47,592 bases of DNA from an uncultured bacterium (lineage in GTDB: Bacteria > Bacillota > Clostridia > Oscillospirales > Oscillospiraceae). The position numbers and the translations under genes are program-made. Where the stretch lies: the NCBI GenBank assembly GCA_946548895.1, contig CAMNQF010000029.1, positions 1-47,592 of the forward strand, read 5' to 3'. Below, in pieces: positions 1-47,592 of the stretch; the stretch's first letter is position 1, and each line of letters begins with the position of its first letter. Below the pieces are notes generated by a model. It worked only from the letters and a program-made list of their open reading frames with translations. It had not been told where the DNA came from and ran no database searches.

Positions 1-167
1 AATACATGGACCGCTACCGCAAGGAGCAGGCCGGTCTGCCCGCTTCCGGCTGGGCTAAGGAGGAGCTGGCCGCCGCCGTGGCCGCGGGCATCACCGACGG
101 CAAGCGGCCGCACGACTTTGTGACCCGCGAAGAGGCCGCTATTATGGCCGTGAGGAGCAAAGCTTGA
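1..167 (+). CDS. C-terminal end of an SLH-like domain protein (partial)
   Basis: The first 167 bases carry the last ~55 codons of a forward gene whose start lies outside the window. The readable tail contains GWAKEELAAAVAAGITDG followed by FVTREEAAIMAVR. That pattern (aromatic-Ala-x2-Ala, AxxxGIxxG, then TREExAxM) is the layout of one S-layer-homology-like repeat, also found at the C-terminus of phage-type muramidases and amidases. The gene stops at TGA 165-167 and is followed at once by a strong terminator. The catalytic part cannot be seen, so the function is unknown; a cell-wall-anchored or lytic protein is the likeliest class. Confidence 0.6.
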   Translation, partial: YMDRYRKEQAGLPASGWAKEELAAAVAAGITDGKRPHDFVTREEAAIMAVRSKA

Positions 168-181
168 CAGTGCAAGAATGG

Positions 182-219
182 AAAGCCCCCGGCGCGTTTT
201 CTGCGCTGGGGGCCTTTTT
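182..219 (+). terminator. Intrinsic terminator after the partial SLH-like gene
   Basis: A GC-rich hairpin (AAAGCCCCCGGCGC paired with GCGCTGGGGGCCTTT) runs into a T-rich tail 15 bases after the stop codon. This is a standard Rho-independent terminator for the forward gene. Confidence 0.85.
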
Positions 220-500
220 GCTTTTCTTGCCTGGACAACCGTAGAGGGCCGTCAAATGCGTCCTTAAGTGCTGGTGGGGAATTATACTCCCATGTGCCTA
301 ACTGAGCATTACAACGGACGTATGGGGCGAGAGAGAGGGTTTTGAGCTGGTTAACTTACTTTCCTCTTTATTCGATCTTCTTTTCTATCACATAAAATAT
401 ATTCTTCGGTAGATGGTGATAAGTAAATAATTGGCATAAGGAAACCCTCCTTTGGTCCATCCTATGCACGGAGCTGGGATTTGACAAAGGAGGGCGGATA
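220..500. other. Intergenic stretch, no gene seen
   Basis: About 280 bases between the left terminator and the end of rsmA. I find no convincing coding frame or RNA gene. The only structure is a 10-bp inverted repeat, CCCTCCTTTG at 445-454 and CAAAGGAGGG at 485-494. On the minus strand it is followed by TTTCCTT, so it may serve as a loose terminator for rsmA. Confidence 0.5.
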
Positions 501-1349
501 TCAGCCGAGCCGGCGGGCCAGTTGGGCAAACTGCTCCAGGTTGAGCCGTTCCCCCCGGACGGTCTCCGGGAGGCCGCAGTCCAGGATAATCTGCCGCAGC
601 TGCTCCTTGGAAAAGCGGCGCCCGTAGGCGGCGGACAGGGCGTTGAGCAGAGTCTTGCGCCGCTGGGCGAAGGCGGCCTTTACCACGGCAAAAACCGCGT
701 CCCGGTCCCCGTCCACCGGCGGGGCGGCGCGGGGGGTGAGCCGCACCACGGCGGAGGTGACTTTGGGGGCGGGGAGGAAGCAGTCCGGCGGCACCTCGAA
801 CAGCAGCTCGCACTGGGCGTGGTATTGGCAGAACAGGGAGAACGCCCCGCAGTCCGAACCGCCGGGGGAGGCGCAGATCCGCCGGGCCACCTCACGCTGG
901 ATCATCACCGTGATGGACTGAAAGCAGCCCGCCTCCAGCAGGCGGGTGATCACCGGCGTGGTGATGTTATAGGGCAGGTTGGCGCAGGCTTTGGCCGTCA
1001 GGCCGGGGAACCTTTCGGCGGCGACGGCCCGCAGGTCCAGCTTCATGGCGTCGCCGGGAATGATCTCCACGTTGGGACAGCCGGCCAGTGTCTCCGCCAG
1101 AATGGGGAGCAGGGAGGTATCCAGTTCCACGGCGGCCACCCGGCCCGCCCGGCGGGCCAGCTGCTGGGTAAGGGGACCGATGCCCGGCCCAATTTCCAGC
1201 ACGCCGCAGCTCCGGTCCAGCCCCGCGGCACCGGCAATTTCCCGGGGAACCCAGTCCGCGACGAGAAAATTCTGCCCCATGGATTTGGAAAAATGGAAGC
1301 CGTGCCGGGCCAGCAGGGCTTTGATTTCACGGATGTCGCACAGATCCAT
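501..1349 (-). CDS. rsmA: 16S rRNA (adenine1518/1519-N6)-dimethyltransferase
   Basis: The 282-residue product is RsmA/KsgA, which uses S-adenosylmethionine to dimethylate two adjacent adenines in helix 45 of 16S rRNA during small-subunit maturation. Visible family marks are the N-terminal FSKSMGQNFL segment, the SAM-binding VLEIGPGIGPLT, the acidic end of the second strand (AAVELD), and the catalytic ANLPYNITTPV (NLPY motif). The start at 1349 is preferred because it opens the conserved N-terminus and has GAGG upstream; upstream in-frame sequence is low-complexity and unlike the family. It lies 32 bases after degV on the same strand, with no terminator between, so the two are probably co-transcribed. 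Confidence 0.95.
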   Translation of the reverse strand: MDLCDIREIKALLARHGFHFSKSMGQNFLVADWVPREIAGAAGLDRSCGVLEIGPGIGPLTQQLARRAGRVAAVELDTSLLPILAETLAGCPNVEIIPGDAMKLDLRAVAAERFPGLTAKACANLPYNITTPVITRLLEAGCFQSITVMIQREVARRICASPGGSDCGAFSLFCQYHAQCELLFEVPPDCFLPAPKVTSAVVRLTPRAAPPVDGDRDAVFAVVKAAFAQRRKTLLNALSAAYGRRFSKEQLRQIILDCGLPETVRGERLNLEQFAQLARRLG

Positions 1350-1381
1350 CAGGAAAACCTCACAGTCTGCGGCGGCGCGGG

Positions 1382-2218
1382 TCAGTAGGCCGCGATCACG
1401 CCGCCGCTGTTGGCGTAGTAAGAGCTGAGGCCGCGGGTGGCGGTGATGACCACATCGGTGAATTGACAGCTCTTCCGGGCCAGCTCCCACAGCTGCTGGG
1501 CCCGGTCGGGGCAGAGGCACTGGGCGATAAACAGGACCTTGCCCTTATGGCGCGGGTCCGCCGCCATAATGTCCACCAGCTTGGACAGGGCCTGCTTGAT
1601 GGACATGGCCTGACCGCGCTTGCAGATCTCTCCCTCGGGGGTGGAGCCCATGATGAGCTTGATGCGCAGCGCGCCGGTGAGCATGGCCTGGACCTTGGTA
1701 AGACGGCCGTTTTTTTTCAGGTTGTCCAGGTTTTCCAGGACAAACAGAGTGTTGCTGTCCTTGACGGCCTGCTCACCCTGGGCCGCCACCTGGGAAAAGG
1801 GGACGCCGGACTTGGCCAGCTGGTACACCTTCTGGGCCAGCAGCACCTCGCCGGCGGAGGCGGAGCAGGAGTTGAACACGTGGACGTTTCGGTCCGGCTG
1901 CTCCTCCAAAAACATCTGCTTTGCCTGCCAGGCGCTGTTGTGGGAGCCGCTGAGAAGGGCGGAGAGGGTGACAACATAGATGTCCCCCTCCGCCTGGCGG
2001 AAGGCCTCCAGGTAGTCGCCGGGGGAGGGGCAGGACGAAGAGGAGGGGCCGGCGCTCTGGTCCATGGCGTAGATGAGCAGGCTGGTGTCCAGGCTCTGGT
2101 CGTCGATGTAGTCCTTGCCGCCCACGCGGATGGTCAGCGGGATAGAGCGGAATACCGGGTCCGCCCGCATTTCGGGGGTCAAATCGCAGCAGCTGTCGGC
2201 GATGATGGAAAAGCTCAT
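1382..2218 (-). CDS. DegV family fatty-acid-binding protein
   Basis: The 278-residue product matches DegV/FakB proteins, which bind a fatty acid in a deep pocket and in Firmicutes present it to the kinase FakA for phosphorylation. Supporting features are the N-terminal IIADSCCDL (usually hDSxxDL), a PLTIRVGGKDYIDD segment, the SCPSPGDYLEAF stretch that follows the SQPSPxxF pattern, and ENLDNLKKNGRLTKVQA near residue 160, typical of the lipid headgroup region. Length fits the family (about 280). Which fatty acid is bound cannot be read. It is the first gene of a two-gene unit with rsmA and has its own strong promoter. Confidence 0.9.
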   Translation of the reverse strand: MSFSIIADSCCDLTPEMRADPVFRSIPLTIRVGGKDYIDDQSLDTSLLIYAMDQSAGPSSSSCPSPGDYLEAFRQAEGDIYVVTLSALLSGSHNSAWQAKQMFLEEQPDRNVHVFNSCSASAGEVLLAQKVYQLAKSGVPFSQVAAQGEQAVKDSNTLFVLENLDNLKKNGRLTKVQAMLTGALRIKLIMGSTPEGEICKRGQAMSIKQALSKLVDIMAADPRHKGKVLFIAQCLCPDRAQQLWELARKSCQFTDVVITATRGLSSYYANSGGVIAAY

Positions 2219-2252
2219 AAAAATAATCCCCTTATATCATAATTTAAATCAC

Positions 2253-2280
2253 ATTATATCATGCTGCCAGGGATTGTCAA
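2253..2280 (-). promoter_or_regulatory. Consensus sigma-A promoter for degV-rsmA
   Basis: On the minus strand TTGACA (2275-2280) and TATAAT (2253-2258) are both perfect hexamers, separated by 16 bp. The -10 lies about 35 bases before the degV start. The promoter immediately follows the end of the trmD fusion gene. Confidence 0.85.
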
Positions 2281-2306
2281 GGGAAGCGGGATGGTTCACA
2301 AAACCT

Positions 2307-3584
2307 TTACAAAGGCTTCAGCCGTTTTTCATAGGCCACTCGTCTGGGGTCGTGGGGTGGGGGGGCGTCCACCAGCACGTTGCCCCGGTACTGGAAGCCG
2401 TTCCGGCGGATTAAGCCCTGCATGGCCTTGTTTTTCTTGTGGGTGTCCACCCGGAGCCACTGGAGCCCCTGAGCCAGCGCCAATTCCTCACAGGCCTCTA
2501 TCATGCGGCGGGCCAGGCCGGTCCCCCGCCACTGTTCCGCCACCGCGCAGCGGTGGATGGAGGCGTAGGGCTGGCCGGCGCTCCACTTCCCGTCGGTAAT
2601 GGCGGCGTAGCAAGGCTCAGGGCGGGCGGACAGCGTAAAGACCGCCCCCACCGCCCCACCGCAGGTGAGCACATAGCACTCCCCGCGGGATATATCGCCC
2701 AAAAAATCCTCCGCGATGGGGTAATTCTCATTCCACTGGTCGATGCGGCTGGCGTCCATCCAGGCCCGGGCCTGGGCGATGATGGCCTGGATCGCGGGCA
2801 GGTCGGCCTGTGCGGCGGGGCGGCATTCCACCGGCTGGGGCAGGGCGGGACGGGACAGCTCCGCCACCAGCTTCTGGTCGGCTTTGGAGGTCAGGTCCAG
2901 CTTTTCGTACAGGTCGGGCCGCCGCTCCCGGGTGCGCAGCAGGGACTGCCTGCGCCGCCAGCGCTCCACCTGGGCGTGGTCGCCGGTGAGCAGCTCCGGG
3001 GGGACCGCCCTGCCGTGCCACACCTCGGGCCGGGAGTACTGGGGATATTCCAGCAGGCCGTCCCAGTGGCTCTCGTTCTCAAAGCACTCGGCGTCGGACA
3101 GCACCCCGGGCACCAGGCGGCACACCGCGTCCGCCACCGCCATGGCGGCAATCTCCCCGCCGGTGAGGACGAAGTCCCCCAACGAGATCTCCTCGTCCAC
3201 GCACTCGTCGATAAACCGCTGGTCGATGCCCTCGTAGTGGCCGCACACCAGGATGAGGTGGTCCTGCTCCCAGGCCAGCCGCTTGGCGTCCCCCTGGGTA
3301 AAGGTTTTGCCGCAGGGGGAGAGGTAGATGGTGTGGGGGCGCTTCTCATACCGGGCGCAGATGTGCGCCCAGCACCGATACAGCGGGTCGGCCTGGAGCA
3401 CCGCGCCCCGGCCCCCGCCATAGGGGTAGTCGTCCACCTGCTTCTGCCTGTTCAGCGTGTAATCCCGGATCTGGTGGGCGTCGATGCGCAAAATGTCCCG
3501 CTCCTGGGCCCGGCCCAGGATGGATTCGGACAGCACATCGCCCACCGTGTCGGGGAACAGCGTCATAATGTCGATGTGGTACAT
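2307..3584 (-). CDS. trmD: tRNA (guanine37-N1)-methyltransferase TrmD fused to a GNAT acetyltransferase
   Basis: This 425-residue protein is a TrmD (residues ~1-245) with a full extra GNAT domain (~250-425). TrmD methylates G37 of tRNAs with SAM and prevents frameshifting. Its knotted SPOUT motifs are present: YLSPCGKTFTQGDAKRLA, LILVCGHYEGIDQRFID and EEISLGDFVLTGGEIAAM, followed by the linker helix and the HYTRPxxW-like YSRPEVWHG. The C-terminal part shows the GNAT acetyl-CoA loop (IHRCAVAEQWRGTGLARRMIE) and a typical tail, LRVDTHKKNKAMQGLIRRNGF. TrmD alone is usually ~240-250 residues. There is no stop or frame change at the junction. It is the last gene of the ylxM-ffh-rpsP-khpA-rimM operon, 6 bases after rimM. 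The acetyl acceptor is unknown. Confidence 0.93.
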   Translation of the reverse strand: MYHIDIMTLFPDTVGDVLSESILGRAQERDILRIDAHQIRDYTLNRQKQVDDYPYGGGRGAVLQADPLYRCWAHICARYEKRPHTIYLSPCGKTFTQGDAKRLAWEQDHLILVCGHYEGIDQRFIDECVDEEISLGDFVLTGGEIAAMAVADAVCRLVPGVLSDAECFENESHWDGLLEYPQYSRPEVWHGRAVPPELLTGDHAQVERWRRRQSLLRTRERRPDLYEKLDLTSKADQKLVAELSRPALPQPVECRPAAQADLPAIQAIIAQARAWMDASRIDQWNENYPIAEDFLGDISRGECYVLTCGGAVGAVFTLSARPEPCYAAITDGKWSAGQPYASIHRCAVAEQWRGTGLARRMIEACEELALAQGLQWLRVDTHKKNKAMQGLIRRNGFQYRGNVLVDAPPPHDPRRVAYEKRLKPL

Positions 3585-3590
3585 GGCGCC

Positions 3591-4073
3591 TTACATCCCT
3601 TCGATGAGCCGCACTTTCAGATAGCCCGCCGCAATGTTGGTCTCCAAAACAAACTCCGGCACGGCGGGGATCAGGATCTCCCGCTCCCCCTCCACCACAT
3701 AGACCTGCTGAAGGGAGGGGGAGAGCACCTCCTTCAGCGTGCCCAGCTTTTGGCCGTCCTGGTCCACCACGTCCAGCCCGATGATGTCCGCCAGGAAGAA
3801 GGCGCCCTCCGGCAGCCTGGCGTCGGCCCGGCGGAGCCGGACCGTCTTTCCCTTGAGGGCCATGGCCGCCTCCACCGTGTCCACCCCCTGGAACCGGGCG
3901 ATGACGCTGCCCTTGTGGACCCGGCTGGAGGCCACGGCCAGGGGGGAGCCGTCCACATACAGGGTGGAGAACTGGCACAGGAAGTCCGGGCTGTCCGCCC
4001 AGGGGACCACGCGCACCTCACCGTGAACGCCGTGGGTGTTGACGATCCGGCCGCAGTCGAGAAATTCGTTCAT
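3591..4073 (-). CDS. rimM: 16S rRNA processing protein RimM
   Basis: The 160-residue product has the usual RimM length and two beta-barrel domains. The N-terminal part shows CGRIVNTHGVHGEVRV, the signature of the family, and the C-terminal PRC-barrel shows FFLADIIGLDVV and ILIPAVPEFV. RimM helps assemble the head of the 30S subunit by binding S19. The gene has a perfect GGAGGT 8 bases before ATG and is followed six bases later by trmD. A terminator hairpin sits directly upstream, so rimM-trmD expression is probably set lower than that of rpsP-khpA. Confidence 0.96.
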   Translation of the reverse strand: MNEFLDCGRIVNTHGVHGEVRVVPWADSPDFLCQFSTLYVDGSPLAVASSRVHKGSVIARFQGVDTVEAAMALKGKTVRLRRADARLPEGAFFLADIIGLDVVDQDGQKLGTLKEVLSPSLQQVYVVEGEREILIPAVPEFVLETNIAAGYLKVRLIEGM

Positions 4074-4087
4074 TAGGGGATACCTCC

Positions 4088-4119
4088 AAAAAAACAGGCG
4101 GGGACCCGCCCCGCCTGTT
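4088..4119 (-). terminator. Terminator or attenuator inside the rpsP-trmD operon
   Basis: On the minus strand an 11-bp perfect stem (4093-4103 with 4109-4119, loop of 5) is followed by a run of seven T. It lies between khpA and rimM, and the T run ends exactly where the rimM Shine-Dalgarno begins. It should stop part of the transcripts from the ribosomal-protein end of the operon. Confidence 0.8.
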
Positions 4120-4126
4120 CTGTGTT

Positions 4127-4357
4127 TCAGTCAACGATATCGACCGAGAGCTTTTTGCCCTGGCGCTGGGCCACCGAGCGCATCAGCGCCCGGATCTCCT
4201 TGGCGATCCGGCCCTGACGGCCGATCACCTTGCCCATATCGCCGGGGGCCACCCGGAGCTCCAGCACCGTCTCGGCGGGGGTCTCGTACTCAGCGACGGA
4301 CACTGCGCCGGGATCGTCCACCAGGCTGCGGGCGATATAAGTGAGCAATTCCTTCAT
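4127..4357 (-). CDS. khpA: KH-domain RNA-binding protein KhpA
   Basis: The 76-residue protein is a single type II KH domain, as in KhpA/YlqC. The GxxG loop reads VIGRQGRIAKEIR, preceded by the usual acidic N-terminal helix (YIARSLVDDP). In Gram-positive bacteria KhpA pairs with KhpB/Jag and affects cell length and small-RNA regulation. It sits in its conserved place between rpsP and rimM. Length and position leave little doubt about the family. Confidence 0.94.
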   Translation of the reverse strand: MKELLTYIARSLVDDPGAVSVAEYETPAETVLELRVAPGDMGKVIGRQGRIAKEIRALMRSVAQRQGKKLSVDIVD

Positions 4358-4375
4358 GTGGCCTCCTGCGGGCGA

Positions 4376-4612
4376 TTACAGGCCCGCCTTTTTCAGCAGG
4401 TCGCGCACCGTGTCGGTGGGCTGGGCGCCGGCCTTGATCCAGGCCTGGGCCCGGTCGGTGTCGATGTTGACGGCGGCGGGGTTCTGGCGGGGGTCATAGG
4501 TACCGATCTCCTCGATGAAGCGGCCGTCCCGGGGATAGCGGGAGTCGGCGACCACAACGCGGTAGAAGGGGGCCTTCTTGGCGCCCATGCGGCGCAGTCT
4601 GATCTTAACCAT
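4376..4612 (-). CDS. rpsP: 30S ribosomal protein S16
   Basis: The 78-residue product begins [20 protein letters not shown] and contains [20 protein letters not shown], the unmistakable S16 signature, and ends in the short KKAGL tail. S16 binds helices of the 5' domain of 16S rRNA during 30S assembly. A GGAGGT lies just before ATG. An alternative start 17 bases upstream belongs to another frame and is not used. Confidence 0.97.
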
Positions 4613-4681
4613 TGTATATTCACCTCCAAAAAGCTGTTTGTTCCTTATGGTAAATGTCCCGGAAGGGACAGAACCAACAGA

Positions 4682-4855
4682 TCAATCGTCCCCGCGCTTG
4701 AACACGAGGATCAATCCGGCAATGCTGGCGGCGGCCGCCAACACGGCATACAAGATTCCGCCCTCAATGATGGGAAGCCAGGGGTCAATGATGCAGACCA
4801 ATGTGAACTGGATGCCAATCAGGATAAGGGCGATGCCTTGCAGTTGTCGTCTCAT
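4682..4855 (-). CDS. 57-residue hypothetical membrane protein between ffh and rpsP
   Basis: A short frame encodes MRRQLQGIALILIGIQFTL..., then a second hydrophobic stretch (ILYAVLAAAASIAGLILVF) and a charged tail KRGDD. Two transmembrane helices with a short polar turn (IIDPWLP) are clear, and the basic N-terminus suggests both ends face the cytoplasm. An AAAGGAG lies seven bases before the ATG, and the ffh stop codon overlaps the upstream edge of that site, so it looks like a genuine operon member rather than chance. I do not recognise the family. Confidence 0.7.
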   Translation of the reverse strand: MRRQLQGIALILIGIQFTLVCIIDPWLPIIEGGILYAVLAAAASIAGLILVFKRGDD

Positions 4856-4869
4856 GCCGTACTCCTTTC

Positions 4870-6210
4870 TCAGAATGGCAGCCCCATGCCCTTGAATTTC
4901 CCGAACAGGCCCTTGGCCTTCTTGGGGTTGGCGAACTGCCGGGTGAGGGACTGGATCATGTCGAACTGCTTGAGCAGGCGGTTCACGTCCACCACCTGGG
5001 TGCCGGACCCGGCGGCAATGCGCTTTTTCCGGCTGGAGTTGAGAACGGAGGGGTTTTCCCGCTCATAGGGAGTCATGGACTGGATGATGGCCTCAATGCG
5101 CCTTAAATTGCCCTCGTCCGCCGACAGGTCCAGCTTTTTGCCGCCCATGCCGGGGAGCATTCCCATGATGTCCTCCATGGAGCCCATGCTCTTGAGCTGG
5201 ACCAGCTGGTCGTAGAAGTCGGCCAGGGTGAACTTGTTCTTCCGCAGCCGCTCCATCTGCTCGGCGGCTTTTTTGGCGTCCAGGTTCTGCTCCGCCTTCT
5301 CAATGAGGGAGAGCACGTCGCCCATGCCCAGAATGCGGCTGGCCATGCGGTCCGGGTGGAAGGTCTCCACCGCGTCCAGCTTCTCGCCGGTGCCCGCGTA
5401 CTTGATGGGCTTGCCCGTCACCGCCCGGATGGACAACGCCGCCCCGCCCCGGGCGTCGCCGTCCAGCTTGGTGAGCATGACCCCGTCGATGTCCAGCGCG
5501 TCGTCAAAGGCCTTGGCGGCGGTGACGGCGTCCTGGCCGATCATGGCGTCCACCACCAGCAGGATCTCGGTGGGGTTCACCGCCTCCTTCACCCGGCGCA
5601 GCTCGTCCATCAGCGCCTCGTCCACGTGGAGCCGGCCGGCGGTGTCCAGGAACACCATGTCGTTGCCGTGGCGCCTGGCGTGCTCCACGGCGGCCTTCGC
5701 GATGTCCACCGGGTCGATCTGGCCCAGCTGGAACACCGGGATGTCCAGCTGCCCGCCTACCACCTCCAACTGCTTGATGGCGGCGGGGCGGTACACGTCG
5801 CAGGCGGCCAGCAGGGGCCGCTTGCCCTGCTTTTTCATCAGTCCGGCCAGCTTGGCGCCGTTGGTGGTTTTGCCCGCGCCCTGAAGGCCCACCAGCATCA
5901 CAATGGTGGGGGGGGCGGAGGCGATGGCCAGCTTGCTGTCGCCGCCACCCATGAGGGCGGTGAGCTCCTCGTTGACGATCTTGACGATCATCTGGGCGGG
6001 GGTGAGGGACTCCATCACGTCCTGGCCCACGGCCCGCTCCGTGACCTGGGCCACAAAGCTCTTGACCACCTTGAAGTTGACATCCGCCTCCAGGAGGGCC
6101 ATTTTGATCTCCTTCATGGCCTCCTTCACGTCCGCCTCGGACAGACGGCCCTTGCCCCGCAGGCGCTGGAATACGGCGGACAGCTTATCGGTGAGACTTT
6201 CAAATGCCAT
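4870..6210 (-). CDS. ffh: Signal recognition particle protein (54 kDa subunit)
   Basis: The 446-residue product is Ffh, the GTPase that with 4.5S/scRNA targets nascent membrane proteins to FtsY. The N domain (1-~90) is followed by the NG GTPase: P-loop GLQGAGKTTNGAKLA (about 107-121), ACDVYRPAAIKQL, DTAGRLHVDEALMDEL (about 187-202) and the TKLDGDARGG specificity motif. The C-terminal M domain is methionine-rich (SMGSMEDIMGMLPGMGGKK) and carries the RNA-binding helix-turn-helix ending SGTQVVDVNRLLKQFDMIQ. It follows ylxM by five bases. Confidence 0.97.
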   Translation of the reverse strand: MAFESLTDKLSAVFQRLRGKGRLSEADVKEAMKEIKMALLEADVNFKVVKSFVAQVTERAVGQDVMESLTPAQMIVKIVNEELTALMGGGDSKLAIASAPPTIVMLVGLQGAGKTTNGAKLAGLMKKQGKRPLLAACDVYRPAAIKQLEVVGGQLDIPVFQLGQIDPVDIAKAAVEHARRHGNDMVFLDTAGRLHVDEALMDELRRVKEAVNPTEILLVVDAMIGQDAVTAAKAFDDALDIDGVMLTKLDGDARGGAALSIRAVTGKPIKYAGTGEKLDAVETFHPDRMASRILGMGDVLSLIEKAEQNLDAKKAAEQMERLRKNKFTLADFYDQLVQLKSMGSMEDIMGMLPGMGGKKLDLSADEGNLRRIEAIIQSMTPYERENPSVLNSSRKKRIAAGSGTQVVDVNRLLKQFDMIQSLTRQFANPKKAKGLFGKFKGMGLPF

Positions 6211-6215
6211 AACGG

Positions 6216-6587
6216 TTACTCCTGCTCCAGTTTGGCGGCGTTTTCTTTGATGGTGCGGGCGATTTCATCCAGCGTGGCGTCGCTGTAGCTGCGCCGGTCG
6301 ATGGACTGGAGCAGCCGGTCGGCGGCGCCGTTGATGGCGGCGATGGCCGCCCGGGACTGCTGGAAGCGGCGGATGATGTGGGTCTTGTCCTCAATCTCCG
6401 TCATGGCGGCCTCGGCCCGGACGATCACGTCCCGCACGCCCTGGCGGGAGATGCCGTAGTTCTCGGCGATCTCAGCCAGGGACAGGTCCTCATTATAATA
6501 GAGGTCGTAGAATTCCCGCTGGCGCTCGGTGAGCAGGTCGCCGTAAAAATCGAACAGCATGGCCATGCGGTATGCCTGATTTTTCAT
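6216..6587 (-). CDS. ylxM: YlxM-family helix-turn-helix protein
   Basis: The 123-residue product matches YlxM/p13, a small protein nearly always encoded just before ffh in Firmicutes. Residues ~20-65 show the conserved LTERQREFYDLYYNEDLSL, then AEIAENYGISRQGVRDV, a sigma-70 region 4-like helix-turn-helix. The C-terminal half is a charged helix, longer than in the shortest homologues. It is thought to act as an SRP-related regulator. It heads the ffh operon and has a good promoter and a dyad symmetric leader. Confidence 0.92.
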   Translation of the reverse strand: MKNQAYRMAMLFDFYGDLLTERQREFYDLYYNEDLSLAEIAENYGISRQGVRDVIVRAEAAMTEIEDKTHIIRRFQQSRAAIAAINGAADRLLQSIDRRSYSDATLDEIARTIKENAAKLEQE

Positions 6588-6612
6588 GGAACCCCGCCTC
6601 CATCAGATGCTG

Positions 6613-6634
6613 TGTAAAGTTTTAGCGCTTTACA
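6613..6634 (-). repeat. Dyad TGTAAAG-N8-CTTTACA at the ylxM transcription start
   Basis: Seven-base perfect arms (6613-6619 and 6628-6634) flank eight bases. The predicted transcript start for ylxM lies at about 6635, so the dyad either forms a 5' hairpin on the mRNA or is an operator. No known factor can be named from the sequence. Confidence 0.5.
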
Positions 6635-6641
6635 ATACCGC

Positions 6642-6670
6642 ACTATACCACAAGCGGCGGGGAAAGTCAA
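6642..6670 (-). promoter_or_regulatory. Sigma-A promoter for the ylxM-ffh-rpsP-trmD operon
   Basis: Minus-strand TTGACT (6665-6670) and TATAGT (6642-6647) are spaced 17 bp. This is the only good promoter upstream of ylxM, in the divergent region shared with ymfF. Confidence 0.8.
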
Positions 6671-6757
6671 GGGGAAAAGTCCTCTTTTTGCGAAATGGCC
6701 CGCGGGCCGGGGCGGCGGAGTTCCCAAAAAATTTACCATTGGGGGCAAAATAACAGG

Positions 6758-6785
6758 TGTCAAACGGCGGCTGATGATGTATAAT
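6758..6785 (+). promoter_or_regulatory. Probable promoter for ymfF-ymfH-lgt-folD
   Basis: A perfect TATAAT at 6780-6785 sits ~37 bases before the ymfF start. The best upstream partner is TGTCAA at 6758-6763 with 16 bp spacing, a weak -35 element. Confidence 0.55.
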
Positions 6786-6821
6786 AATGTCTGCTGAACA
6801 AACGTCTTGAGGAGGAACGCT

Positions 6822-8099
6822 ATGCAGCAGCATTGGAAACGGCTGGCGGACGGCGTGGAGCTGGCCGTGAATCAGACCGAAAAATTTAAGACCGGCCTTT
6901 TGACCGTCACCCTCACCATCCCCCTGCGGGAGGAGACCGCCACGGCCGGGGCGCTGATCCCGGAGGTACTGAGCCGGGGGAGCGCCCGCTATCCCGATAT
7001 GGAAAAGCTCTCCGCCGCCGCCGACGGGCTGTACGGCGCGTCCCTGGGGCCCGCCGTGCGCCAGCGGGGGGAGAGCCAGTGCGTCAGCTTTTTGTGCAGC
7101 TTTATCGACGACCGCTACGCCCTGGACGGTTCGGCGGTGCTGGAGCCCGCCGCCGCCCTGATGGGGGAGGTTCTGCTGGACCCTGTTTTGCAGGACGGGG
7201 CCTTCCGCAGGGATTATGTGGAGTCGGAGGGGGACAACCTGGCCGACCGCATTCGGGCCCGGATAAACGACAAGCGGAGCTGGACGGTTTTCCGGCTGAT
7301 CCAGGAGATGTGCGCCGGGGAGGCCTACGCCGTGGACAAGCTGGGGGACGCGGGCCGGGCCCAGGCCATGGCGCCGGAGGAGCTGTGGGCGGGCTACCGC
7401 TCCCTGCTGTCCGGCGCGAAGGTGACGTTTATTTACGGCGGCGCCGCCGGGCCGGAGCGGGTGGAGGACGCCGTCCGCCGGTCCTTTGGGCCGCTGCTCA
7501 CCGGGCGGTCCGCCCCGGTGGACTGCCCGGTGGAGGCGGAACCCAAAGGCCCCGTCCGCACCGTGACCGACGCCATGGACGTGACCCAGGGCAAGCTGGC
7601 CCTGGGCTTCCGCACCGGGGGCGTCACCATGGGCGAAGGCGGCTACCCGGCCCTGCTGGTGTGCAACGCCCTGTACGGTGGCAGCGCCAATTCCAAGCTG
7701 TTCCTCAACGTGCGGGAGAAAATGAGCCTGTGCTACTACGCCTCTTCCATGCTGGATAAGGTCAAGGGGCTGATGGTGGTGTCCTCCGGGGTGGAGTTTT
7801 CCCAGTTTGACCGGGCCCAGGAGGCGATTCTGGACCAGCTGGAGGCGGTGCGCCGGGGAGACTTCACCGGGGACGAGCTCACCGCCGCCGCGCGCACCGT
7901 GACCAACAGCCTGCGGAGCCGGCTGGACAGCCAGGGCCAGATGGAGGAGGACCAGCTCACCCGCCTGCTGTTCCACAGCCGCTGGAAGGGGGAGGACCTG
8001 ATCCGGGCGGTGGAATCGGTGACGGCGGACCGTGTGGTGGAGGCCGCCCAAAAACTGCGGCTGGACACCGTATACCGCCTGACGGGAAAGGAGGGCTGA
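6822..8099 (+). CDS. ymfF: M16-family peptidase homologue, YmfF type (inactive)
   Basis: The 425-residue product is an M16B peptidase-fold protein of the YmfF kind (also written YfmF), linked in Bacillus subtilis to completing the 5-aminopentanol modification of elongation factor P. It lacks the zinc-binding HxxEH: the corresponding place reads LIPEVLSRGSARYPD. It keeps the C-terminal substrate-binding Arg-Tyr element (NVREKMSLCYY, about residue 298-308). That split of roles is usual when an inactive and an active M16 subunit form a dimer. The start is ATG 6822, with GAGGAGG six bases upstream; an earlier in-frame ATG has no such site. ymfH follows after three bases. Confidence 0.87.
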   Translation: MQQHWKRLADGVELAVNQTEKFKTGLLTVTLTIPLREETATAGALIPEVLSRGSARYPDMEKLSAAADGLYGASLGPAVRQRGESQCVSFLCSFIDDRYALDGSAVLEPAAALMGEVLLDPVLQDGAFRRDYVESEGDNLADRIRARINDKRSWTVFRLIQEMCAGEAYAVDKLGDAGRAQAMAPEELWAGYRSLLSGAKVTFIYGGAAGPERVEDAVRRSFGPLLTGRSAPVDCPVEAEPKGPVRTVTDAMDVTQGKLALGFRTGGVTMGEGGYPALLVCNALYGGSANSKLFLNVREKMSLCYYASSMLDKVKGLMVVSSGVEFSQFDRAQEAILDQLEAVRRGDFTGDELTAAARTVTNSLRSRLDSQGQMEEDQLTRLLFHSRWKGEDLIRAVESVTADRVVEAAQKLRLDTVYRLTGKEG

Positions 8100-8102
8100 C
8101 CT

Positions 8103-9374
8103 GTGGATCAATTGGAATACACCGCCCTGGGCCAGACGGTACACCACTGCGTTCTGCCCAATGGCCTGAGGGTCTACGTGGATGCGCGGCGGTCGTACAG
8201 CAAGCAGTTTGCCTTTTTCGCCGTCCAATACGGCGGGATGAACCTGCGCTTCCGGGGGGAGGACGGCGAGTGGCTGGACACCCCGGCGGGGGTGGCCCAT
8301 TTCCTGGAGCATAAGACCTTTGACACCGAGGACGGCAGCGCCCTCCAGCGTATGGCCGCCAACGGGGTGGACCCCAACGCCTTTACCTCCTCCTCTATGA
8401 CGGGCTACTACTTTGAGGGGGTGCGGGGCTTTGAGGAGAACCTGCGCACCCTGCTGTCCTTTGTGTCGGTACCCTGGTTTACCCCTGAGAGTGTGGACAA
8501 GGAGCAGGGCATCATCGCCCAGGAGATCCGTATGTGCGAGGACGACCCCAACGACGAGGCGTATTACCGCCTGCTGGAGGCCATGTATACCGAGCATCCC
8601 ATCCGCACCCGGGTGGCGGGTACGGTGGAGTCCATCTCCCGGATCACGGCGGACACCCTGTATCAGTGCCACCGGGCGTTCTACCGGCCGGGAAATATGG
8701 TGCTGTGTGCGGCGGGGGATATCGACCCCCAGCGGGTGGCGGATATCGCCCGGGAGGTGCTCCCCCCGGAGCCCACCACGGCCACGCCCGCCGGATGCGG
8801 CCGCCAGGAGCCCCCGGAGGTGGGGGCGCGGTTCACCCGCCGGACCATGCCGGTGTCCATGCCGCTGTTTGCCCTGGGCTTCAAGGGTACCCTGCCGGAG
8901 GAGGGGGGCTGCCTGCGCCAGCGGCTGGTGGCCGAGCTGACCTGCGACGTGCTGTTCAGCCCGTCGGCGCCGCTGTACAACCGGCTGTATGAGCAGGGGC
9001 TGCTGAACAGCTCGCTGGGCAGCTTTTACTCCGCTGTGCCCGGCTGCTCCTTCATTGTGGCTGAGGGGGAGAGCCGGGACCCGGAGCTGGTGCGGGACGA
9101 GGTGCTGAAGGAGGCCGCCCGCCTGAGCAGGGAGGGCATCAGCCAGGAGCTGTGGGACCGGCTGAAGAAGGCGGCCTATGGGACCATGGTGCGGCGCCTC
9201 AACTCGCTGGAGGACACCTGCATCGAAATGGCCCAGACCCGTTTCGACGGGGAGGACTACCTCAGCTTCCCCCAGGTGTTCCAGAGCATCGAGCGGGCCG
9301 ACGGCGAGGCCCTCCTGCGGGAGTGGTTTGTGGAGGGCCGCACGGCCCTGTCCGTCATCGCGCCGGAGGATTAG
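8103..9374 (+). CDS. ymfH: M16-family zinc peptidase, YmfH type
   Basis: The 423-residue product is the catalytic partner of the previous gene. It has the inverted zinc motif HFLEH (about residue 72) with the distal glutamate in QEIRMCEDDPND, so it should be an active metallopeptidase. The pair YmfF/YmfH is known in B. subtilis to act in EF-P modification; other parts of that route are not in this window. The gene starts with GTG at 8103 behind GGAGGG, three bases after ymfF, and ends 22 bases before lgt. Confidence 0.88.
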   Translation: MDQLEYTALGQTVHHCVLPNGLRVYVDARRSYSKQFAFFAVQYGGMNLRFRGEDGEWLDTPAGVAHFLEHKTFDTEDGSALQRMAANGVDPNAFTSSSMTGYYFEGVRGFEENLRTLLSFVSVPWFTPESVDKEQGIIAQEIRMCEDDPNDEAYYRLLEAMYTEHPIRTRVAGTVESISRITADTLYQCHRAFYRPGNMVLCAAGDIDPQRVADIAREVLPPEPTTATPAGCGRQEPPEVGARFTRRTMPVSMPLFALGFKGTLPEEGGCLRQRLVAELTCDVLFSPSAPLYNRLYEQGLLNSSLGSFYSAVPGCSFIVAEGESRDPELVRDEVLKEAARLSREGISQELWDRLKKAAYGTMVRRLNSLEDTCIEMAQTRFDGEDYLSFPQVFQSIERADGEALLREWFVEGRTALSVIAPED

Positions 9375-9396
9375 TCAGACATAGAGAGGAGCGGCT

Positions 9397-10374
9397 ATGA
9401 CAAATACCGTTTTTTTCCCCGGCCTGGGGCTGAAATTTGAGCTGAACCGGGTGGCGTTCTCAGTGTTCGGCCACAACATCTACTGGTACGGCGTTATCAT
9501 CGCCGCCGGGTTCCTGCTGGCGGTGGCTTTCGGCCTTTGGAAGTGCTCCGAGTTTGGGATGGACCCGGACACCATCACCGACGCCATTTTCGTGGTGGTG
9601 CCCTCGGCGATCATCGGCGCCCGGCTGTACTATGTGATCTTTAACCCCGCCGTGTGCTATGACGCGGAGGGTTCCTTCAGCCTGCTGCGGGCCATCGCCT
9701 TCTGGGACGGGGGGCTGGCCATCTACGGCGGCGTCATCGCCACGGTGGTCTCCGCCCTGATCTTCTGCAGGGTGCGCAAGGTGGACTTTTGGAGCGGCAT
9801 GGACATCACCGTCTACGGCCTGCTCATCGGCCAGCTCATCGGCCGGTGGGGAAACTTCGTCAACGTGGAGGCCTACGGCTCTGTCACCGATCTGCCTTGG
9901 CGGATGTGCTCGGAGTCCATCGCCAACGAGCTGTGGCGGGACGGGCTGTTGGAATCGAAGCTGGCCTATGAGAGCATCCTCAACGGTGCCCTGGGCGTCC
10001 ACCCCACCTTTTTGTACGAATCCCTGTGGAACCTGCTGGGGCTGGTCCTGCTCATCCTGCTGATGAAGAGGGGCCGGAAATTCAACGGCCAGATGTTCCT
10101 CAGCTACGTGATCTGGTACGGCCTGGGCCGGGCGGCCATTGAGGGGCTGCGCACCGACAGCCTGTACTTCTTCGGCACCCCCATCCGCTCGTCCCAGATG
10201 CTGGGCGTGGTGTCGGCGCTGGCCGCCATCGGGCTGTACGCCTATCGGAAAAAAACCGCCGGGCCCGCCACGCCCCCCATGCGGCCGGCAGCGGAGCCCG
10301 GGCCGGCGGCGGAACCCGTTTCCATGGAGGAAGAAAAAAAGGAGGAGAAGGACAATGGCGGCAACGCTGATTGA
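9397..10374 (+). CDS. lgt: Prolipoprotein diacylglyceryl transferase
   Basis: The 325-residue integral membrane protein is Lgt, which moves diacylglycerol from phosphatidylglycerol to the lipobox cysteine of prolipoproteins. Seven hydrophobic segments are visible. Signature parts are VPSAIIGARLYYVIFNP (~68-84), AFWDGGLAIYGGV (~104-116), LIGRWGNFVNVEAYG (~148-162) and LGVHPTFLYESLWNL (~198-212). After the last helix it carries a ~45-residue hydrophilic tail rich in Pro, Ala, Glu and Lys that is not needed in the family. The last 20 bases overlap folD, whose ribosome binding site lies within this tail. Confidence 0.95.
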   Translation: MTNTVFFPGLGLKFELNRVAFSVFGHNIYWYGVIIAAGFLLAVAFGLWKCSEFGMDPDTITDAIFVVVPSAIIGARLYYVIFNPAVCYDAEGSFSLLRAIAFWDGGLAIYGGVIATVVSALIFCRVRKVDFWSGMDITVYGLLIGQLIGRWGNFVNVEAYGSVTDLPWRMCSESIANELWRDGLLESKLAYESILNGALGVHPTFLYESLWNLLGLVLLILLMKRGRKFNGQMFLSYVIWYGLGRAAIEGLRTDSLYFFGTPIRSSQMLGVVSALAAIGLYAYRKKTAGPATPPMRPAAEPGPAAEPVSMEEEKKEEKDNGGNAD

Positions 10375-11206
10375 CGGAAAGGCCCTGGCGGCCAAACTGA
10401 AGCAAGAGGTCCGGGCCGGGGCGGAGGCCCTGCCCCGGAAGCCCGGCCTGGCGGTGATCCTGGTGGGGGACAACCCCGCGTCCCGGGTGTATGTGACCAG
10501 CAAGCGGAAGGACTGCGAGGAGTGCGGCTTCTACAGCGAGGAGTACGCCCTCCCGGCGTCAACTTCGCGGAAGGAGCTGCTGGACCTGGTGGCCGGGCTC
10601 AACGGCCGGACGGACATCGACGGCATCCTGGTCCAGCTGCCCCTGCCCCGGGGGCTGGACGAGCGGGAGGTGCTGCTGGCCATCGACCCCGCCAAGGACG
10701 TGGACTGCTTCCACCCCTATAACGTGGGCCAGCTCACCATCGGCGCGCCGTTGTTCCAGCCCTGTACCCCCGGAGGCGTGATGGAGATGCTCCAGGAGTA
10801 CGGCATCGACCCGGCGGGGAAGCGGTGCGTGGTGCTGGGCCGGTCCAACATTGTGGGCAAGCCCATGGCCCTGCTGCTGCTCCACGCACACGGCACGGTG
10901 GTGATGTGCCACTCCAAAACGCCTGACCTGAAGGAGCTGGCGGCGTCCGCCGACATCCTGGTGTCCGCCGTGGGCAAAACGGGACTGGTCACCGCGGATA
11001 TGGTGAAGGAGGGCGCGGTGGTCATCGACGTGGCCATGAACCGGAACGAGGCGGGAAAGCTGTGCGGCGACGTATGCTTTGCGGAGGCCGCGGAAAAGGC
11101 CGCTTACATCACCCCGGTTCCCGGCGGGGTGGGGCCCATGACCCGGGCCATGCTGATGAAAAACACCCTGACGGCGGCGAAACTGCACCAGGGCGTAAAA
11201 TCATGA
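10355..11206 (+). CDS. folD: Methylenetetrahydrofolate dehydrogenase/cyclohydrolase FolD
   Basis: The 283-residue product is the bifunctional FolD, which interconverts 5,10-methylene-THF, methenyl-THF and 10-formyl-THF with NADP. The catalytic Tyr and Lys are in SRVYVTSKRKDCEECG (~48-63), the folate loop in DGILVQLPLPRG (~89-100), and the dinucleotide fold in VVLGRSNIVGKPMALLL (~161-177); the end shows ITPVPGGVGPMTRAML. The ATG at 10355, behind GGAGGAGAAGG, gives the full family length; longer frames upstream are out of the gene. It overlaps lgt by 20 bases, implying translational coupling. Confidence 0.96.
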   Translation: MAATLIDGKALAAKLKQEVRAGAEALPRKPGLAVILVGDNPASRVYVTSKRKDCEECGFYSEEYALPASTSRKELLDLVAGLNGRTDIDGILVQLPLPRGLDEREVLLAIDPAKDVDCFHPYNVGQLTIGAPLFQPCTPGGVMEMLQEYGIDPAGKRCVVLGRSNIVGKPMALLLLHAHGTVVMCHSKTPDLKELAASADILVSAVGKTGLVTADMVKEGAVVIDVAMNRNEAGKLCGDVCFAEAAEKAAYITPVPGGVGPMTRAMLMKNTLTAAKLHQGVKS

Positions 11207-11210
11207 GGAA

Positions 11211-11238
11211 AGCTCCCAGCCGGAACCGGCTGGGAGCT
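11211..11238. terminator. Bidirectional terminator between folD and the VanZ-like gene
   Basis: A perfect 13-bp stem AGCTCCCAGCCGG / CCGGCTGGGAGCT with a two-base loop, followed by TGTTGTTT on the forward strand. The two flanking genes converge here. Confidence 0.8.
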
Positions 11239-11243
11239 GTTGT

Positions 11244-11801
11244 TTACCCGCGCAGCAGGGCGGCCTGCCGGGGCAGGAGGGCCTGAACGGCCAGGGAGAG
11301 CAGCGCCCCGGCCAGCACCCCCAGGAAGTTGAGCAGGATATCGTCCACGTCAAAGCTCCGCCCGGTGAGGGGCTGGAGCAGCTCTACGGCCAGGATGAGG
11401 GCCAGCCCCGGGGGCAGCGCCCGCAGCCCCCGAAGCCGTTCCCAGAGCAGCGGGGCCAGAAAGCCAAAGGGGACCAGCATGAGCACGTTGCCCAGCATCA
11501 TGGCCCACACCCAGATCCCGGCGGTGTACTCCCCCCGGGCAATAGCCAGCAGGGTAGAGTCCAAAGCGTAGCTCCCGGCGGCGGGGTTCAGCCGGAAGGG
11601 GAGAAGGGTCAGGGACAGCACCGCGCAGAGGTACAGGGCGAACAGGGCCAGGCCGGCCTCATGAGCGGGGGACCGGCGGGAGAGCGCGCCGGCGCGGCAC
11701 AGAAGGTATCGCGCCAAGAGGAACAGGGCGGTTCCGGCCAGCAGGGCGGGCAGCTGGTTCCGGGCGAAGGAGAGCGCGTAGTCCAGCAGCGTGGCCAGCA
11801 T
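11244..11801 (-). CDS. VanZ-like membrane protein
   Basis: The 185-residue product has about five hydrophobic helices and the VanZ-family core: LSLTLLPFRL (helix 2 end), WAMMLGNVLMLVPFGFLAPLL and the conserved acidic end LLQPLTGRSFDVDDILLNFLGVLAG (usual form ELxQxxxxRxxDxxDxxxNxxG). VanZ gives low teicoplanin resistance in some enterococci, but most family members have no known role. The ATG at 11801 is chosen because AAGGTGG precedes it; a GTG at 11810 is possible. It follows the malic enzyme by 14 bases on the same strand. Confidence 0.82.
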   Translation of the reverse strand: MLATLLDYALSFARNQLPALLAGTALFLLARYLLCRAGALSRRSPAHEAGLALFALYLCAVLSLTLLPFRLNPAAGSYALDSTLLAIARGEYTAGIWVWAMMLGNVLMLVPFGFLAPLLWERLRGLRALPPGLALILAVELLQPLTGRSFDVDDILLNFLGVLAGALLSLAVQALLPRQAALLRG

Positions 11802-11815
11802 ACGGACCACCTTCT

Positions 11816-12994
<1,179 letters not shown>

Positions 12995-13026
12995 AAAAAC
13001 GCCTCTTTTCTGGTTTTGTCAAACAG

Positions 13027-13055
13027 AGTATAGCACACGGCGTGCCCGCGGGCAA
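13027..13055 (-). promoter_or_regulatory. Probable promoter for malic enzyme
   Basis: Minus-strand TTGCCC (13050-13055) and TATACT (13027-13032), spacing 17 bp, ~33 bases before the start codon. Confidence 0.65.
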
Positions 13056-13060
13056 GAGGA

Positions 13061-13090
13061 AAGGCCCCGCCGGAGCTCCGGCGGGGCCTT
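13061..13090 (-). terminator. Terminator of gdhA
   Basis: A self-complementary 30-base element, AAGGCCCCGCCGGAG/CTCCGGCGGGGCCTT, followed on the minus strand by TTTCCTCTT. It lies just downstream of gdhA and upstream of the malic enzyme promoter. Confidence 0.8.
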
Positions 13091-13146
13091 GTGTGCGGTG
13101 CTGCGGGTTTACGCCCATCCGTCCCTATGGGTCATCCGCGCGCTTC

Positions 13147-14529
<1,383 letters not shown>

Positions 14530-14530
14530 T

Positions 14531-14570
14531 TACAATATTGTATTTTACACCGCTAAAGTGAATTTTGCAA
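14531..14570 (-). promoter_or_regulatory. gdhA promoter with a palindrome at the start point
   Basis: TTGCAA (14565-14570) and TAAAAT (14542-14547) with 17 bp spacing form a minus-strand promoter. The 12-bp palindrome TACAATATTGTA (14531-14542) covers the end of the -10 and the likely transcription start, where a repressor could bind. No factor is assigned. Confidence 0.65.
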
Positions 14571-14856
14571 GTCTGAGAATAAAAAATTGCAAAAATGAAA
14601 TTCACAAAAAATTTTGCCGGGCCGGGAACCTTTTTGGAATCCCAGACATCTACATGGTGTGCGGGCGAGGAAACGGCGCCCGAAACGGAGCGGGCCCCGC
14701 CTGACATGGTTGCCACGCATAGCCGAACTGTCCTCTTCCCAAAAATGAAACCTGCGGTTGAGCCGGCGCGGGGAAGAGGGCGGACCTGGGGGCGTTCCCA
14801 GGTTTGCCGGGCGTCTGTGGCCTCGGGAAAAAACGGGAAAATTTTTGGATTTCCCC
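14571..14856. other. Intergenic stretch between gdhA and rplJ promoters
   Basis: No gene seen. It holds AT-rich DNA next to gdhA, then GC-rich DNA with one short hairpin (ACCTGGG at 14783-14789 with CCCAGGT at 14796-14802) of unknown role. Confidence 0.5.
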
Positions 14857-14885
14857 TTGACAGAGCGCGGTATGGGCGGTATAAT
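14857..14885 (+). promoter_or_regulatory. Consensus sigma-A promoter for rplJ-rplL
   Basis: Perfect TTGACA at 14857-14862 and perfect TATAAT at 14880-14885 with 17 bp between them, the strongest promoter in the window, as expected for ribosomal protein genes. Confidence 0.92.
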
Positions 14886-14892
14886 ACTCAAA

Positions 14893-15061
14893 GTGTTCAA
14901 AGACAGCGGGTGTGGAGCGCAAGCGACGCGTAAATCCCGCCGAGAATGCAGCCGATACGATTGTTTTGCGCTGTTTTCGTGTGAACACGAAGGCGGCGGT
15001 TTTTTTGTGCGGACAGAAAAATCACCTGCCGCGAAAAAATACCCGGAGGTGAATTCAAACA
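14893..15061 (+). ncRNA. Ribosomal protein L10 leader
   Basis: The ~170-nt leader before rplJ carries the L10-leader pattern of Firmicutes: AAGACAGCGGGTG at ~14900, then TAAATCCCGCCGAGAATG, whose paired parts and internal loop form the L10(L12)4 binding site. Further on, TTCGTG-TGAA-CACGAA and GGCGGCGG precede a run of seven T (~15000-15006), so premature termination when free L10 is in excess is likely. Assignment rests on motif recognition without a covariance search. Confidence 0.78.
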
Positions 15062-15592
15062 ATGCCTAACGCAAAAGTTCTCAGTGAGAAGCAGGCCGTC
15101 GTGGCCGCTCTGGTGGACGACTTGAAGGCCGCCAACTCCGGCGTTCTGGTGGACTACAAGGGCATCACCGTGGCCGAGGATACCGCCCTGCGCCATGAGC
15201 TGCGCGAGAATGGCGTGGAGTACGCCGTGGTGAAAAACACCCTGCTCCGCCGCGCCCTGGACGACGTCGATCTGGGCGAGCTGGACGGGGTGCTCAACGG
15301 CACCACTTCTATGGCCATCTCCAAGGAAGATCCCATCGCCCCCATGCGTATCGTCAACAAGTACGCCAAGCAGATGGGCGACCGTTTCAACATCAAGGCC
15401 GGCTTCATGGACGGCAAGGTTCTGCCCTTGGACGACGTGTACGCCCTGGCCGAGCTGCCCTCCAAGGACGTTCTGCTGGGTCAGGTCCTGGGCATGATGC
15501 TGGCCCCCATTACCAGCCTGGCCATCGTCATCAAGGCGATTGCCGAGAAGAATGGCGAGGCTCCCGCCGAGGAGGCTCCCGCCGCCGAGTGA
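15062..15592 (+). CDS. rplJ: 50S ribosomal protein L10
   Basis: The 176-residue product is L10, the base of the ribosomal stalk that carries L7/L12 dimers. The N-terminal RNA-binding part shows VLSEKQAVVAALVDDLKAA and VDYKGITVAEDTALRHELR, then VVKNTLLRRALDD; the C-terminal helix for L12 binding ends in an Ala/Glu/Pro-rich tail (EEAPAAE). GGAGGTG lies nine bases before ATG. Expression should be set by the leader upstream. Confidence 0.97.
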   Translation: MPNAKVLSEKQAVVAALVDDLKAANSGVLVDYKGITVAEDTALRHELRENGVEYAVVKNTLLRRALDDVDLGELDGVLNGTTSMAISKEDPIAPMRIVNKYAKQMGDRFNIKAGFMDGKVLPLDDVYALAELPSKDVLLGQVLGMMLAPITSLAIVIKAIAEKNGEAPAEEAPAAE

Positions 15593-15637
15593 GCGGCGCA
15601 CATACTTTAAATCTTGAACATTAGGAGGAATATCATC

Positions 15638-16012
15638 ATGGCTAGCGAGAAGATCACTGCTCTGATTGAAGAAGTTAAGGCCCTTACCGTCCTGGAGCTG
15701 AACGACCTGGTTAAGGCTCTGGAGGAGGAGTTCGGCGTTTCCGCCGCCGCCATGGCCGCTCCCGCCGCCGGCCCCGCCGCCGCCGCTGTGGAGGAGAAGA
15801 CTGAGTTCGACGTGGTGCTGGCCGGTTTCGACGCCGCCGCCAAGATCAAGGTCATCAAGGTGGTCCGCGAAATCACCGGTCTGGGCCTGGCCGAGGCGAA
15901 GGCCGCTGTCGAGGGCGCTCCCAAGACGCTGAAGGAGGCCGTGTCCAAGGACGAGGCCGAGGAGCTGAAGAAGAAGATTGAGGAGGCCGGCGGCAAGGTG
16001 GAGCTGAAGTAA
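15638..16012 (+). CDS. rplL: 50S ribosomal protein L7/L12
   Basis: The 124-residue product has the N-terminal dimerisation helices ([20 protein letters not shown]), an Ala/Pro hinge (about 37-52), and the highly conserved C-terminal factor-binding domain [18 protein letters not shown], then [25 protein letters not shown] 15638 is used because AGGAGG precedes it and it gives the usual MASEKI start. It is the second gene after rplJ, 45 bases downstream. Confidence 0.97.
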
Positions 16013-16113
16013 AGCTTTTCCCATGTGTCCCGCCCATCCAAAGTCGTCCCAAACGCGCTCCCAATTTTGTCTCTTGCGGAGCGGCGTTGAGATAGGTTTT
16101 TGAGCACAAACGA

Positions 16114-16157
16114 AGAGTCCAGAGTGATTCATTTGAGTCACTCTGGGCTCTTTTTTT
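16114..16157 (+). terminator. Terminator of rplJ-rplL
   Basis: Stem AGAGTCCAGAGTGA / TCACTCTGGGCTCT, nine-base loop, then seven T. It is ~100 bases after rplL. Confidence 0.88.
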
Positions 16158-16396
16158 GTTGACCTTTTAGCGGCGGGCCGAGGTAATTTGAGAGGTTTTT
16201 GAGAGAAAAAATTGAGAGCAGGCCGGTGCCGAATTCCTTGGACAAGCCCTCTTGGGGGAAGGGTTGGGAGGGAGAGCGGGGAAGGGGAGCCGGGGACAAA
16301 ATAAGCCGCACAAAAGGGCCAAACGAAAAGTCAGAGCAACACCATACGTCCCCGGCACTCCAACCCAAATATGTTAACCCCCCAATAATGACCCAC
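16158..16396. other. Non-coding spacer between two terminators
   Basis: About 240 bases with no credible protein frame. It opens with TTTGAGAGGTTTTTGAGAG, similar to TTGAGATAGGTTTTTGAG just before the preceding terminator. A small RNA ending at the 16397-16434 terminator is possible, but I see no convincing promoter. Confidence 0.4.
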
Positions 16397-16434
16397 AAAA
16401 GGGCTCAGGAATTCACGTTCCTGGGCCCTTTTTT
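16397..16434. terminator. Strong hairpin terminator, probably bidirectional
   Basis: AAAAGGGCTCAGGAA pairs with TTCCTGGGCCCTTTT (one G-T), with extra T on the forward side and TTTTG on the reverse side. The reverse-strand regulator gene ending at 16800 has no nearer terminator, so this may be where its transcript ends. Confidence 0.75.
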
Positions 16435-16799
16435 ATGTTTGGAATCCATACCATTTACCCCGTGCCGGAGGGGACGGCCATGAAAGGCGCGGTGCTGATC
16501 TGTCCCGGCGGCGCAAGGCATAGCAGTGCGGGCGCAAAAGAATTGTGCAGATTGACCGCGGCGCACATTCCAAAGAGTGGTTATATTGGAAAGTATTACA
16601 ACAGTCATTTGTGTGGATGCACAACGCAAATTCCATAAGTTGGAAATTAATTTGTGACAGAATACATAGGAACTGCTGCCAACTTCTGTTAAACTAAATA
16701 TATCAAACAAACAACAAAGTGGGCTGCGAGGCGCGTGGAATTCAGCATATTTCCCAAGACGTTCCGCAGCTCAGAGAACATTTCAGCATCAGGCGCGGG
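16435..16799. pseudogene. Gene-poor stretch with a possible alpha/beta-hydrolase scrap
   Basis: A forward frame from ~16435 to 16638 reads PVPEGTAMKGAVLICPGGAR before losing any family likeness. The VLICPGG part looks like the first strand and turn of esterases, which often read VVICPGGGY. No catalytic Ser or His can be found and no full gene exists, so this is at best a decayed remnant. The rest of the stretch is AT-richer and holds nothing I can identify. Confidence 0.25.
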
Positions 16800-18356
16800 T
16801 CATTTGCAGTTCAAGTACCGAATGATCTTGAGCAGAAGCTGAATATTCAAAACGGAGTCCATATCGGAGAGATCAAGATGGAGCTTTTCCTCAATGCGCT
16901 TAATCCGATACGCGACGCTGTTGCGGTGGAGGAACAGGGCCTGCGCGGTGGCCGCCATGGACATACCGCTGTCTATGTAGGTGGTGAGCAGTTCAAGGTC
17001 GTTTCTGCCGTTGGCGCGGTTTGCCTTATAAAAGCTGATGATCCTTCCGGGCAGCAGGGAAAACAAGTCGATCTGCCGGTCACAGATTTCCAGCATATGA
17101 TACATGGTGTAGTCCTTATAGAAAAAGACGTTCCCGCTTCCACAGTTCGGGCCCGACAGGCGCTTCCCCAGCCGGAGGGCGGCGCAGGCCTGGGTATAGG
17201 CCGCCTGGCATCCCGCCAGGGTGCGAAACTCCTGGCTCAGGCCGCAGTTGGCGTTGTAGGTGCGCAGGGTCGCGCTGAAGCTGGAGCGGGTCTGCGGGCT
17301 GTCGCAGCAAAAGGCGTCGGTGGATTTGAGCATATAGAGCTCTTCGCCATTGATGAAAATATGTTCCTTCGGCAGCTTCTGGCGCAGGTGAGAGATTAGA
17401 AATTCTGCCTGGGGCCTGGAAAAGCGCTTGAAGTCGATGACATAGACCAGATAGTCCTGCTGGTAGGGGATGTTGAGGGCGGTGGCGCGGTCGGCAATCT
17501 CCTCGGGTTCGGTGATCGTCCCATCCAGCAGCCCCCGGAGGAATATCTCGTCCAAATTGTTGCAATTGTCGCTCTGATCCATGTGCAGAGCCACATACGC
17601 CTCCAGCCGCTCAAAGAAATATTGCAGCAAATCCTGTTCGCCCTGCGTGGGGGCCTCGCCGGTGGCCACCATGGCCGCGGAGCAGTTCCGATGCCCGTTA
17701 TGGAAAAAGTGGCGGATATAGAAAGCGCATCCGGACAGGGTGTTGTCCTCCAAAATGCGCAGCCGGGGATGGAGCTCCGGCGAACCAAGCAGATTGTGCC
17801 TGAGCAGGTTGCGCACCACGTCCTGAGTGAAGTACCGCCGGTCGATCAGATTTTTCAGAAACGGGTTTTGAATCGGCCGGCCTTTGGAATACGCCTTGAT
17901 GTTAAAGGCCGCGTCCCAAAAGATCAGCAGACCCGAGAACGCGGGTCCCCCAACGTCGATAACTTCCTGAAGGCTGCCCGCGCACGCGGCCTGCTCCAGG
18001 TTGATCGCCCATTGGAAGGTGCGGGTGAACATCTCCTGAACGCTGTTGAACACCTGGGTGAGGGGATAGCTGTTCGGAATCAGAATCAGCGGCAGGCCGC
18101 ACTCCGCGGCCTCGGACCAGGCGGAGCCGCCGGTGACAACCACACACTGGGGGCGGAACTCCTCCGCCGGCCCGGCGCTCAGGAATCGCTCTATATCCCG
18201 CCGTTCGGCGACATAGAGGGCGGAGGGCTGGCAGGAACAGCCCGGGGCGGGGAGCAGCTTGACGCTGTCGAATCGGAGCGCCGCGCCCTCTGGGCCAGCT
18301 GCGGCAGGGGAAAAAGGCGCCAGGGCATCCAGCACCATTGGAATTGTAAATGTCAT
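16800..18356 (-). CDS. PucR/CdaR-family transcriptional regulator
   Basis: The 518-residue protein ends in the PucR-type helix-turn-helix: DSGMSMAATAQALFLHRNS, then VAYRIKRIEEKLHLDLSD, the usual place and sequence for this family. The middle part (about 280-400) resembles the CdaR GGDEF-like domain, and the N-terminal ~130 residues resemble the purine-catabolism sensory part (VAERRDIERFL...VVTGGSAWSEAA). Such proteins usually activate nearby catabolic genes in response to a small carboxylate or purine. It is transcribed away from the acyl-CoA ligase, 210 bases apart, so control of the island to its right is likely. The ATG at 18356 follows a GGGGGA site; an upstream in-frame ATG lacks one. 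Confidence 0.85.
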   Translation of the reverse strand: MTFTIPMVLDALAPFSPAAAGPEGAALRFDSVKLLPAPGCSCQPSALYVAERRDIERFLSAGPAEEFRPQCVVVTGGSAWSEAAECGLPLILIPNSYPLTQVFNSVQEMFTRTFQWAINLEQAACAGSLQEVIDVGGPAFSGLLIFWDAAFNIKAYSKGRPIQNPFLKNLIDRRYFTQDVVRNLLRHNLLGSPELHPRLRILEDNTLSGCAFYIRHFFHNGHRNCSAAMVATGEAPTQGEQDLLQYFFERLEAYVALHMDQSDNCNNLDEIFLRGLLDGTITEPEEIADRATALNIPYQQDYLVYVIDFKRFSRPQAEFLISHLRQKLPKEHIFINGEELYMLKSTDAFCCDSPQTRSSFSATLRTYNANCGLSQEFRTLAGCQAAYTQACAALRLGKRLSGPNCGSGNVFFYKDYTMYHMLEICDRQIDLFSLLPGRIISFYKANRANGRNDLELLTTYIDSGMSMAATAQALFLHRNSVAYRIKRIEEKLHLDLSDMDSVLNIQLLLKIIRYLNCK

Positions 18357-18566
18357 AATATCCCCCGTTTCGCAAATGATATAGCAGGCGCACTGGAAAC
18401 TCGGTAAACGGTTTTCAGCGCGGGCTTTGTCCAAGGATTCATGCGCGCCGACAATAATATAACATATTTTTTGCTAAATTTCATCCCTTTTAAAATTTTT
18501 ATGCCAACCAGATGTTTCCGCCGCGGCGCGGGAAGGAATCCACCTGTGGAAAGGAGTGGTTTTGAC
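18357..18566. promoter_or_regulatory. Divergent control region of the catabolic island
   Basis: The 210 bases between the regulator and the ligase are AT-rich in the middle (around 18455-18505), unlike the genes on each side. TTGCTA and TTTTAAAAT are present but not in good spacing, so I cannot place a promoter firmly. This is where a PucR-type activator would be expected to bind. Confidence 0.45.
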
Positions 18567-20096
18567 GTGAATTTTGCGCAGTTTCTTGAGACCAGCGCCC
18601 TGCGCTACCCGGACAAGACGGCGATGGCCATGAAGGAACGAAGGCTGACCTACCGGGAGCTGGAGGACCGCGTCCGGCGGCTGTCTGGCGCGCTGTCCGC
18701 GATGGGGTACCGGCCGGGGGACCGAATCGCCCTGGCGGCCTGCAACTGCCTGGAATATCCCGAGATCGTCTTTGCCTGCGCCCGCCTGGGCGTCGCCGCC
18801 GTGCTGCTCAACTGGCGGCTGCCGTCCAGGGAGCTCGTGAGGCTTTTGGAGCACAACAGGGCGCAAGGGGTGATTTTGAAGCTGGCGGACCCGGAGCGGG
18901 AGCGCGGCCTCCGCGACGAGCTTGGCGGACGCATACCCGTATTTCATCTGGACGGGACGTCCGGGGGCCGTCCATATGAGGAGCTTTTGGCCGGGGAGCC
19001 CTCCAGCGGGCCCGCGGCCTGCCTGACGGAGGACCACATCCTGATGCACCTGCACACCAGCGGGACCACGGGCTCTCCCAAGCCCGTTCTGTACAGCCAC
19101 GGGAGTTTCTCCAAGCAGGTGCTGGCCTACCTGTACCACATGGAGGTGACCGCCTCCGCGGTCTGCCAGCAGATGACCCAGATGTTCCATTCTGCCTGCG
19201 TGGCCATGTTCGGGTGCCTGGCGGCGGGTGCCACCGTCATCGCGCTGGACCGCTTCCATATGGAGGAATACCTTTCCACCATCGAGCGCGAGCGCTCAAC
19301 CCGGCTGGCGCTGATTCCGTCGATCCTGCGCCAGATCATCGCCTATCCCCGCCTGAGCGATTATGACCTGAGCTGTGTGAAGGAGGTGGCCTACTCCACG
19401 GCCCCCATGCCGCCAAAGCTGATACAGGCGGCCATGAAGGTTCTTCCATGCAGGTATTACACCACCTACGGCATGACGGAGATGGGGCCGATCGTCACCG
19501 CCATGGGGGCGGCGGAGCACCGGCGGGAGGAACTGCTCAACTATGTGGGAAAGCCCATTATCGGCTGCGACGTAAAAATTGTGGCGAAGGACGGCTCCAT
19601 CTGTCCCCCCGGAACCACGGGGGAGATCGCCGTGCGCGGCTTCGGAATGATGCGGGGCTATCTGGACATGGAGCGGGAGACCAGGGCCGCAATCCGGGAT
19701 GGGTGGTTCTACACCGGGGACCTGGGCTGCCTGAGCGGGGATGGATATCTCTGCCTTCGGGGCAGGAGAAACCATATGATTATCACCGGAGGCGAAAATG
19801 TATACCCCTGCGAGGTCCAGAACGCGCTTCAAGCCGTGTGCGACGAGATCAGCGAGATCGCGGTATACGGCGTGCCCGACGACCGCTGGGGGGAGGCGGT
19901 GGTTGCCAGCGTGGTGTTGAGTCCGGGCGCGGATGTGGACGAGGAGGAGCTGCGCCGGCGCTGCCGCAGCCGCCTGGCCGGATACCAGATTCCCAAGCGC
20001 ATCTTCATTGAATCCGATCTGCCCCGCAATCAGGTTGGGAAGGTGCTCATCAAGGTACTGGTGGATCGGTATGCCCAGCGTATGTCGGAACAATGA
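18567..20096 (+). CDS. AMP-dependent acyl-CoA ligase
   Basis: The 509-residue product activates a carboxylic acid with ATP and CoA through an acyl-AMP. All adenylating-enzyme motifs are present: P-loop HTSGTTGSPKP (163-173), YTTYGMTEMGPIV (~298-310), the ATP-ribose Asp in GWFYTGDLG (~385), RRNHMIITGGENVYPCEV, and the A10 lysine in PRNQVGKVLIK near the end. It is closest in layout to medium-chain/CaiC-type ligases, but the substrate cannot be read. The GTG at 18567 is chosen for the AAGGAG ten bases before it; upstream residues do not belong to the family. It is the first forward gene of the island, divergent from the PucR-type regulator. Confidence 0.88.
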   Translation: MNFAQFLETSALRYPDKTAMAMKERRLTYRELEDRVRRLSGALSAMGYRPGDRIALAACNCLEYPEIVFACARLGVAAVLLNWRLPSRELVRLLEHNRAQGVILKLADPERERGLRDELGGRIPVFHLDGTSGGRPYEELLAGEPSSGPAACLTEDHILMHLHTSGTTGSPKPVLYSHGSFSKQVLAYLYHMEVTASAVCQQMTQMFHSACVAMFGCLAAGATVIALDRFHMEEYLSTIERERSTRLALIPSILRQIIAYPRLSDYDLSCVKEVAYSTAPMPPKLIQAAMKVLPCRYYTTYGMTEMGPIVTAMGAAEHRREELLNYVGKPIIGCDVKIVAKDGSICPPGTTGEIAVRGFGMMRGYLDMERETRAAIRDGWFYTGDLGCLSGDGYLCLRGRRNHMIITGGENVYPCEVQNALQAVCDEISEIAVYGVPDDRWGEAVVASVVLSPGADVDEEELRRRCRSRLAGYQIPKRIFIESDLPRNQVGKVLIKVLVDRYAQRMSEQ

Positions 20097-20118
20097 AGTT
20101 CCTTCACCTCAAGAAAGG

Positions 20119-20280
20119 ATGAAAACGGCGATGATTCAAACAAGGTTTAGCCAAGCGCATGGAGGAGAAGGGGGCGGACGTGATTGCCATCGCCGGCTGC
20201 CCGCCGCAGGGGAGCTGATGGACCGCATGGAGGAGGGCAAACAAATCATCCATACGCTGGGCGGCGCGTTCTCCGAGTGA
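20119..20280 (+). pseudogene. Remnant of a nitronate-monooxygenase-like gene
   Basis: This short piece has parts of the flavoprotein encoded intact at 26549-27532. It opens with a start behind AAAGGA and reads MIQTRF, like the family N-terminus. Another frame (20150-20212) gives AKRMEEKGADVIAIAG, against AKRMEEKGADVVTIAG in the intact gene. It ends, back in the first frame, with ELMDRMEEGKQIIHTLGGAF, resembling the intact C-terminus QVMDEMVDDAYAIIQSLKQSF. So start, middle and end survive, with internal deletions and a frame shift. It cannot make a working enzyme. Confidence 0.72.
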
Positions 20281-20339
20281 GCGCGGGCCCGGATGGAAAT
20301 TACAGCAGGAGAAAAGAAACACAACAGAGGAGGAACACT

Positions 20340-21569
20340 ATGGAGCATTACAAACCACTGACCGGGTTCAAAATTTTGGAGCTGGCCACATTTCTGGCGG
20401 CCCCGTCCTGTACAAAGCTTCTCTCCGATCTTGGCGCGGACGTTATCAAGGTGGAAAAGGAGTCGGGCGACACCTTCCGGCACTTTGGCCCCACATTCAA
20501 AATGCCCGCGCAGGAGGACCATAACCCGGCCTTTGACCTGATGAACGGCGGGAAGCGCTCCATCATCATCAACATGAAGAGCGAAGAGGGAATGAAAGCG
20601 TTTTTTGACCTTCTGGACAGCGCGGACGCCTTTGTCACCAACGTGCGCGAAGGCGCGCTCAAGCGCCTGGGGTGCGATTACGATTCCCTGAAGGACCGCT
20701 TCCCCAGGCTGGTTATGGCCCGGATCACCGCCTATGGCGATAAGGGGCCCCGCGCCGCGGAGCCGGGCTATGACGCCGCCGCTTTCTGGGCCGCTTCCGG
20801 CTTCCTTCTGGACCAGCGGATGATGGTCCCCGGCACTCCCAACTATCCGGTGTCCTCCCCGCAGGGCATGGGAGACGTATTTGCCGGTTCCCTGCTGGCC
20901 AACGGCATCCTCAGCGCCCTGCTGGCCCGGGAGAGGACCGGGAAAGGGGACTATATCACCTCGTCCATCTATGGCGCGGCGATTTGGGGCCTGGGCGTGA
21001 TGATTCTCTCCGACGAGGAGCACCATCAGTACACCTGGCCCAAGGGCCGCTACGACCCGGGCACGACGCCCTATCAGTGCAAGGACGGACGCTGGGTCGC
21101 CTACGTAATTCCCCAGCACGAGCGCTACTTCCCCGGCGTGATCAAGGCGTTCGGCGCGCTGGAATTTTTGGATGATCCCCGCTTCATCAAGGTCTGGGAC
21201 GCCAACCGGAACAAGGAAACCTATGTAAAGCGGTTTGAGGAGCTCGCGGCCCAGATGACGGCGGACGAGCTGTCCGCCAGGCTGCGGGAGCAGGATGTGC
21301 CCAACACCATCCTGAACACCTACCACGGGATCAATCAGGACGAGCAGGCCATCGTCAACGGATTCATCCAGGAGCACACCTTCCCCGACGGGGAGAAGTG
21401 CATGATGACGCTCCCTTCCGTCCGGTCCCGCAGCGCCGGAGATCCGCATACCACGGTGGGTCCGCTGCTGGCGGCGGACACCGTGGACGTGCTGCGTGAG
21501 CTGGGCTACTCCGACGAGCGGATTGAGGAGCTGGCCAAGAGCAGCGCGATCGGCGTACGCAAGTCCTGA
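20340..21569 (+). CDS. Class III (CaiB/BaiF) CoA-transferase, copy 1
   Basis: The 409-residue product moves CoA between carboxylates through an aspartyl-CoA thioester. The N-terminal fold LTGFKILELATFLAAPSC, then the VIKVEKESGD loop, leads to the catalytic Asp in EPGYDAAAFWAASG (D145). The C-terminal part has PNTILNTYHGINQDEQAIVNG and a final LRELGYSDERIEELAKS. Layout and sequence resemble the transferases paired with 2-hydroxyacyl-CoA dehydratases (FldA/HadA type), which fits the dehydratase genes 2.5 kb downstream. The ATG at 20340 follows AGAGGAGGA. A clear paralogue lies at 33305-34492. Confidence 0.9.
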   Translation: MEHYKPLTGFKILELATFLAAPSCTKLLSDLGADVIKVEKESGDTFRHFGPTFKMPAQEDHNPAFDLMNGGKRSIIINMKSEEGMKAFFDLLDSADAFVTNVREGALKRLGCDYDSLKDRFPRLVMARITAYGDKGPRAAEPGYDAAAFWAASGFLLDQRMMVPGTPNYPVSSPQGMGDVFAGSLLANGILSALLARERTGKGDYITSSIYGAAIWGLGVMILSDEEHHQYTWPKGRYDPGTTPYQCKDGRWVAYVIPQHERYFPGVIKAFGALEFLDDPRFIKVWDANRNKETYVKRFEELAAQMTADELSARLREQDVPNTILNTYHGINQDEQAIVNGFIQEHTFPDGEKCMMTLPSVRSRSAGDPHTTVGPLLAADTVDVLRELGYSDERIEELAKSSAIGVRKS

Positions 21570-21732
21570 ACGCTTCGGCGAAGCGCTCGGGCGGCGGCCA
21601 AAGCTGGAATCCGCTGGGCTCCCGTTCAGCAGGGCTGGAAGGAGGTGCGGCACTGGAGAGACGGCCGGAGCCGGGGCTCTCAGCGGACCTGATAGACATG
21701 ATACAAGTTCGACAAAATAGGAGGGTGAGGAA

Positions 21733-23064
21733 ATGTCCCCCGAGATTATAAGCTTGATCGGCATTTTATTAGGACTGGTTTTCTTCATGGTGTGTGCCTG
21801 CTACGGCTGGAACATCATCATCCTGGGCATCGGAGCGTCGGTGATTACCGCCATATTCGGCGGACTGAACATTGTTGACGCGCTGACCACGCAGTATTCC
21901 GCCGGCTTTGTGAGCTTTTGGCAAAATTATATGCTGCTGTTCCTGGGCGGCGCCCTGTTCGCCCGGCTGATGACGGACTCCGGCGCGGCGTTCCGCATTG
22001 CCAGCGCCCTGTCGGGCGTGTGCCGCAAAGCCAAGAGCAAACGTGCGCAGAAAGTGCTGGCGGTTCTTACCCTGCCCATTATCAACGGCGTTTTGACCTA
22101 TGGCGGCATCACCTCGTTTCTGGTGGTGTTTCTGATGGTGGCCATTGCCCGGCAGCTGTTTGAGGAGCTGGATATCCCCTGGAAAATGTACGGCTGCGCC
22201 TGCCTGGGCTCCGCCACGTTCACTGCGGGTATGCTGCCCGGCTCCCCCGGCACCACCAACCTGATTCCCACCAGGTATCTGGGCACGACCCCCACCGCGG
22301 GCGCCACGCTGGGCATTCTGGCCACCCTGCTGTGTGTCACTCTGGGCGTGCTGTTCATTATCTGGGAGGTCACTAAAGCGGAGAAGAAGGGCGAGGGCTT
22401 CCTGCCCACTGGTCAGTCCATTGTCAAAGAGATTCTTCCCATGCCCGAAATTCCGGACTACAACATTCTGCGCTGCCTTGCCCCTTGCATCATCCTGCTG
22501 GTCAGCCTGAACGTGCTGAAGTGGAGCACCACCACCTCCCTGGCGCTGGGCTGCTTTTCCTGCATCGCGCTGTTCTTTAACGAGCTGCGGCCTAAGATAA
22601 AAGGGTCCGTCGCCGCCGGCCTCAGCAGCGGCATCATGACCCTGGCCCTGGTCTGCGGCGCCAACGGATTCGGCTCCGTGGTCGCCGCTGTCCCCGGCTA
22701 CGCCTTTGTGCTCGACGGCCTGATGAACATCCCCGGCCCCGCCGCGCTGCAGGTCTTTGTCTCCGTCAACATCGCCGCGGGCATCACCGGCTCCGCGCAG
22801 GGCGGCCTGGCGGTGTGCCTGTCCAACCTGGGCGAGCACTTCCTAAGCCTGGGCATCCCGGCCGGCGCTCTGCACCGCCTGTGCAGCTGCTCCGCCATCG
22901 GCCTGGACACCCTGCCCCACAGCGTGGGCGTCATCAACGCCGCCGGCGCGGCCAAGCTGACCCACAAGGAGATCTATTACTACTTCTTCATGATCACCGT
23001 GGTCATTACGATGATCTGCTCCCTGTTTGTCTGCCTGCTCATCTCTCTGGGCATCGGCGTTTAG
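21733..23064 (+). CDS. GntP-type carboxylate permease, copy 1
   Basis: The 443-residue protein has ~12 hydrophobic segments and matches the GntP superfamily (gluconate, hydroxybutyrate and related anion:proton symporters). Recognisable parts are the loop NGVLTYGGITSFLVVFLMVAIAR (~114-136), ATFTAGMLPGSPGTTNLIPT (~158-177), and the late SCSAIGLDTLPHSVGV (~386-401). Members that import D-3-hydroxybutyrate are common in acyl-CoA gene clusters, so a hydroxy- or short-chain carboxylate is the likely cargo. It lies 163 bases after the CoA-transferase with a clear GGAGGG site and is followed by two hairpins. Confidence 0.86.
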   Translation: MSPEIISLIGILLGLVFFMVCACYGWNIIILGIGASVITAIFGGLNIVDALTTQYSAGFVSFWQNYMLLFLGGALFARLMTDSGAAFRIASALSGVCRKAKSKRAQKVLAVLTLPIINGVLTYGGITSFLVVFLMVAIARQLFEELDIPWKMYGCACLGSATFTAGMLPGSPGTTNLIPTRYLGTTPTAGATLGILATLLCVTLGVLFIIWEVTKAEKKGEGFLPTGQSIVKEILPMPEIPDYNILRCLAPCIILLVSLNVLKWSTTTSLALGCFSCIALFFNELRPKIKGSVAAGLSSGIMTLALVCGANGFGSVVAAVPGYAFVLDGLMNIPGPAALQVFVSVNIAAGITGSAQGGLAVCLSNLGEHFLSLGIPAGALHRLCSCSAIGLDTLPHSVGVINAAGAAKLTHKEIYYYFFMITVVITMICSLFVCLLISLGIGV

Positions 23065-23080
23065 ACACCGCCGGCCAAAC

Positions 23081-23122
23081 GGGAAAGGTCCCGCATGACG
23101 CTTGCTGCGCGGGGCCCTTCCC
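23081..23122 (+). repeat. Hairpin after permease 1
   Basis: Arms 23081-23094 and 23109-23122 can pair over 14 positions with one mismatch and one G-T, loop of 14. No T tail follows, so it is more likely an mRNA end-protecting or pausing structure than a terminator. Confidence 0.6.
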
Positions 23123-23134
23123 CCCTCAACACTT

Positions 23135-23210
23135 AGAAGCCGCGCCAATAGCCCCGGCACGCCTCTTTACGGCCAGATTGCCGCCCGCTCCGGCAATTGG
23201 CGCGGCTTCT
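23135..23210 (+). repeat. 15-bp perfect inverted repeat before the dehydratase activator
   Basis: AGAAGCCGCGCCAAT (23135-23149) and ATTGGCGCGGCTTCT (23196-23210) are exact complements around 46 bases. The element ends 26 bases before the activator start. It could be an operator or an mRNA structure that separates expression of the permease from that of the dehydratase. Confidence 0.8.
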
Positions 23211-23236
23211 CACTTTTACGCGGTTTGGAGGACGCA

Positions 23237-24028
23237 ATGCTTACGCTTGGAATCGATATTGGTTCCGCCACCAGCAAGGTCGCGGTGATGCGCGGGGGAA
23301 CGGTTGTGCTGGCCACCGCGCTGCGCAGGGCTGGGATCGGCTCCGACGGCCCCGGCGCCGTGCTGCGGGACGCCCTGCGGCTGGCGGGCTGCCAAATGGA
23401 GGATATCGCGGCCGTGGCGGCCACGGGATACGGAAGAAACATGATGGAAGAGGCCGACTACCGCATCAGCGAACTGAGCTGCCACGGAAGGGGGGCCCAT
23501 TTTCTGGCCCCGGAGACCCGGACCCTGATTGATGTGGGCGGGCAGGACGCCAAAGTGATCCGCCTGGACGGCAGGGGGCGGATTATGGAGTTTATGATGA
23601 ACGACAAATGCGCGGCCGGCACCGGCCGGTTTTTGGAGGTCATGGCCCAGGTGCTGGGCTGCGGCATTCAGGAATTCAGCGGCCTGGCCGAGGGCCAGGA
23701 GGCCGCCCCCATCAGCAGTACCTGCGCGGTCTTTGCCGAGACGGAGGTCATCTCGCGCCTGGCTGCGGGCACGCCCCGGGGCAGCATCGCCGCGGGCATA
23801 AACCTATCGATTGCCAAACGGGTAGGCGGGCTGGCCATGCGGATGGGCGTCGTCCCGGCGGTTATGATGAGCGGCGGCGTGGCCCAAAACGCCTCCCTCG
23901 TGGATATGCTGGGCCGTGAATTGGGGGCGGACATCCTCGTAGCCAAGGAGTGCCAGTTCTGCGGCGCGCTGGGCGCCGCCCTGCTGGCATGGGAAAAAAC
24001 GCGAGCCTCGGGCAGGAAAGAGCCGTAG
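23237..24028 (+). CDS. 2-hydroxyacyl-CoA dehydratase activator (HgdC-like ATPase)
   Basis: The 263-residue product is the archerase/activator that uses ATP hydrolysis to push one low-potential electron into the dehydratase. The ASKHA nucleotide-binding fold shows GIDIGSATSKVAVM at the N-terminus and IDVGGQDAKVI (~98-108). The two cysteines that hold the shared [4Fe-4S] cluster across the homodimer are C125 (MNDKCAAGTGRF) and C163 (ISSTCAVFAETE), matching the spacing in HgdC. Length is typical. A single activator of this size points to a dehydratase rather than to the four-subunit benzoyl-CoA reductase. ATG 23237 follows TTTGGAGG. The dehydratase subunits come next. Confidence 0.93.
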   Translation: MLTLGIDIGSATSKVAVMRGGTVVLATALRRAGIGSDGPGAVLRDALRLAGCQMEDIAAVAATGYGRNMMEEADYRISELSCHGRGAHFLAPETRTLIDVGGQDAKVIRLDGRGRIMEFMMNDKCAAGTGRFLEVMAQVLGCGIQEFSGLAEGQEAAPISSTCAVFAETEVISRLAAGTPRGSIAAGINLSIAKRVGGLAMRMGVVPAVMMSGGVAQNASLVDMLGRELGADILVAKECQFCGALGAALLAWEKTRASGRKEP

Positions 24029-24029
24029 G

Positions 24030-24100
24030 GTTCCAAAGCCCCGGGCATCACCGTTTTGATGGCGCTTCCGCCGGGAGCGCTTGGACAAGATATTTGGAAC
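24030..24100 (+). repeat. Inverted repeat between activator and dehydratase subunit A
   Basis: GTTCCAAA (24030-24037) and TTTGGAAC (24093-24100) enclose a second hairpin built from GCGCTTCC and GGGAGCGC. The base lies 18 bases before the next start codon, whose Shine-Dalgarno (GAGGG) is modest, so translation may be affected. Confidence 0.55.
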
Positions 24101-24118
24101 GAAAGCTGAGGGATCTAT

Positions 24119-25393
24119 ATGAATGCAACTTCAGAACAAAAAGCGCCCCGGCCCGCGCCTGAAATCCCCCTCTCCAAGCAGATGGCCAATCAGCAGTCCG
24201 CGGACCTGATCCGCGCGGCCAAGCAGGCCAAGGCCCGGGGAGAGAAAATCGCGTGGGCCTCCGCTGTTTTCCCCCAGGAGATTCCAGAGGCCCTGGGCAT
24301 GGTCGTGCTTTATCCGGAGAGCTTCTCCGCCGGCGTGGCGGCCAGGAAAAAGGCGGGTCCATTCCTGGAGGAGGCGGAGGGAACGCTGGGCTACTCCCAG
24401 GATATCTGCTCCTATATCCGCATCAATTTTGCCTTTGGCGCGCTGCACGACAAGGAGGGGTTTGAGGAATTTGAATTCCCCATGCCCGACTGCCTGCTGC
24501 TGTGCAACAACAGCTGCGGCCAGGTGATGAAATGGTTTGAAAATCTTTCCGAGCAGCTGGACATCCCCATCTTCTTTTTCGACGCGGTGTATAACTACGA
24601 CGAGGACGGCATCCCGGATTACCGAATGCGCTATCTGACCGATCAGCTCAAGCAGCTGATGATAGATCTGGAGGCGTTTACGGGGAAAAAGCTGGATCAG
24701 GAGCGCTTCCTGGATGTGCAAAAGCGTTCCCAGATCAACCGGGAGCTGTTCCAGCAGGTGGTGGAGAAATCGCTGTACAAGCCCTCCCCGGCCACAGGGT
24801 TCGACCTGTACAACTACATCAGCGTCATGATTACCTGCCGGGGCAAGAGCTCCACGACGCAGATCATGACCCAGCTGCGGGATGAGATGGAGGCCCGGCA
24901 CCAGGCGGGCACATCCAGTTTCCGCGGCGAGGAGCGGCACCGCACCTACTGGAGCGGGATTGCCTGCTGGCCCTATCTGTCCCATAATATGCGGACCATG
25001 AAGCGCAGCGGAATGAATATTGTGGCCTCCGGATATGTCCGAAGCTGGATGCTGGAGTATGAGCCGGGCGATTTGGCCAGCATGGCCCGGGCCTATGCCG
25101 TATCCGTGGCGGCAAATATCTCCGTGCCGGAGTACGCCCAGCGCAGCGCGGATATGATCCGGGAGTACGGCTGTGACAACATGATCTGCCACAACAACAG
25201 AAGCTGTAAGATCAGCGCCTACAACCTGGACTGCGGGCGGCATCTGATTTTGGAGCAGACAGGCGTCCCCTGCGTCAGCTTTGACGGGGACCAGTCGGAT
25301 TACCGGGTCTACAGCGAGGCGCAGTTTGAAACCCGCATTCAGGGCTTGGAGGAGATCTTGGAGGGAAAGGAGGAGTCCGGCCATGTTGAATGA
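24119..25393 (+). CDS. 2-hydroxyacyl-CoA dehydratase, larger subunit (HgdA/FldB/LcdA-like)
   Basis: The 424-residue product is one half of the iron-sulfur enzyme that removes water from a (R)-2-hydroxyacyl-CoA through a ketyl radical. It has the family layout: AWASAVFPQEIPEALGMVVLYPE, GYSQDICSYIRINFAFG (C97), LLLCNNSCGQVMKWF (C129, C133) and, near residue 345, ICHNNRSCKI. The C97 and C133 areas agree with cluster ligands in related subunits, but I have not aligned them. Size is close to lactoyl-CoA dehydratase and phenyllactyl-CoA dehydratase A-subunits (~400-430), shorter than HgdA of hydroxyglutarate enzymes (~475). The next subunit starts within its last codons. Confidence 0.9.
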   Translation: MNATSEQKAPRPAPEIPLSKQMANQQSADLIRAAKQAKARGEKIAWASAVFPQEIPEALGMVVLYPESFSAGVAARKKAGPFLEEAEGTLGYSQDICSYIRINFAFGALHDKEGFEEFEFPMPDCLLLCNNSCGQVMKWFENLSEQLDIPIFFFDAVYNYDEDGIPDYRMRYLTDQLKQLMIDLEAFTGKKLDQERFLDVQKRSQINRELFQQVVEKSLYKPSPATGFDLYNYISVMITCRGKSSTTQIMTQLRDEMEARHQAGTSSFRGEERHRTYWSGIACWPYLSHNMRTMKRSGMNIVASGYVRSWMLEYEPGDLASMARAYAVSVAANISVPEYAQRSADMIREYGCDNMICHNNRSCKISAYNLDCGRHLILEQTGVPCVSFDGDQSDYRVYSEAQFETRIQGLEEILEGKEESGHVE

Positions 25394-26507
25394 CGCGCTG
25401 CAAAAATTGGAGGAAACCGCCCGCTCCCCCAAGCGGGCCATGGAGGCGTACCGGCAGGCGGGCAGGCCGGTGGCCGGGTGCATCCCGGAGTATACGCCGG
25501 AGGTTATGGTTCACGCCGCTGGCTTTATCCCCTTCGGATTGTGGGGGGGCGAGACCACGATCATGCTTGCCGACAGCTACATTCCCACCTTTGCCTGCTC
25601 CCTGGTGCGCTCCTGCGCGGAGTACGGGCTGAATGGGACGTATCGGGGGCTGTCCTTCATCATCGCGCCCATATTGTGCGACGCGCTGAAGGGCTGCGTG
25701 CAGACCTTCCGTGTGGCGGTCAAGGACCCGCCGGTCCTGCCGTTTTCCCTGCCGCAAAACCGAACCCTGCCCAGCGCGGCCGCGTTTACCGCGCAGGAGT
25801 ACCGGGCGTTGGGAGAAAAAATCCAGAAGCTCACCGGCGCCGGGATCTCCGGGCAGGCCATGCGGCGGTCCATCCGAATCTACAACGAGCACAGCCGGGC
25901 TATGCGGGACTTTGACCGGGCCGCCGCCGAGCACACCGACGTGATCGGGGCCCGGGCCCGCCAGGCCGTATTCAAAAGCGCCTGGTTCATGGAAAAGGAG
26001 GAGCACACCGGGCTGGTGCGGCAGATCACGCGGGCGCTTGAGGAGCGCCCGGCCTGCCGGAAAAACCCCGCGCGGGTGGTCCTGACGGGCGTAAGCGCCG
26101 GCTCGGCGGCGCTCATGGAGCTGCTGGAGGAGGAAGGGTTCGACGTGGTGGGCGACCACGTCTATCAGGACAGCTGGACCTATCTCCATCCCATTCGCGA
26201 GGACTTGGAGGACCCGGTCATGGCCCTGGCGGAGCACTGGATTCAGGTGGGCGGGAGCTGTGTGGCCCACGAGCGCCGGCGCAGCCGTTCCGCCGCCGTC
26301 TTAAAGCTCGCCAAGGAGCGGGAGGCCGGCGCGGTGGTGCTGTGCCTGATGAAATTCTGCGACCCGGAGGAGTACGAGGCTCCCCTGATGCTGGCGGAAT
26401 TGAAGAAGTCCTGCCCCACCCTGACGCTGGACATAGACCAGAACAGCGACAACCTGGAGCAGCTTCGCACAAAAATCCAGACCTTCCGGGATGTGCTGGA
26501 TTCCTGA
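25383..26507 (+). CDS. 2-hydroxyacyl-CoA dehydratase, smaller subunit (HgdB/FldC/LcdB-like)
   Basis: The 374-residue product has the length of HgdB/LcdB/FldC subunits. Conserved parts are VAGCIPEYTPEVMVHAAGF (C33), SYIPTFACSLVRSCAEYGL (C72, C78), APILCDALKG near residue 100 and MKFCDPEEYEAP near 323. Together with the larger subunit it forms the heterodimer that holds the active-site [4Fe-4S] clusters. Its ATG overlaps the upstream gene by 11 bases behind AAGGAGGA, so the two are translated together. The substrate (lactoyl, isocaproyl, aryl-lactyl or other) cannot be chosen from sequence by eye. Confidence 0.9.
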   Translation: MLNDALQKLEETARSPKRAMEAYRQAGRPVAGCIPEYTPEVMVHAAGFIPFGLWGGETTIMLADSYIPTFACSLVRSCAEYGLNGTYRGLSFIIAPILCDALKGCVQTFRVAVKDPPVLPFSLPQNRTLPSAAAFTAQEYRALGEKIQKLTGAGISGQAMRRSIRIYNEHSRAMRDFDRAAAEHTDVIGARARQAVFKSAWFMEKEEHTGLVRQITRALEERPACRKNPARVVLTGVSAGSAALMELLEEEGFDVVGDHVYQDSWTYLHPIREDLEDPVMALAEHWIQVGGSCVAHERRRSRSAAVLKLAKEREAGAVVLCLMKFCDPEEYEAPLMLAELKKSCPTLTLDIDQNSDNLEQLRTKIQTFRDVLDS

Positions 26508-26548
26508 AGTAATGAACAAAAAATTTCCATAGAGGAGGAATAATTTCC

Positions 26549-27532
26549 ATGAAAATCGAGACAAAATTTACAAAAATGTTTGGCATTGAAAAGCCCATCA
26601 TCCAGGGCGGTATGCAGCACATCGGCGTACCCGCGTTCGCGTCCCTCTTCTCCAACGCCGGCGGCATGGGTACCATCAACATCACCTGCTATAAGAGCCC
26701 CGAGGAGTTCGCGGACGCCGTGGCGGAGATGAACGAGCTGACGGACAAGCCCTGGATTGTGAACATCTCGCTGGCGCCCGACCTGACCAAGGGGGATGAG
26801 ATATTCAAGTATATCGACGTGTGCGCCCGGGGAAAAGTGGCGGCCATCGAATTTGCCGCCGCCAGCCCGGAGATGTTCATGCCGGCCTGCAAGGAGGCGG
26901 GCATCAAGATCATCCACAAGAGCCCGAACGCCCACGTGGCAAAGCGCATGGAGGAAAAAGGCGCCGATGTGGTCACCATCGCCGGCTACGAGGTGGCTGG
27001 CCACCCCAGCAGGGACGGGATCGGCACCTTCGTCATCGCCAATAAGGTGGCCTCTATCTGCAGCTGCCCGGTGATGGCCGCCGGCGGCGTGGCGGACGGC
27101 AGGGGCCTGGCCGCGGCACTGGCCCTGGGTGCCAGCGGCGTGGTGGTGGGCACCCGTTTTGTCGCCACCACCGAGTGCCCCATCTCCTACAACCACAAGA
27201 AATGGATCGTGGACCACTCCGAGCGGGACACTGTGCTGATTCAGCAGAGCATCAATAATATGATGCGCGTGGCCGATAATACGGCGGCAAAGCTGACCCA
27301 GGAGATGGAGAAGCGGGGGACCACCCTTCAGGAGCTGATGTCCGTGATCTCCGGCAAGCGGAGCAAAGAGGGCTACGCGGACGGCAACGTGGACGGCTCC
27401 ATCTACGCGGTGGGCCCGGTGATCGGCCTCATCAACAGCATGGAGGACATTAAGCCGGTGGCGCAGGTCATGGACGAGATGGTGGACGACGCCTATGCCA
27501 TCATTCAGTCGCTGAAGCAGAGCTTTTCGTAA
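26549..27532 (+). CDS. Nitronate monooxygenase/FabK-like FMN protein
   Basis: The 327-residue product is a TIM-barrel flavoprotein of the nitronate monooxygenase/enoyl-ACP reductase II family. It shows IEKPIIQGGMQHIG at the start, VVTIAGYEVAGHPSRDG (the Gly-rich phosphate-side loop, ~145-161), and the FMN phosphate site AAGGVADGRGLAAALALG followed by VVVGTRF. In a CoA-thioester cluster it may act as an NADH-linked enoyl-thioester reductase or a detoxifying oxidase; neither is shown by sequence. It follows the dehydratase by 41 bases and precedes a crotonase by 18. A broken relative lies at 20119-20280. Confidence 0.82.
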   Translation: MKIETKFTKMFGIEKPIIQGGMQHIGVPAFASLFSNAGGMGTINITCYKSPEEFADAVAEMNELTDKPWIVNISLAPDLTKGDEIFKYIDVCARGKVAAIEFAAASPEMFMPACKEAGIKIIHKSPNAHVAKRMEEKGADVVTIAGYEVAGHPSRDGIGTFVIANKVASICSCPVMAAGGVADGRGLAAALALGASGVVVGTRFVATTECPISYNHKKWIVDHSERDTVLIQQSINNMMRVADNTAAKLTQEMEKRGTTLQELMSVISGKRSKEGYADGNVDGSIYAVGPVIGLINSMEDIKPVAQVMDEMVDDAYAIIQSLKQSFS

Positions 27533-27550
27533 GAGTGGGGAGGAACCATC

Positions 27551-28336
27551 ATGAGCGAGATCATTCAGATTCAGCGGCAGGGGCGCGTAGCGCTGGTGAC
27601 GCACAACAGGCCCGAGGCCAGCAACGCCTTCTCCTATGAATCCTATGGGGCGATCCGGGACGCCATGCGGACGCTGGGCGGCGACCCGGACGTGGGCGCC
27701 ATCGTCATCACCGGCGCTGGAAAGCATTTCTCCGCAGGCGGTGATATTGTGCGCTTCCGCCAGCTCATTGAGAGCGGTGAATTTCTGGCGGCGGAGAATA
27801 TCCTCTACGCCGGCGAGATGTCCGCGGCTATCCGCCGCTGCCCCAAGCCGGTGATCGCTATGGTCAACGGCGTGGCGACCGGGGCCGGGTTAAGCTGTGC
27901 GCTGGCCTGCGACTTCCGGGTGGCCGCGCCCTCCTCCAAGCTGATTATGGCCTTCGTCAACATGGGCCTGTGCGGAGACACGGGGAGCCTCTATTTCCTG
28001 CCCAAGCTGGCGGGCATTCCCGAGGCGCAGCGCATGATGATGACCGGCGAGCCCGTCTCCGGCGAAGAGGCGTACCGAATTGGCCTGGTCTCCATCCTGG
28101 CGCAGGAGGGCGGCCTGGCGGAGGCTGCCATGGCGTTTGCCGACAAGCTGGCCAACAAATCCACCGCGGCCATCGCGGAGCAGAAGGCCATTTCCAACCG
28201 ATACTTCTTCCAGGATCTGGACGCCTATTTTCAGGATGAGGCCGCGGCAATGGCCGCGCTGTCCCGCAAGCCGGACTTCAAGGCGGCGGTGTACGCCTTC
28301 CTGGAGAAGAAAAAGCCCGTGTTTAACCAGCCGTGA
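27551..28336 (+). CDS. Crotonase-fold protein, PaaG-like isomerase type
   Basis: The 261-residue product has the crotonase fold, with oxyanion-hole parts HFSAGGD (59-65) and GVATGAGLSC (107-116). The two glutamates of true enoyl-CoA hydratases are absent: the first position is in GAGLSCALACD and the second reads FVNMGLCGDTGS. An aspartate (D143) in the GLxxDxG pattern is instead kept, as in PaaG, the 1,2-epoxyphenylacetyl-CoA isomerase, and in related delta3-delta2-enoyl-CoA isomerases. Double-bond isomerisation or another rearrangement is thus more likely than hydration. Substrate unknown. Confidence 0.8.
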   Translation: MSEIIQIQRQGRVALVTHNRPEASNAFSYESYGAIRDAMRTLGGDPDVGAIVITGAGKHFSAGGDIVRFRQLIESGEFLAAENILYAGEMSAAIRRCPKPVIAMVNGVATGAGLSCALACDFRVAAPSSKLIMAFVNMGLCGDTGSLYFLPKLAGIPEAQRMMMTGEPVSGEEAYRIGLVSILAQEGGLAEAAMAFADKLANKSTAAIAEQKAISNRYFFQDLDAYFQDEAAAMAALSRKPDFKAAVYAFLEKKKPVFNQP

Positions 28337-28389
28337 GCGGGCAAAGGGGTTATGTACAGCGGTTTCAACTTTAGAAAGGTGGATTTTTC

Positions 28390-29538
28390 ATGGAATTTAA
28401 ACTGACGGAAGACCAATTGATGTGCCAGAACAGCGCGCGGGAATTCGCCCAGCGGTTCATCACCAAGGAGCGCATGGAGCAGGCGGACCGGGAGCGCCGG
28501 GTACCTGACGATATCTTCCAGGGGATGTGCGACGCCGGATTCGCGGGGCTGATCTTCGACCCGAAGTACGGCGGCGTCGGGCTTGGCATGGACAGCTATG
28601 TGCTGACCCTGGAGCAGCTGGCCGGCAAGGACCCCTCGATGTCCGCCGTGCTGGTCATCAGCGTGATGTTTTTGTATGCCATCAATCTGTACGGAACGGA
28701 GGAACAGAAAGCCAAATATCTGCCCGGCGGGATCGAGGGCAAATTCCGCGGGTCGTTCGCCTTTACCGAGGCGGGCACCGGCTCCGACCCCAAGCAGCTG
28801 ACCACCACCTATAAGGAGGAGGAGGACTGCTTCGTCATCAACGGCGTGAAGCGGTTCATCAGCAACGCGGGCTACGAGGGGCCTATTATTCTCTTTGCCA
28901 ATGACTCCAACGGGGAAAATACCACCGCTTTCGTATTTGACAAATTTGGCCCGGGCTACAGCCTGTCTACGGCCTGGGACACCATGACCTGCCATGCCAG
29001 CCCCGTGTACGACATCTTCCTGGACGAGGTGCGCATCCCCAAGGACAGCGTTTTGGGCGGCATCGGGGGCGGTTTCAAAATTCTGAAGGGAGTCATCGCT
29101 TTCAGCAAGATGGGCGTGATGGCCCAGTGTGTGGGCAATATGGGCCATGCCTATGAGCTGGCGGTCAAGTACGCCAAGGAAAAGCTGCACCGCGGCAAGC
29201 CCATCAGCAAATTCCCCACCATCCAGACCAAGATCGCGGAAATCGCCGCCATGCATCAGAGCTGCCAGCTGCTGGTGTACCGCTTGGCGGAGCACCTCAA
29301 CGACGCCAAGCCGGAAGATATGGGGGCCGTCATCGCCGAATCCGGCATGGTGAAAGGCCACGTGGCGGACACTGGCTTTATCTGCTGCCAGAAGGCCATG
29401 AGCGTGCTGGGCGCTTACGGCGTGTGCGGCGAGTACGAGATTGAGCGCTGTGTCAGGGAGTCGCTGCAATATCCCTGCGTAGAGGGCGTGGGCGACATCC
29501 AGCGCATCATGTGCGGCAGCTATGCGCTGCGCCCCTGA
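28390..29538 (+). CDS. Acyl-CoA dehydrogenase, copy 1
   Basis: The 382-residue product is an FAD acyl-CoA dehydrogenase of usual length. It has the flavin/substrate loop SFAFTEAGTGSDPKQL (~126-141), INGVKRFISNAGY, and near the C-terminus CVEGVGDIQRIM, which places the catalytic base glutamate in the standard position (VEG). The TxxxD pattern suggests a short- or branched-chain class. It may run toward reduction of the enoyl-CoA made by the dehydratase, in which case it needs electron-transfer flavoprotein; no etfAB is in this window. Confidence 0.9.
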   Translation: MEFKLTEDQLMCQNSAREFAQRFITKERMEQADRERRVPDDIFQGMCDAGFAGLIFDPKYGGVGLGMDSYVLTLEQLAGKDPSMSAVLVISVMFLYAINLYGTEEQKAKYLPGGIEGKFRGSFAFTEAGTGSDPKQLTTTYKEEEDCFVINGVKRFISNAGYEGPIILFANDSNGENTTAFVFDKFGPGYSLSTAWDTMTCHASPVYDIFLDEVRIPKDSVLGGIGGGFKILKGVIAFSKMGVMAQCVGNMGHAYELAVKYAKEKLHRGKPISKFPTIQTKIAEIAAMHQSCQLLVYRLAEHLNDAKPEDMGAVIAESGMVKGHVADTGFICCQKAMSVLGAYGVCGEYEIERCVRESLQYPCVEGVGDIQRIMCGSYALRP

Positions 29539-29591
29539 ACGAAGCAAGCCGCCGGGGGAGAACGCCGGACGGGGCGGGTGAGTGGTGAGCG

Positions 29592-30932
29592 ATGGAATGG
29601 ATCAGCCTGTTGGGCATCATAGCCGCCATCGCGCTGTTTGCCGCGCTCTGTTTCAAAGGGATTCCCGTCACGGTCAGCGCTCCGGCGTTGAGCATCATGC
29701 TGTGGCTGTTCAGCGCCGCCGCCGGGGACGGCCTCTCCTTTGACGGCGCGGTGAGGATATTTTCGTCCGGGGCGGCTTCAGCCATTGAGCGCTACCTGCT
29801 GCTGTTTATGTTCAGCGCGTCGTTCGGCGGCCTGCTGTGCGAGGTGGGCATCGCGTCCGCCATAGGGGCCTTTTTCAGCGGCCTGATTATGAGAGCCCCT
29901 AAACGCTGGCAAAAGCTGCTGGCGGTGGCCGTGGTTCCCCTGATTAACGCGATCCTGACCTACTCTGGGGTGAGCCTCTTCGTGGTGGTATTCGCCGTGG
30001 TGGCCATTGCCCGGGATCTGTTCCGCCGGATGGACGTCCCCTGGCACCTGTATTCGATGAGCATGATCGGTTCGGCGACCTTTACTTCCGGGCTGCTGCC
30101 GGGCTCCCCTTCCCTGTCCAATTTGGTGCCCATGGAGTATCTCGGGACGACCTCTCTGGCCGCCCCGGTGCTTTCCCTGATCCTGTCCGCAGTCAGCCTT
30201 GCGCTTGGCGCGGGCTATATGGCGTTCGCTCTGTGGCGGACCGAGCGGGCGGGCGAGGGCTTTTTGCCCACCGGCGAGGGGATTTCCCAGGTGGAGTTCC
30301 GCACACAGGCGGGCGAGCGGAAAATTTGTGTGCCGCTGGCGTTTCTGCCGATGCTCTCCCCCGTGATATTCATCAATGCGGCCGGGCTTTCGGTGGAGCT
30401 GTCTTTGCTGTTAAGTAATCTCCTGATCCTGATCCTGTATCGAAAGCACCTGAGCTTGGAGCGCGTAAAAAATGGGCTGGTTTCCGGGCTGACGGCGGGA
30501 ATTTCCCCGGCCATCTCCCTGGGTGTCATGATGGGGTTTGGGAGTATGTTGACCAGCTCGTCCGGGTTCCGCCCCATACTGCGCCTGGTATACGGCGTGC
30601 CGGGTCCCATGGTGCTCAAGGCCATCGTCATGGTGTCTGTGACCTCCTTCCTGCTGGGAAACGCGAACGCCGGCATCACCACCAGCCTGGAGGCCATGGG
30701 GCCGGATGCCTTGCTGCTGTCCGGCGTCTCCCCCGAGGCGCTGCACCGCGCGGTGTCGATGGCAAGCTTGTTCGGGGCCTCCCCCCACTCCAGCGCGCTG
30801 TGCAACTCCCTGCTGGTGGCCAAGCTGAACCACAGGGTGAGCTACCGGCACTATTTCGTGATCGGGATCGTGAACACGGCAATCCTGTCCGTCGTGGCCG
30901 TGGTCCTTATCCAGGCGGGAATTACATATTAG
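29592..30932 (+). CDS. GntP-type carboxylate permease, copy 2
   Basis: The 446-residue, ~12-helix protein is a paralogue of the permease at 21733-23064. Matching parts are NAILTYSGVSLFVVVFAVVA (copy 1: NGVLTYGGITSFLVVFLMVA), SATFTSGLLPGSPSLSNLVP and, late in the protein, MASLFGASPHSSALCNS, where copy 1 has SCSAIGLDTLPHSVGVIN. The differences in the last motif suggest another cargo or direction. It separates the first set of enzymes from the second set (crotonase, dehydrogenase, transferase). Confidence 0.84.
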   Translation: MEWISLLGIIAAIALFAALCFKGIPVTVSAPALSIMLWLFSAAAGDGLSFDGAVRIFSSGAASAIERYLLLFMFSASFGGLLCEVGIASAIGAFFSGLIMRAPKRWQKLLAVAVVPLINAILTYSGVSLFVVVFAVVAIARDLFRRMDVPWHLYSMSMIGSATFTSGLLPGSPSLSNLVPMEYLGTTSLAAPVLSLILSAVSLALGAGYMAFALWRTERAGEGFLPTGEGISQVEFRTQAGERKICVPLAFLPMLSPVIFINAAGLSVELSLLLSNLLILILYRKHLSLERVKNGLVSGLTAGISPAISLGVMMGFGSMLTSSSGFRPILRLVYGVPGPMVLKAIVMVSVTSFLLGNANAGITTSLEAMGPDALLLSGVSPEALHRAVSMASLFGASPHSSALCNSLLVAKLNHRVSYRHYFVIGIVNTAILSVVAVVLIQAGITY

Positions 30933-31019
30933 AACTCGTCTGAACACAGGCGGCGCGGCGGGAAAGCCCGCCGCCAGGTACAGGCAAGCTTTGGCTTGAT
31001 GGAGGAGGCGCGGTCATTG

Positions 31020-31799
31020 ATGACGTATCAAAATTATCTTGTGGACGTGGGCCCGGACAAAATCGCTCTGCTCACGGTCAACCGGCCTGAAAAGCGCAAC
31101 GCCATGAGTGCCGAGGCGTGGCGGGAGCTGGAACACTTTTTCGCCTGGGCCGACCAGGCGCCGGAGGTGGGCATGGTCATCCTCACCGGCGCTGGGAATA
31201 AGGCGTTTATCGCCGGCGCCGACCTGAACAGCCTGGCCGGGCGCCGGCCCGCGGACTGCTTGAAAAACGCGGCTCAAAGCGCCCTGCGCCGGATCGAGCG
31301 GTGCGCCAAGCCCGTCATCGCCGCAGTCAACAGCTATGCTTTCGGCGGCGGCTGTGAAACGGCTATCGCCTGTGACTTTCGCGTGGCGTCGGAAAACGCG
31401 GTCTTTGCCTTGCCGGAGACGGGGCTGGGCATCATCCCCGGGGCGGGTGGAACCCAGCGTCTGAGCCGGCTGATCGGCCTGGGCAGGGCAAAAGACATGG
31501 TTCTGCTGGGCCGCAGCGTCTCCGGGCCGGAAGCGGTGCGGATCGGCCTGGCCACCGCCTGCGTGCCCCAGGAAAAGCTGCTGGAAGAGGCCAGGCAGAT
31601 GGCGGCGCAGATGCTAAAGCGCGGGCCGCTGGCCCTTCAAATGGCAAAGCATCTGCTGCAGGCTTCGCTGTCCTCCAGCGAGGACGTGGGGCTGCTGATG
31701 GAAAACATGGCCTTTGGCGCGCTGTGCGGCACCCAGGACAAGCGGGAGGGCGTGATGTCGTTTTTGGAAAAACGCAACCCCAGCTATCAGGGGAAATAA
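31020..31799 (+). CDS. Enoyl-CoA hydratase (canonical crotonase)
   Basis: The 259-residue product has both catalytic glutamates of enoyl-CoA hydratase: E113 in AFGGGCETAIACD and E133 in FALPETGLGIIPGAGGTQRL. The oxyanion-hole segment is AFIAGADLNSL (62-72). It should add water to a 2-enoyl-CoA or carry out the reverse. The ATG at 31020 follows GGAGGAGG; a TTG just before is also possible, and a longer in-frame start lacks a proper site. It is followed 25 bases later by a second acyl-CoA dehydrogenase. Confidence 0.9.
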   Translation: MTYQNYLVDVGPDKIALLTVNRPEKRNAMSAEAWRELEHFFAWADQAPEVGMVILTGAGNKAFIAGADLNSLAGRRPADCLKNAAQSALRRIERCAKPVIAAVNSYAFGGGCETAIACDFRVASENAVFALPETGLGIIPGAGGTQRLSRLIGLGRAKDMVLLGRSVSGPEAVRIGLATACVPQEKLLEEARQMAAQMLKRGPLALQMAKHLLQASLSSSEDVGLLMENMAFGALCGTQDKREGVMSFLEKRNPSYQGK

Positions 31800-31824
31800 C
31801 ACATTTCAAGGAGGAATCTCAACT

Positions 31825-33042
31825 ATGCTGGATTTAAATGGAACCGGCCTGGTCATGCTGGAAGAGGACAAAGAACTCATCTCCATGGTCCACGACTTTG
31901 TGCTGAAGGAGGTCCGCCCCCGGGCGGCGGAGCACGACCGGTCCGGCGAGCTGGACTGGGAGTCCTATAACAAAGCCTTTGAGATGGGGCTTATCTGCGC
32001 GGACCTGCCCGCCGAATACGGCGGCCAGGGCATGAGCGCCGTCACCAGCGCCTGGATCCGGGAGGAATTGATGTATGGCGACGCCGGCTTCGGCCTCACG
32101 TGCGGCACCAACAATCTGGGGATCAAGCCGGTGATGCTGGCCGGTACGGAGGAGCAGAAGCGCTGGTGCGTGGAGGTGCTCACCAGTGACAAACCCGGCC
32201 GGGATCCCAGATGGCCCCAGAAGCGCAGCGGCTTCGCCGCCTTTGCCCTGACGGAGCCGGACGCGGGCTCTGACGCCGGGGCCTGCCGCACCACGGCGGT
32301 AAAGACCGCCGACGGCAGCGAGTACATCCTGAACGGCCGCAAGTGCTTCATCACCAACGCCTGCTACGCCGATTTTATGTGCGTGGTGGCCTCCATAGAC
32401 CGCAGCCTGGGCTATAAAGGGCTGACCATGTTCCTGGTGGACGCCCACCTCCCCGGAGTTTCCATCGGCAAGCATGAGGACAAAATGGGCATACGCCAGT
32501 CCGCCACCTGCGACGTGATCTTTGAGGATGTGCACATTCCCGCCTCCGCCCTGGTGGGCAAGGAGGGCGAAGGCTTCAAAATCGCCATGAAAACGCTGGA
32601 GCACGGCAGGGCCAGCATCGGGGCGGGCTGCGTAGGCATCATGCGCGCCGCCCTGGAGGAGGCCGCCCGATACGCCCAGGTGCGCAAAACCATGGGAAAA
32701 CCCATCTGGAAAAATCAAGGTATCAGCTTCAAGCTGGCCAATATGCAGATCGACATCGAGACCAGCCGCGCCATCGGCATGAAGGTAGCCGCCCTGGTGG
32801 ACGCCGGTTCCCGTGAAGCCGCCGAGCTGGGGCCCATTGCGAAGTGCTATTGCACCGACGCGCTGAACCGCGTTGTGACCGAGGCGGTACAGATTTTGGG
32901 CGGCTACGGCTATATGCGGGACTACCCGGTGGAAAAACTGATGCGGGACGCGAAGATATTCCAGATCTTTGAGGGCACCAACGAGGTGCAGCGCATGATT
33001 ATTGGCAACGGCGTCGTCGCAAAATACAAGGTCAAGGAGTGA
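31825..33042 (+). CDS. Acyl-CoA dehydrogenase, copy 2
   Basis: The 405-residue product is a second FAD acyl-CoA dehydrogenase. It has FALTEPDAGSDAG (~140-152), LNGRKCFITNA, and the catalytic glutamate in FEGTNEVQRMI near the end. It differs from copy 1 by about a dozen extra residues (SDKPGRDPRWPQKR, ~121-134) just before the flavin loop. Sequence is only distantly like copy 1, so the two probably use different acyl groups rather than being recent duplicates. A strong AAGGAGGA precedes ATG. Confidence 0.9.
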   Translation: MLDLNGTGLVMLEEDKELISMVHDFVLKEVRPRAAEHDRSGELDWESYNKAFEMGLICADLPAEYGGQGMSAVTSAWIREELMYGDAGFGLTCGTNNLGIKPVMLAGTEEQKRWCVEVLTSDKPGRDPRWPQKRSGFAAFALTEPDAGSDAGACRTTAVKTADGSEYILNGRKCFITNACYADFMCVVASIDRSLGYKGLTMFLVDAHLPGVSIGKHEDKMGIRQSATCDVIFEDVHIPASALVGKEGEGFKIAMKTLEHGRASIGAGCVGIMRAALEEAARYAQVRKTMGKPIWKNQGISFKLANMQIDIETSRAIGMKVAALVDAGSREAAELGPIAKCYCTDALNRVVTEAVQILGGYGYMRDYPVEKLMRDAKIFQIFEGTNEVQRMIIGNGVVAKYKVKE

Positions 33043-33304
33043 CGGGTTTCCCCTTTGACCGGCAGAATCATTTCCGGCGAGCCGGAGCGGATGGCCATAT
33101 TGTCTGCTCAGTTCCGCCATCCGGCCTTTCCCGGCGGATCCTATGCCCTCCAGGGTTGGAAAAACAGAGGAAACAGCGCCCGCTTCCGCATGGCCCGCCC
33201 GGAGACAGTACAGTGATTCTGGACACCGGCCTGATGGGCCGGCACGAGTGTGCACGGGCCTGAACCACTGTCCGCCCCTATTCTGATAAAACGAGGTCGC
33301 TATT
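33043..33304. other. Intergenic stretch before the second CoA-transferase
   Basis: About 260 bases without a gene I can support. A short hairpin CCGGCC-TGAT-GGGCCGG lies at ~33224-33241. No promoter is evident. Confidence 0.45.
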
Positions 33305-34492
33305 ATGAAGCCCTTAACCGGAATCACTGTCATTGAGCTGTCTACATACATTGCGGCGCCCTCCTGCGGGCGGGTGCTGGCCACCCAGGGCGCCCGCGTC
33401 ATCAAGGTGGAGTCGCCCGCCGGAGATGAGGAACGCCGGTTTGGCCCTACGCTGTGGAATCCCGCCACCGATGAGGAAAATCCAATTTATGACACTCTGA
33501 ATGGCGGAAAAGAGGCCGTCTGCCTGAATTTAAAGGATCCGAAGATGATGGAGCGCTTCCACCAGCTGTTGAGCCACGCGGATGTCTTTGTCACCAACCA
33601 GCGCCCCAAGGCGCTCCGGCGTATGGGGCTGGACTACGAATCGCTGAAAACGCGCTATCCCCGCATGGTGTACGCCGTGCTGCTGGGCTATGGGGAGCGC
33701 GGCCCAAAGGCCGATTTCCCAGGTTTTGACGCCATTGCCATGTTTGCCACCGGAGGATTCATCCAGGATATGATGGTGGACGCGCCCGGGGCCTATCCCA
33801 CCTATCTGCCGATGGGGGTCGGCGACATGGTCTGCGGCACCATTCTGGCGGGAGGGATTGGGACGGCCCTGTTCAACCGGGAGCGGACCGGGGCTGGGGA
33901 CTATGTGTCCATCTCCCTGCACGGCGCGGCCATGTGGATGTTCAGCATTATGTCCACAGGCACTCAATTCGGCTACCAGTGGCCCAGAAGCCGGTATCAG
34001 GGCGGACCCATGGGCGTGCCGTACAAGACAAGAGACGGTCAGTGGATACTGCCCGTGGTGAACGAGTACGAGCGCTACTGGGCGGATTTCTGCCACGCGG
34101 TCGGCGCGGACGGCATTGTGGACGATCCCCGCTTCTGTACCAAAAAAGCCACCTTCGACCCGAAAAACCGGGAGGACTGTATCCGGTATTTTGAGGCGTG
34201 CATCGCAAAGCTGGAGTGCGCCGAGCTGATCGCCAGGCTGGAGCGGGCCGACATCATTGCCAGCAAGCTGGCTCATTTCAAGGACAATCATCAGAATGAA
34301 CAGGCCCTGGTCAACGGGTATATGAGCCCCATAACCTATCCCAACGGGGATCAAATCACTCTGGCGCAGCCTCCGCTGCACTTCGGGAGCCTGGCCGTGC
34401 CCAGCGCACAGGCCGCCGCTCCCATTGGGGCGGATAACGATAAAATTTTCATAAACGGGACCTGTACGCTGGGCGGCCCTGGGGAGCTTTGA
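33305..34492 (+). CDS. Class III (CaiB/BaiF) CoA-transferase, copy 2
   Basis: The 395-residue product is a clear paralogue of copy 1 (20340-21569). It keeps ITVIELSTYIAAPSCGR at the N-terminus, VIKVESPAGDE, and the catalytic aspartate D142 in FPGFDAIAMFATGG. Its last ~25 residues (NDKIFINGTCTLGGPGEL) do not resemble the LRELGYSDERIEEL helix that ends copy 1 and most of the family, so the C-terminus has been lost or replaced. The core should still fold. It closes the island and is followed by a terminator 170 bases on. Confidence 0.86.
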   Translation: MKPLTGITVIELSTYIAAPSCGRVLATQGARVIKVESPAGDEERRFGPTLWNPATDEENPIYDTLNGGKEAVCLNLKDPKMMERFHQLLSHADVFVTNQRPKALRRMGLDYESLKTRYPRMVYAVLLGYGERGPKADFPGFDAIAMFATGGFIQDMMVDAPGAYPTYLPMGVGDMVCGTILAGGIGTALFNRERTGAGDYVSISLHGAAMWMFSIMSTGTQFGYQWPRSRYQGGPMGVPYKTRDGQWILPVVNEYERYWADFCHAVGADGIVDDPRFCTKKATFDPKNREDCIRYFEACIAKLECAELIARLERADIIASKLAHFKDNHQNEQALVNGYMSPITYPNGDQITLAQPPLHFGSLAVPSAQAAAPIGADNDKIFINGTCTLGGPGEL

Positions 34493-34661
34493 GGCAGGCG
34501 GTCCATCCTTCGGCGGGCAGGGCTTTTCCTCACCCCGTTCATGGCGTTGCAGGACGCGAAAACCGCCCCGCCCGGGTCCCCACATTCCCCTCGCTGTGTG
34601 GGAAAACCGTTGTCCCCATGCTGATCGTAGAGATTGAGCGCCAAACTGCGGCGCAGCGTAC
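34493..34661. other. Intergenic stretch after the island
   Basis: No gene seen between the last CoA-transferase and its terminator. Confidence 0.4.
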
Positions 34662-34692
34662 AAAAGCCGCCGGGAAATTCCCGGCGGCTTTT
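34662..34692. terminator. Terminator closing the catabolic island
   Basis: A perfect 15-bp stem, AAAAGCCGCCGGGAA and TTCCCGGCGGCTTTT around a single base, with T-rich ends on both strands; it can work in both directions. Confidence 0.85.
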
Positions 34693-34693
34693 G

Positions 34694-34906
34694 CCGTCAT
34701 GGCGTCCGTCCTTTGGAAACCATGGTTCAGCCAAAACCGTTCTCCGCCCACGTTGTCCCGGTGCACCCCAGGGCGATAGACCGGACGCCGAACATCTCAT
34801 AGACACGCCGGACCGTTTCCTCCAGCACATACGCGCCAACGCCCCGGCCCCGGCACCCTCTGTCAATCACAAATCCCATCAGACGGTAAAACGGCCGCGA
34901 CCGCAT
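34694..34906 (-). pseudogene. Frameshifted, truncated GNAT acetyltransferase
   Basis: A reverse frame from ATG 34906 reads RPFYRLMGFVIDRGCRGRG, the acetyl-CoA-binding strand and loop of a GNAT enzyme (RGCRGRGVGAYVLEE). It stops after VRSIALGCTGTTWAENG. The neighbouring frame continues with the expected next motif, GVHRDNVGGERFWLNHGF, so one base appears to be missing in the run of G at about 34770. The N-terminal third of a GNAT protein is absent. Not functional as it stands. Confidence 0.7.
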
Positions 34907-34928
34907 CTCCTAAGGCGCACCGGGACGA

Positions 34929-34958
34929 TTGACACCGGGGGAACTGTATATTATAGTG
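34929..34958 (+). promoter_or_regulatory. Promoter for the XRE regulator
   Basis: TTGACA at 34929-34934 and TATAGT at 34953-34958, spacing 18 bp. Two operator-like dyads follow it. Confidence 0.65.
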
Positions 34959-34972
34959 GGAAAAGAGCCGGC

Positions 34973-35022
34973 GTCAAACCCTTTTGACAAGCCGAAACGG
35001 GGCCGTGTCAAGCCGTTTTGAT
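34973..35022 (+). promoter_or_regulatory. Paired operator dyads upstream of the XRE regulator
   Basis: GTCAAA-CCCT-TTTGAC (34973-34988) is a perfect dyad, and GTCAAG-CCGT-TTTGAT (35007-35022) is a close copy. Their centres are 34 bp apart, near three helical turns, and both lie between the promoter and the gene. This is the layout of an autorepressor's sites. Confidence 0.65.
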
Positions 35023-35072
35023 AGACACGGAGGGAGGCATTTGGGATAATGCCTTCGAAAGGAGGACAACCC

Positions 35073-35480
35073 ATGGAAATAGGAAAGAAGCTGAAAGCGG
35101 CGCGTCAGGAGGCCGGGCTCACCCAGGAGCAGGCGGCGGAGCGCCTGTTTGTGTCCCGCCAGACCATCTCCAACTGGGAAAATGAAAAGACCTACCCCGA
35201 CATCACCAGCGTCGTCCGGCTGTCCGACCTGTATTCCATCAGCCTGGACGAACTATTGAAAGGGGATGTCAGAATGCTGAAGCATCTTGAGGAGAATACG
35301 GATCTTGTGAAAAGCAACCAGAAGCTGATCCTGGCGGCGGCGGCCAACGTGGTAATTTTTCTGTGCTGTCTGATCGCGGCGTTTTTCCTGCCGGAGAGCG
35401 TGTTGTTTATCGTATGCGTGTTTTGTCTGGCGGTGGTAGGCATGACGTATTTGATGTACCAGATCATAAAAAGGATATGA
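35073..35480 (+). CDS. XRE-family regulator with a membrane anchor
   Basis: The 135-residue product has an N-terminal XRE helix-turn-helix (LKAARQEAGLTQEQAAERLF, then VSRQTISNWENEKTYPD, residues ~6-45) and two hydrophobic helices in the C-terminal half (about 88-106 and 110-127). Small membrane-anchored XRE proteins of this shape occur beside small membrane genes in many Firmicutes; their signals are unknown. ATG 35073 follows AAAGGAGGA. The dyads upstream suggest it controls itself. It is followed nine bases later by a broken-looking small membrane gene. Confidence 0.88.
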   Translation: MEIGKKLKAARQEAGLTQEQAAERLFVSRQTISNWENEKTYPDITSVVRLSDLYSISLDELLKGDVRMLKHLEENTDLVKSNQKLILAAAANVVIFLCCLIAAFFLPESVLFIVCVFCLAVVGMTYLMYQIIKRI

Positions 35481-35489
35481 GGTGGGGAT

Positions 35490-35784
35490 ATGAAACCGCA
35501 ATATATTGTCATGGCCGCCATGGCTGCGGCAGCGGTGATCGTGGGCAGTGTTTTTACGGCGTACCAGCTCTACCGGCTGGTGGGGGTGGACGCGGAAACC
35601 CGGGGGCTGAAGCACCCGAAGCTGTGGGGGGTCTTCTCCCTGTCGGGAAACGGCAGTTCCGGGCTGCTGCTCTAAGGTGCGGCGGATGCTTGTGGAGTAC
35701 GGCCTGTCCGGGTGGGACATGGCGTATATCCTCCCGGCGGACAAAGAGCTGCATGACTGCATCAAGAAAAAGGAGAGGGCGTGA
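35490..35784 (+). pseudogene. Small membrane protein gene, probably frameshifted
   Basis: The first frame (35490-35675, 61 residues) has an N-terminal transmembrane helix (YIVMAAMAAAAVIVGSVFTA) and a charged part RGLKHPKLWGVFSLSGNG, ending in SSGLLL then TAA. Another frame continues past the stop as KVRRMLVEYGLSGWDMAYIL and ends at TGA 35784. The second piece looks like the natural continuation of one ~95-residue protein, so a one-base change near 35670 is likely; alternatively two tiny genes exist. It is translated with the XRE gene (spacing nine bases). Function unknown. Confidence 0.5.
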
Positions 35785-35910
35785 GCTCTCTCCTTTTCGT
35801 GTGTAATCACGTGTGCAATTTTTCTATTTTTTTGTTCGGTACGGCGAACTTGATGTGCGCCGCGTTGAACGCAATAAAGCCCCGGAACCGTTGCGGCTGT
35901 AAGAGAAAAC

Positions 35911-35940
35911 CGAGAAGCCTTGAAAACAAAGGCTTCCCGG
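35911..35940 (-). terminator. Terminator downstream of the tRNA-Ser pair
   Basis: GAAGCCTT and AAGGCTTC pair around AAAAC-type loop bases, and the minus strand continues TCGGTTTTCTC. It lies a few bases beyond the CCA end of tRNA-Ser(GCU). Confidence 0.65.
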
Positions 35941-35942
35941 TT

Positions 35943-36033
35943 TGGCGCGGAAGGAGGGATTTGAACCCTCGCACGGTTTAACCCGTCTACTCCCTTAGCA
36001 GGGGAGCCCCTTCGGCCACTTGGGTACTTCCGC
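35943..36033 (-). tRNA. tRNA-Ser (anticodon GCU)
   Basis: Reading the minus strand, acceptor GCGGAAG pairs with CTTCCGC, the discriminator is G and CCA is encoded. The anticodon loop CTGCTAA gives GCU, serine codons AGC/AGU. The long variable arm is as expected for tRNA-Ser, and GGTTCAAATCC forms the T loop. Length is 91 with CCA. Confidence 0.95.
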
Positions 36034-36067
36034 GTGCCGAAAACATCAAAATGATGAAATTTTGATC

Positions 36068-36154
36068 TGGCGGAGAGAGTGGGATTCGAACCCACGGCCC
36101 TTGCGGGTCACCGGTTTTCAAGACCGGCTCCTTAAACCACTCGGACATCTCTCC
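36068..36154 (-). tRNA. tRNA-Ser (anticodon UGA)
   Basis: On the minus strand, acceptor GGAGAGA pairs with TCTCTCC, followed by G and encoded CCA. The anticodon loop CTTGAAA gives UGA (codon UCA and relatives). The T loop GGTTCGAATCC and the long class II variable arm are present. It is 34 bases upstream of the GCU tRNA and shares its promoter. Confidence 0.95.
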
Positions 36155-36183
36155 CAATCGGAAACCGCCTAAATGCAAGGGTT

Positions 36184-36212
36184 ATGATAGCATATTCCCA
36201 CGCATTTGTCAA
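36184..36212 (-). promoter_or_regulatory. Promoter of the tRNA-Ser pair
   Basis: Minus-strand TTGACA (36207-36212) and TATCAT (36184-36189), 17 bp apart, ~30 bases upstream of the first tRNA. Confidence 0.8.
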
Positions 36213-36324
36213 CGGGCAATTTCAGTTCTCATATCATTTGTAAAATCCGAGGAGCGGAAACCTGCACCCGCTCCAGACAATGTTTCTATGGCCGCGGAGC
36301 AGTTTCATAACGAAAAGCGTATCA

Positions 36325-36369
36325 ACAAAAGGAGACCCTATCGCCGCCCTATCCGGCGGTGATAGGGTC
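36325..36369 (-). terminator. Terminator of the ferredoxin-like gene
   Basis: GACCCTATCGCCGCC (36334-36348) pairs with GGCGGTGATAGGGTC (36355-36369) over 15 bp with one G-T. On the minus strand the stem is followed by TCCTTTTGTTG. It lies ~50 bases after the end of the reverse gene. Confidence 0.8.
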
Positions 36370-36416
36370 CGTAGCCACATATTCCGCCTTATCCCAGCAT
36401 CGCTTCCAAAGCATCC

Positions 36417-37112
36417 TTATCTGTCCAAAATCCTGCCATCCGTTGAAATGGTAACTACATTCCACGGAATATACCTTCCACTCGCCTGCAGGGCGCGCTT
36501 CACCGCGCTCTCAATCCCGCCGCAGCAAGGGACCTCCATGCGCGCCACAGTCACGCTCTTGATGCCATTCCCGGCGATAATCTGCGTCAGTTTTTCGGCG
36601 TAATCTCCTTCGTCCAGCTTAGGACAGCCGATTAGCGTCACATGGTTGCGGATGAACTCGTTATGGAAATTGCCATAGGCGTAGGCGGCGCAGTCGGCGG
36701 CGATGAGCAGCCTGGCCCCGTCCAGATAGGGGGCGCGCACCGGCGCCAGCTTGATCTGCACCGGCCACTGGGACAGCTGGCTGTCGGCGGGCGCCTGGGA
36801 AACGGGGGCGGCGCAGGGCTCTCGATGGAGGGCCTTGGCCTGAGTTCCCGGACAGCCGCAAGGGAGAGAGGCCTTTTCCTTCTTTGCGGCCAGCACCGCC
36901 GCCTCATTGTAGGCCGGCGCCTCCCGCTCCTCAAAGGTGATGGCCCCTGTGGGGCAGGCGGGCAGGCAGTCGCCCAGCCCGTCACAGTAGTCCTCCCGGG
37001 TAACCCTCGCTTTGCCGTACGCCATCTCAATGGCGCCCTCGTGGCAGGCTGCGGCGCAGGCGCCGCAGCCGTTGCACTTTTCTTCATCAATGTGAATGAT
37101 TTTGCGAATCAT
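36417..37112 (-). CDS. 4Fe-4S dicluster ferredoxin-like protein
   Basis: The 231-residue product has two [4Fe-4S] motifs at the N-terminus: CNGCGACAAACHEGAI (~14-29) and CDGLGDCLPACPTGAI (~43-58). The rest is a separate domain with cysteines in SLPCGCPG and VPCCGGIESA and with LIAADCAAYAYGNFH in between. Proteins with this layout are often encoded next to Crp/Fnr regulators and to hybrid-cluster (Hcp) genes in Clostridia, pointing to a role in redox or nitrosative stress; no hcp gene is here. It is transcribed away from the Crp/Fnr gene, 118 bases apart. Confidence 0.85.
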   Translation of the reverse strand: MIRKIIHIDEEKCNGCGACAAACHEGAIEMAYGKARVTREDYCDGLGDCLPACPTGAITFEEREAPAYNEAAVLAAKKEKASLPCGCPGTQAKALHREPCAAPVSQAPADSQLSQWPVQIKLAPVRAPYLDGARLLIAADCAAYAYGNFHNEFIRNHVTLIGCPKLDEGDYAEKLTQIIAGNGIKSVTVARMEVPCCGGIESAVKRALQASGRYIPWNVVTISTDGRILDR

Positions 37113-37157
37113 AAAAGCGCTTCCTTTCTTTGGTCAACCTCGTTTTTGTTCTCCTCG

Positions 37158-37216
37158 TTGACTTTCTGGCGTCAGTATAGTATGATTCACTCTGTTTGTA
37201 TGTTGAAATTTCAACA
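37158..37216. promoter_or_regulatory. Divergent promoters with a 16-bp Crp/Fnr-type palindrome
   Basis: TGTTGAAATTTCAACA (37201-37216) is a perfect palindrome. For the reverse ferredoxin gene a TATACT -10 lies at 37174-37179, which puts the palindrome centre at about -41.5 from the expected start, the class II activator position. For the forward gene TTGACT (37158-37163) and TATGAT (37181-37186), spacing 17, put the same palindrome just after its transcription start, where binding would repress. Confidence 0.7.
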
Positions 37217-37230
37217 AGGGGATTCGGTTT

Positions 37231-37905
37231 ATGAAAGAATATTTTGACATATTGCGCGCCTGTCCCCTGTTTCGGGATATGGAGCCGCAGGAGCTCAAAA
37301 AAGCTTTGGAATGCCTCAGCGCGAAAGTATCTTTCCTGGCCAAAGGCGAGGCGGCCCTCAGGGAAGGAGATCCGGCAAACTATGTGGGGATTGTCCTGGC
37401 GGGCAGGCTCCAAATCGAGCGGACGGACTTTTTTGGAAACCGAAGCATTCTGGCGCAGCTTGCCCCGGGAGAGCTGTTTGGGGAATCCTTTGCCTGCGCG
37501 GGCGTGAAGGCGGTGCCGGTCACGGTGGCGGCCATAGAGGCCGCGGAGGTTATGCTGGTCGACTGCCTGAGCATCACCCGTTCATGCGGCAATGCCTGTC
37601 ATATTCACCAACGGATGATTTTCAACCTCCTCCAAATCGTCGCGGCGAAGAACCTGCTGTTCCACCAGAAAATTGAGGTCACATCCAAGCGCACGACGCG
37701 GGAGAAGCTAATGGCCTATCTGATGCTCCAAGCCAAACGGCTGGGCAGTTTGGAGTTTGAGATTCCTTACAACCGGCAGGAGCTGGCCGACTATCTGGAG
37801 GTGGAGCGGAGCGGCCTGTCGGCGGAGATCGGAAAGCTGCGCAGGCAGGGGGCGATTGAGGCGGAGCGCAGAAGATTCAAAATATGCAGGCCGCCCGGCG
37901 CCTGA
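37231..37905 (+). CDS. Crp/Fnr-family transcriptional regulator
   Basis: The 224-residue product has a cyclic-nucleotide-binding-like beta barrel (about 20-120; AKGEAALREGDPANYVGIVL, then GELFGESFACAG), a dimer helix, and the HTH EIPYNRQELADYLEVERSGL (~180-199) of the Crp superfamily. The Crp cAMP-contact residues are not kept, and it has few N-terminal cysteines, so it is not a standard Crp or oxygen-sensing Fnr. Heme- or metabolite-sensing members of this kind control redox genes in Clostridia. It should act at the palindrome in front of it, on itself and on the divergent ferredoxin gene. Confidence 0.88.
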   Translation: MKEYFDILRACPLFRDMEPQELKKALECLSAKVSFLAKGEAALREGDPANYVGIVLAGRLQIERTDFFGNRSILAQLAPGELFGESFACAGVKAVPVTVAAIEAAEVMLVDCLSITRSCGNACHIHQRMIFNLLQIVAAKNLLFHQKIEVTSKRTTREKLMAYLMLQAKRLGSLEFEIPYNRQELADYLEVERSGLSAEIGKLRRQGAIEAERRRFKICRPPGA

Positions 37906-38031
37906 GGCGGCAGCGCCCGCAAACCTCCCTGGTATGGCTGGCAAAAACGGCGTAAACGCCTGCGTGTTTCCCTCTGGCCGCTTTCCCGGCTGTGATGAGA
38001 AGCGGCTATTCCGCGAGCGCGGAAACACAAA

Positions 38032-38067
38032 CGGCGGCGGAAGGAGAACATACTCCTCCCGCCGCCG
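38032..38067 (-). terminator. Hairpin terminator for the SLH/transglutaminase fragment
   Basis: CGGCGGCGGAAGGAG (38032-38046) pairs with CTCCTCCCGCCGCCG (38053-38067), 15 bp with one mismatch, followed on the minus strand by TTTGTGTTT. Confidence 0.65.
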
Positions 38068-38096
38068 CGGCAGCCGAATATCATATTCAGTATCGG

Positions 38097-38399
38097 TCAA
38101 GATATATTCGGATGCTGGTAGGGAATCTGCTCCGGCCCGCAGTAGAGGCCGTAAGCGTCGCAAATCCAATAGGTTCCATTCACGTTCACCCTCGTCCACT
38201 GGTGGGAATAGGCCACATGGTTTTCTGTCATCACCCGCAGCGCCACCGCAATGGCGCACGGCTGCGCCTCGCGGCTCAGGCCCGTGAGCGGCTCCACAAT
38301 GGCCTCCGCCGCCGTCAAGCTGCCCTCCGGGGCAAATCGGCCGGCTGATTTTCCGATCATCAGCCCGTACTCATACGCGGTCCGCACATTTCTCCCCAA
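38097..38399 (-). pseudogene. SLH-like/transglutaminase-like protein fragment
   Basis: The frame has ~100 residues starting at a non-ATG codon (TTG). The first part, TAYEYGLMIGKSAGRFAPEG, then SLTAAEAI, is one SLH-type repeat. The second, NHVAYSHQWTRVNVNGTYWI, then CDAYG, resembles the His-Asp part of a transglutaminase-like domain, HxWxxVxxxGxWYxxD. An intact protein would have several SLH repeats and a full catalytic core with Cys upstream, so this is the C-terminal end of a truncated gene. It lies downstream of rpoD on the same strand. Confidence 0.55.
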
Positions 38400-38403
38400 T
38401 TCA

Positions 38404-38435
38404 CGCGGATACTCTTTTCGAGTATCCGCGTTTTT
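38404..38435 (+). terminator. Perfect hairpin with T run
   Basis: An 11-bp perfect stem CGCGGATACTC / GAGTATCCGCG with loop TTTTC is followed on the forward strand by five T. No forward gene ends here, and on the reverse strand, where rpoD ends, the tail is not T-rich. It may still help end rpoD transcripts. Confidence 0.6.
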
Positions 38436-38448
38436 GCGGGCCGGACAT

Positions 38449-39753
38449 TCAGCTCAAAAAGTCCTTCAGCTTTTTGGACCGGCTGGGATGGCGCAGTTTC
38501 CGCAGCGCCTTGGCCTCGATCTGCCGGATGCGCTCACGGGTGACATTGAACTCCTTGCCCACCTCTTCCAGGGTCCGGGTGCGGCCGTCCTCAATGCCAA
38601 AGCGCAGCCGCAGCACCTTCTCCTCCCGGGGGGTGAGGGTGGACAGCACGTCCACCAGCTGCTCCTTCAGCAGGGTGAAAGACGCGGCCTCCGACGGCTC
38701 GGAGGCGTCGTTGTCCGGGATGAAATCCCCCAGGTGGCTGTCCTCCTCCTCGCCGATGGGGGTCTCCAGCGACACCGGCTCCTGGGCGATTTTGAGGATC
38801 TCCCGCACCTTTTCCACCGGCATCCCCATCTCCTCGGCGGTCTCCTCCGGGCTGGGGTCGTGGCCCAGCTCCTGCAAGAGCTGGCGGTTCACCCGGATCA
38901 CCTTGTTGATGGTCTCTACCATGTGTACCGGAATGCGGATGGTCCGGGCCTGGTCGGCGATGGCCCGGGTGATGGCCTGCCTGATCCACCAGGTGGCGTA
39001 GGTGGAGAACTTATAGCCCTTGGTATAGTCGAATTTCTCCACCGCCTTGATGAGGCCCAGGTTGCCCTCCTGGATCAGGTCCAGGAACAACATACCCCGG
39101 CCCACGTACCGCTTGGCAATGGACACTACCAGCCGCAGGTTGGCCTCCGCCAGCTGCTGTTTGGCCCGTTCGCCCCCCTTGACCGCCTTTTTCAGCTCCT
39201 TTAAGACATCCGCGGGGATCTCCTCGCCGGACTTGGCCAGCTCGTCCAGCTGCTCCTGGGCCGCCGCCCCCGCCCCCATGGCCTGGGCCAGCTCAATCTC
39301 CCGCTCCGGGGTGAGCAGGTCCACCTTGCCGATCTCCTTCAGATACATCCGCACCGGGTCGTCGATGGCGAAGGAGTCCACCAGGGTGTTGGGGTCCACG
39401 ATCTCCTCCTCGGGGATTTCTTCCAGCTCGGCCACCGGGGGGAGCGCGTCGTCGTCCAGCTCCAGGGGAAAATCTTCCCCGGCGGTGTCGATGCCCAGGT
39501 TTTCCAGCACGTCGTACACCTTGTCCAGTTGGTCGCTCTCCAGGCTGATGGAGTCCAGCGTCTCCATCATCTCCCCGGAGGACAGCTTGCCCTTTTTATA
39601 GCCGGTATCGACGAGTTCCAGCAGCTTTTCCCCGTTCTGGACCCCCTCGATCATCTTGGACAGCTCCGCTTTGGCCGCCTCCAGCTTCTCCGGGCTCACC
39701 TGGGTGTGGGGAGTTGCCTCCGCCTTTTTCACGGTCTTTTTCTTGTCGCTCAT
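38449..39753 (-). CDS. rpoD: Primary RNA polymerase sigma factor SigA/RpoD
   Basis: The 434-residue product is the housekeeping sigma factor. An acidic region ~1.1 is followed by regions 1.2-2: [20 protein letters not shown] (~131-150), [20 protein letters not shown] and [17 protein letters not shown], then the -10 reader [19 protein letters not shown]; region 3; and region 4.2 with [20 protein letters not shown]. Size agrees with Clostridia homologues. It is directly downstream of dnaG (six bases), the classical macromolecular synthesis operon order without rpsU. Confidence 0.97.
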
Positions 39754-39759
39754 GGTCGT

Positions 39760-41541
39760 TCATCCTCCAAAGCCTTTTTTCTTTTTCAGCGCCTGCCGGA
39801 GCTCCATCAGTTCCTCCGGGCTTTTTATGTCCCCCTTGCGATGCTCTGCAAGGATGATTCGTTTACAGTCCTCCAGCGCCTCCTGGGCCGTATTCCTGGC
39901 CTGGGGCTGCTGGACGATGGCGGTGAGCTGGTCCATCTCCTCCGGGGTAAACCGGCCCTCCAGCGCCGCCAGCGACACGCTCCTGCCCTCGCTCCACCGC
40001 TGCCGCAGCTGGGCGTAGGCCCCGCCGATCAGCGGCGAGGAAAAGCGCTCCGGCGGCAGGTCCTCCAGCTGCCGGAAATATTCCCCGTCCAGCAGCACCA
40101 CCCGCAGCACCCCCTCCTCCGCCAGGGCGGAGGGCACGTTTTGGTACCGCAGGTCCCGGCTCTGGGGCTGCCGCTGGCGGGCGGGGGCCAGGTTTTCCCG
40201 CTCCTCCTGGCGCCGGGCCTGGCGGCGGTCCCGCTTGCGCAGGCGGTTCACCTCCTGGAGCACCGCCTCTTTGGAGGCCCGCGCCGTCTCCGCGCACCGG
40301 CCGGCGTACACGTCCCGCTCCACCGGGCTGGGCAGGCCGGCGATCACCTCCGCCGCCGCCTGGAGATACGCCGCCCGCTGGTCGTCCCGGTCCAGGTCAA
40401 ACCGGGCGCGCACCAGGCCCAGGCGGTACTCCGCCGAGTTGGCGCTCTGGTCCATCAAACCCTCAAAAGCCCCGGGGCCGAAGTTTTTGATGTAGTCGTC
40501 CGCGTCCTGCTTGCCCAGCGTACCGTCAGGCAGCTGCTTCTTGGGCAGGCGGAGCACCTTCACGGCAACCTCCGAGTTCTTCAGCAGGGCGATGGCCCGC
40601 TGTGTGGCGTCCTCCCCGGCGGCGTCGTTGTCGTAGCACAGCACCAGCTCGCGGGTGTACCTCCCCAGCAGGCGGATGTGCTCCTCGGTGAGGGCGGTGC
40701 CCATGGTGGCCACCGTGTTGTCGAAGCCCGCCTGGTGCAGGGTGATGACGTCGATGTTGCCCTCCACCAGGATGAAGTTGGGCCGTTTGGTGTTTTTCGC
40801 GTAGTTGAGGCCGTACAGGATGGACCGCTTTTTGAAAATGGCGGTCTCCGGGGTGTTGAGGTACTTGGGGGTGGAATCGTCCATCACCCGGCTGGTGAAG
40901 CCGATCACGTCCCCCCGCACGTCAATGACGGGCAGCATCAGCCGGTTGCGGTATTTGTCGTACACGCCGCCGTTCTTCCCCGCCACCGCCAGCCCCGCGT
41001 CGATGAGGTCGGACTTGCCGTACCCCTTGTCCCGCATGGCGGCGATGAGGCTGTCCCAGGCGTCCGGCGCGGCCCCCAGGCCGAACCGGGCGGAAAATTT
41101 CGGGCTGATCCGCCGTTTGTCCCGAATGTAGGAGGCCACCGCCGCCCCCCGGGGGTCGGACAGCATAGAGCGGTAGAACCGGGCGGCCTCCTTATTCAGT
41201 TCCAGGATGCGCCGCCGTTTCTCCCGCCAGGCCCCGCTGCCGGGGCCGTCGTCGGGCACCTGCATCCCCTCCCGCTCCGCCAGCTTGCGTACTGCCTCCG
41301 GGAAGGGCAGGCCGTCCATCTCCATGACAAAGCGGATGGCCCCGCCTCCCTTCCCGCAGCCGAAGCAGTGAAAGATCTGCTTGGACTCGTTGACGGAAAA
41401 GGACGGGGTCTTCTCGTGGTGGAAGGGGCACAGGCCCCAGTAATTGCCCCCCTTTTTCGTCAGGGGAACGTAGGCGGAGACCACGTCCACGATGTTCAAG
41501 CGCCCGTTCAGGTCGTCCAGAAAGGATTCTGGTATCGCCAC
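39760..41541 (-). CDS. dnaG: DNA primase
   Basis: The 593-residue product makes RNA primers for replication. The N-terminal zinc-binding motif reads CPFHHEKTPSF...FHCFGCGKGG (~38-66). The Toprim catalytic core shows FILVEGNIDVITLHQAG (~258-274), and the metal-binding CYDNDAAGEDAT (~306). The C-terminal third, which binds DnaB helicase, is rich in Arg and Gln and is more variable. The start is GTG at 41541 behind GGAGGT. rpoD follows at once. Confidence 0.96.
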   Translation of the reverse strand: MAIPESFLDDLNGRLNIVDVVSAYVPLTKKGGNYWGLCPFHHEKTPSFSVNESKQIFHCFGCGKGGGAIRFVMEMDGLPFPEAVRKLAEREGMQVPDDGPGSGAWREKRRRILELNKEAARFYRSMLSDPRGAAVASYIRDKRRISPKFSARFGLGAAPDAWDSLIAAMRDKGYGKSDLIDAGLAVAGKNGGVYDKYRNRLMLPVIDVRGDVIGFTSRVMDDSTPKYLNTPETAIFKKRSILYGLNYAKNTKRPNFILVEGNIDVITLHQAGFDNTVATMGTALTEEHIRLLGRYTRELVLCYDNDAAGEDATQRAIALLKNSEVAVKVLRLPKKQLPDGTLGKQDADDYIKNFGPGAFEGLMDQSANSAEYRLGLVRARFDLDRDDQRAAYLQAAAEVIAGLPSPVERDVYAGRCAETARASKEAVLQEVNRLRKRDRRQARRQEERENLAPARQRQPQSRDLRYQNVPSALAEEGVLRVVLLDGEYFRQLEDLPPERFSSPLIGGAYAQLRQRWSEGRSVSLAALEGRFTPEEMDQLTAIVQQPQARNTAQEALEDCKRIILAEHRKGDIKSPEELMELRQALKKKKGFGG

Positions 41542-41597
41542 GGTCCCACCTCCAGATCATAGCCATATTTGCCCAATTTTATCACTGTTTCGGGAAT

Positions 41598-42227
41598 TTA
41601 GCCCTCCACCGGGGCCGCGCGGAACACTTCGCCCAGCTCCACGGCGGAAAACTCCCCCGCGGACAGCTCCGTCACCCGTGCCTGAAACGCCTCCGCCTCC
41701 CCCTCGGGCAGCAGGGCGCGGACGGTGACGGCGGCGGCGTACTCAATCTCCCCCACCGCGCCCCCCAGCGCGGCGCAGGCCAGCTTCACCCGCTCCAGGA
41801 AGGCGTAGGGGCACTCCACCGCCAGCTCCACCCAGCGCCGCACGGCGGAAACCCCCGCCGCGTCCAGAGCGTCCTTGGCGCCCTGAGTGTAGGCCCGTAC
41901 CAGTCCTCCCGCCCCCAGCAGAACCCCGCCAAAATAGCGCGTCACCACGCAGCACACGTTGGTGACGCCCTCCTTCTGAAACACCGACAGCATGGGCTGG
42001 CCCGCGGTGCCCTGGGGTTCGCCGTCGTCGGAATAGCGCACCGGGCCGTCCTTGAGGAGGTAGCACCAGCAGTTGTGCCGGGCGTCGTGGTATTTCTTTT
42101 TCATCTCTCCGATGTGTTCGCGGGCCTCTTCTTCCGTCTCCACCGGCCAGACGTGGCCGATGAAGGTGGAACGCTTCTCGGTGAACTCCGCCTGCGAGGC
42201 GTGTGATGGAACCAAATACTCTGTCAT
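41598..42227 (-). CDS. YigZ/IMPACT-family protein
   Basis: The 209-residue product has the N-terminal IMPACT domain: FIGHVWPVETEEEAREHI, KKKYHDARHNCWCYLL, and YSDDGEPQGTAGQPML (~64-79), then NVCCVVTRYFGGVLLGAGGL. The C-terminal half is the YigZ-type ferredoxin-like domain. The eukaryotic relative blocks the Gcn2 kinase; the bacterial role is unclear and may involve nucleic acid or peptide handling. It lies 56 bases upstream of dnaG on the same strand. Confidence 0.92.
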   Translation of the reverse strand: MTEYLVPSHASQAEFTEKRSTFIGHVWPVETEEEAREHIGEMKKKYHDARHNCWCYLLKDGPVRYSDDGEPQGTAGQPMLSVFQKEGVTNVCCVVTRYFGGVLLGAGGLVRAYTQGAKDALDAAGVSAVRRWVELAVECPYAFLERVKLACAALGGAVGEIEYAAAVTVRALLPEGEAEAFQARVTELSAGEFSAVELGEVFRAAPVEG

Positions 42228-42374
42228 ATCTTCCCCCGCTTATTGTCGCGCCGCGAAACGGTCAGAGCGCTCGGCCGCTTTCCCTCCGGCCCGGCCTGGT
42301 CCAGGGCGGCCATGGCGCCCTGCGTCCGGCCCCGCTCCAGTCCAAGCTTCCCCGCTGGCCGTTTATCCGCGCTT

Positions 42375-43385
42375 CTATTTCACCACCCAGCGCATGGGGA
42401 TGAACAGGCTGCTGAACTGTTCCACGGCGTAGGTGTCCGTCATGCCGGCGATGTAGTCCAGCACCGCCCGGGCCCGCCCCTCCCGCACCAGAATGTCCTG
42501 GTACTCCGGGGGCAGCTTGTCCGCGTGTTTGTCATAGTATTCGTACAGCAGGCAAATCATGTCCTCCGCCTTGCCCTCCTCCCCCTTGGCCAGGGGGTTG
42601 AAGTATACCGACTGGAACATGAATTCCCTCAGCTCCGCCATGGCCGCCGCCACCGGCTCCGACTGATGGATCGCGTCCCCTCCGGCGCTGGCCCGGATGA
42701 CATCCATGGTCAGCGTCTCAATCCGCTCCCCGTGGGTAAAACCCAACGCCTGGGAAATGCGGATGGGGATATCGGTGGGAAAAATGATGCCGCCCCGCAT
42801 GGCGTCGTCAATGTCGTGGTTGATGTAAGCGATCTTGTCGGCGAACCGCACCAGCTGGCCCTCCAGGGTGTCCGCCACCGGCCCGGCGGTGTGGCACAGG
42901 ATGCCGGACCGCACCTCATGGCACAGGTTCAGCCCCGCGCCGCCGTTCTCCAGCCGGTCCACCACCCGCAGGGACTGCTCGTAGTGCCGGAACCCCCCCT
43001 CCACCATCCGGGACAGGGCCCGCTCCCCGGCGTGGCCAAAGGGGGTGTGCCCCAGGTCGTGGGCCAGGGCGGCGGCCTCGGTGAGGTCCTCGTTGAGCCC
43101 CAGCCCCCGGGCCATGGTCCGCGCGATGCGGGACACCTCCAGGGTGTGGGTCATCCGGGTGCGGTAGTGGTCCCCTTCGGGCTGGAGGAACACCTGGGTC
43201 TTGTGCTTCAGCCGCCGGAAGGACTTGCAGTGCACCACCCGGTCCACGTCCCGCTGGAAGCAGGTGCGCATGGGACAGGGGGGGATGTCCACCGCCCGCC
43301 CCCGCGAGTTGACGGACAGGCACGCCTGGGGCGACAGGATCTGGCGTTCCAGCGCCTCGGTGCGCTCCCGGATGGTGTGCTCCAT
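42375..43385 (-). CDS. dGTP triphosphohydrolase-like HD protein
   Basis: The 336-residue product is a dNTP triphosphohydrolase of the Dgt type. HD metal ligands are seen in the order RTRMTHTLEVSRIARTMAR (His), AAALAHDLGHTPFGHAGE (His-Asp, ~101-118) and AYINHDIDDAMRGG (Asp). It begins with RDVDRVVHCKSFRRLKHKTQ, a conserved nucleotide-side region. Such enzymes cut dNTPs to deoxynucleosides and tripolyphosphate. GGAGGG precedes ATG 43385. In Clostridia it is usual just upstream of dnaG-rpoD, as here. Confidence 0.92.
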   Translation of the reverse strand: MEHTIRERTEALERQILSPQACLSVNSRGRAVDIPPCPMRTCFQRDVDRVVHCKSFRRLKHKTQVFLQPEGDHYRTRMTHTLEVSRIARTMARGLGLNEDLTEAAALAHDLGHTPFGHAGERALSRMVEGGFRHYEQSLRVVDRLENGGAGLNLCHEVRSGILCHTAGPVADTLEGQLVRFADKIAYINHDIDDAMRGGIIFPTDIPIRISQALGFTHGERIETLTMDVIRASAGGDAIHQSEPVAAAMAELREFMFQSVYFNPLAKGEEGKAEDMICLLYEYYDKHADKLPPEYQDILVREGRARAVLDYIAGMTDTYAVEQFSSLFIPMRWVVK

Positions 43386-43530
43386 ACCGTTTCCCTCCTG
43401 TGTCCCGCCTGCGGCGAAAATCGCTGTCTATTACTTATACCCCTTTCCTTTTCAAAACCCTTTTTATTTTGCAAAAATTTTTTGCATATTTTTCTCCAGG
43501 TCCCCATAGGCTTGCCCGGGAGGGAGCGCC

Positions 43531-44475
43531 ATGATCACGACCGTCCAACTGGCCCGCCTGCTGGTGCTGGCGGTAATCCTGGTGAATGGCTGGACCGACG
43601 CGCCCAACGCCATTGCCACCGCCGTGGGATCCGGGGCCCTGAGCTTCCGCCGGGGCGTCTGGATGGCGGCGGCGTGCAATTTCATCGGGGCGGCGCTGGC
43701 CTGCCTGTGCTTCCCCGCCGTGGCGGACACCGTGGGGGAACTGGCCTCGTTCAGCGATCCACGCGCCGCCGGGGCCGCGCTGAACGCCGCCCTGCTGTCC
43801 ATCGTGCTGTGGGCGGTGGCGGCGTGGCGGTTCGGCCTGCCCACCAGCGAGAGCCACGCCCTGCTGGCGGGGCTGTCCGGCGGGGCGCTGGCCCTGGGCC
43901 CGGCCGCGGCCCAGCTCAATCCGGGGGCGTGGCTGCGGGCGCTGGCGGGGCTGGCCCTGTCCCTGCCAGCCGGGGTGCTGGCCGGACGGATGTTCCGGCG
44001 GGGGCTGGCGGGGCGGGTCCGGCGCCCCGCCGCGTGGCAGAGGGGCGCCGCCGCCCTCACCGCCCTGCTCCACGGGGTGCAGGACGGGCAGAAGTTTCTG
44101 GCCCTGCTGCTGCTGGCTGGCGGCCTGGACGGGCGCGCGTCCCAGTCCCGGCTGCCGCTGGCCCTGCTCACCGCGGCCGTGATGGCCCTGGGCACCGCCC
44201 TGGGCGGCAAGCCCATCGTGGAGAAGGTGGGCACCGAGCTGGCGGCCCTCTCCCCCGCCGAGGGGCTGGCGGCGGACCTGGGGGCGGGCCTGGTGCTGCT
44301 GGCGTGCTCCGCCCTGGGCCTGCCCGCCTCCACCACCCATGCCAAGGTGTCCGCCGTGTGCGGCGCGGGCCGGGGGGCGGACCGCCGGGTGATGGGCCAG
44401 ATGGCGGGGGCGTGGATTCTCACCTTTCCCGTCTGCGGGGGCCTGGCCTTCCTGCTGGCGCGGATCATGGCGTAG
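43531..44475 (+). CDS. PiT-type inorganic phosphate transporter
   Basis: The 314-residue, ~10-helix protein matches the PiT family of phosphate:cation symporters. Both halves of the duplicated signature are present: GWTDAPNAIATAVGSGALS (~20-38) and HGVQDGQKFLALLLL (~188-202). The inner helices carry GLPTSESHALLAG and GLPASTTHAKVSAVCGAG. The usual Asn-Asp of GANDxxN is Thr-Asp here. It starts 31 bases after a GC-poor gap and is transcribed opposite to its neighbours; no phoU-like gene stands next to it. Confidence 0.9.
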   Translation: MITTVQLARLLVLAVILVNGWTDAPNAIATAVGSGALSFRRGVWMAAACNFIGAALACLCFPAVADTVGELASFSDPRAAGAALNAALLSIVLWAVAAWRFGLPTSESHALLAGLSGGALALGPAAAQLNPGAWLRALAGLALSLPAGVLAGRMFRRGLAGRVRRPAAWQRGAAALTALLHGVQDGQKFLALLLLAGGLDGRASQSRLPLALLTAAVMALGTALGGKPIVEKVGTELAALSPAEGLAADLGAGLVLLACSALGLPASTTHAKVSAVCGAGRGADRRVMGQMAGAWILTFPVCGGLAFLLARIMA

Positions 44476-44487
44476 CCCCGCGCAAAA

Positions 44488-44523
44488 CAGGGCCCAGAGC
44501 CTTTTTCCCGGCTCCGGGCCCTG
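44488..44523 (-). terminator. Terminator between the phosphate transporter and corA
   Basis: CAGGGCCCAGAGCC pairs with GGCTCCGGGCCCTG with one mismatch, loop of eight; the minus strand then has TTTTGCG. It mainly serves corA, which ends at 44532. Confidence 0.7.
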
Positions 44524-44531
44524 CGCGTCCC

Positions 44532-45458
44532 TCACAGAAGGTCCTTCTTTTTCAGAATGATGCCCGCCACCACGATGATGGCGATGGAGATGAGCAGTGG
44601 CGGCCAGAAGCTGCCGGCGAAGGGCAGCACTCCCACGTTCATGCCATAGAAGCTGAACACGATGTTGGGCACCGTCATGAGGATGGTGACGGAAGCCAGC
44701 AGCTTCATGATGACATTCAAGTTGTTGGAGATGACGGAGGCGAAGGCGTCCATCATCCCCGAGATGATGTCGGAGTAGATCTGGGCCATCTCAATGGCCT
44801 GGCGCACCTCGATCAGCACGTCCTCCAGCAGGTCGTGGTCCTCCTCGTAGAGGGTGACGATCCGCCCCCGGAGAATTTTCTCCAGGGTCACCTCGTTGGC
44901 CTTCAGGGAGGTGTTGAAGTAGACCAGCGACTTCTCCAGGTCCAGCAGCTGGATCAGCTCCTTGTTCCGCTGGGACTTGTACAGCTGGCGCTCCATGTAA
45001 TTATAGGTTTTGTCGATCTGCTTCAGGTAGTTTAAGTACCGCTTGGCCACCAGCAGCAGGATGTTGAGGATAAAGCGGGTCCTTTGCTCCGTGCGCACGT
45101 CCTTCACCAGCCCCGCCTGGAGATCCCGCACCACGGAGGTCTCCTTCAGGCACACGGTGATGATGTGTTTATCCGTGACGATGATGCCCATGGGCAGGGT
45201 GGAGTACACCACGCCGGTGTCGTCCTTTTCCATGGCGGGGGTGTCCACGATAATCAGGGTGCAGCCGTCCTCGCTGTCAATGCGGGAGGCCTCCTCCTCG
45301 TCCAGGGCCGCCCGGAGGAAGGAGGGCTCCACCGCCAGGGTGGCGGCCACGGTCCTCAGCTCGTCCTCGCTGGGGTAGACCAGATTGACCCAGCAGCCGT
45401 CCGCCACGGAGTCCAACTGGGTCATCTTTCCGTCCACGGTTTTATGGATGGTCAGCAT
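44532..45458 (-). CDS. corA: CorA-family magnesium/divalent cation transporter
   Basis: The 308-residue product has a long cytoplasmic N-terminal domain, a stalk helix (KRYLNYLKQIDKTYNYMERQ), and two C-terminal membrane helices with the selectivity motif YGMN (FSFYGMNVGVLPF, about 270-282) and the basic tail KKKDLL. CorA forms pentameric channels gated by intracellular Mg. The start at 45458 is the first one with the family N-terminus (MLTIHKT); the upstream frame is leader sequence. The 240-base leader with a terminator suggests control before the start codon. Confidence 0.93.
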   Translation of the reverse strand: MLTIHKTVDGKMTQLDSVADGCWVNLVYPSEDELRTVAATLAVEPSFLRAALDEEEASRIDSEDGCTLIIVDTPAMEKDDTGVVYSTLPMGIIVTDKHIITVCLKETSVVRDLQAGLVKDVRTEQRTRFILNILLLVAKRYLNYLKQIDKTYNYMERQLYKSQRNKELIQLLDLEKSLVYFNTSLKANEVTLEKILRGRIVTLYEEDHDLLEDVLIEVRQAIEMAQIYSDIISGMMDAFASVISNNLNVIMKLLASVTILMTVPNIVFSFYGMNVGVLPFAGSFWPPLLISIAIIVVAGIILKKKDLL

Positions 45459-45695
45459 TGCTCTCACGCGCCTTTCCCGGACCGGCGGAACCCCCAAAAG
45501 GGCAAAAAAATCCCCCGCCGCTCCGCATATGATGTTCCTCCGGCGGCCAATGGCCGTCGGGCGCGGGCGCACAGGGAGACAGAACAGGCTGACTCAGCGG
45601 GTGCGCCGTGTGGTTTTGATGCAACTTCGACTGAATGGATCGCCTGACACGACGCAACTCACTTCCTTTATAGTTCAAGTCCGCTCATACGGCTG
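45459..45695 (-). ncRNA. Long structured leader of corA with a terminator
   Basis: From the expected start at ~45695 to the gene there are ~237 bases. On the minus strand GGCGCAC and GTGCGCC pair across ~30 bases; CGGCC-ATT-GGCCG forms a tight hairpin; and CCGCCG pairs with CGGCGG just before a run of seven T (45504-45510). The last two structures share bases, so they can be alternatives. This is riboswitch/attenuator architecture. I do not find the conserved blocks of the M-box or of the mgtA leader. Confidence 0.5.
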
Positions 45696-45701
45696 TATGT
45701 T

Positions 45702-45730
45702 ATTATATGCTCTTTTCCTCGCGATTGCAA
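45702..45730 (-). promoter_or_regulatory. Promoter of corA
   Basis: TTGCAA (45725-45730) and perfect TATAAT (45702-45707) on the minus strand with 17 bp spacing. It lies just after the end of the upstream CmpB-type gene. Confidence 0.82.
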
Positions 45731-45739
45731 GGGCAAAGT

Positions 45740-46255
45740 TCAGGCGTACCAGCGCAGTATGTCGGTGGTGCCCGTCCGGCGCAGGGCTATGCAGGACACC
45801 AGCGCGTCCGATCCCAGCACGATGAGGGCGGGCGGCCCCAGCCAGGCTGGAATGGCGGCGGTGAGGGCCGCCACCGCCGGGTGGACGGCGTACACCAGCG
45901 CCAGGGACAGCGCCGTCCAGCAGGCGGAGAAGGCCGGGCACACCAGCCCGCCCAGGCTTCCGGGTATCCCCGTATAATCCCAGAACTCCACACCCAGGGC
46001 AAAGCGGTAAAACGCTCCCATGGCAAGCTCCGCCCCGGTGGCGGCAAGCCCTCCCGCCAGCGCCACCCACAGCGGGCTGTCCACAGCGGGGGCCAGCAGC
46101 AGGATCAGGCAGGCCCCCAGGCCGTACACCGGGCACAGGGGAAGCAGAAGCAGGCATTTGCGGTCCCGCTTGGGGTGGCGGATGGCCCGGGCAAAGGCCA
46201 CTTCCAATAGAAAACCGATGAAGCTGTAAATGATGAAATACCAGAGCCAGCGCAT
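45740..46255 (-). CDS. CmpB-type putative ABC transporter membrane protein
   Basis: The 171-residue protein has about five hydrophobic helices. The N-terminus WYFIIYSFIGFLLEVAFARA, the CLLLLPLCPVYGLGACLIL segment and the FWDYTGIPGSLGGLVCP stretch (WDYxxxPxNxxGxxCxxFxxxW pattern) mark the family called putative ABC-transporter type IV. No ATPase or partner gene is nearby, and the transport role of the family is not proven. It is followed by the corA promoter. Confidence 0.85.
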   Translation of the reverse strand: MRWLWYFIIYSFIGFLLEVAFARAIRHPKRDRKCLLLLPLCPVYGLGACLILLLAPAVDSPLWVALAGGLAATGAELAMGAFYRFALGVEFWDYTGIPGSLGGLVCPAFSACWTALSLALVYAVHPAVAALTAAIPAWLGPPALIVLGSDALVSCIALRRTGTTDILRWYA

Positions 46256-46424
46256 AAAGCCACCCGCCTTTCCGTTCCGTACTGGATAGGATGGGAAGGC
46301 GGGGCGCGTTTGATACAGGCAACTTTTTCACGTTTTGACGCCCGCCCGGCGGAGACGGATTGCCCCGTCCGCTCATCGGCCGGCCTCTCCTTTATGAACT
46401 TTTTCCTTCCACCCATTGGCACAC

Positions 46425-46453
46425 TTGCGCTGGTGAGTTTCATGGTGTATAAT
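46425..46453 (+). promoter_or_regulatory. Promoter of the GMP synthase gene
   Basis: TATAAT at 46448-46453 is perfect; the -35 TTGCGC at 46425-46430 is weak, with 17 bp spacing. The leader is only ~30 bases, so there is no room for a purine riboswitch. Confidence 0.65.
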
Positions 46454-46489
46454 ACCACCACACTTCATATAGAATACGGAGGATGACCT

Positions 46490-47470
46490 ATGGCGAACAA
46501 TGTACGTCCCGCGGACATGAAGCGGATCAACACCCCCGAACTGGCGGAGGCTTTTATCAACGAGCAGGTGGCGGAGATCCGCGCCCAGGTGGGGAACAAA
46601 AAGGTGCTGCTGGCCCTGTCAGGCGGCGTGGATTCCTCGGTGGTGGCGGCGCTGCTCATCCGCGCCATCGGCAGGCAGTTGGTGTGCGTGCACGTGAACC
46701 ACGGCCTGATGCGCAAGGGGGAGAGCGAGCAGGTCATTGAGGTGTTCCGGCACCAGATGGACGCCAACCTGATCTACGTGGACGCCACCGACCGTTTCCT
46801 GGACCTGCTGGCCGGGGTGGATGAGCCGGAGCGCAAGCGGAAGATCATCGGAGGGGAGTTCATCAAGGTGTTTGAGGAGGAGGCCCGGAAGCTGGAGGGC
46901 ATCGACTTCCTGGCCCAGGGCACCATTTACCCCGATATCCTGGAGAGCGACGGCGTAAAGGCCCACCATAATGTGGGCGGCCTGCCTGACGATTTTGACT
47001 TTGAGCTGGTGGAGCCGGTGCGCCTGCTGTTCAAGGATGAGGTGCGCTGCGTGGGCCACGCGCTGGGCCTGCCCGCGTCCATGGTGGAGCGGCAGCCCTT
47101 CCCGGGCCCCGGCCTGGGCGTGCGGTGCCTGGGGGCCATCACCCGGGACAGGCTGGCCGCCCTGCGGGAGTCGGATGCCATCCTGCGGGAGGAGTTTGCC
47201 GCCGCCGGCCTGGCCGGTCAGGTATGGCAGTTCTTCACCGTGGTCCCCGATTTCCGCTCCACCGGCGTGCGGGACGGTAAGCGGGCCTTTGACTGGCCGG
47301 TGATCATCCGGGCGGTGAATACCGTGGACGCCATGACCGCCACGGTCCCGGAGGTTGACTGGCCCGTTCTGAAGAAGATCACCCAACGGATTTTGGCCGA
47401 GGTGCCGGGAGTGTGCCGGGTGCTGTACGATCTGACGCCGAAGCCCGTCGGGACCATTGAGTGGGAATGA
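46490..47470 (+). CDS. guaA: GMP synthase, ATP-pyrophosphatase part only
   Basis: The 326-residue product has the ATP-PPase domain (LLALSGGVDSSVVAALL, ~42-58), VCVHVNHGLMRKGE, FLAQGTIYPDILES (~143-156), and the C-terminal dimerisation domain PFPGPGLGVRCLGAITRDR, ending DLTPKPVGTIEWE. It turns XMP into GMP. The ~190-residue glutaminase domain of usual bacterial GuaA (~510 residues) is absent, and no glutaminase gene lies beside it. It must use free ammonia or a separately encoded glutaminase, as in many Archaea. GGAGGAT precedes ATG. Confidence 0.92.
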   Translation: MANNVRPADMKRINTPELAEAFINEQVAEIRAQVGNKKVLLALSGGVDSSVVAALLIRAIGRQLVCVHVNHGLMRKGESEQVIEVFRHQMDANLIYVDATDRFLDLLAGVDEPERKRKIIGGEFIKVFEEEARKLEGIDFLAQGTIYPDILESDGVKAHHNVGGLPDDFDFELVEPVRLLFKDEVRCVGHALGLPASMVERQPFPGPGLGVRCLGAITRDRLAALRESDAILREEFAAAGLAGQVWQFFTVVPDFRSTGVRDGKRAFDWPVIIRAVNTVDAMTATVPEVDWPVLKKITQRILAEVPGVCRVLYDLTPKPVGTIEWE

Positions 47471-47592
47471 GTTTTTGAAACTCCGAACTCGTTGCGGCAC
47501 AACGGATAGACGGTTTTTCGCCCCTCTTTTGATAACGATTTGATAACGCTCCCCATAGGCCGTATCATTCTGTATCCCCGGTGGATTGCAGG
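47471..47592. other. Downstream of guaA, no gene seen
   Basis: The last 122 bases have no supported gene. A weak hairpin CGTTG-CGGCA-CAACG (47490-47504) comes before GGTTTTT, and GATAACG occurs twice (47531-47550). The window ends before one can tell whether an integrated element follows. Confidence 0.4.

Follow-up and report, generated by a model that had tools for sequence, protein, structure and literature searches.

Does the gene run around a 2-hydroxyacyl-CoA dehydratase in this uncultured member of the Oscillospiraceae consist of two repeated sets, as a first-pass annotation had proposed, and does it serve one pathway or two? The window, i.e. the whole stretch of DNA analysed, comprises 47,592 nucleotides. 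Within it, the island spans about 16 kb, with all genes of the run on the forward strand from the ligase (ORF opening at 18441) to 34492, and a PucR-type regulator facing them.

Layout of the gene run

The gene order is PucR, ligase, CaiB1, Perm1, activase, DhA, DhB, NMO, Crot1, ACAD1, Perm2, Crot2, ACAD2 and CaiB2. The gene classes, order and strands named in the first-pass annotation were all borne out, with strong matches to Pfam and NCBIfam profiles except for the permeases. The regulator (16800..18434, reverse strand; HTH_30 9e-19, GGDEF_2 8e-10) diverges from the run and, read by eye, likely starts at the ATG at 18356-18354. For the acyl-CoA ligase (18567..20096; AMP-binding 1.1e-76, TSGTTGSPK motif), inspection by eye favoured the GTG at 18567 on account of its ribosome-binding site. 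Profile searches recognised no second regulator inside the run, and no Etf, 3-hydroxyacyl-CoA dehydrogenase or thiolase among its genes. One Etf pair was found in the genome, on contig C22 beside another acyl-CoA dehydrogenase (ACAD); as the assembly is 96% complete, a second could be missing.

From DhA to ACAD2 the genes are closely packed (-11 to 87 bp, DhB overlapping DhA by 11 bp), and larger gaps follow the ligase (243 bp), CaiB1 (163 bp), Perm1 (172 bp) and ACAD2 (262 bp). The gap between ligase and CaiB1 holds a forward-strand remnant of another NMO-like gene (~20147..20198; 82% over 17 aa), which matches 26939-26987 over 49 bp at 82% DNA identity. An inverted repeat between Perm1 and the activase (23128..23217, forward strand; 26-nt arms, 85% complementary) may act as a terminator or attenuator, and a perfect one after the run (34661..34693, forward strand; 16-nt arms, 100% complementary) as a terminator. 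Neither was listed as a terminator by the consensus scan, which gave 21 terminator-like sites versus a mean of 16.1 in shuffled sequences (sd 4.3), no clear excess. Promoter-like sites numbered 10 versus 5.2 in shuffles (sd 2.6), with none on the forward strand just upstream of the ligase. Given the four gaps, the two inverted repeats and the decayed NMO fragment, we only infer that the run is co-transcribed as one transcript; its control would probably lie with PucR.

The dehydratase and its activase

The HgdC/HadI-like activase, component A (23237..24028; TIGR00241 2e-75, at 253 bits above the cut-off of 125; 4eht 6e-75), aligned to 4eht and 1hux and carries both cysteine motifs (NDKCAAGTGRF and STCAVFAE). 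It precedes the HadB-like alpha subunit DhA (24119..25393; HGD-D 1.2e-61, 3o3m_A 7e-97) and the HadC-like beta subunit DhB (25383..26507; HGD-D 8e-68, 3o3m_B 1e-83), both above the cut-off of PF06050 (HGD-D). Cys97/133/363 of DhA and the cysteine pattern of DhB align to 3o3m; which of these are cluster ligands is presumed. The activase and the two HGD-D subunits together predict a 2-hydroxyacyl-CoA dehydratase system. Among NCBIfam models and solved structures, DhA and DhB best matched HadB and HadC, at scores below the equivalog level (380.5 of 750 and 342.2 of 700 bits, respectively). DhA does not cluster with HadB but sits on a long branch of its own, and identity to the relatives found is at most 50%; judged by its sequences, the dehydratase is a divergent branch.

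The match to HadB and HadC could indicate an ordinary Had/Fld-type operon for the reductive (Stickland) use of amino acids, with extra genes added, converting an amino acid via a 2-hydroxy acid and 2-enoyl-CoA to a saturated acid. Activase and CaiB are Had/Fld-type parts, and ACAD2 is AcrC-like. We nevertheless consider such an operon unlikely: DhA and DhB score at about half the HadB/HadC cut-offs, with DhA placed apart from HadB; a 2-hydroxyacid dehydrogenase is absent from the run, as is Etf; and the isomerase-like and hydratase crotonases, the FMN enzyme and the ligase would be left unexplained. Compared with a HadABC/FldABC-type neighbourhood, the run contains CaiB1, but a permease separates it from the activase. 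HadABC/FldABC operons also encode an Etf to go with their ACAD, whereas here the Etf pair lies on C22.

The alpha/beta pair and activase might alternatively reduce rings, as enzymes of the benzoyl-CoA reductase class do, in an island degrading an aromatic or cyclic acid. The superfamily is the same, and by eye distant clusters with CaiB, crotonases, ligase or ACAD resemble ring-degradation sets. We regard this as highly improbable, since DhA and DhB matched 3o3m (HadBC) with the E-values given above versus 7e-26 for BzdO and 2e-29 for MbdN, benzoyl-CoA reductase/bzd models reached 83-154 bits versus cut-offs of 313-578, and the run holds one activase gene, not the two different activase-type subunits of class I benzoyl-CoA reductase.

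Paired genes and modular make-up of the island

By family, the island is doubled as had been claimed, but not by a recent duplication, as the pairs are only 26-42% identical: 42% for the family III CoA-transferases CaiB1 (20340..21569; CoA_transf_3 1.2e-82, catalytic Asp position kept) and CaiB2 (33305..34492; CoA_transf_3 2.8e-79), 35% for the permeases, 33% for the crotonases and 26% for the ACADs. Tandem duplication of a set was ruled out by these values, and also by a search with ACAD2, which ranked ACAD1 weakest of eight other ACAD matches in the same genome. ACAD1 (28390..29538; Acyl-CoA_dh domains, 4l1f 6e-58) is diverged and keeps the catalytic Glu position; ACAD2 (31825..33042) is AcrC/Bcd-like (AcrC model 2e-101, 339 of 640 bits).

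Both permease genes are present as described, Perm1 at 21733..23064 and Perm2 at 29592..30932. Neither matched a Pfam or NCBIfam profile at E<=1 or a curated GntP profile, so that the GntP-type name rests on homologues and predicted fold: 9 of the 15 listed among 101 records of plasmid homologues of Perm1 are named GntP (28-32% identity), and an AF2 model of Perm1 (pLDDT 78, from a 5-sequence alignment) resembles the MleN/INDY carrier folds. Elsewhere, GntP-like relatives adjoin 3-hydroxybutyrate dehydrogenase in one setting, and CoA-transferase, hydratase, ACAD and EtfBA in another.

Crot1 (27551..28336; ECH_1 4.5e-50) is isomerase-like by alignment: it has Ser and Phe in place of both hydratase glutamates and an Asp in the next loop. 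Crot2 (31020..31799; ECH_1 3e-68), of the enoyl-CoA hydratase type, keeps both (E, E), as do 28 of 35 collected crotonases; the positions are those we take to be catalytic in the rat hydratase. The NMO/FabK-like FMN enzyme upstream of Crot1 (26549..27532; NMO 1e-47) scored 210.9 bits with the FabK model TIGR03151, below its cut-off of 453.1. All three crotonases beside NMO in related loci (L126, L127, L131) lack both glutamates and carry the loop Asp of Crot1. For a FabK-like flavoenzyme that uses a CoA thioester, IpdC offers a precedent (PMC5380842), and a corresponding role of the NMO-like enzyme in the island is suggested by analogy only.

A genome of the same family, G143, bears on how these genes belong together. 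Its contig C47 (L126/L127) carries, together, relatives of CaiB2 (72%), NMO (72%), Crot1 (61%), Crot2 (67%) and ACAD2 (87%), along with relatives of the ligase (37%), PucR (26%) and the GntP-like permeases (41%). NMO and Crot1 are adjacent and ordered as in the island; gene order and strands otherwise differ, and C47 has an extra amidohydrolase and a second CaiB-ACAD-NMO-crotonase group. No dehydratase or activase was seen in the 40 kb read. L131 holds a similar set of crotonase, ACAD, NMO, GntP-like permease and CaiB. As G143 mixes NMO and Crot1 of the proposed first half with Crot2, ACAD2 and CaiB2 of the second, the two halves are not natural units; the proposal of one set followed by its repeat (29592-34492) is not supported, the paired genes not being recent copies of each other either. 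What stands of the earlier interpretation is the dehydratase-centred CoA-thioester island. By gene content, this island fuses a dehydratase block to a CaiB-NMO-crotonase-ACAD block, the latter occurring without dehydratase in the 40 kb of G143 read.

Two neighbouring pathways for two related acids could still share the run. The dehydratase set would then act on a 2-hydroxy acid, and Perm2-Crot2-ACAD2-CaiB2 on a 3-hydroxy or 2-enoic acid for which no dehydratase is required. Such an arrangement is consistent with the presence of two permeases and two CaiBs that did not arise by recent copying, with the gaps and inverted repeats that interrupt the run, and with the CaiB2-Crot2-ACAD2 relatives without dehydratase in the stretch of G143 read. 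It is possible though doubtful, since the G143 block includes NMO and Crot1, which here sit inside the first set, and one regulator faces the run with none recognised within.

For comparison with relatives, 57 DhA-bearing loci were used, only 24 of which had 9 kb on both sides. The gene content is unlike any operon among them, as had been predicted, and the gene-order comparison that the first-pass annotation had called for gave a full-order orthologue at 0/57. At least two ACADs, a GntP-like permease or PucR likewise occurred at 0/57, at least two CaiBs at 4/57, at least two crotonases at 2/57 and NMO at 1/57. ACAD2 was found at E<=1e-135 in 2 of 400 family genomes (its own and G143), and NMO at E<=1e-75 in 5 of 250 (its own, G143, G208, G070 and G050) and in 1 of 394 order genomes, its own. 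The island is probably accessory, as a DhA-like gene (E<=1e-40) is present in 8 of 42 genus genomes including its own, the best other at 50%, and GC3 is 0.75-0.86 in the island versus 0.89-0.93 in five core genes. A clean empty site was not obtained in sister genomes, where the genes neighbouring GDH and the L10 gene are shuffled across the genus. Contamination of the contig is unlikely, because its GDH shares 98% identity with that of a genus member.

Proposed pathway and comparison with known systems

With moderate confidence, we read the fused-block island as encoding one PucR-linked, partly reductive CoA-thioester pathway for one 2-hydroxy acid or a small group of such acids. After uptake via the GntP-like permeases, the acid would be converted to its CoA thioester by the ligase or by a family III CoA-transferase. 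Powered by ATP, the activase would prime the DhA/DhB iron-sulfur pair for radical removal of the alpha-hydroxyl, giving a 2-enoyl-CoA. Crot1 and the FabK/NMO-like flavoenzyme may then move or reduce double bonds, Crot2 may add or remove a beta-hydroxyl, ACAD1 and ACAD2 may work on the alpha-beta bond, reductively or oxidatively, via the one Etf pair on C22, and the CoA-transferases would recover CoA from the product acid. The order and direction of these steps are likewise putative. Against a single pathway, none of the genes points to a particular substrate, and the absence of thiolase and 3-hydroxyacyl-CoA dehydrogenase from the run leaves an oxidative end unexplained. Two permeases and two distinct CaiBs fit two substrates as well.

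A more specific version, which we consider quite unlikely, is that a polyhydroxylated 2-hydroxy acid, possibly an alicyclic one such as quinate, is dehydroxylated step by step. The dehydratase would take the alpha-hydroxyl, Crot1 would walk the double bond, Crot2 would take beta-hydroxyls, NMO and the ACADs would reduce between rounds, and the two CaiBs would shift CoA among intermediates. No such pathway for 2-hydroxyacyl-CoA dehydratases was found in the open-access literature searched; an excerpt of PMC7230068, treating quinic acid and cyclohexane carboxylic acid separately, is neutral on the idea.

If the proposed single pathway holds, 2-hydroxyacyl-CoA dehydratases would be wired into more than amino-acid reduction, with a divergent dehydratase working alongside an isomerase-like crotonase, a FabK-like flavoenzyme and two ACADs. 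The island and its dehydratase-free counterpart in G143 provide defined gene sets for assigning each gene's step. CaiB, ACAD, NMO and crotonase units recur in other genomes of the family, and the literature searched yielded no substrate assigned to them. Nor was a paper on such an island found in the open-access literature searched, which otherwise comprised reviews, other systems and steroid papers.

Among known systems, HadBC with HadI of Clostridioides difficile (3o3m, 4eht) likewise combines an activase with two HGD-D subunits whose cluster cysteines align, but DhA and DhB fall below the HadB and HadC cut-offs of NCBIfam and DhA lies on its own long branch; the comparison covers the proteins. 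A locus of the same genus (L084/L173, G279) shares DhA (49%), DhB (40%), activase, several CaiBs (two of them pieces), one ACAD, a flavoprotein and a ligase. It differs in having a flavoprotein of the Oxidored_FMN (old yellow, OYE-type) family instead of NMO; crotonase, second ACAD and GntP-like permease are all absent from the stretch read. In steroid ring catabolism, the FabK-like flavoenzyme IpdC uses a CoA thioester that carries a ring, and a crotonase follows it (PMC5380842); its pathway belongs to mycolic-acid bacteria and some proteobacteria, and we liken it to NMO by analogy. The pAZKH cluster of Azoarcus KH32C (L179) shares two ACADs, a dehydratase-family pair, activase and CaiB with the island, the ACADs lying on either side of the others, but its DhA is only 24% identical, SDRs are present, and no GntP, NMO or crotonase is annotated in the stretch shown. 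The earlier statement that known systems have at most one dehydrogenase thus fails for distant relatives. On present sequence comparisons, the island appears to be a gene combination absent from the relatives compared, with a two-ACAD layout that itself has a distant precedent in Azoarcus pAZKH.

Setting and enzymes of the island

The island, a run of about 16 kb on the forward strand with a PucR gene facing its start, lies on contig C29 of an assembly of 3.81 Mb in 116 contigs (96% complete). All gene classes named in the first-pass annotation were found in the window at the positions assigned to them. The ribosomal protein L10 gene (15062-15592) flanks the island on one side and an XRE-type gene on the other, with two tRNA-Ser genes beyond the latter. 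Around GDH and the L10 and XRE genes (13147-16012 and 35041-35654), members of the genus show a shuffled gene order; in one of them (G280), the L10 region has the opposite orientation and adjoins the XRE gene, with no island in between. GC3 is 0.75-0.86 in the island versus 0.89-0.93 in five core genes, which is in line with acquisition of the island. Contigs C5 and C1 of the same genome carry three more CoA-thioester clusters (L166, L167, L169). One combines a second HGD-D pair with CaiB, ligase and a PucR-like gene, another runs ACAD-CaiB-ligase-ACAD, and the remaining one consists of ACAD-ligase-crotonase.

The dehydratase alpha subunit (DhA) was aligned with HadB (3o3m_A) over 396 residues (E 7e-97), with Cys97, Cys133 and Cys363 conserved, the beta subunit (DhB) with HadC (E 1e-83), and the activase with HadI and HgdC. 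The catalytic Glu position is kept in ACAD1 and ACAD2, the catalytic Asp position in CaiB1 and CaiB2, and the TSGTTGSPK motif in the ligase. The NMO-like protein has retained its AGH motif; its score against the FabK model does not reach the cut-off. In alignments, both Glu residues of enoyl-CoA hydratases are present in Crot2; Ser and Phe take their place in Crot1, which carries an Asp in the next loop. The three crotonases linked to NMO in L126, L127 and L131 have the Crot1 pattern, and an Asp in the same loop is the catalytic residue of PaaG-type isomerases.

Neither permease, Perm1 (21733-23064) or Perm2 (29592-30932), matched any Pfam model, and neither these nor their relatives in L126, L127 and L131 matched an NCBIfam model at E≤1. 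By Foldseek, the predicted structure of Perm1 (mean pLDDT 78, based on a five-sequence alignment) is similar in fold to MleN and INDY-type carboxylate carriers (E 3e-7 and 1e-6, TM 0.5-0.6, rmsd 7.5-8.1).

Doubled genes and the module in other genomes

Each of the four doubled families is indeed present twice, but not as a recently copied set: identity is 42% between the CaiBs, 35% between the permeases, 33% between the crotonases and 26% between the ACADs, and genes of other genomes are nearer than the partners. When the homologues gathered from the loci read were ranked, the partner in the window came 2nd of 53 for CaiB1 and 4th of 53 for CaiB2, 2nd of 4 for either permease, 10th and 31st of 34 for the crotonases, and 16th and 18th of 18 for the ACADs, so that for every paired gene some other-genome gene is nearer, if by a slim margin for CaiB1 (44 vs 42%) and Perm2 (34.2 vs 34.0%). 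Judged from these comparisons, the island brings together distinct members of each family. A remnant of a second NMO-like gene (20147-20198) in the gap between ligase and CaiB1 shows that gene loss inside the island has happened.

The division into two halves, with the second set at 29592-34492, did not hold up. In G143, of the same family and another genus, contig C47 groups relatives of NMO (72%) and Crot1 (61%) with those of Crot2 (67%), ACAD2 (87%) and CaiB2 (72%), and a further family member (G050, L131) has crotonase, ACAD, NMO, GntP-like permease and CaiB together; the natural unit therefore spans both halves. With Ffh at 77% between the window's genome and G143, ACAD2 lies above this value and the other four module genes below. 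The G143 contig also carries a ligase (37%), a CaiB1-like gene (44%), PucR (26%), a GntP-like permease (41%) and a second CaiB-ACAD-NMO-crotonase group; the 40 kb read, out of 51 kb, showed no relatives of dehydratase or activase. An Amidohydrolase_2 family gene lies within the module (L126 10925-11719). Two more family members, G208 and G070 (L128, L129, L130), have repeated ligase, CaiB, PucR and NMO genes; inspection by eye found an EtfB-like gene in one of them, and the stretches read had no relative of the dehydratase.

Distribution and neighbours of the dehydratase

DhA relatives were found in 34 of 250 family genomes at E≤1e-60 (own included; best other identity 48%), in 8 of 42 genus genomes at E≤1e-40 (own included; best other 50%), and at 44 loci in named genomes (best 49%). 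A 56-row tree places DhA on a long branch, together with ten sequences from Synergistaceae, Acidaminococcales or Acidaminococcaceae, Fusibacter, Oscillospiraceae and other Bacillota (support 98/88) and separate from HadB, with a program warning that long branches may be misplaced and an unsettled bootstrap.

Neighbours matching window proteins (blastp 1e-5, within 12 kb) were counted at 57 DhA-relative loci, some of them counted in two collections: CaiB at 44, activase at 37, crotonase at 27, ACAD at 16, ligase at 11, and NMO at one, in a Synergistaceae bacterium (L048). Two ACADs, a GntP-like permease or PucR were found by this search at 0 of 57, with 9-kb flanks on both sides at 24 loci and absences weak for the rest. 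By eye, several loci of the DhA clade contain thiolase, 3-hydroxyacyl-CoA dehydrogenase-like or MaoC-like genes; L048 has a gene of the mandelate-racemase family. This hints that dehydratases of this clade can feed beta-oxidation and not reduction alone.

Proposed pathway and comparison with known systems

As described in a review (PMC11574389), the activase hands an electron to component D, which converts 2-hydroxyacyl-CoA to 2-enoyl-CoA. In the island, the 2-enoyl-CoA might be reduced by an ACAD with Etf or, by analogy with IpdC (PMC5380842), by NMO; Crot1 would shift the double bond, and Crot2 would hydrate it. We infer both the order of steps and the substrate. Because GntP-like relatives elsewhere stand beside a 3-hydroxybutyrate dehydrogenase or beside CoA-transferase, hydratase, MaoC, ACAD and EtfBA, we favour a small hydroxy-monocarboxylate. 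A Fusobacteria ZRK30 plasmid (L175 4390-11598) has CoA-transferase, enoyl-CoA hydratase, GntP permease, MaoC, ACAD and EtfBA in a row.

Distant pairs resembling dehydratase or benzoyl-CoA reductase, with activase, CaiB or ligase, and ACADs, were seen in Bacillus sp. B15-48 and on plasmids of Rhodococcus ruber, Sphingopyxis macrogoltabida and Azoarcus KH32C (L087 8767-12260, L177, L178, L179); several of these genera are usually aerobic.

The enzymes of the island are all of known kinds. In what was searched, neither their particular combination nor a close relative of the dehydratase (best other DhA 50%) was seen elsewhere. Similar mixtures occur within the same genus, where the L084/L173 cluster joins ACAD, ligase and dehydratase to several CaiBs and an OYE-type flavoprotein, and, among distant relatives, on plasmids whose clusters contain a dehydratase-family pair together with activase, CaiB and one ACAD or two.
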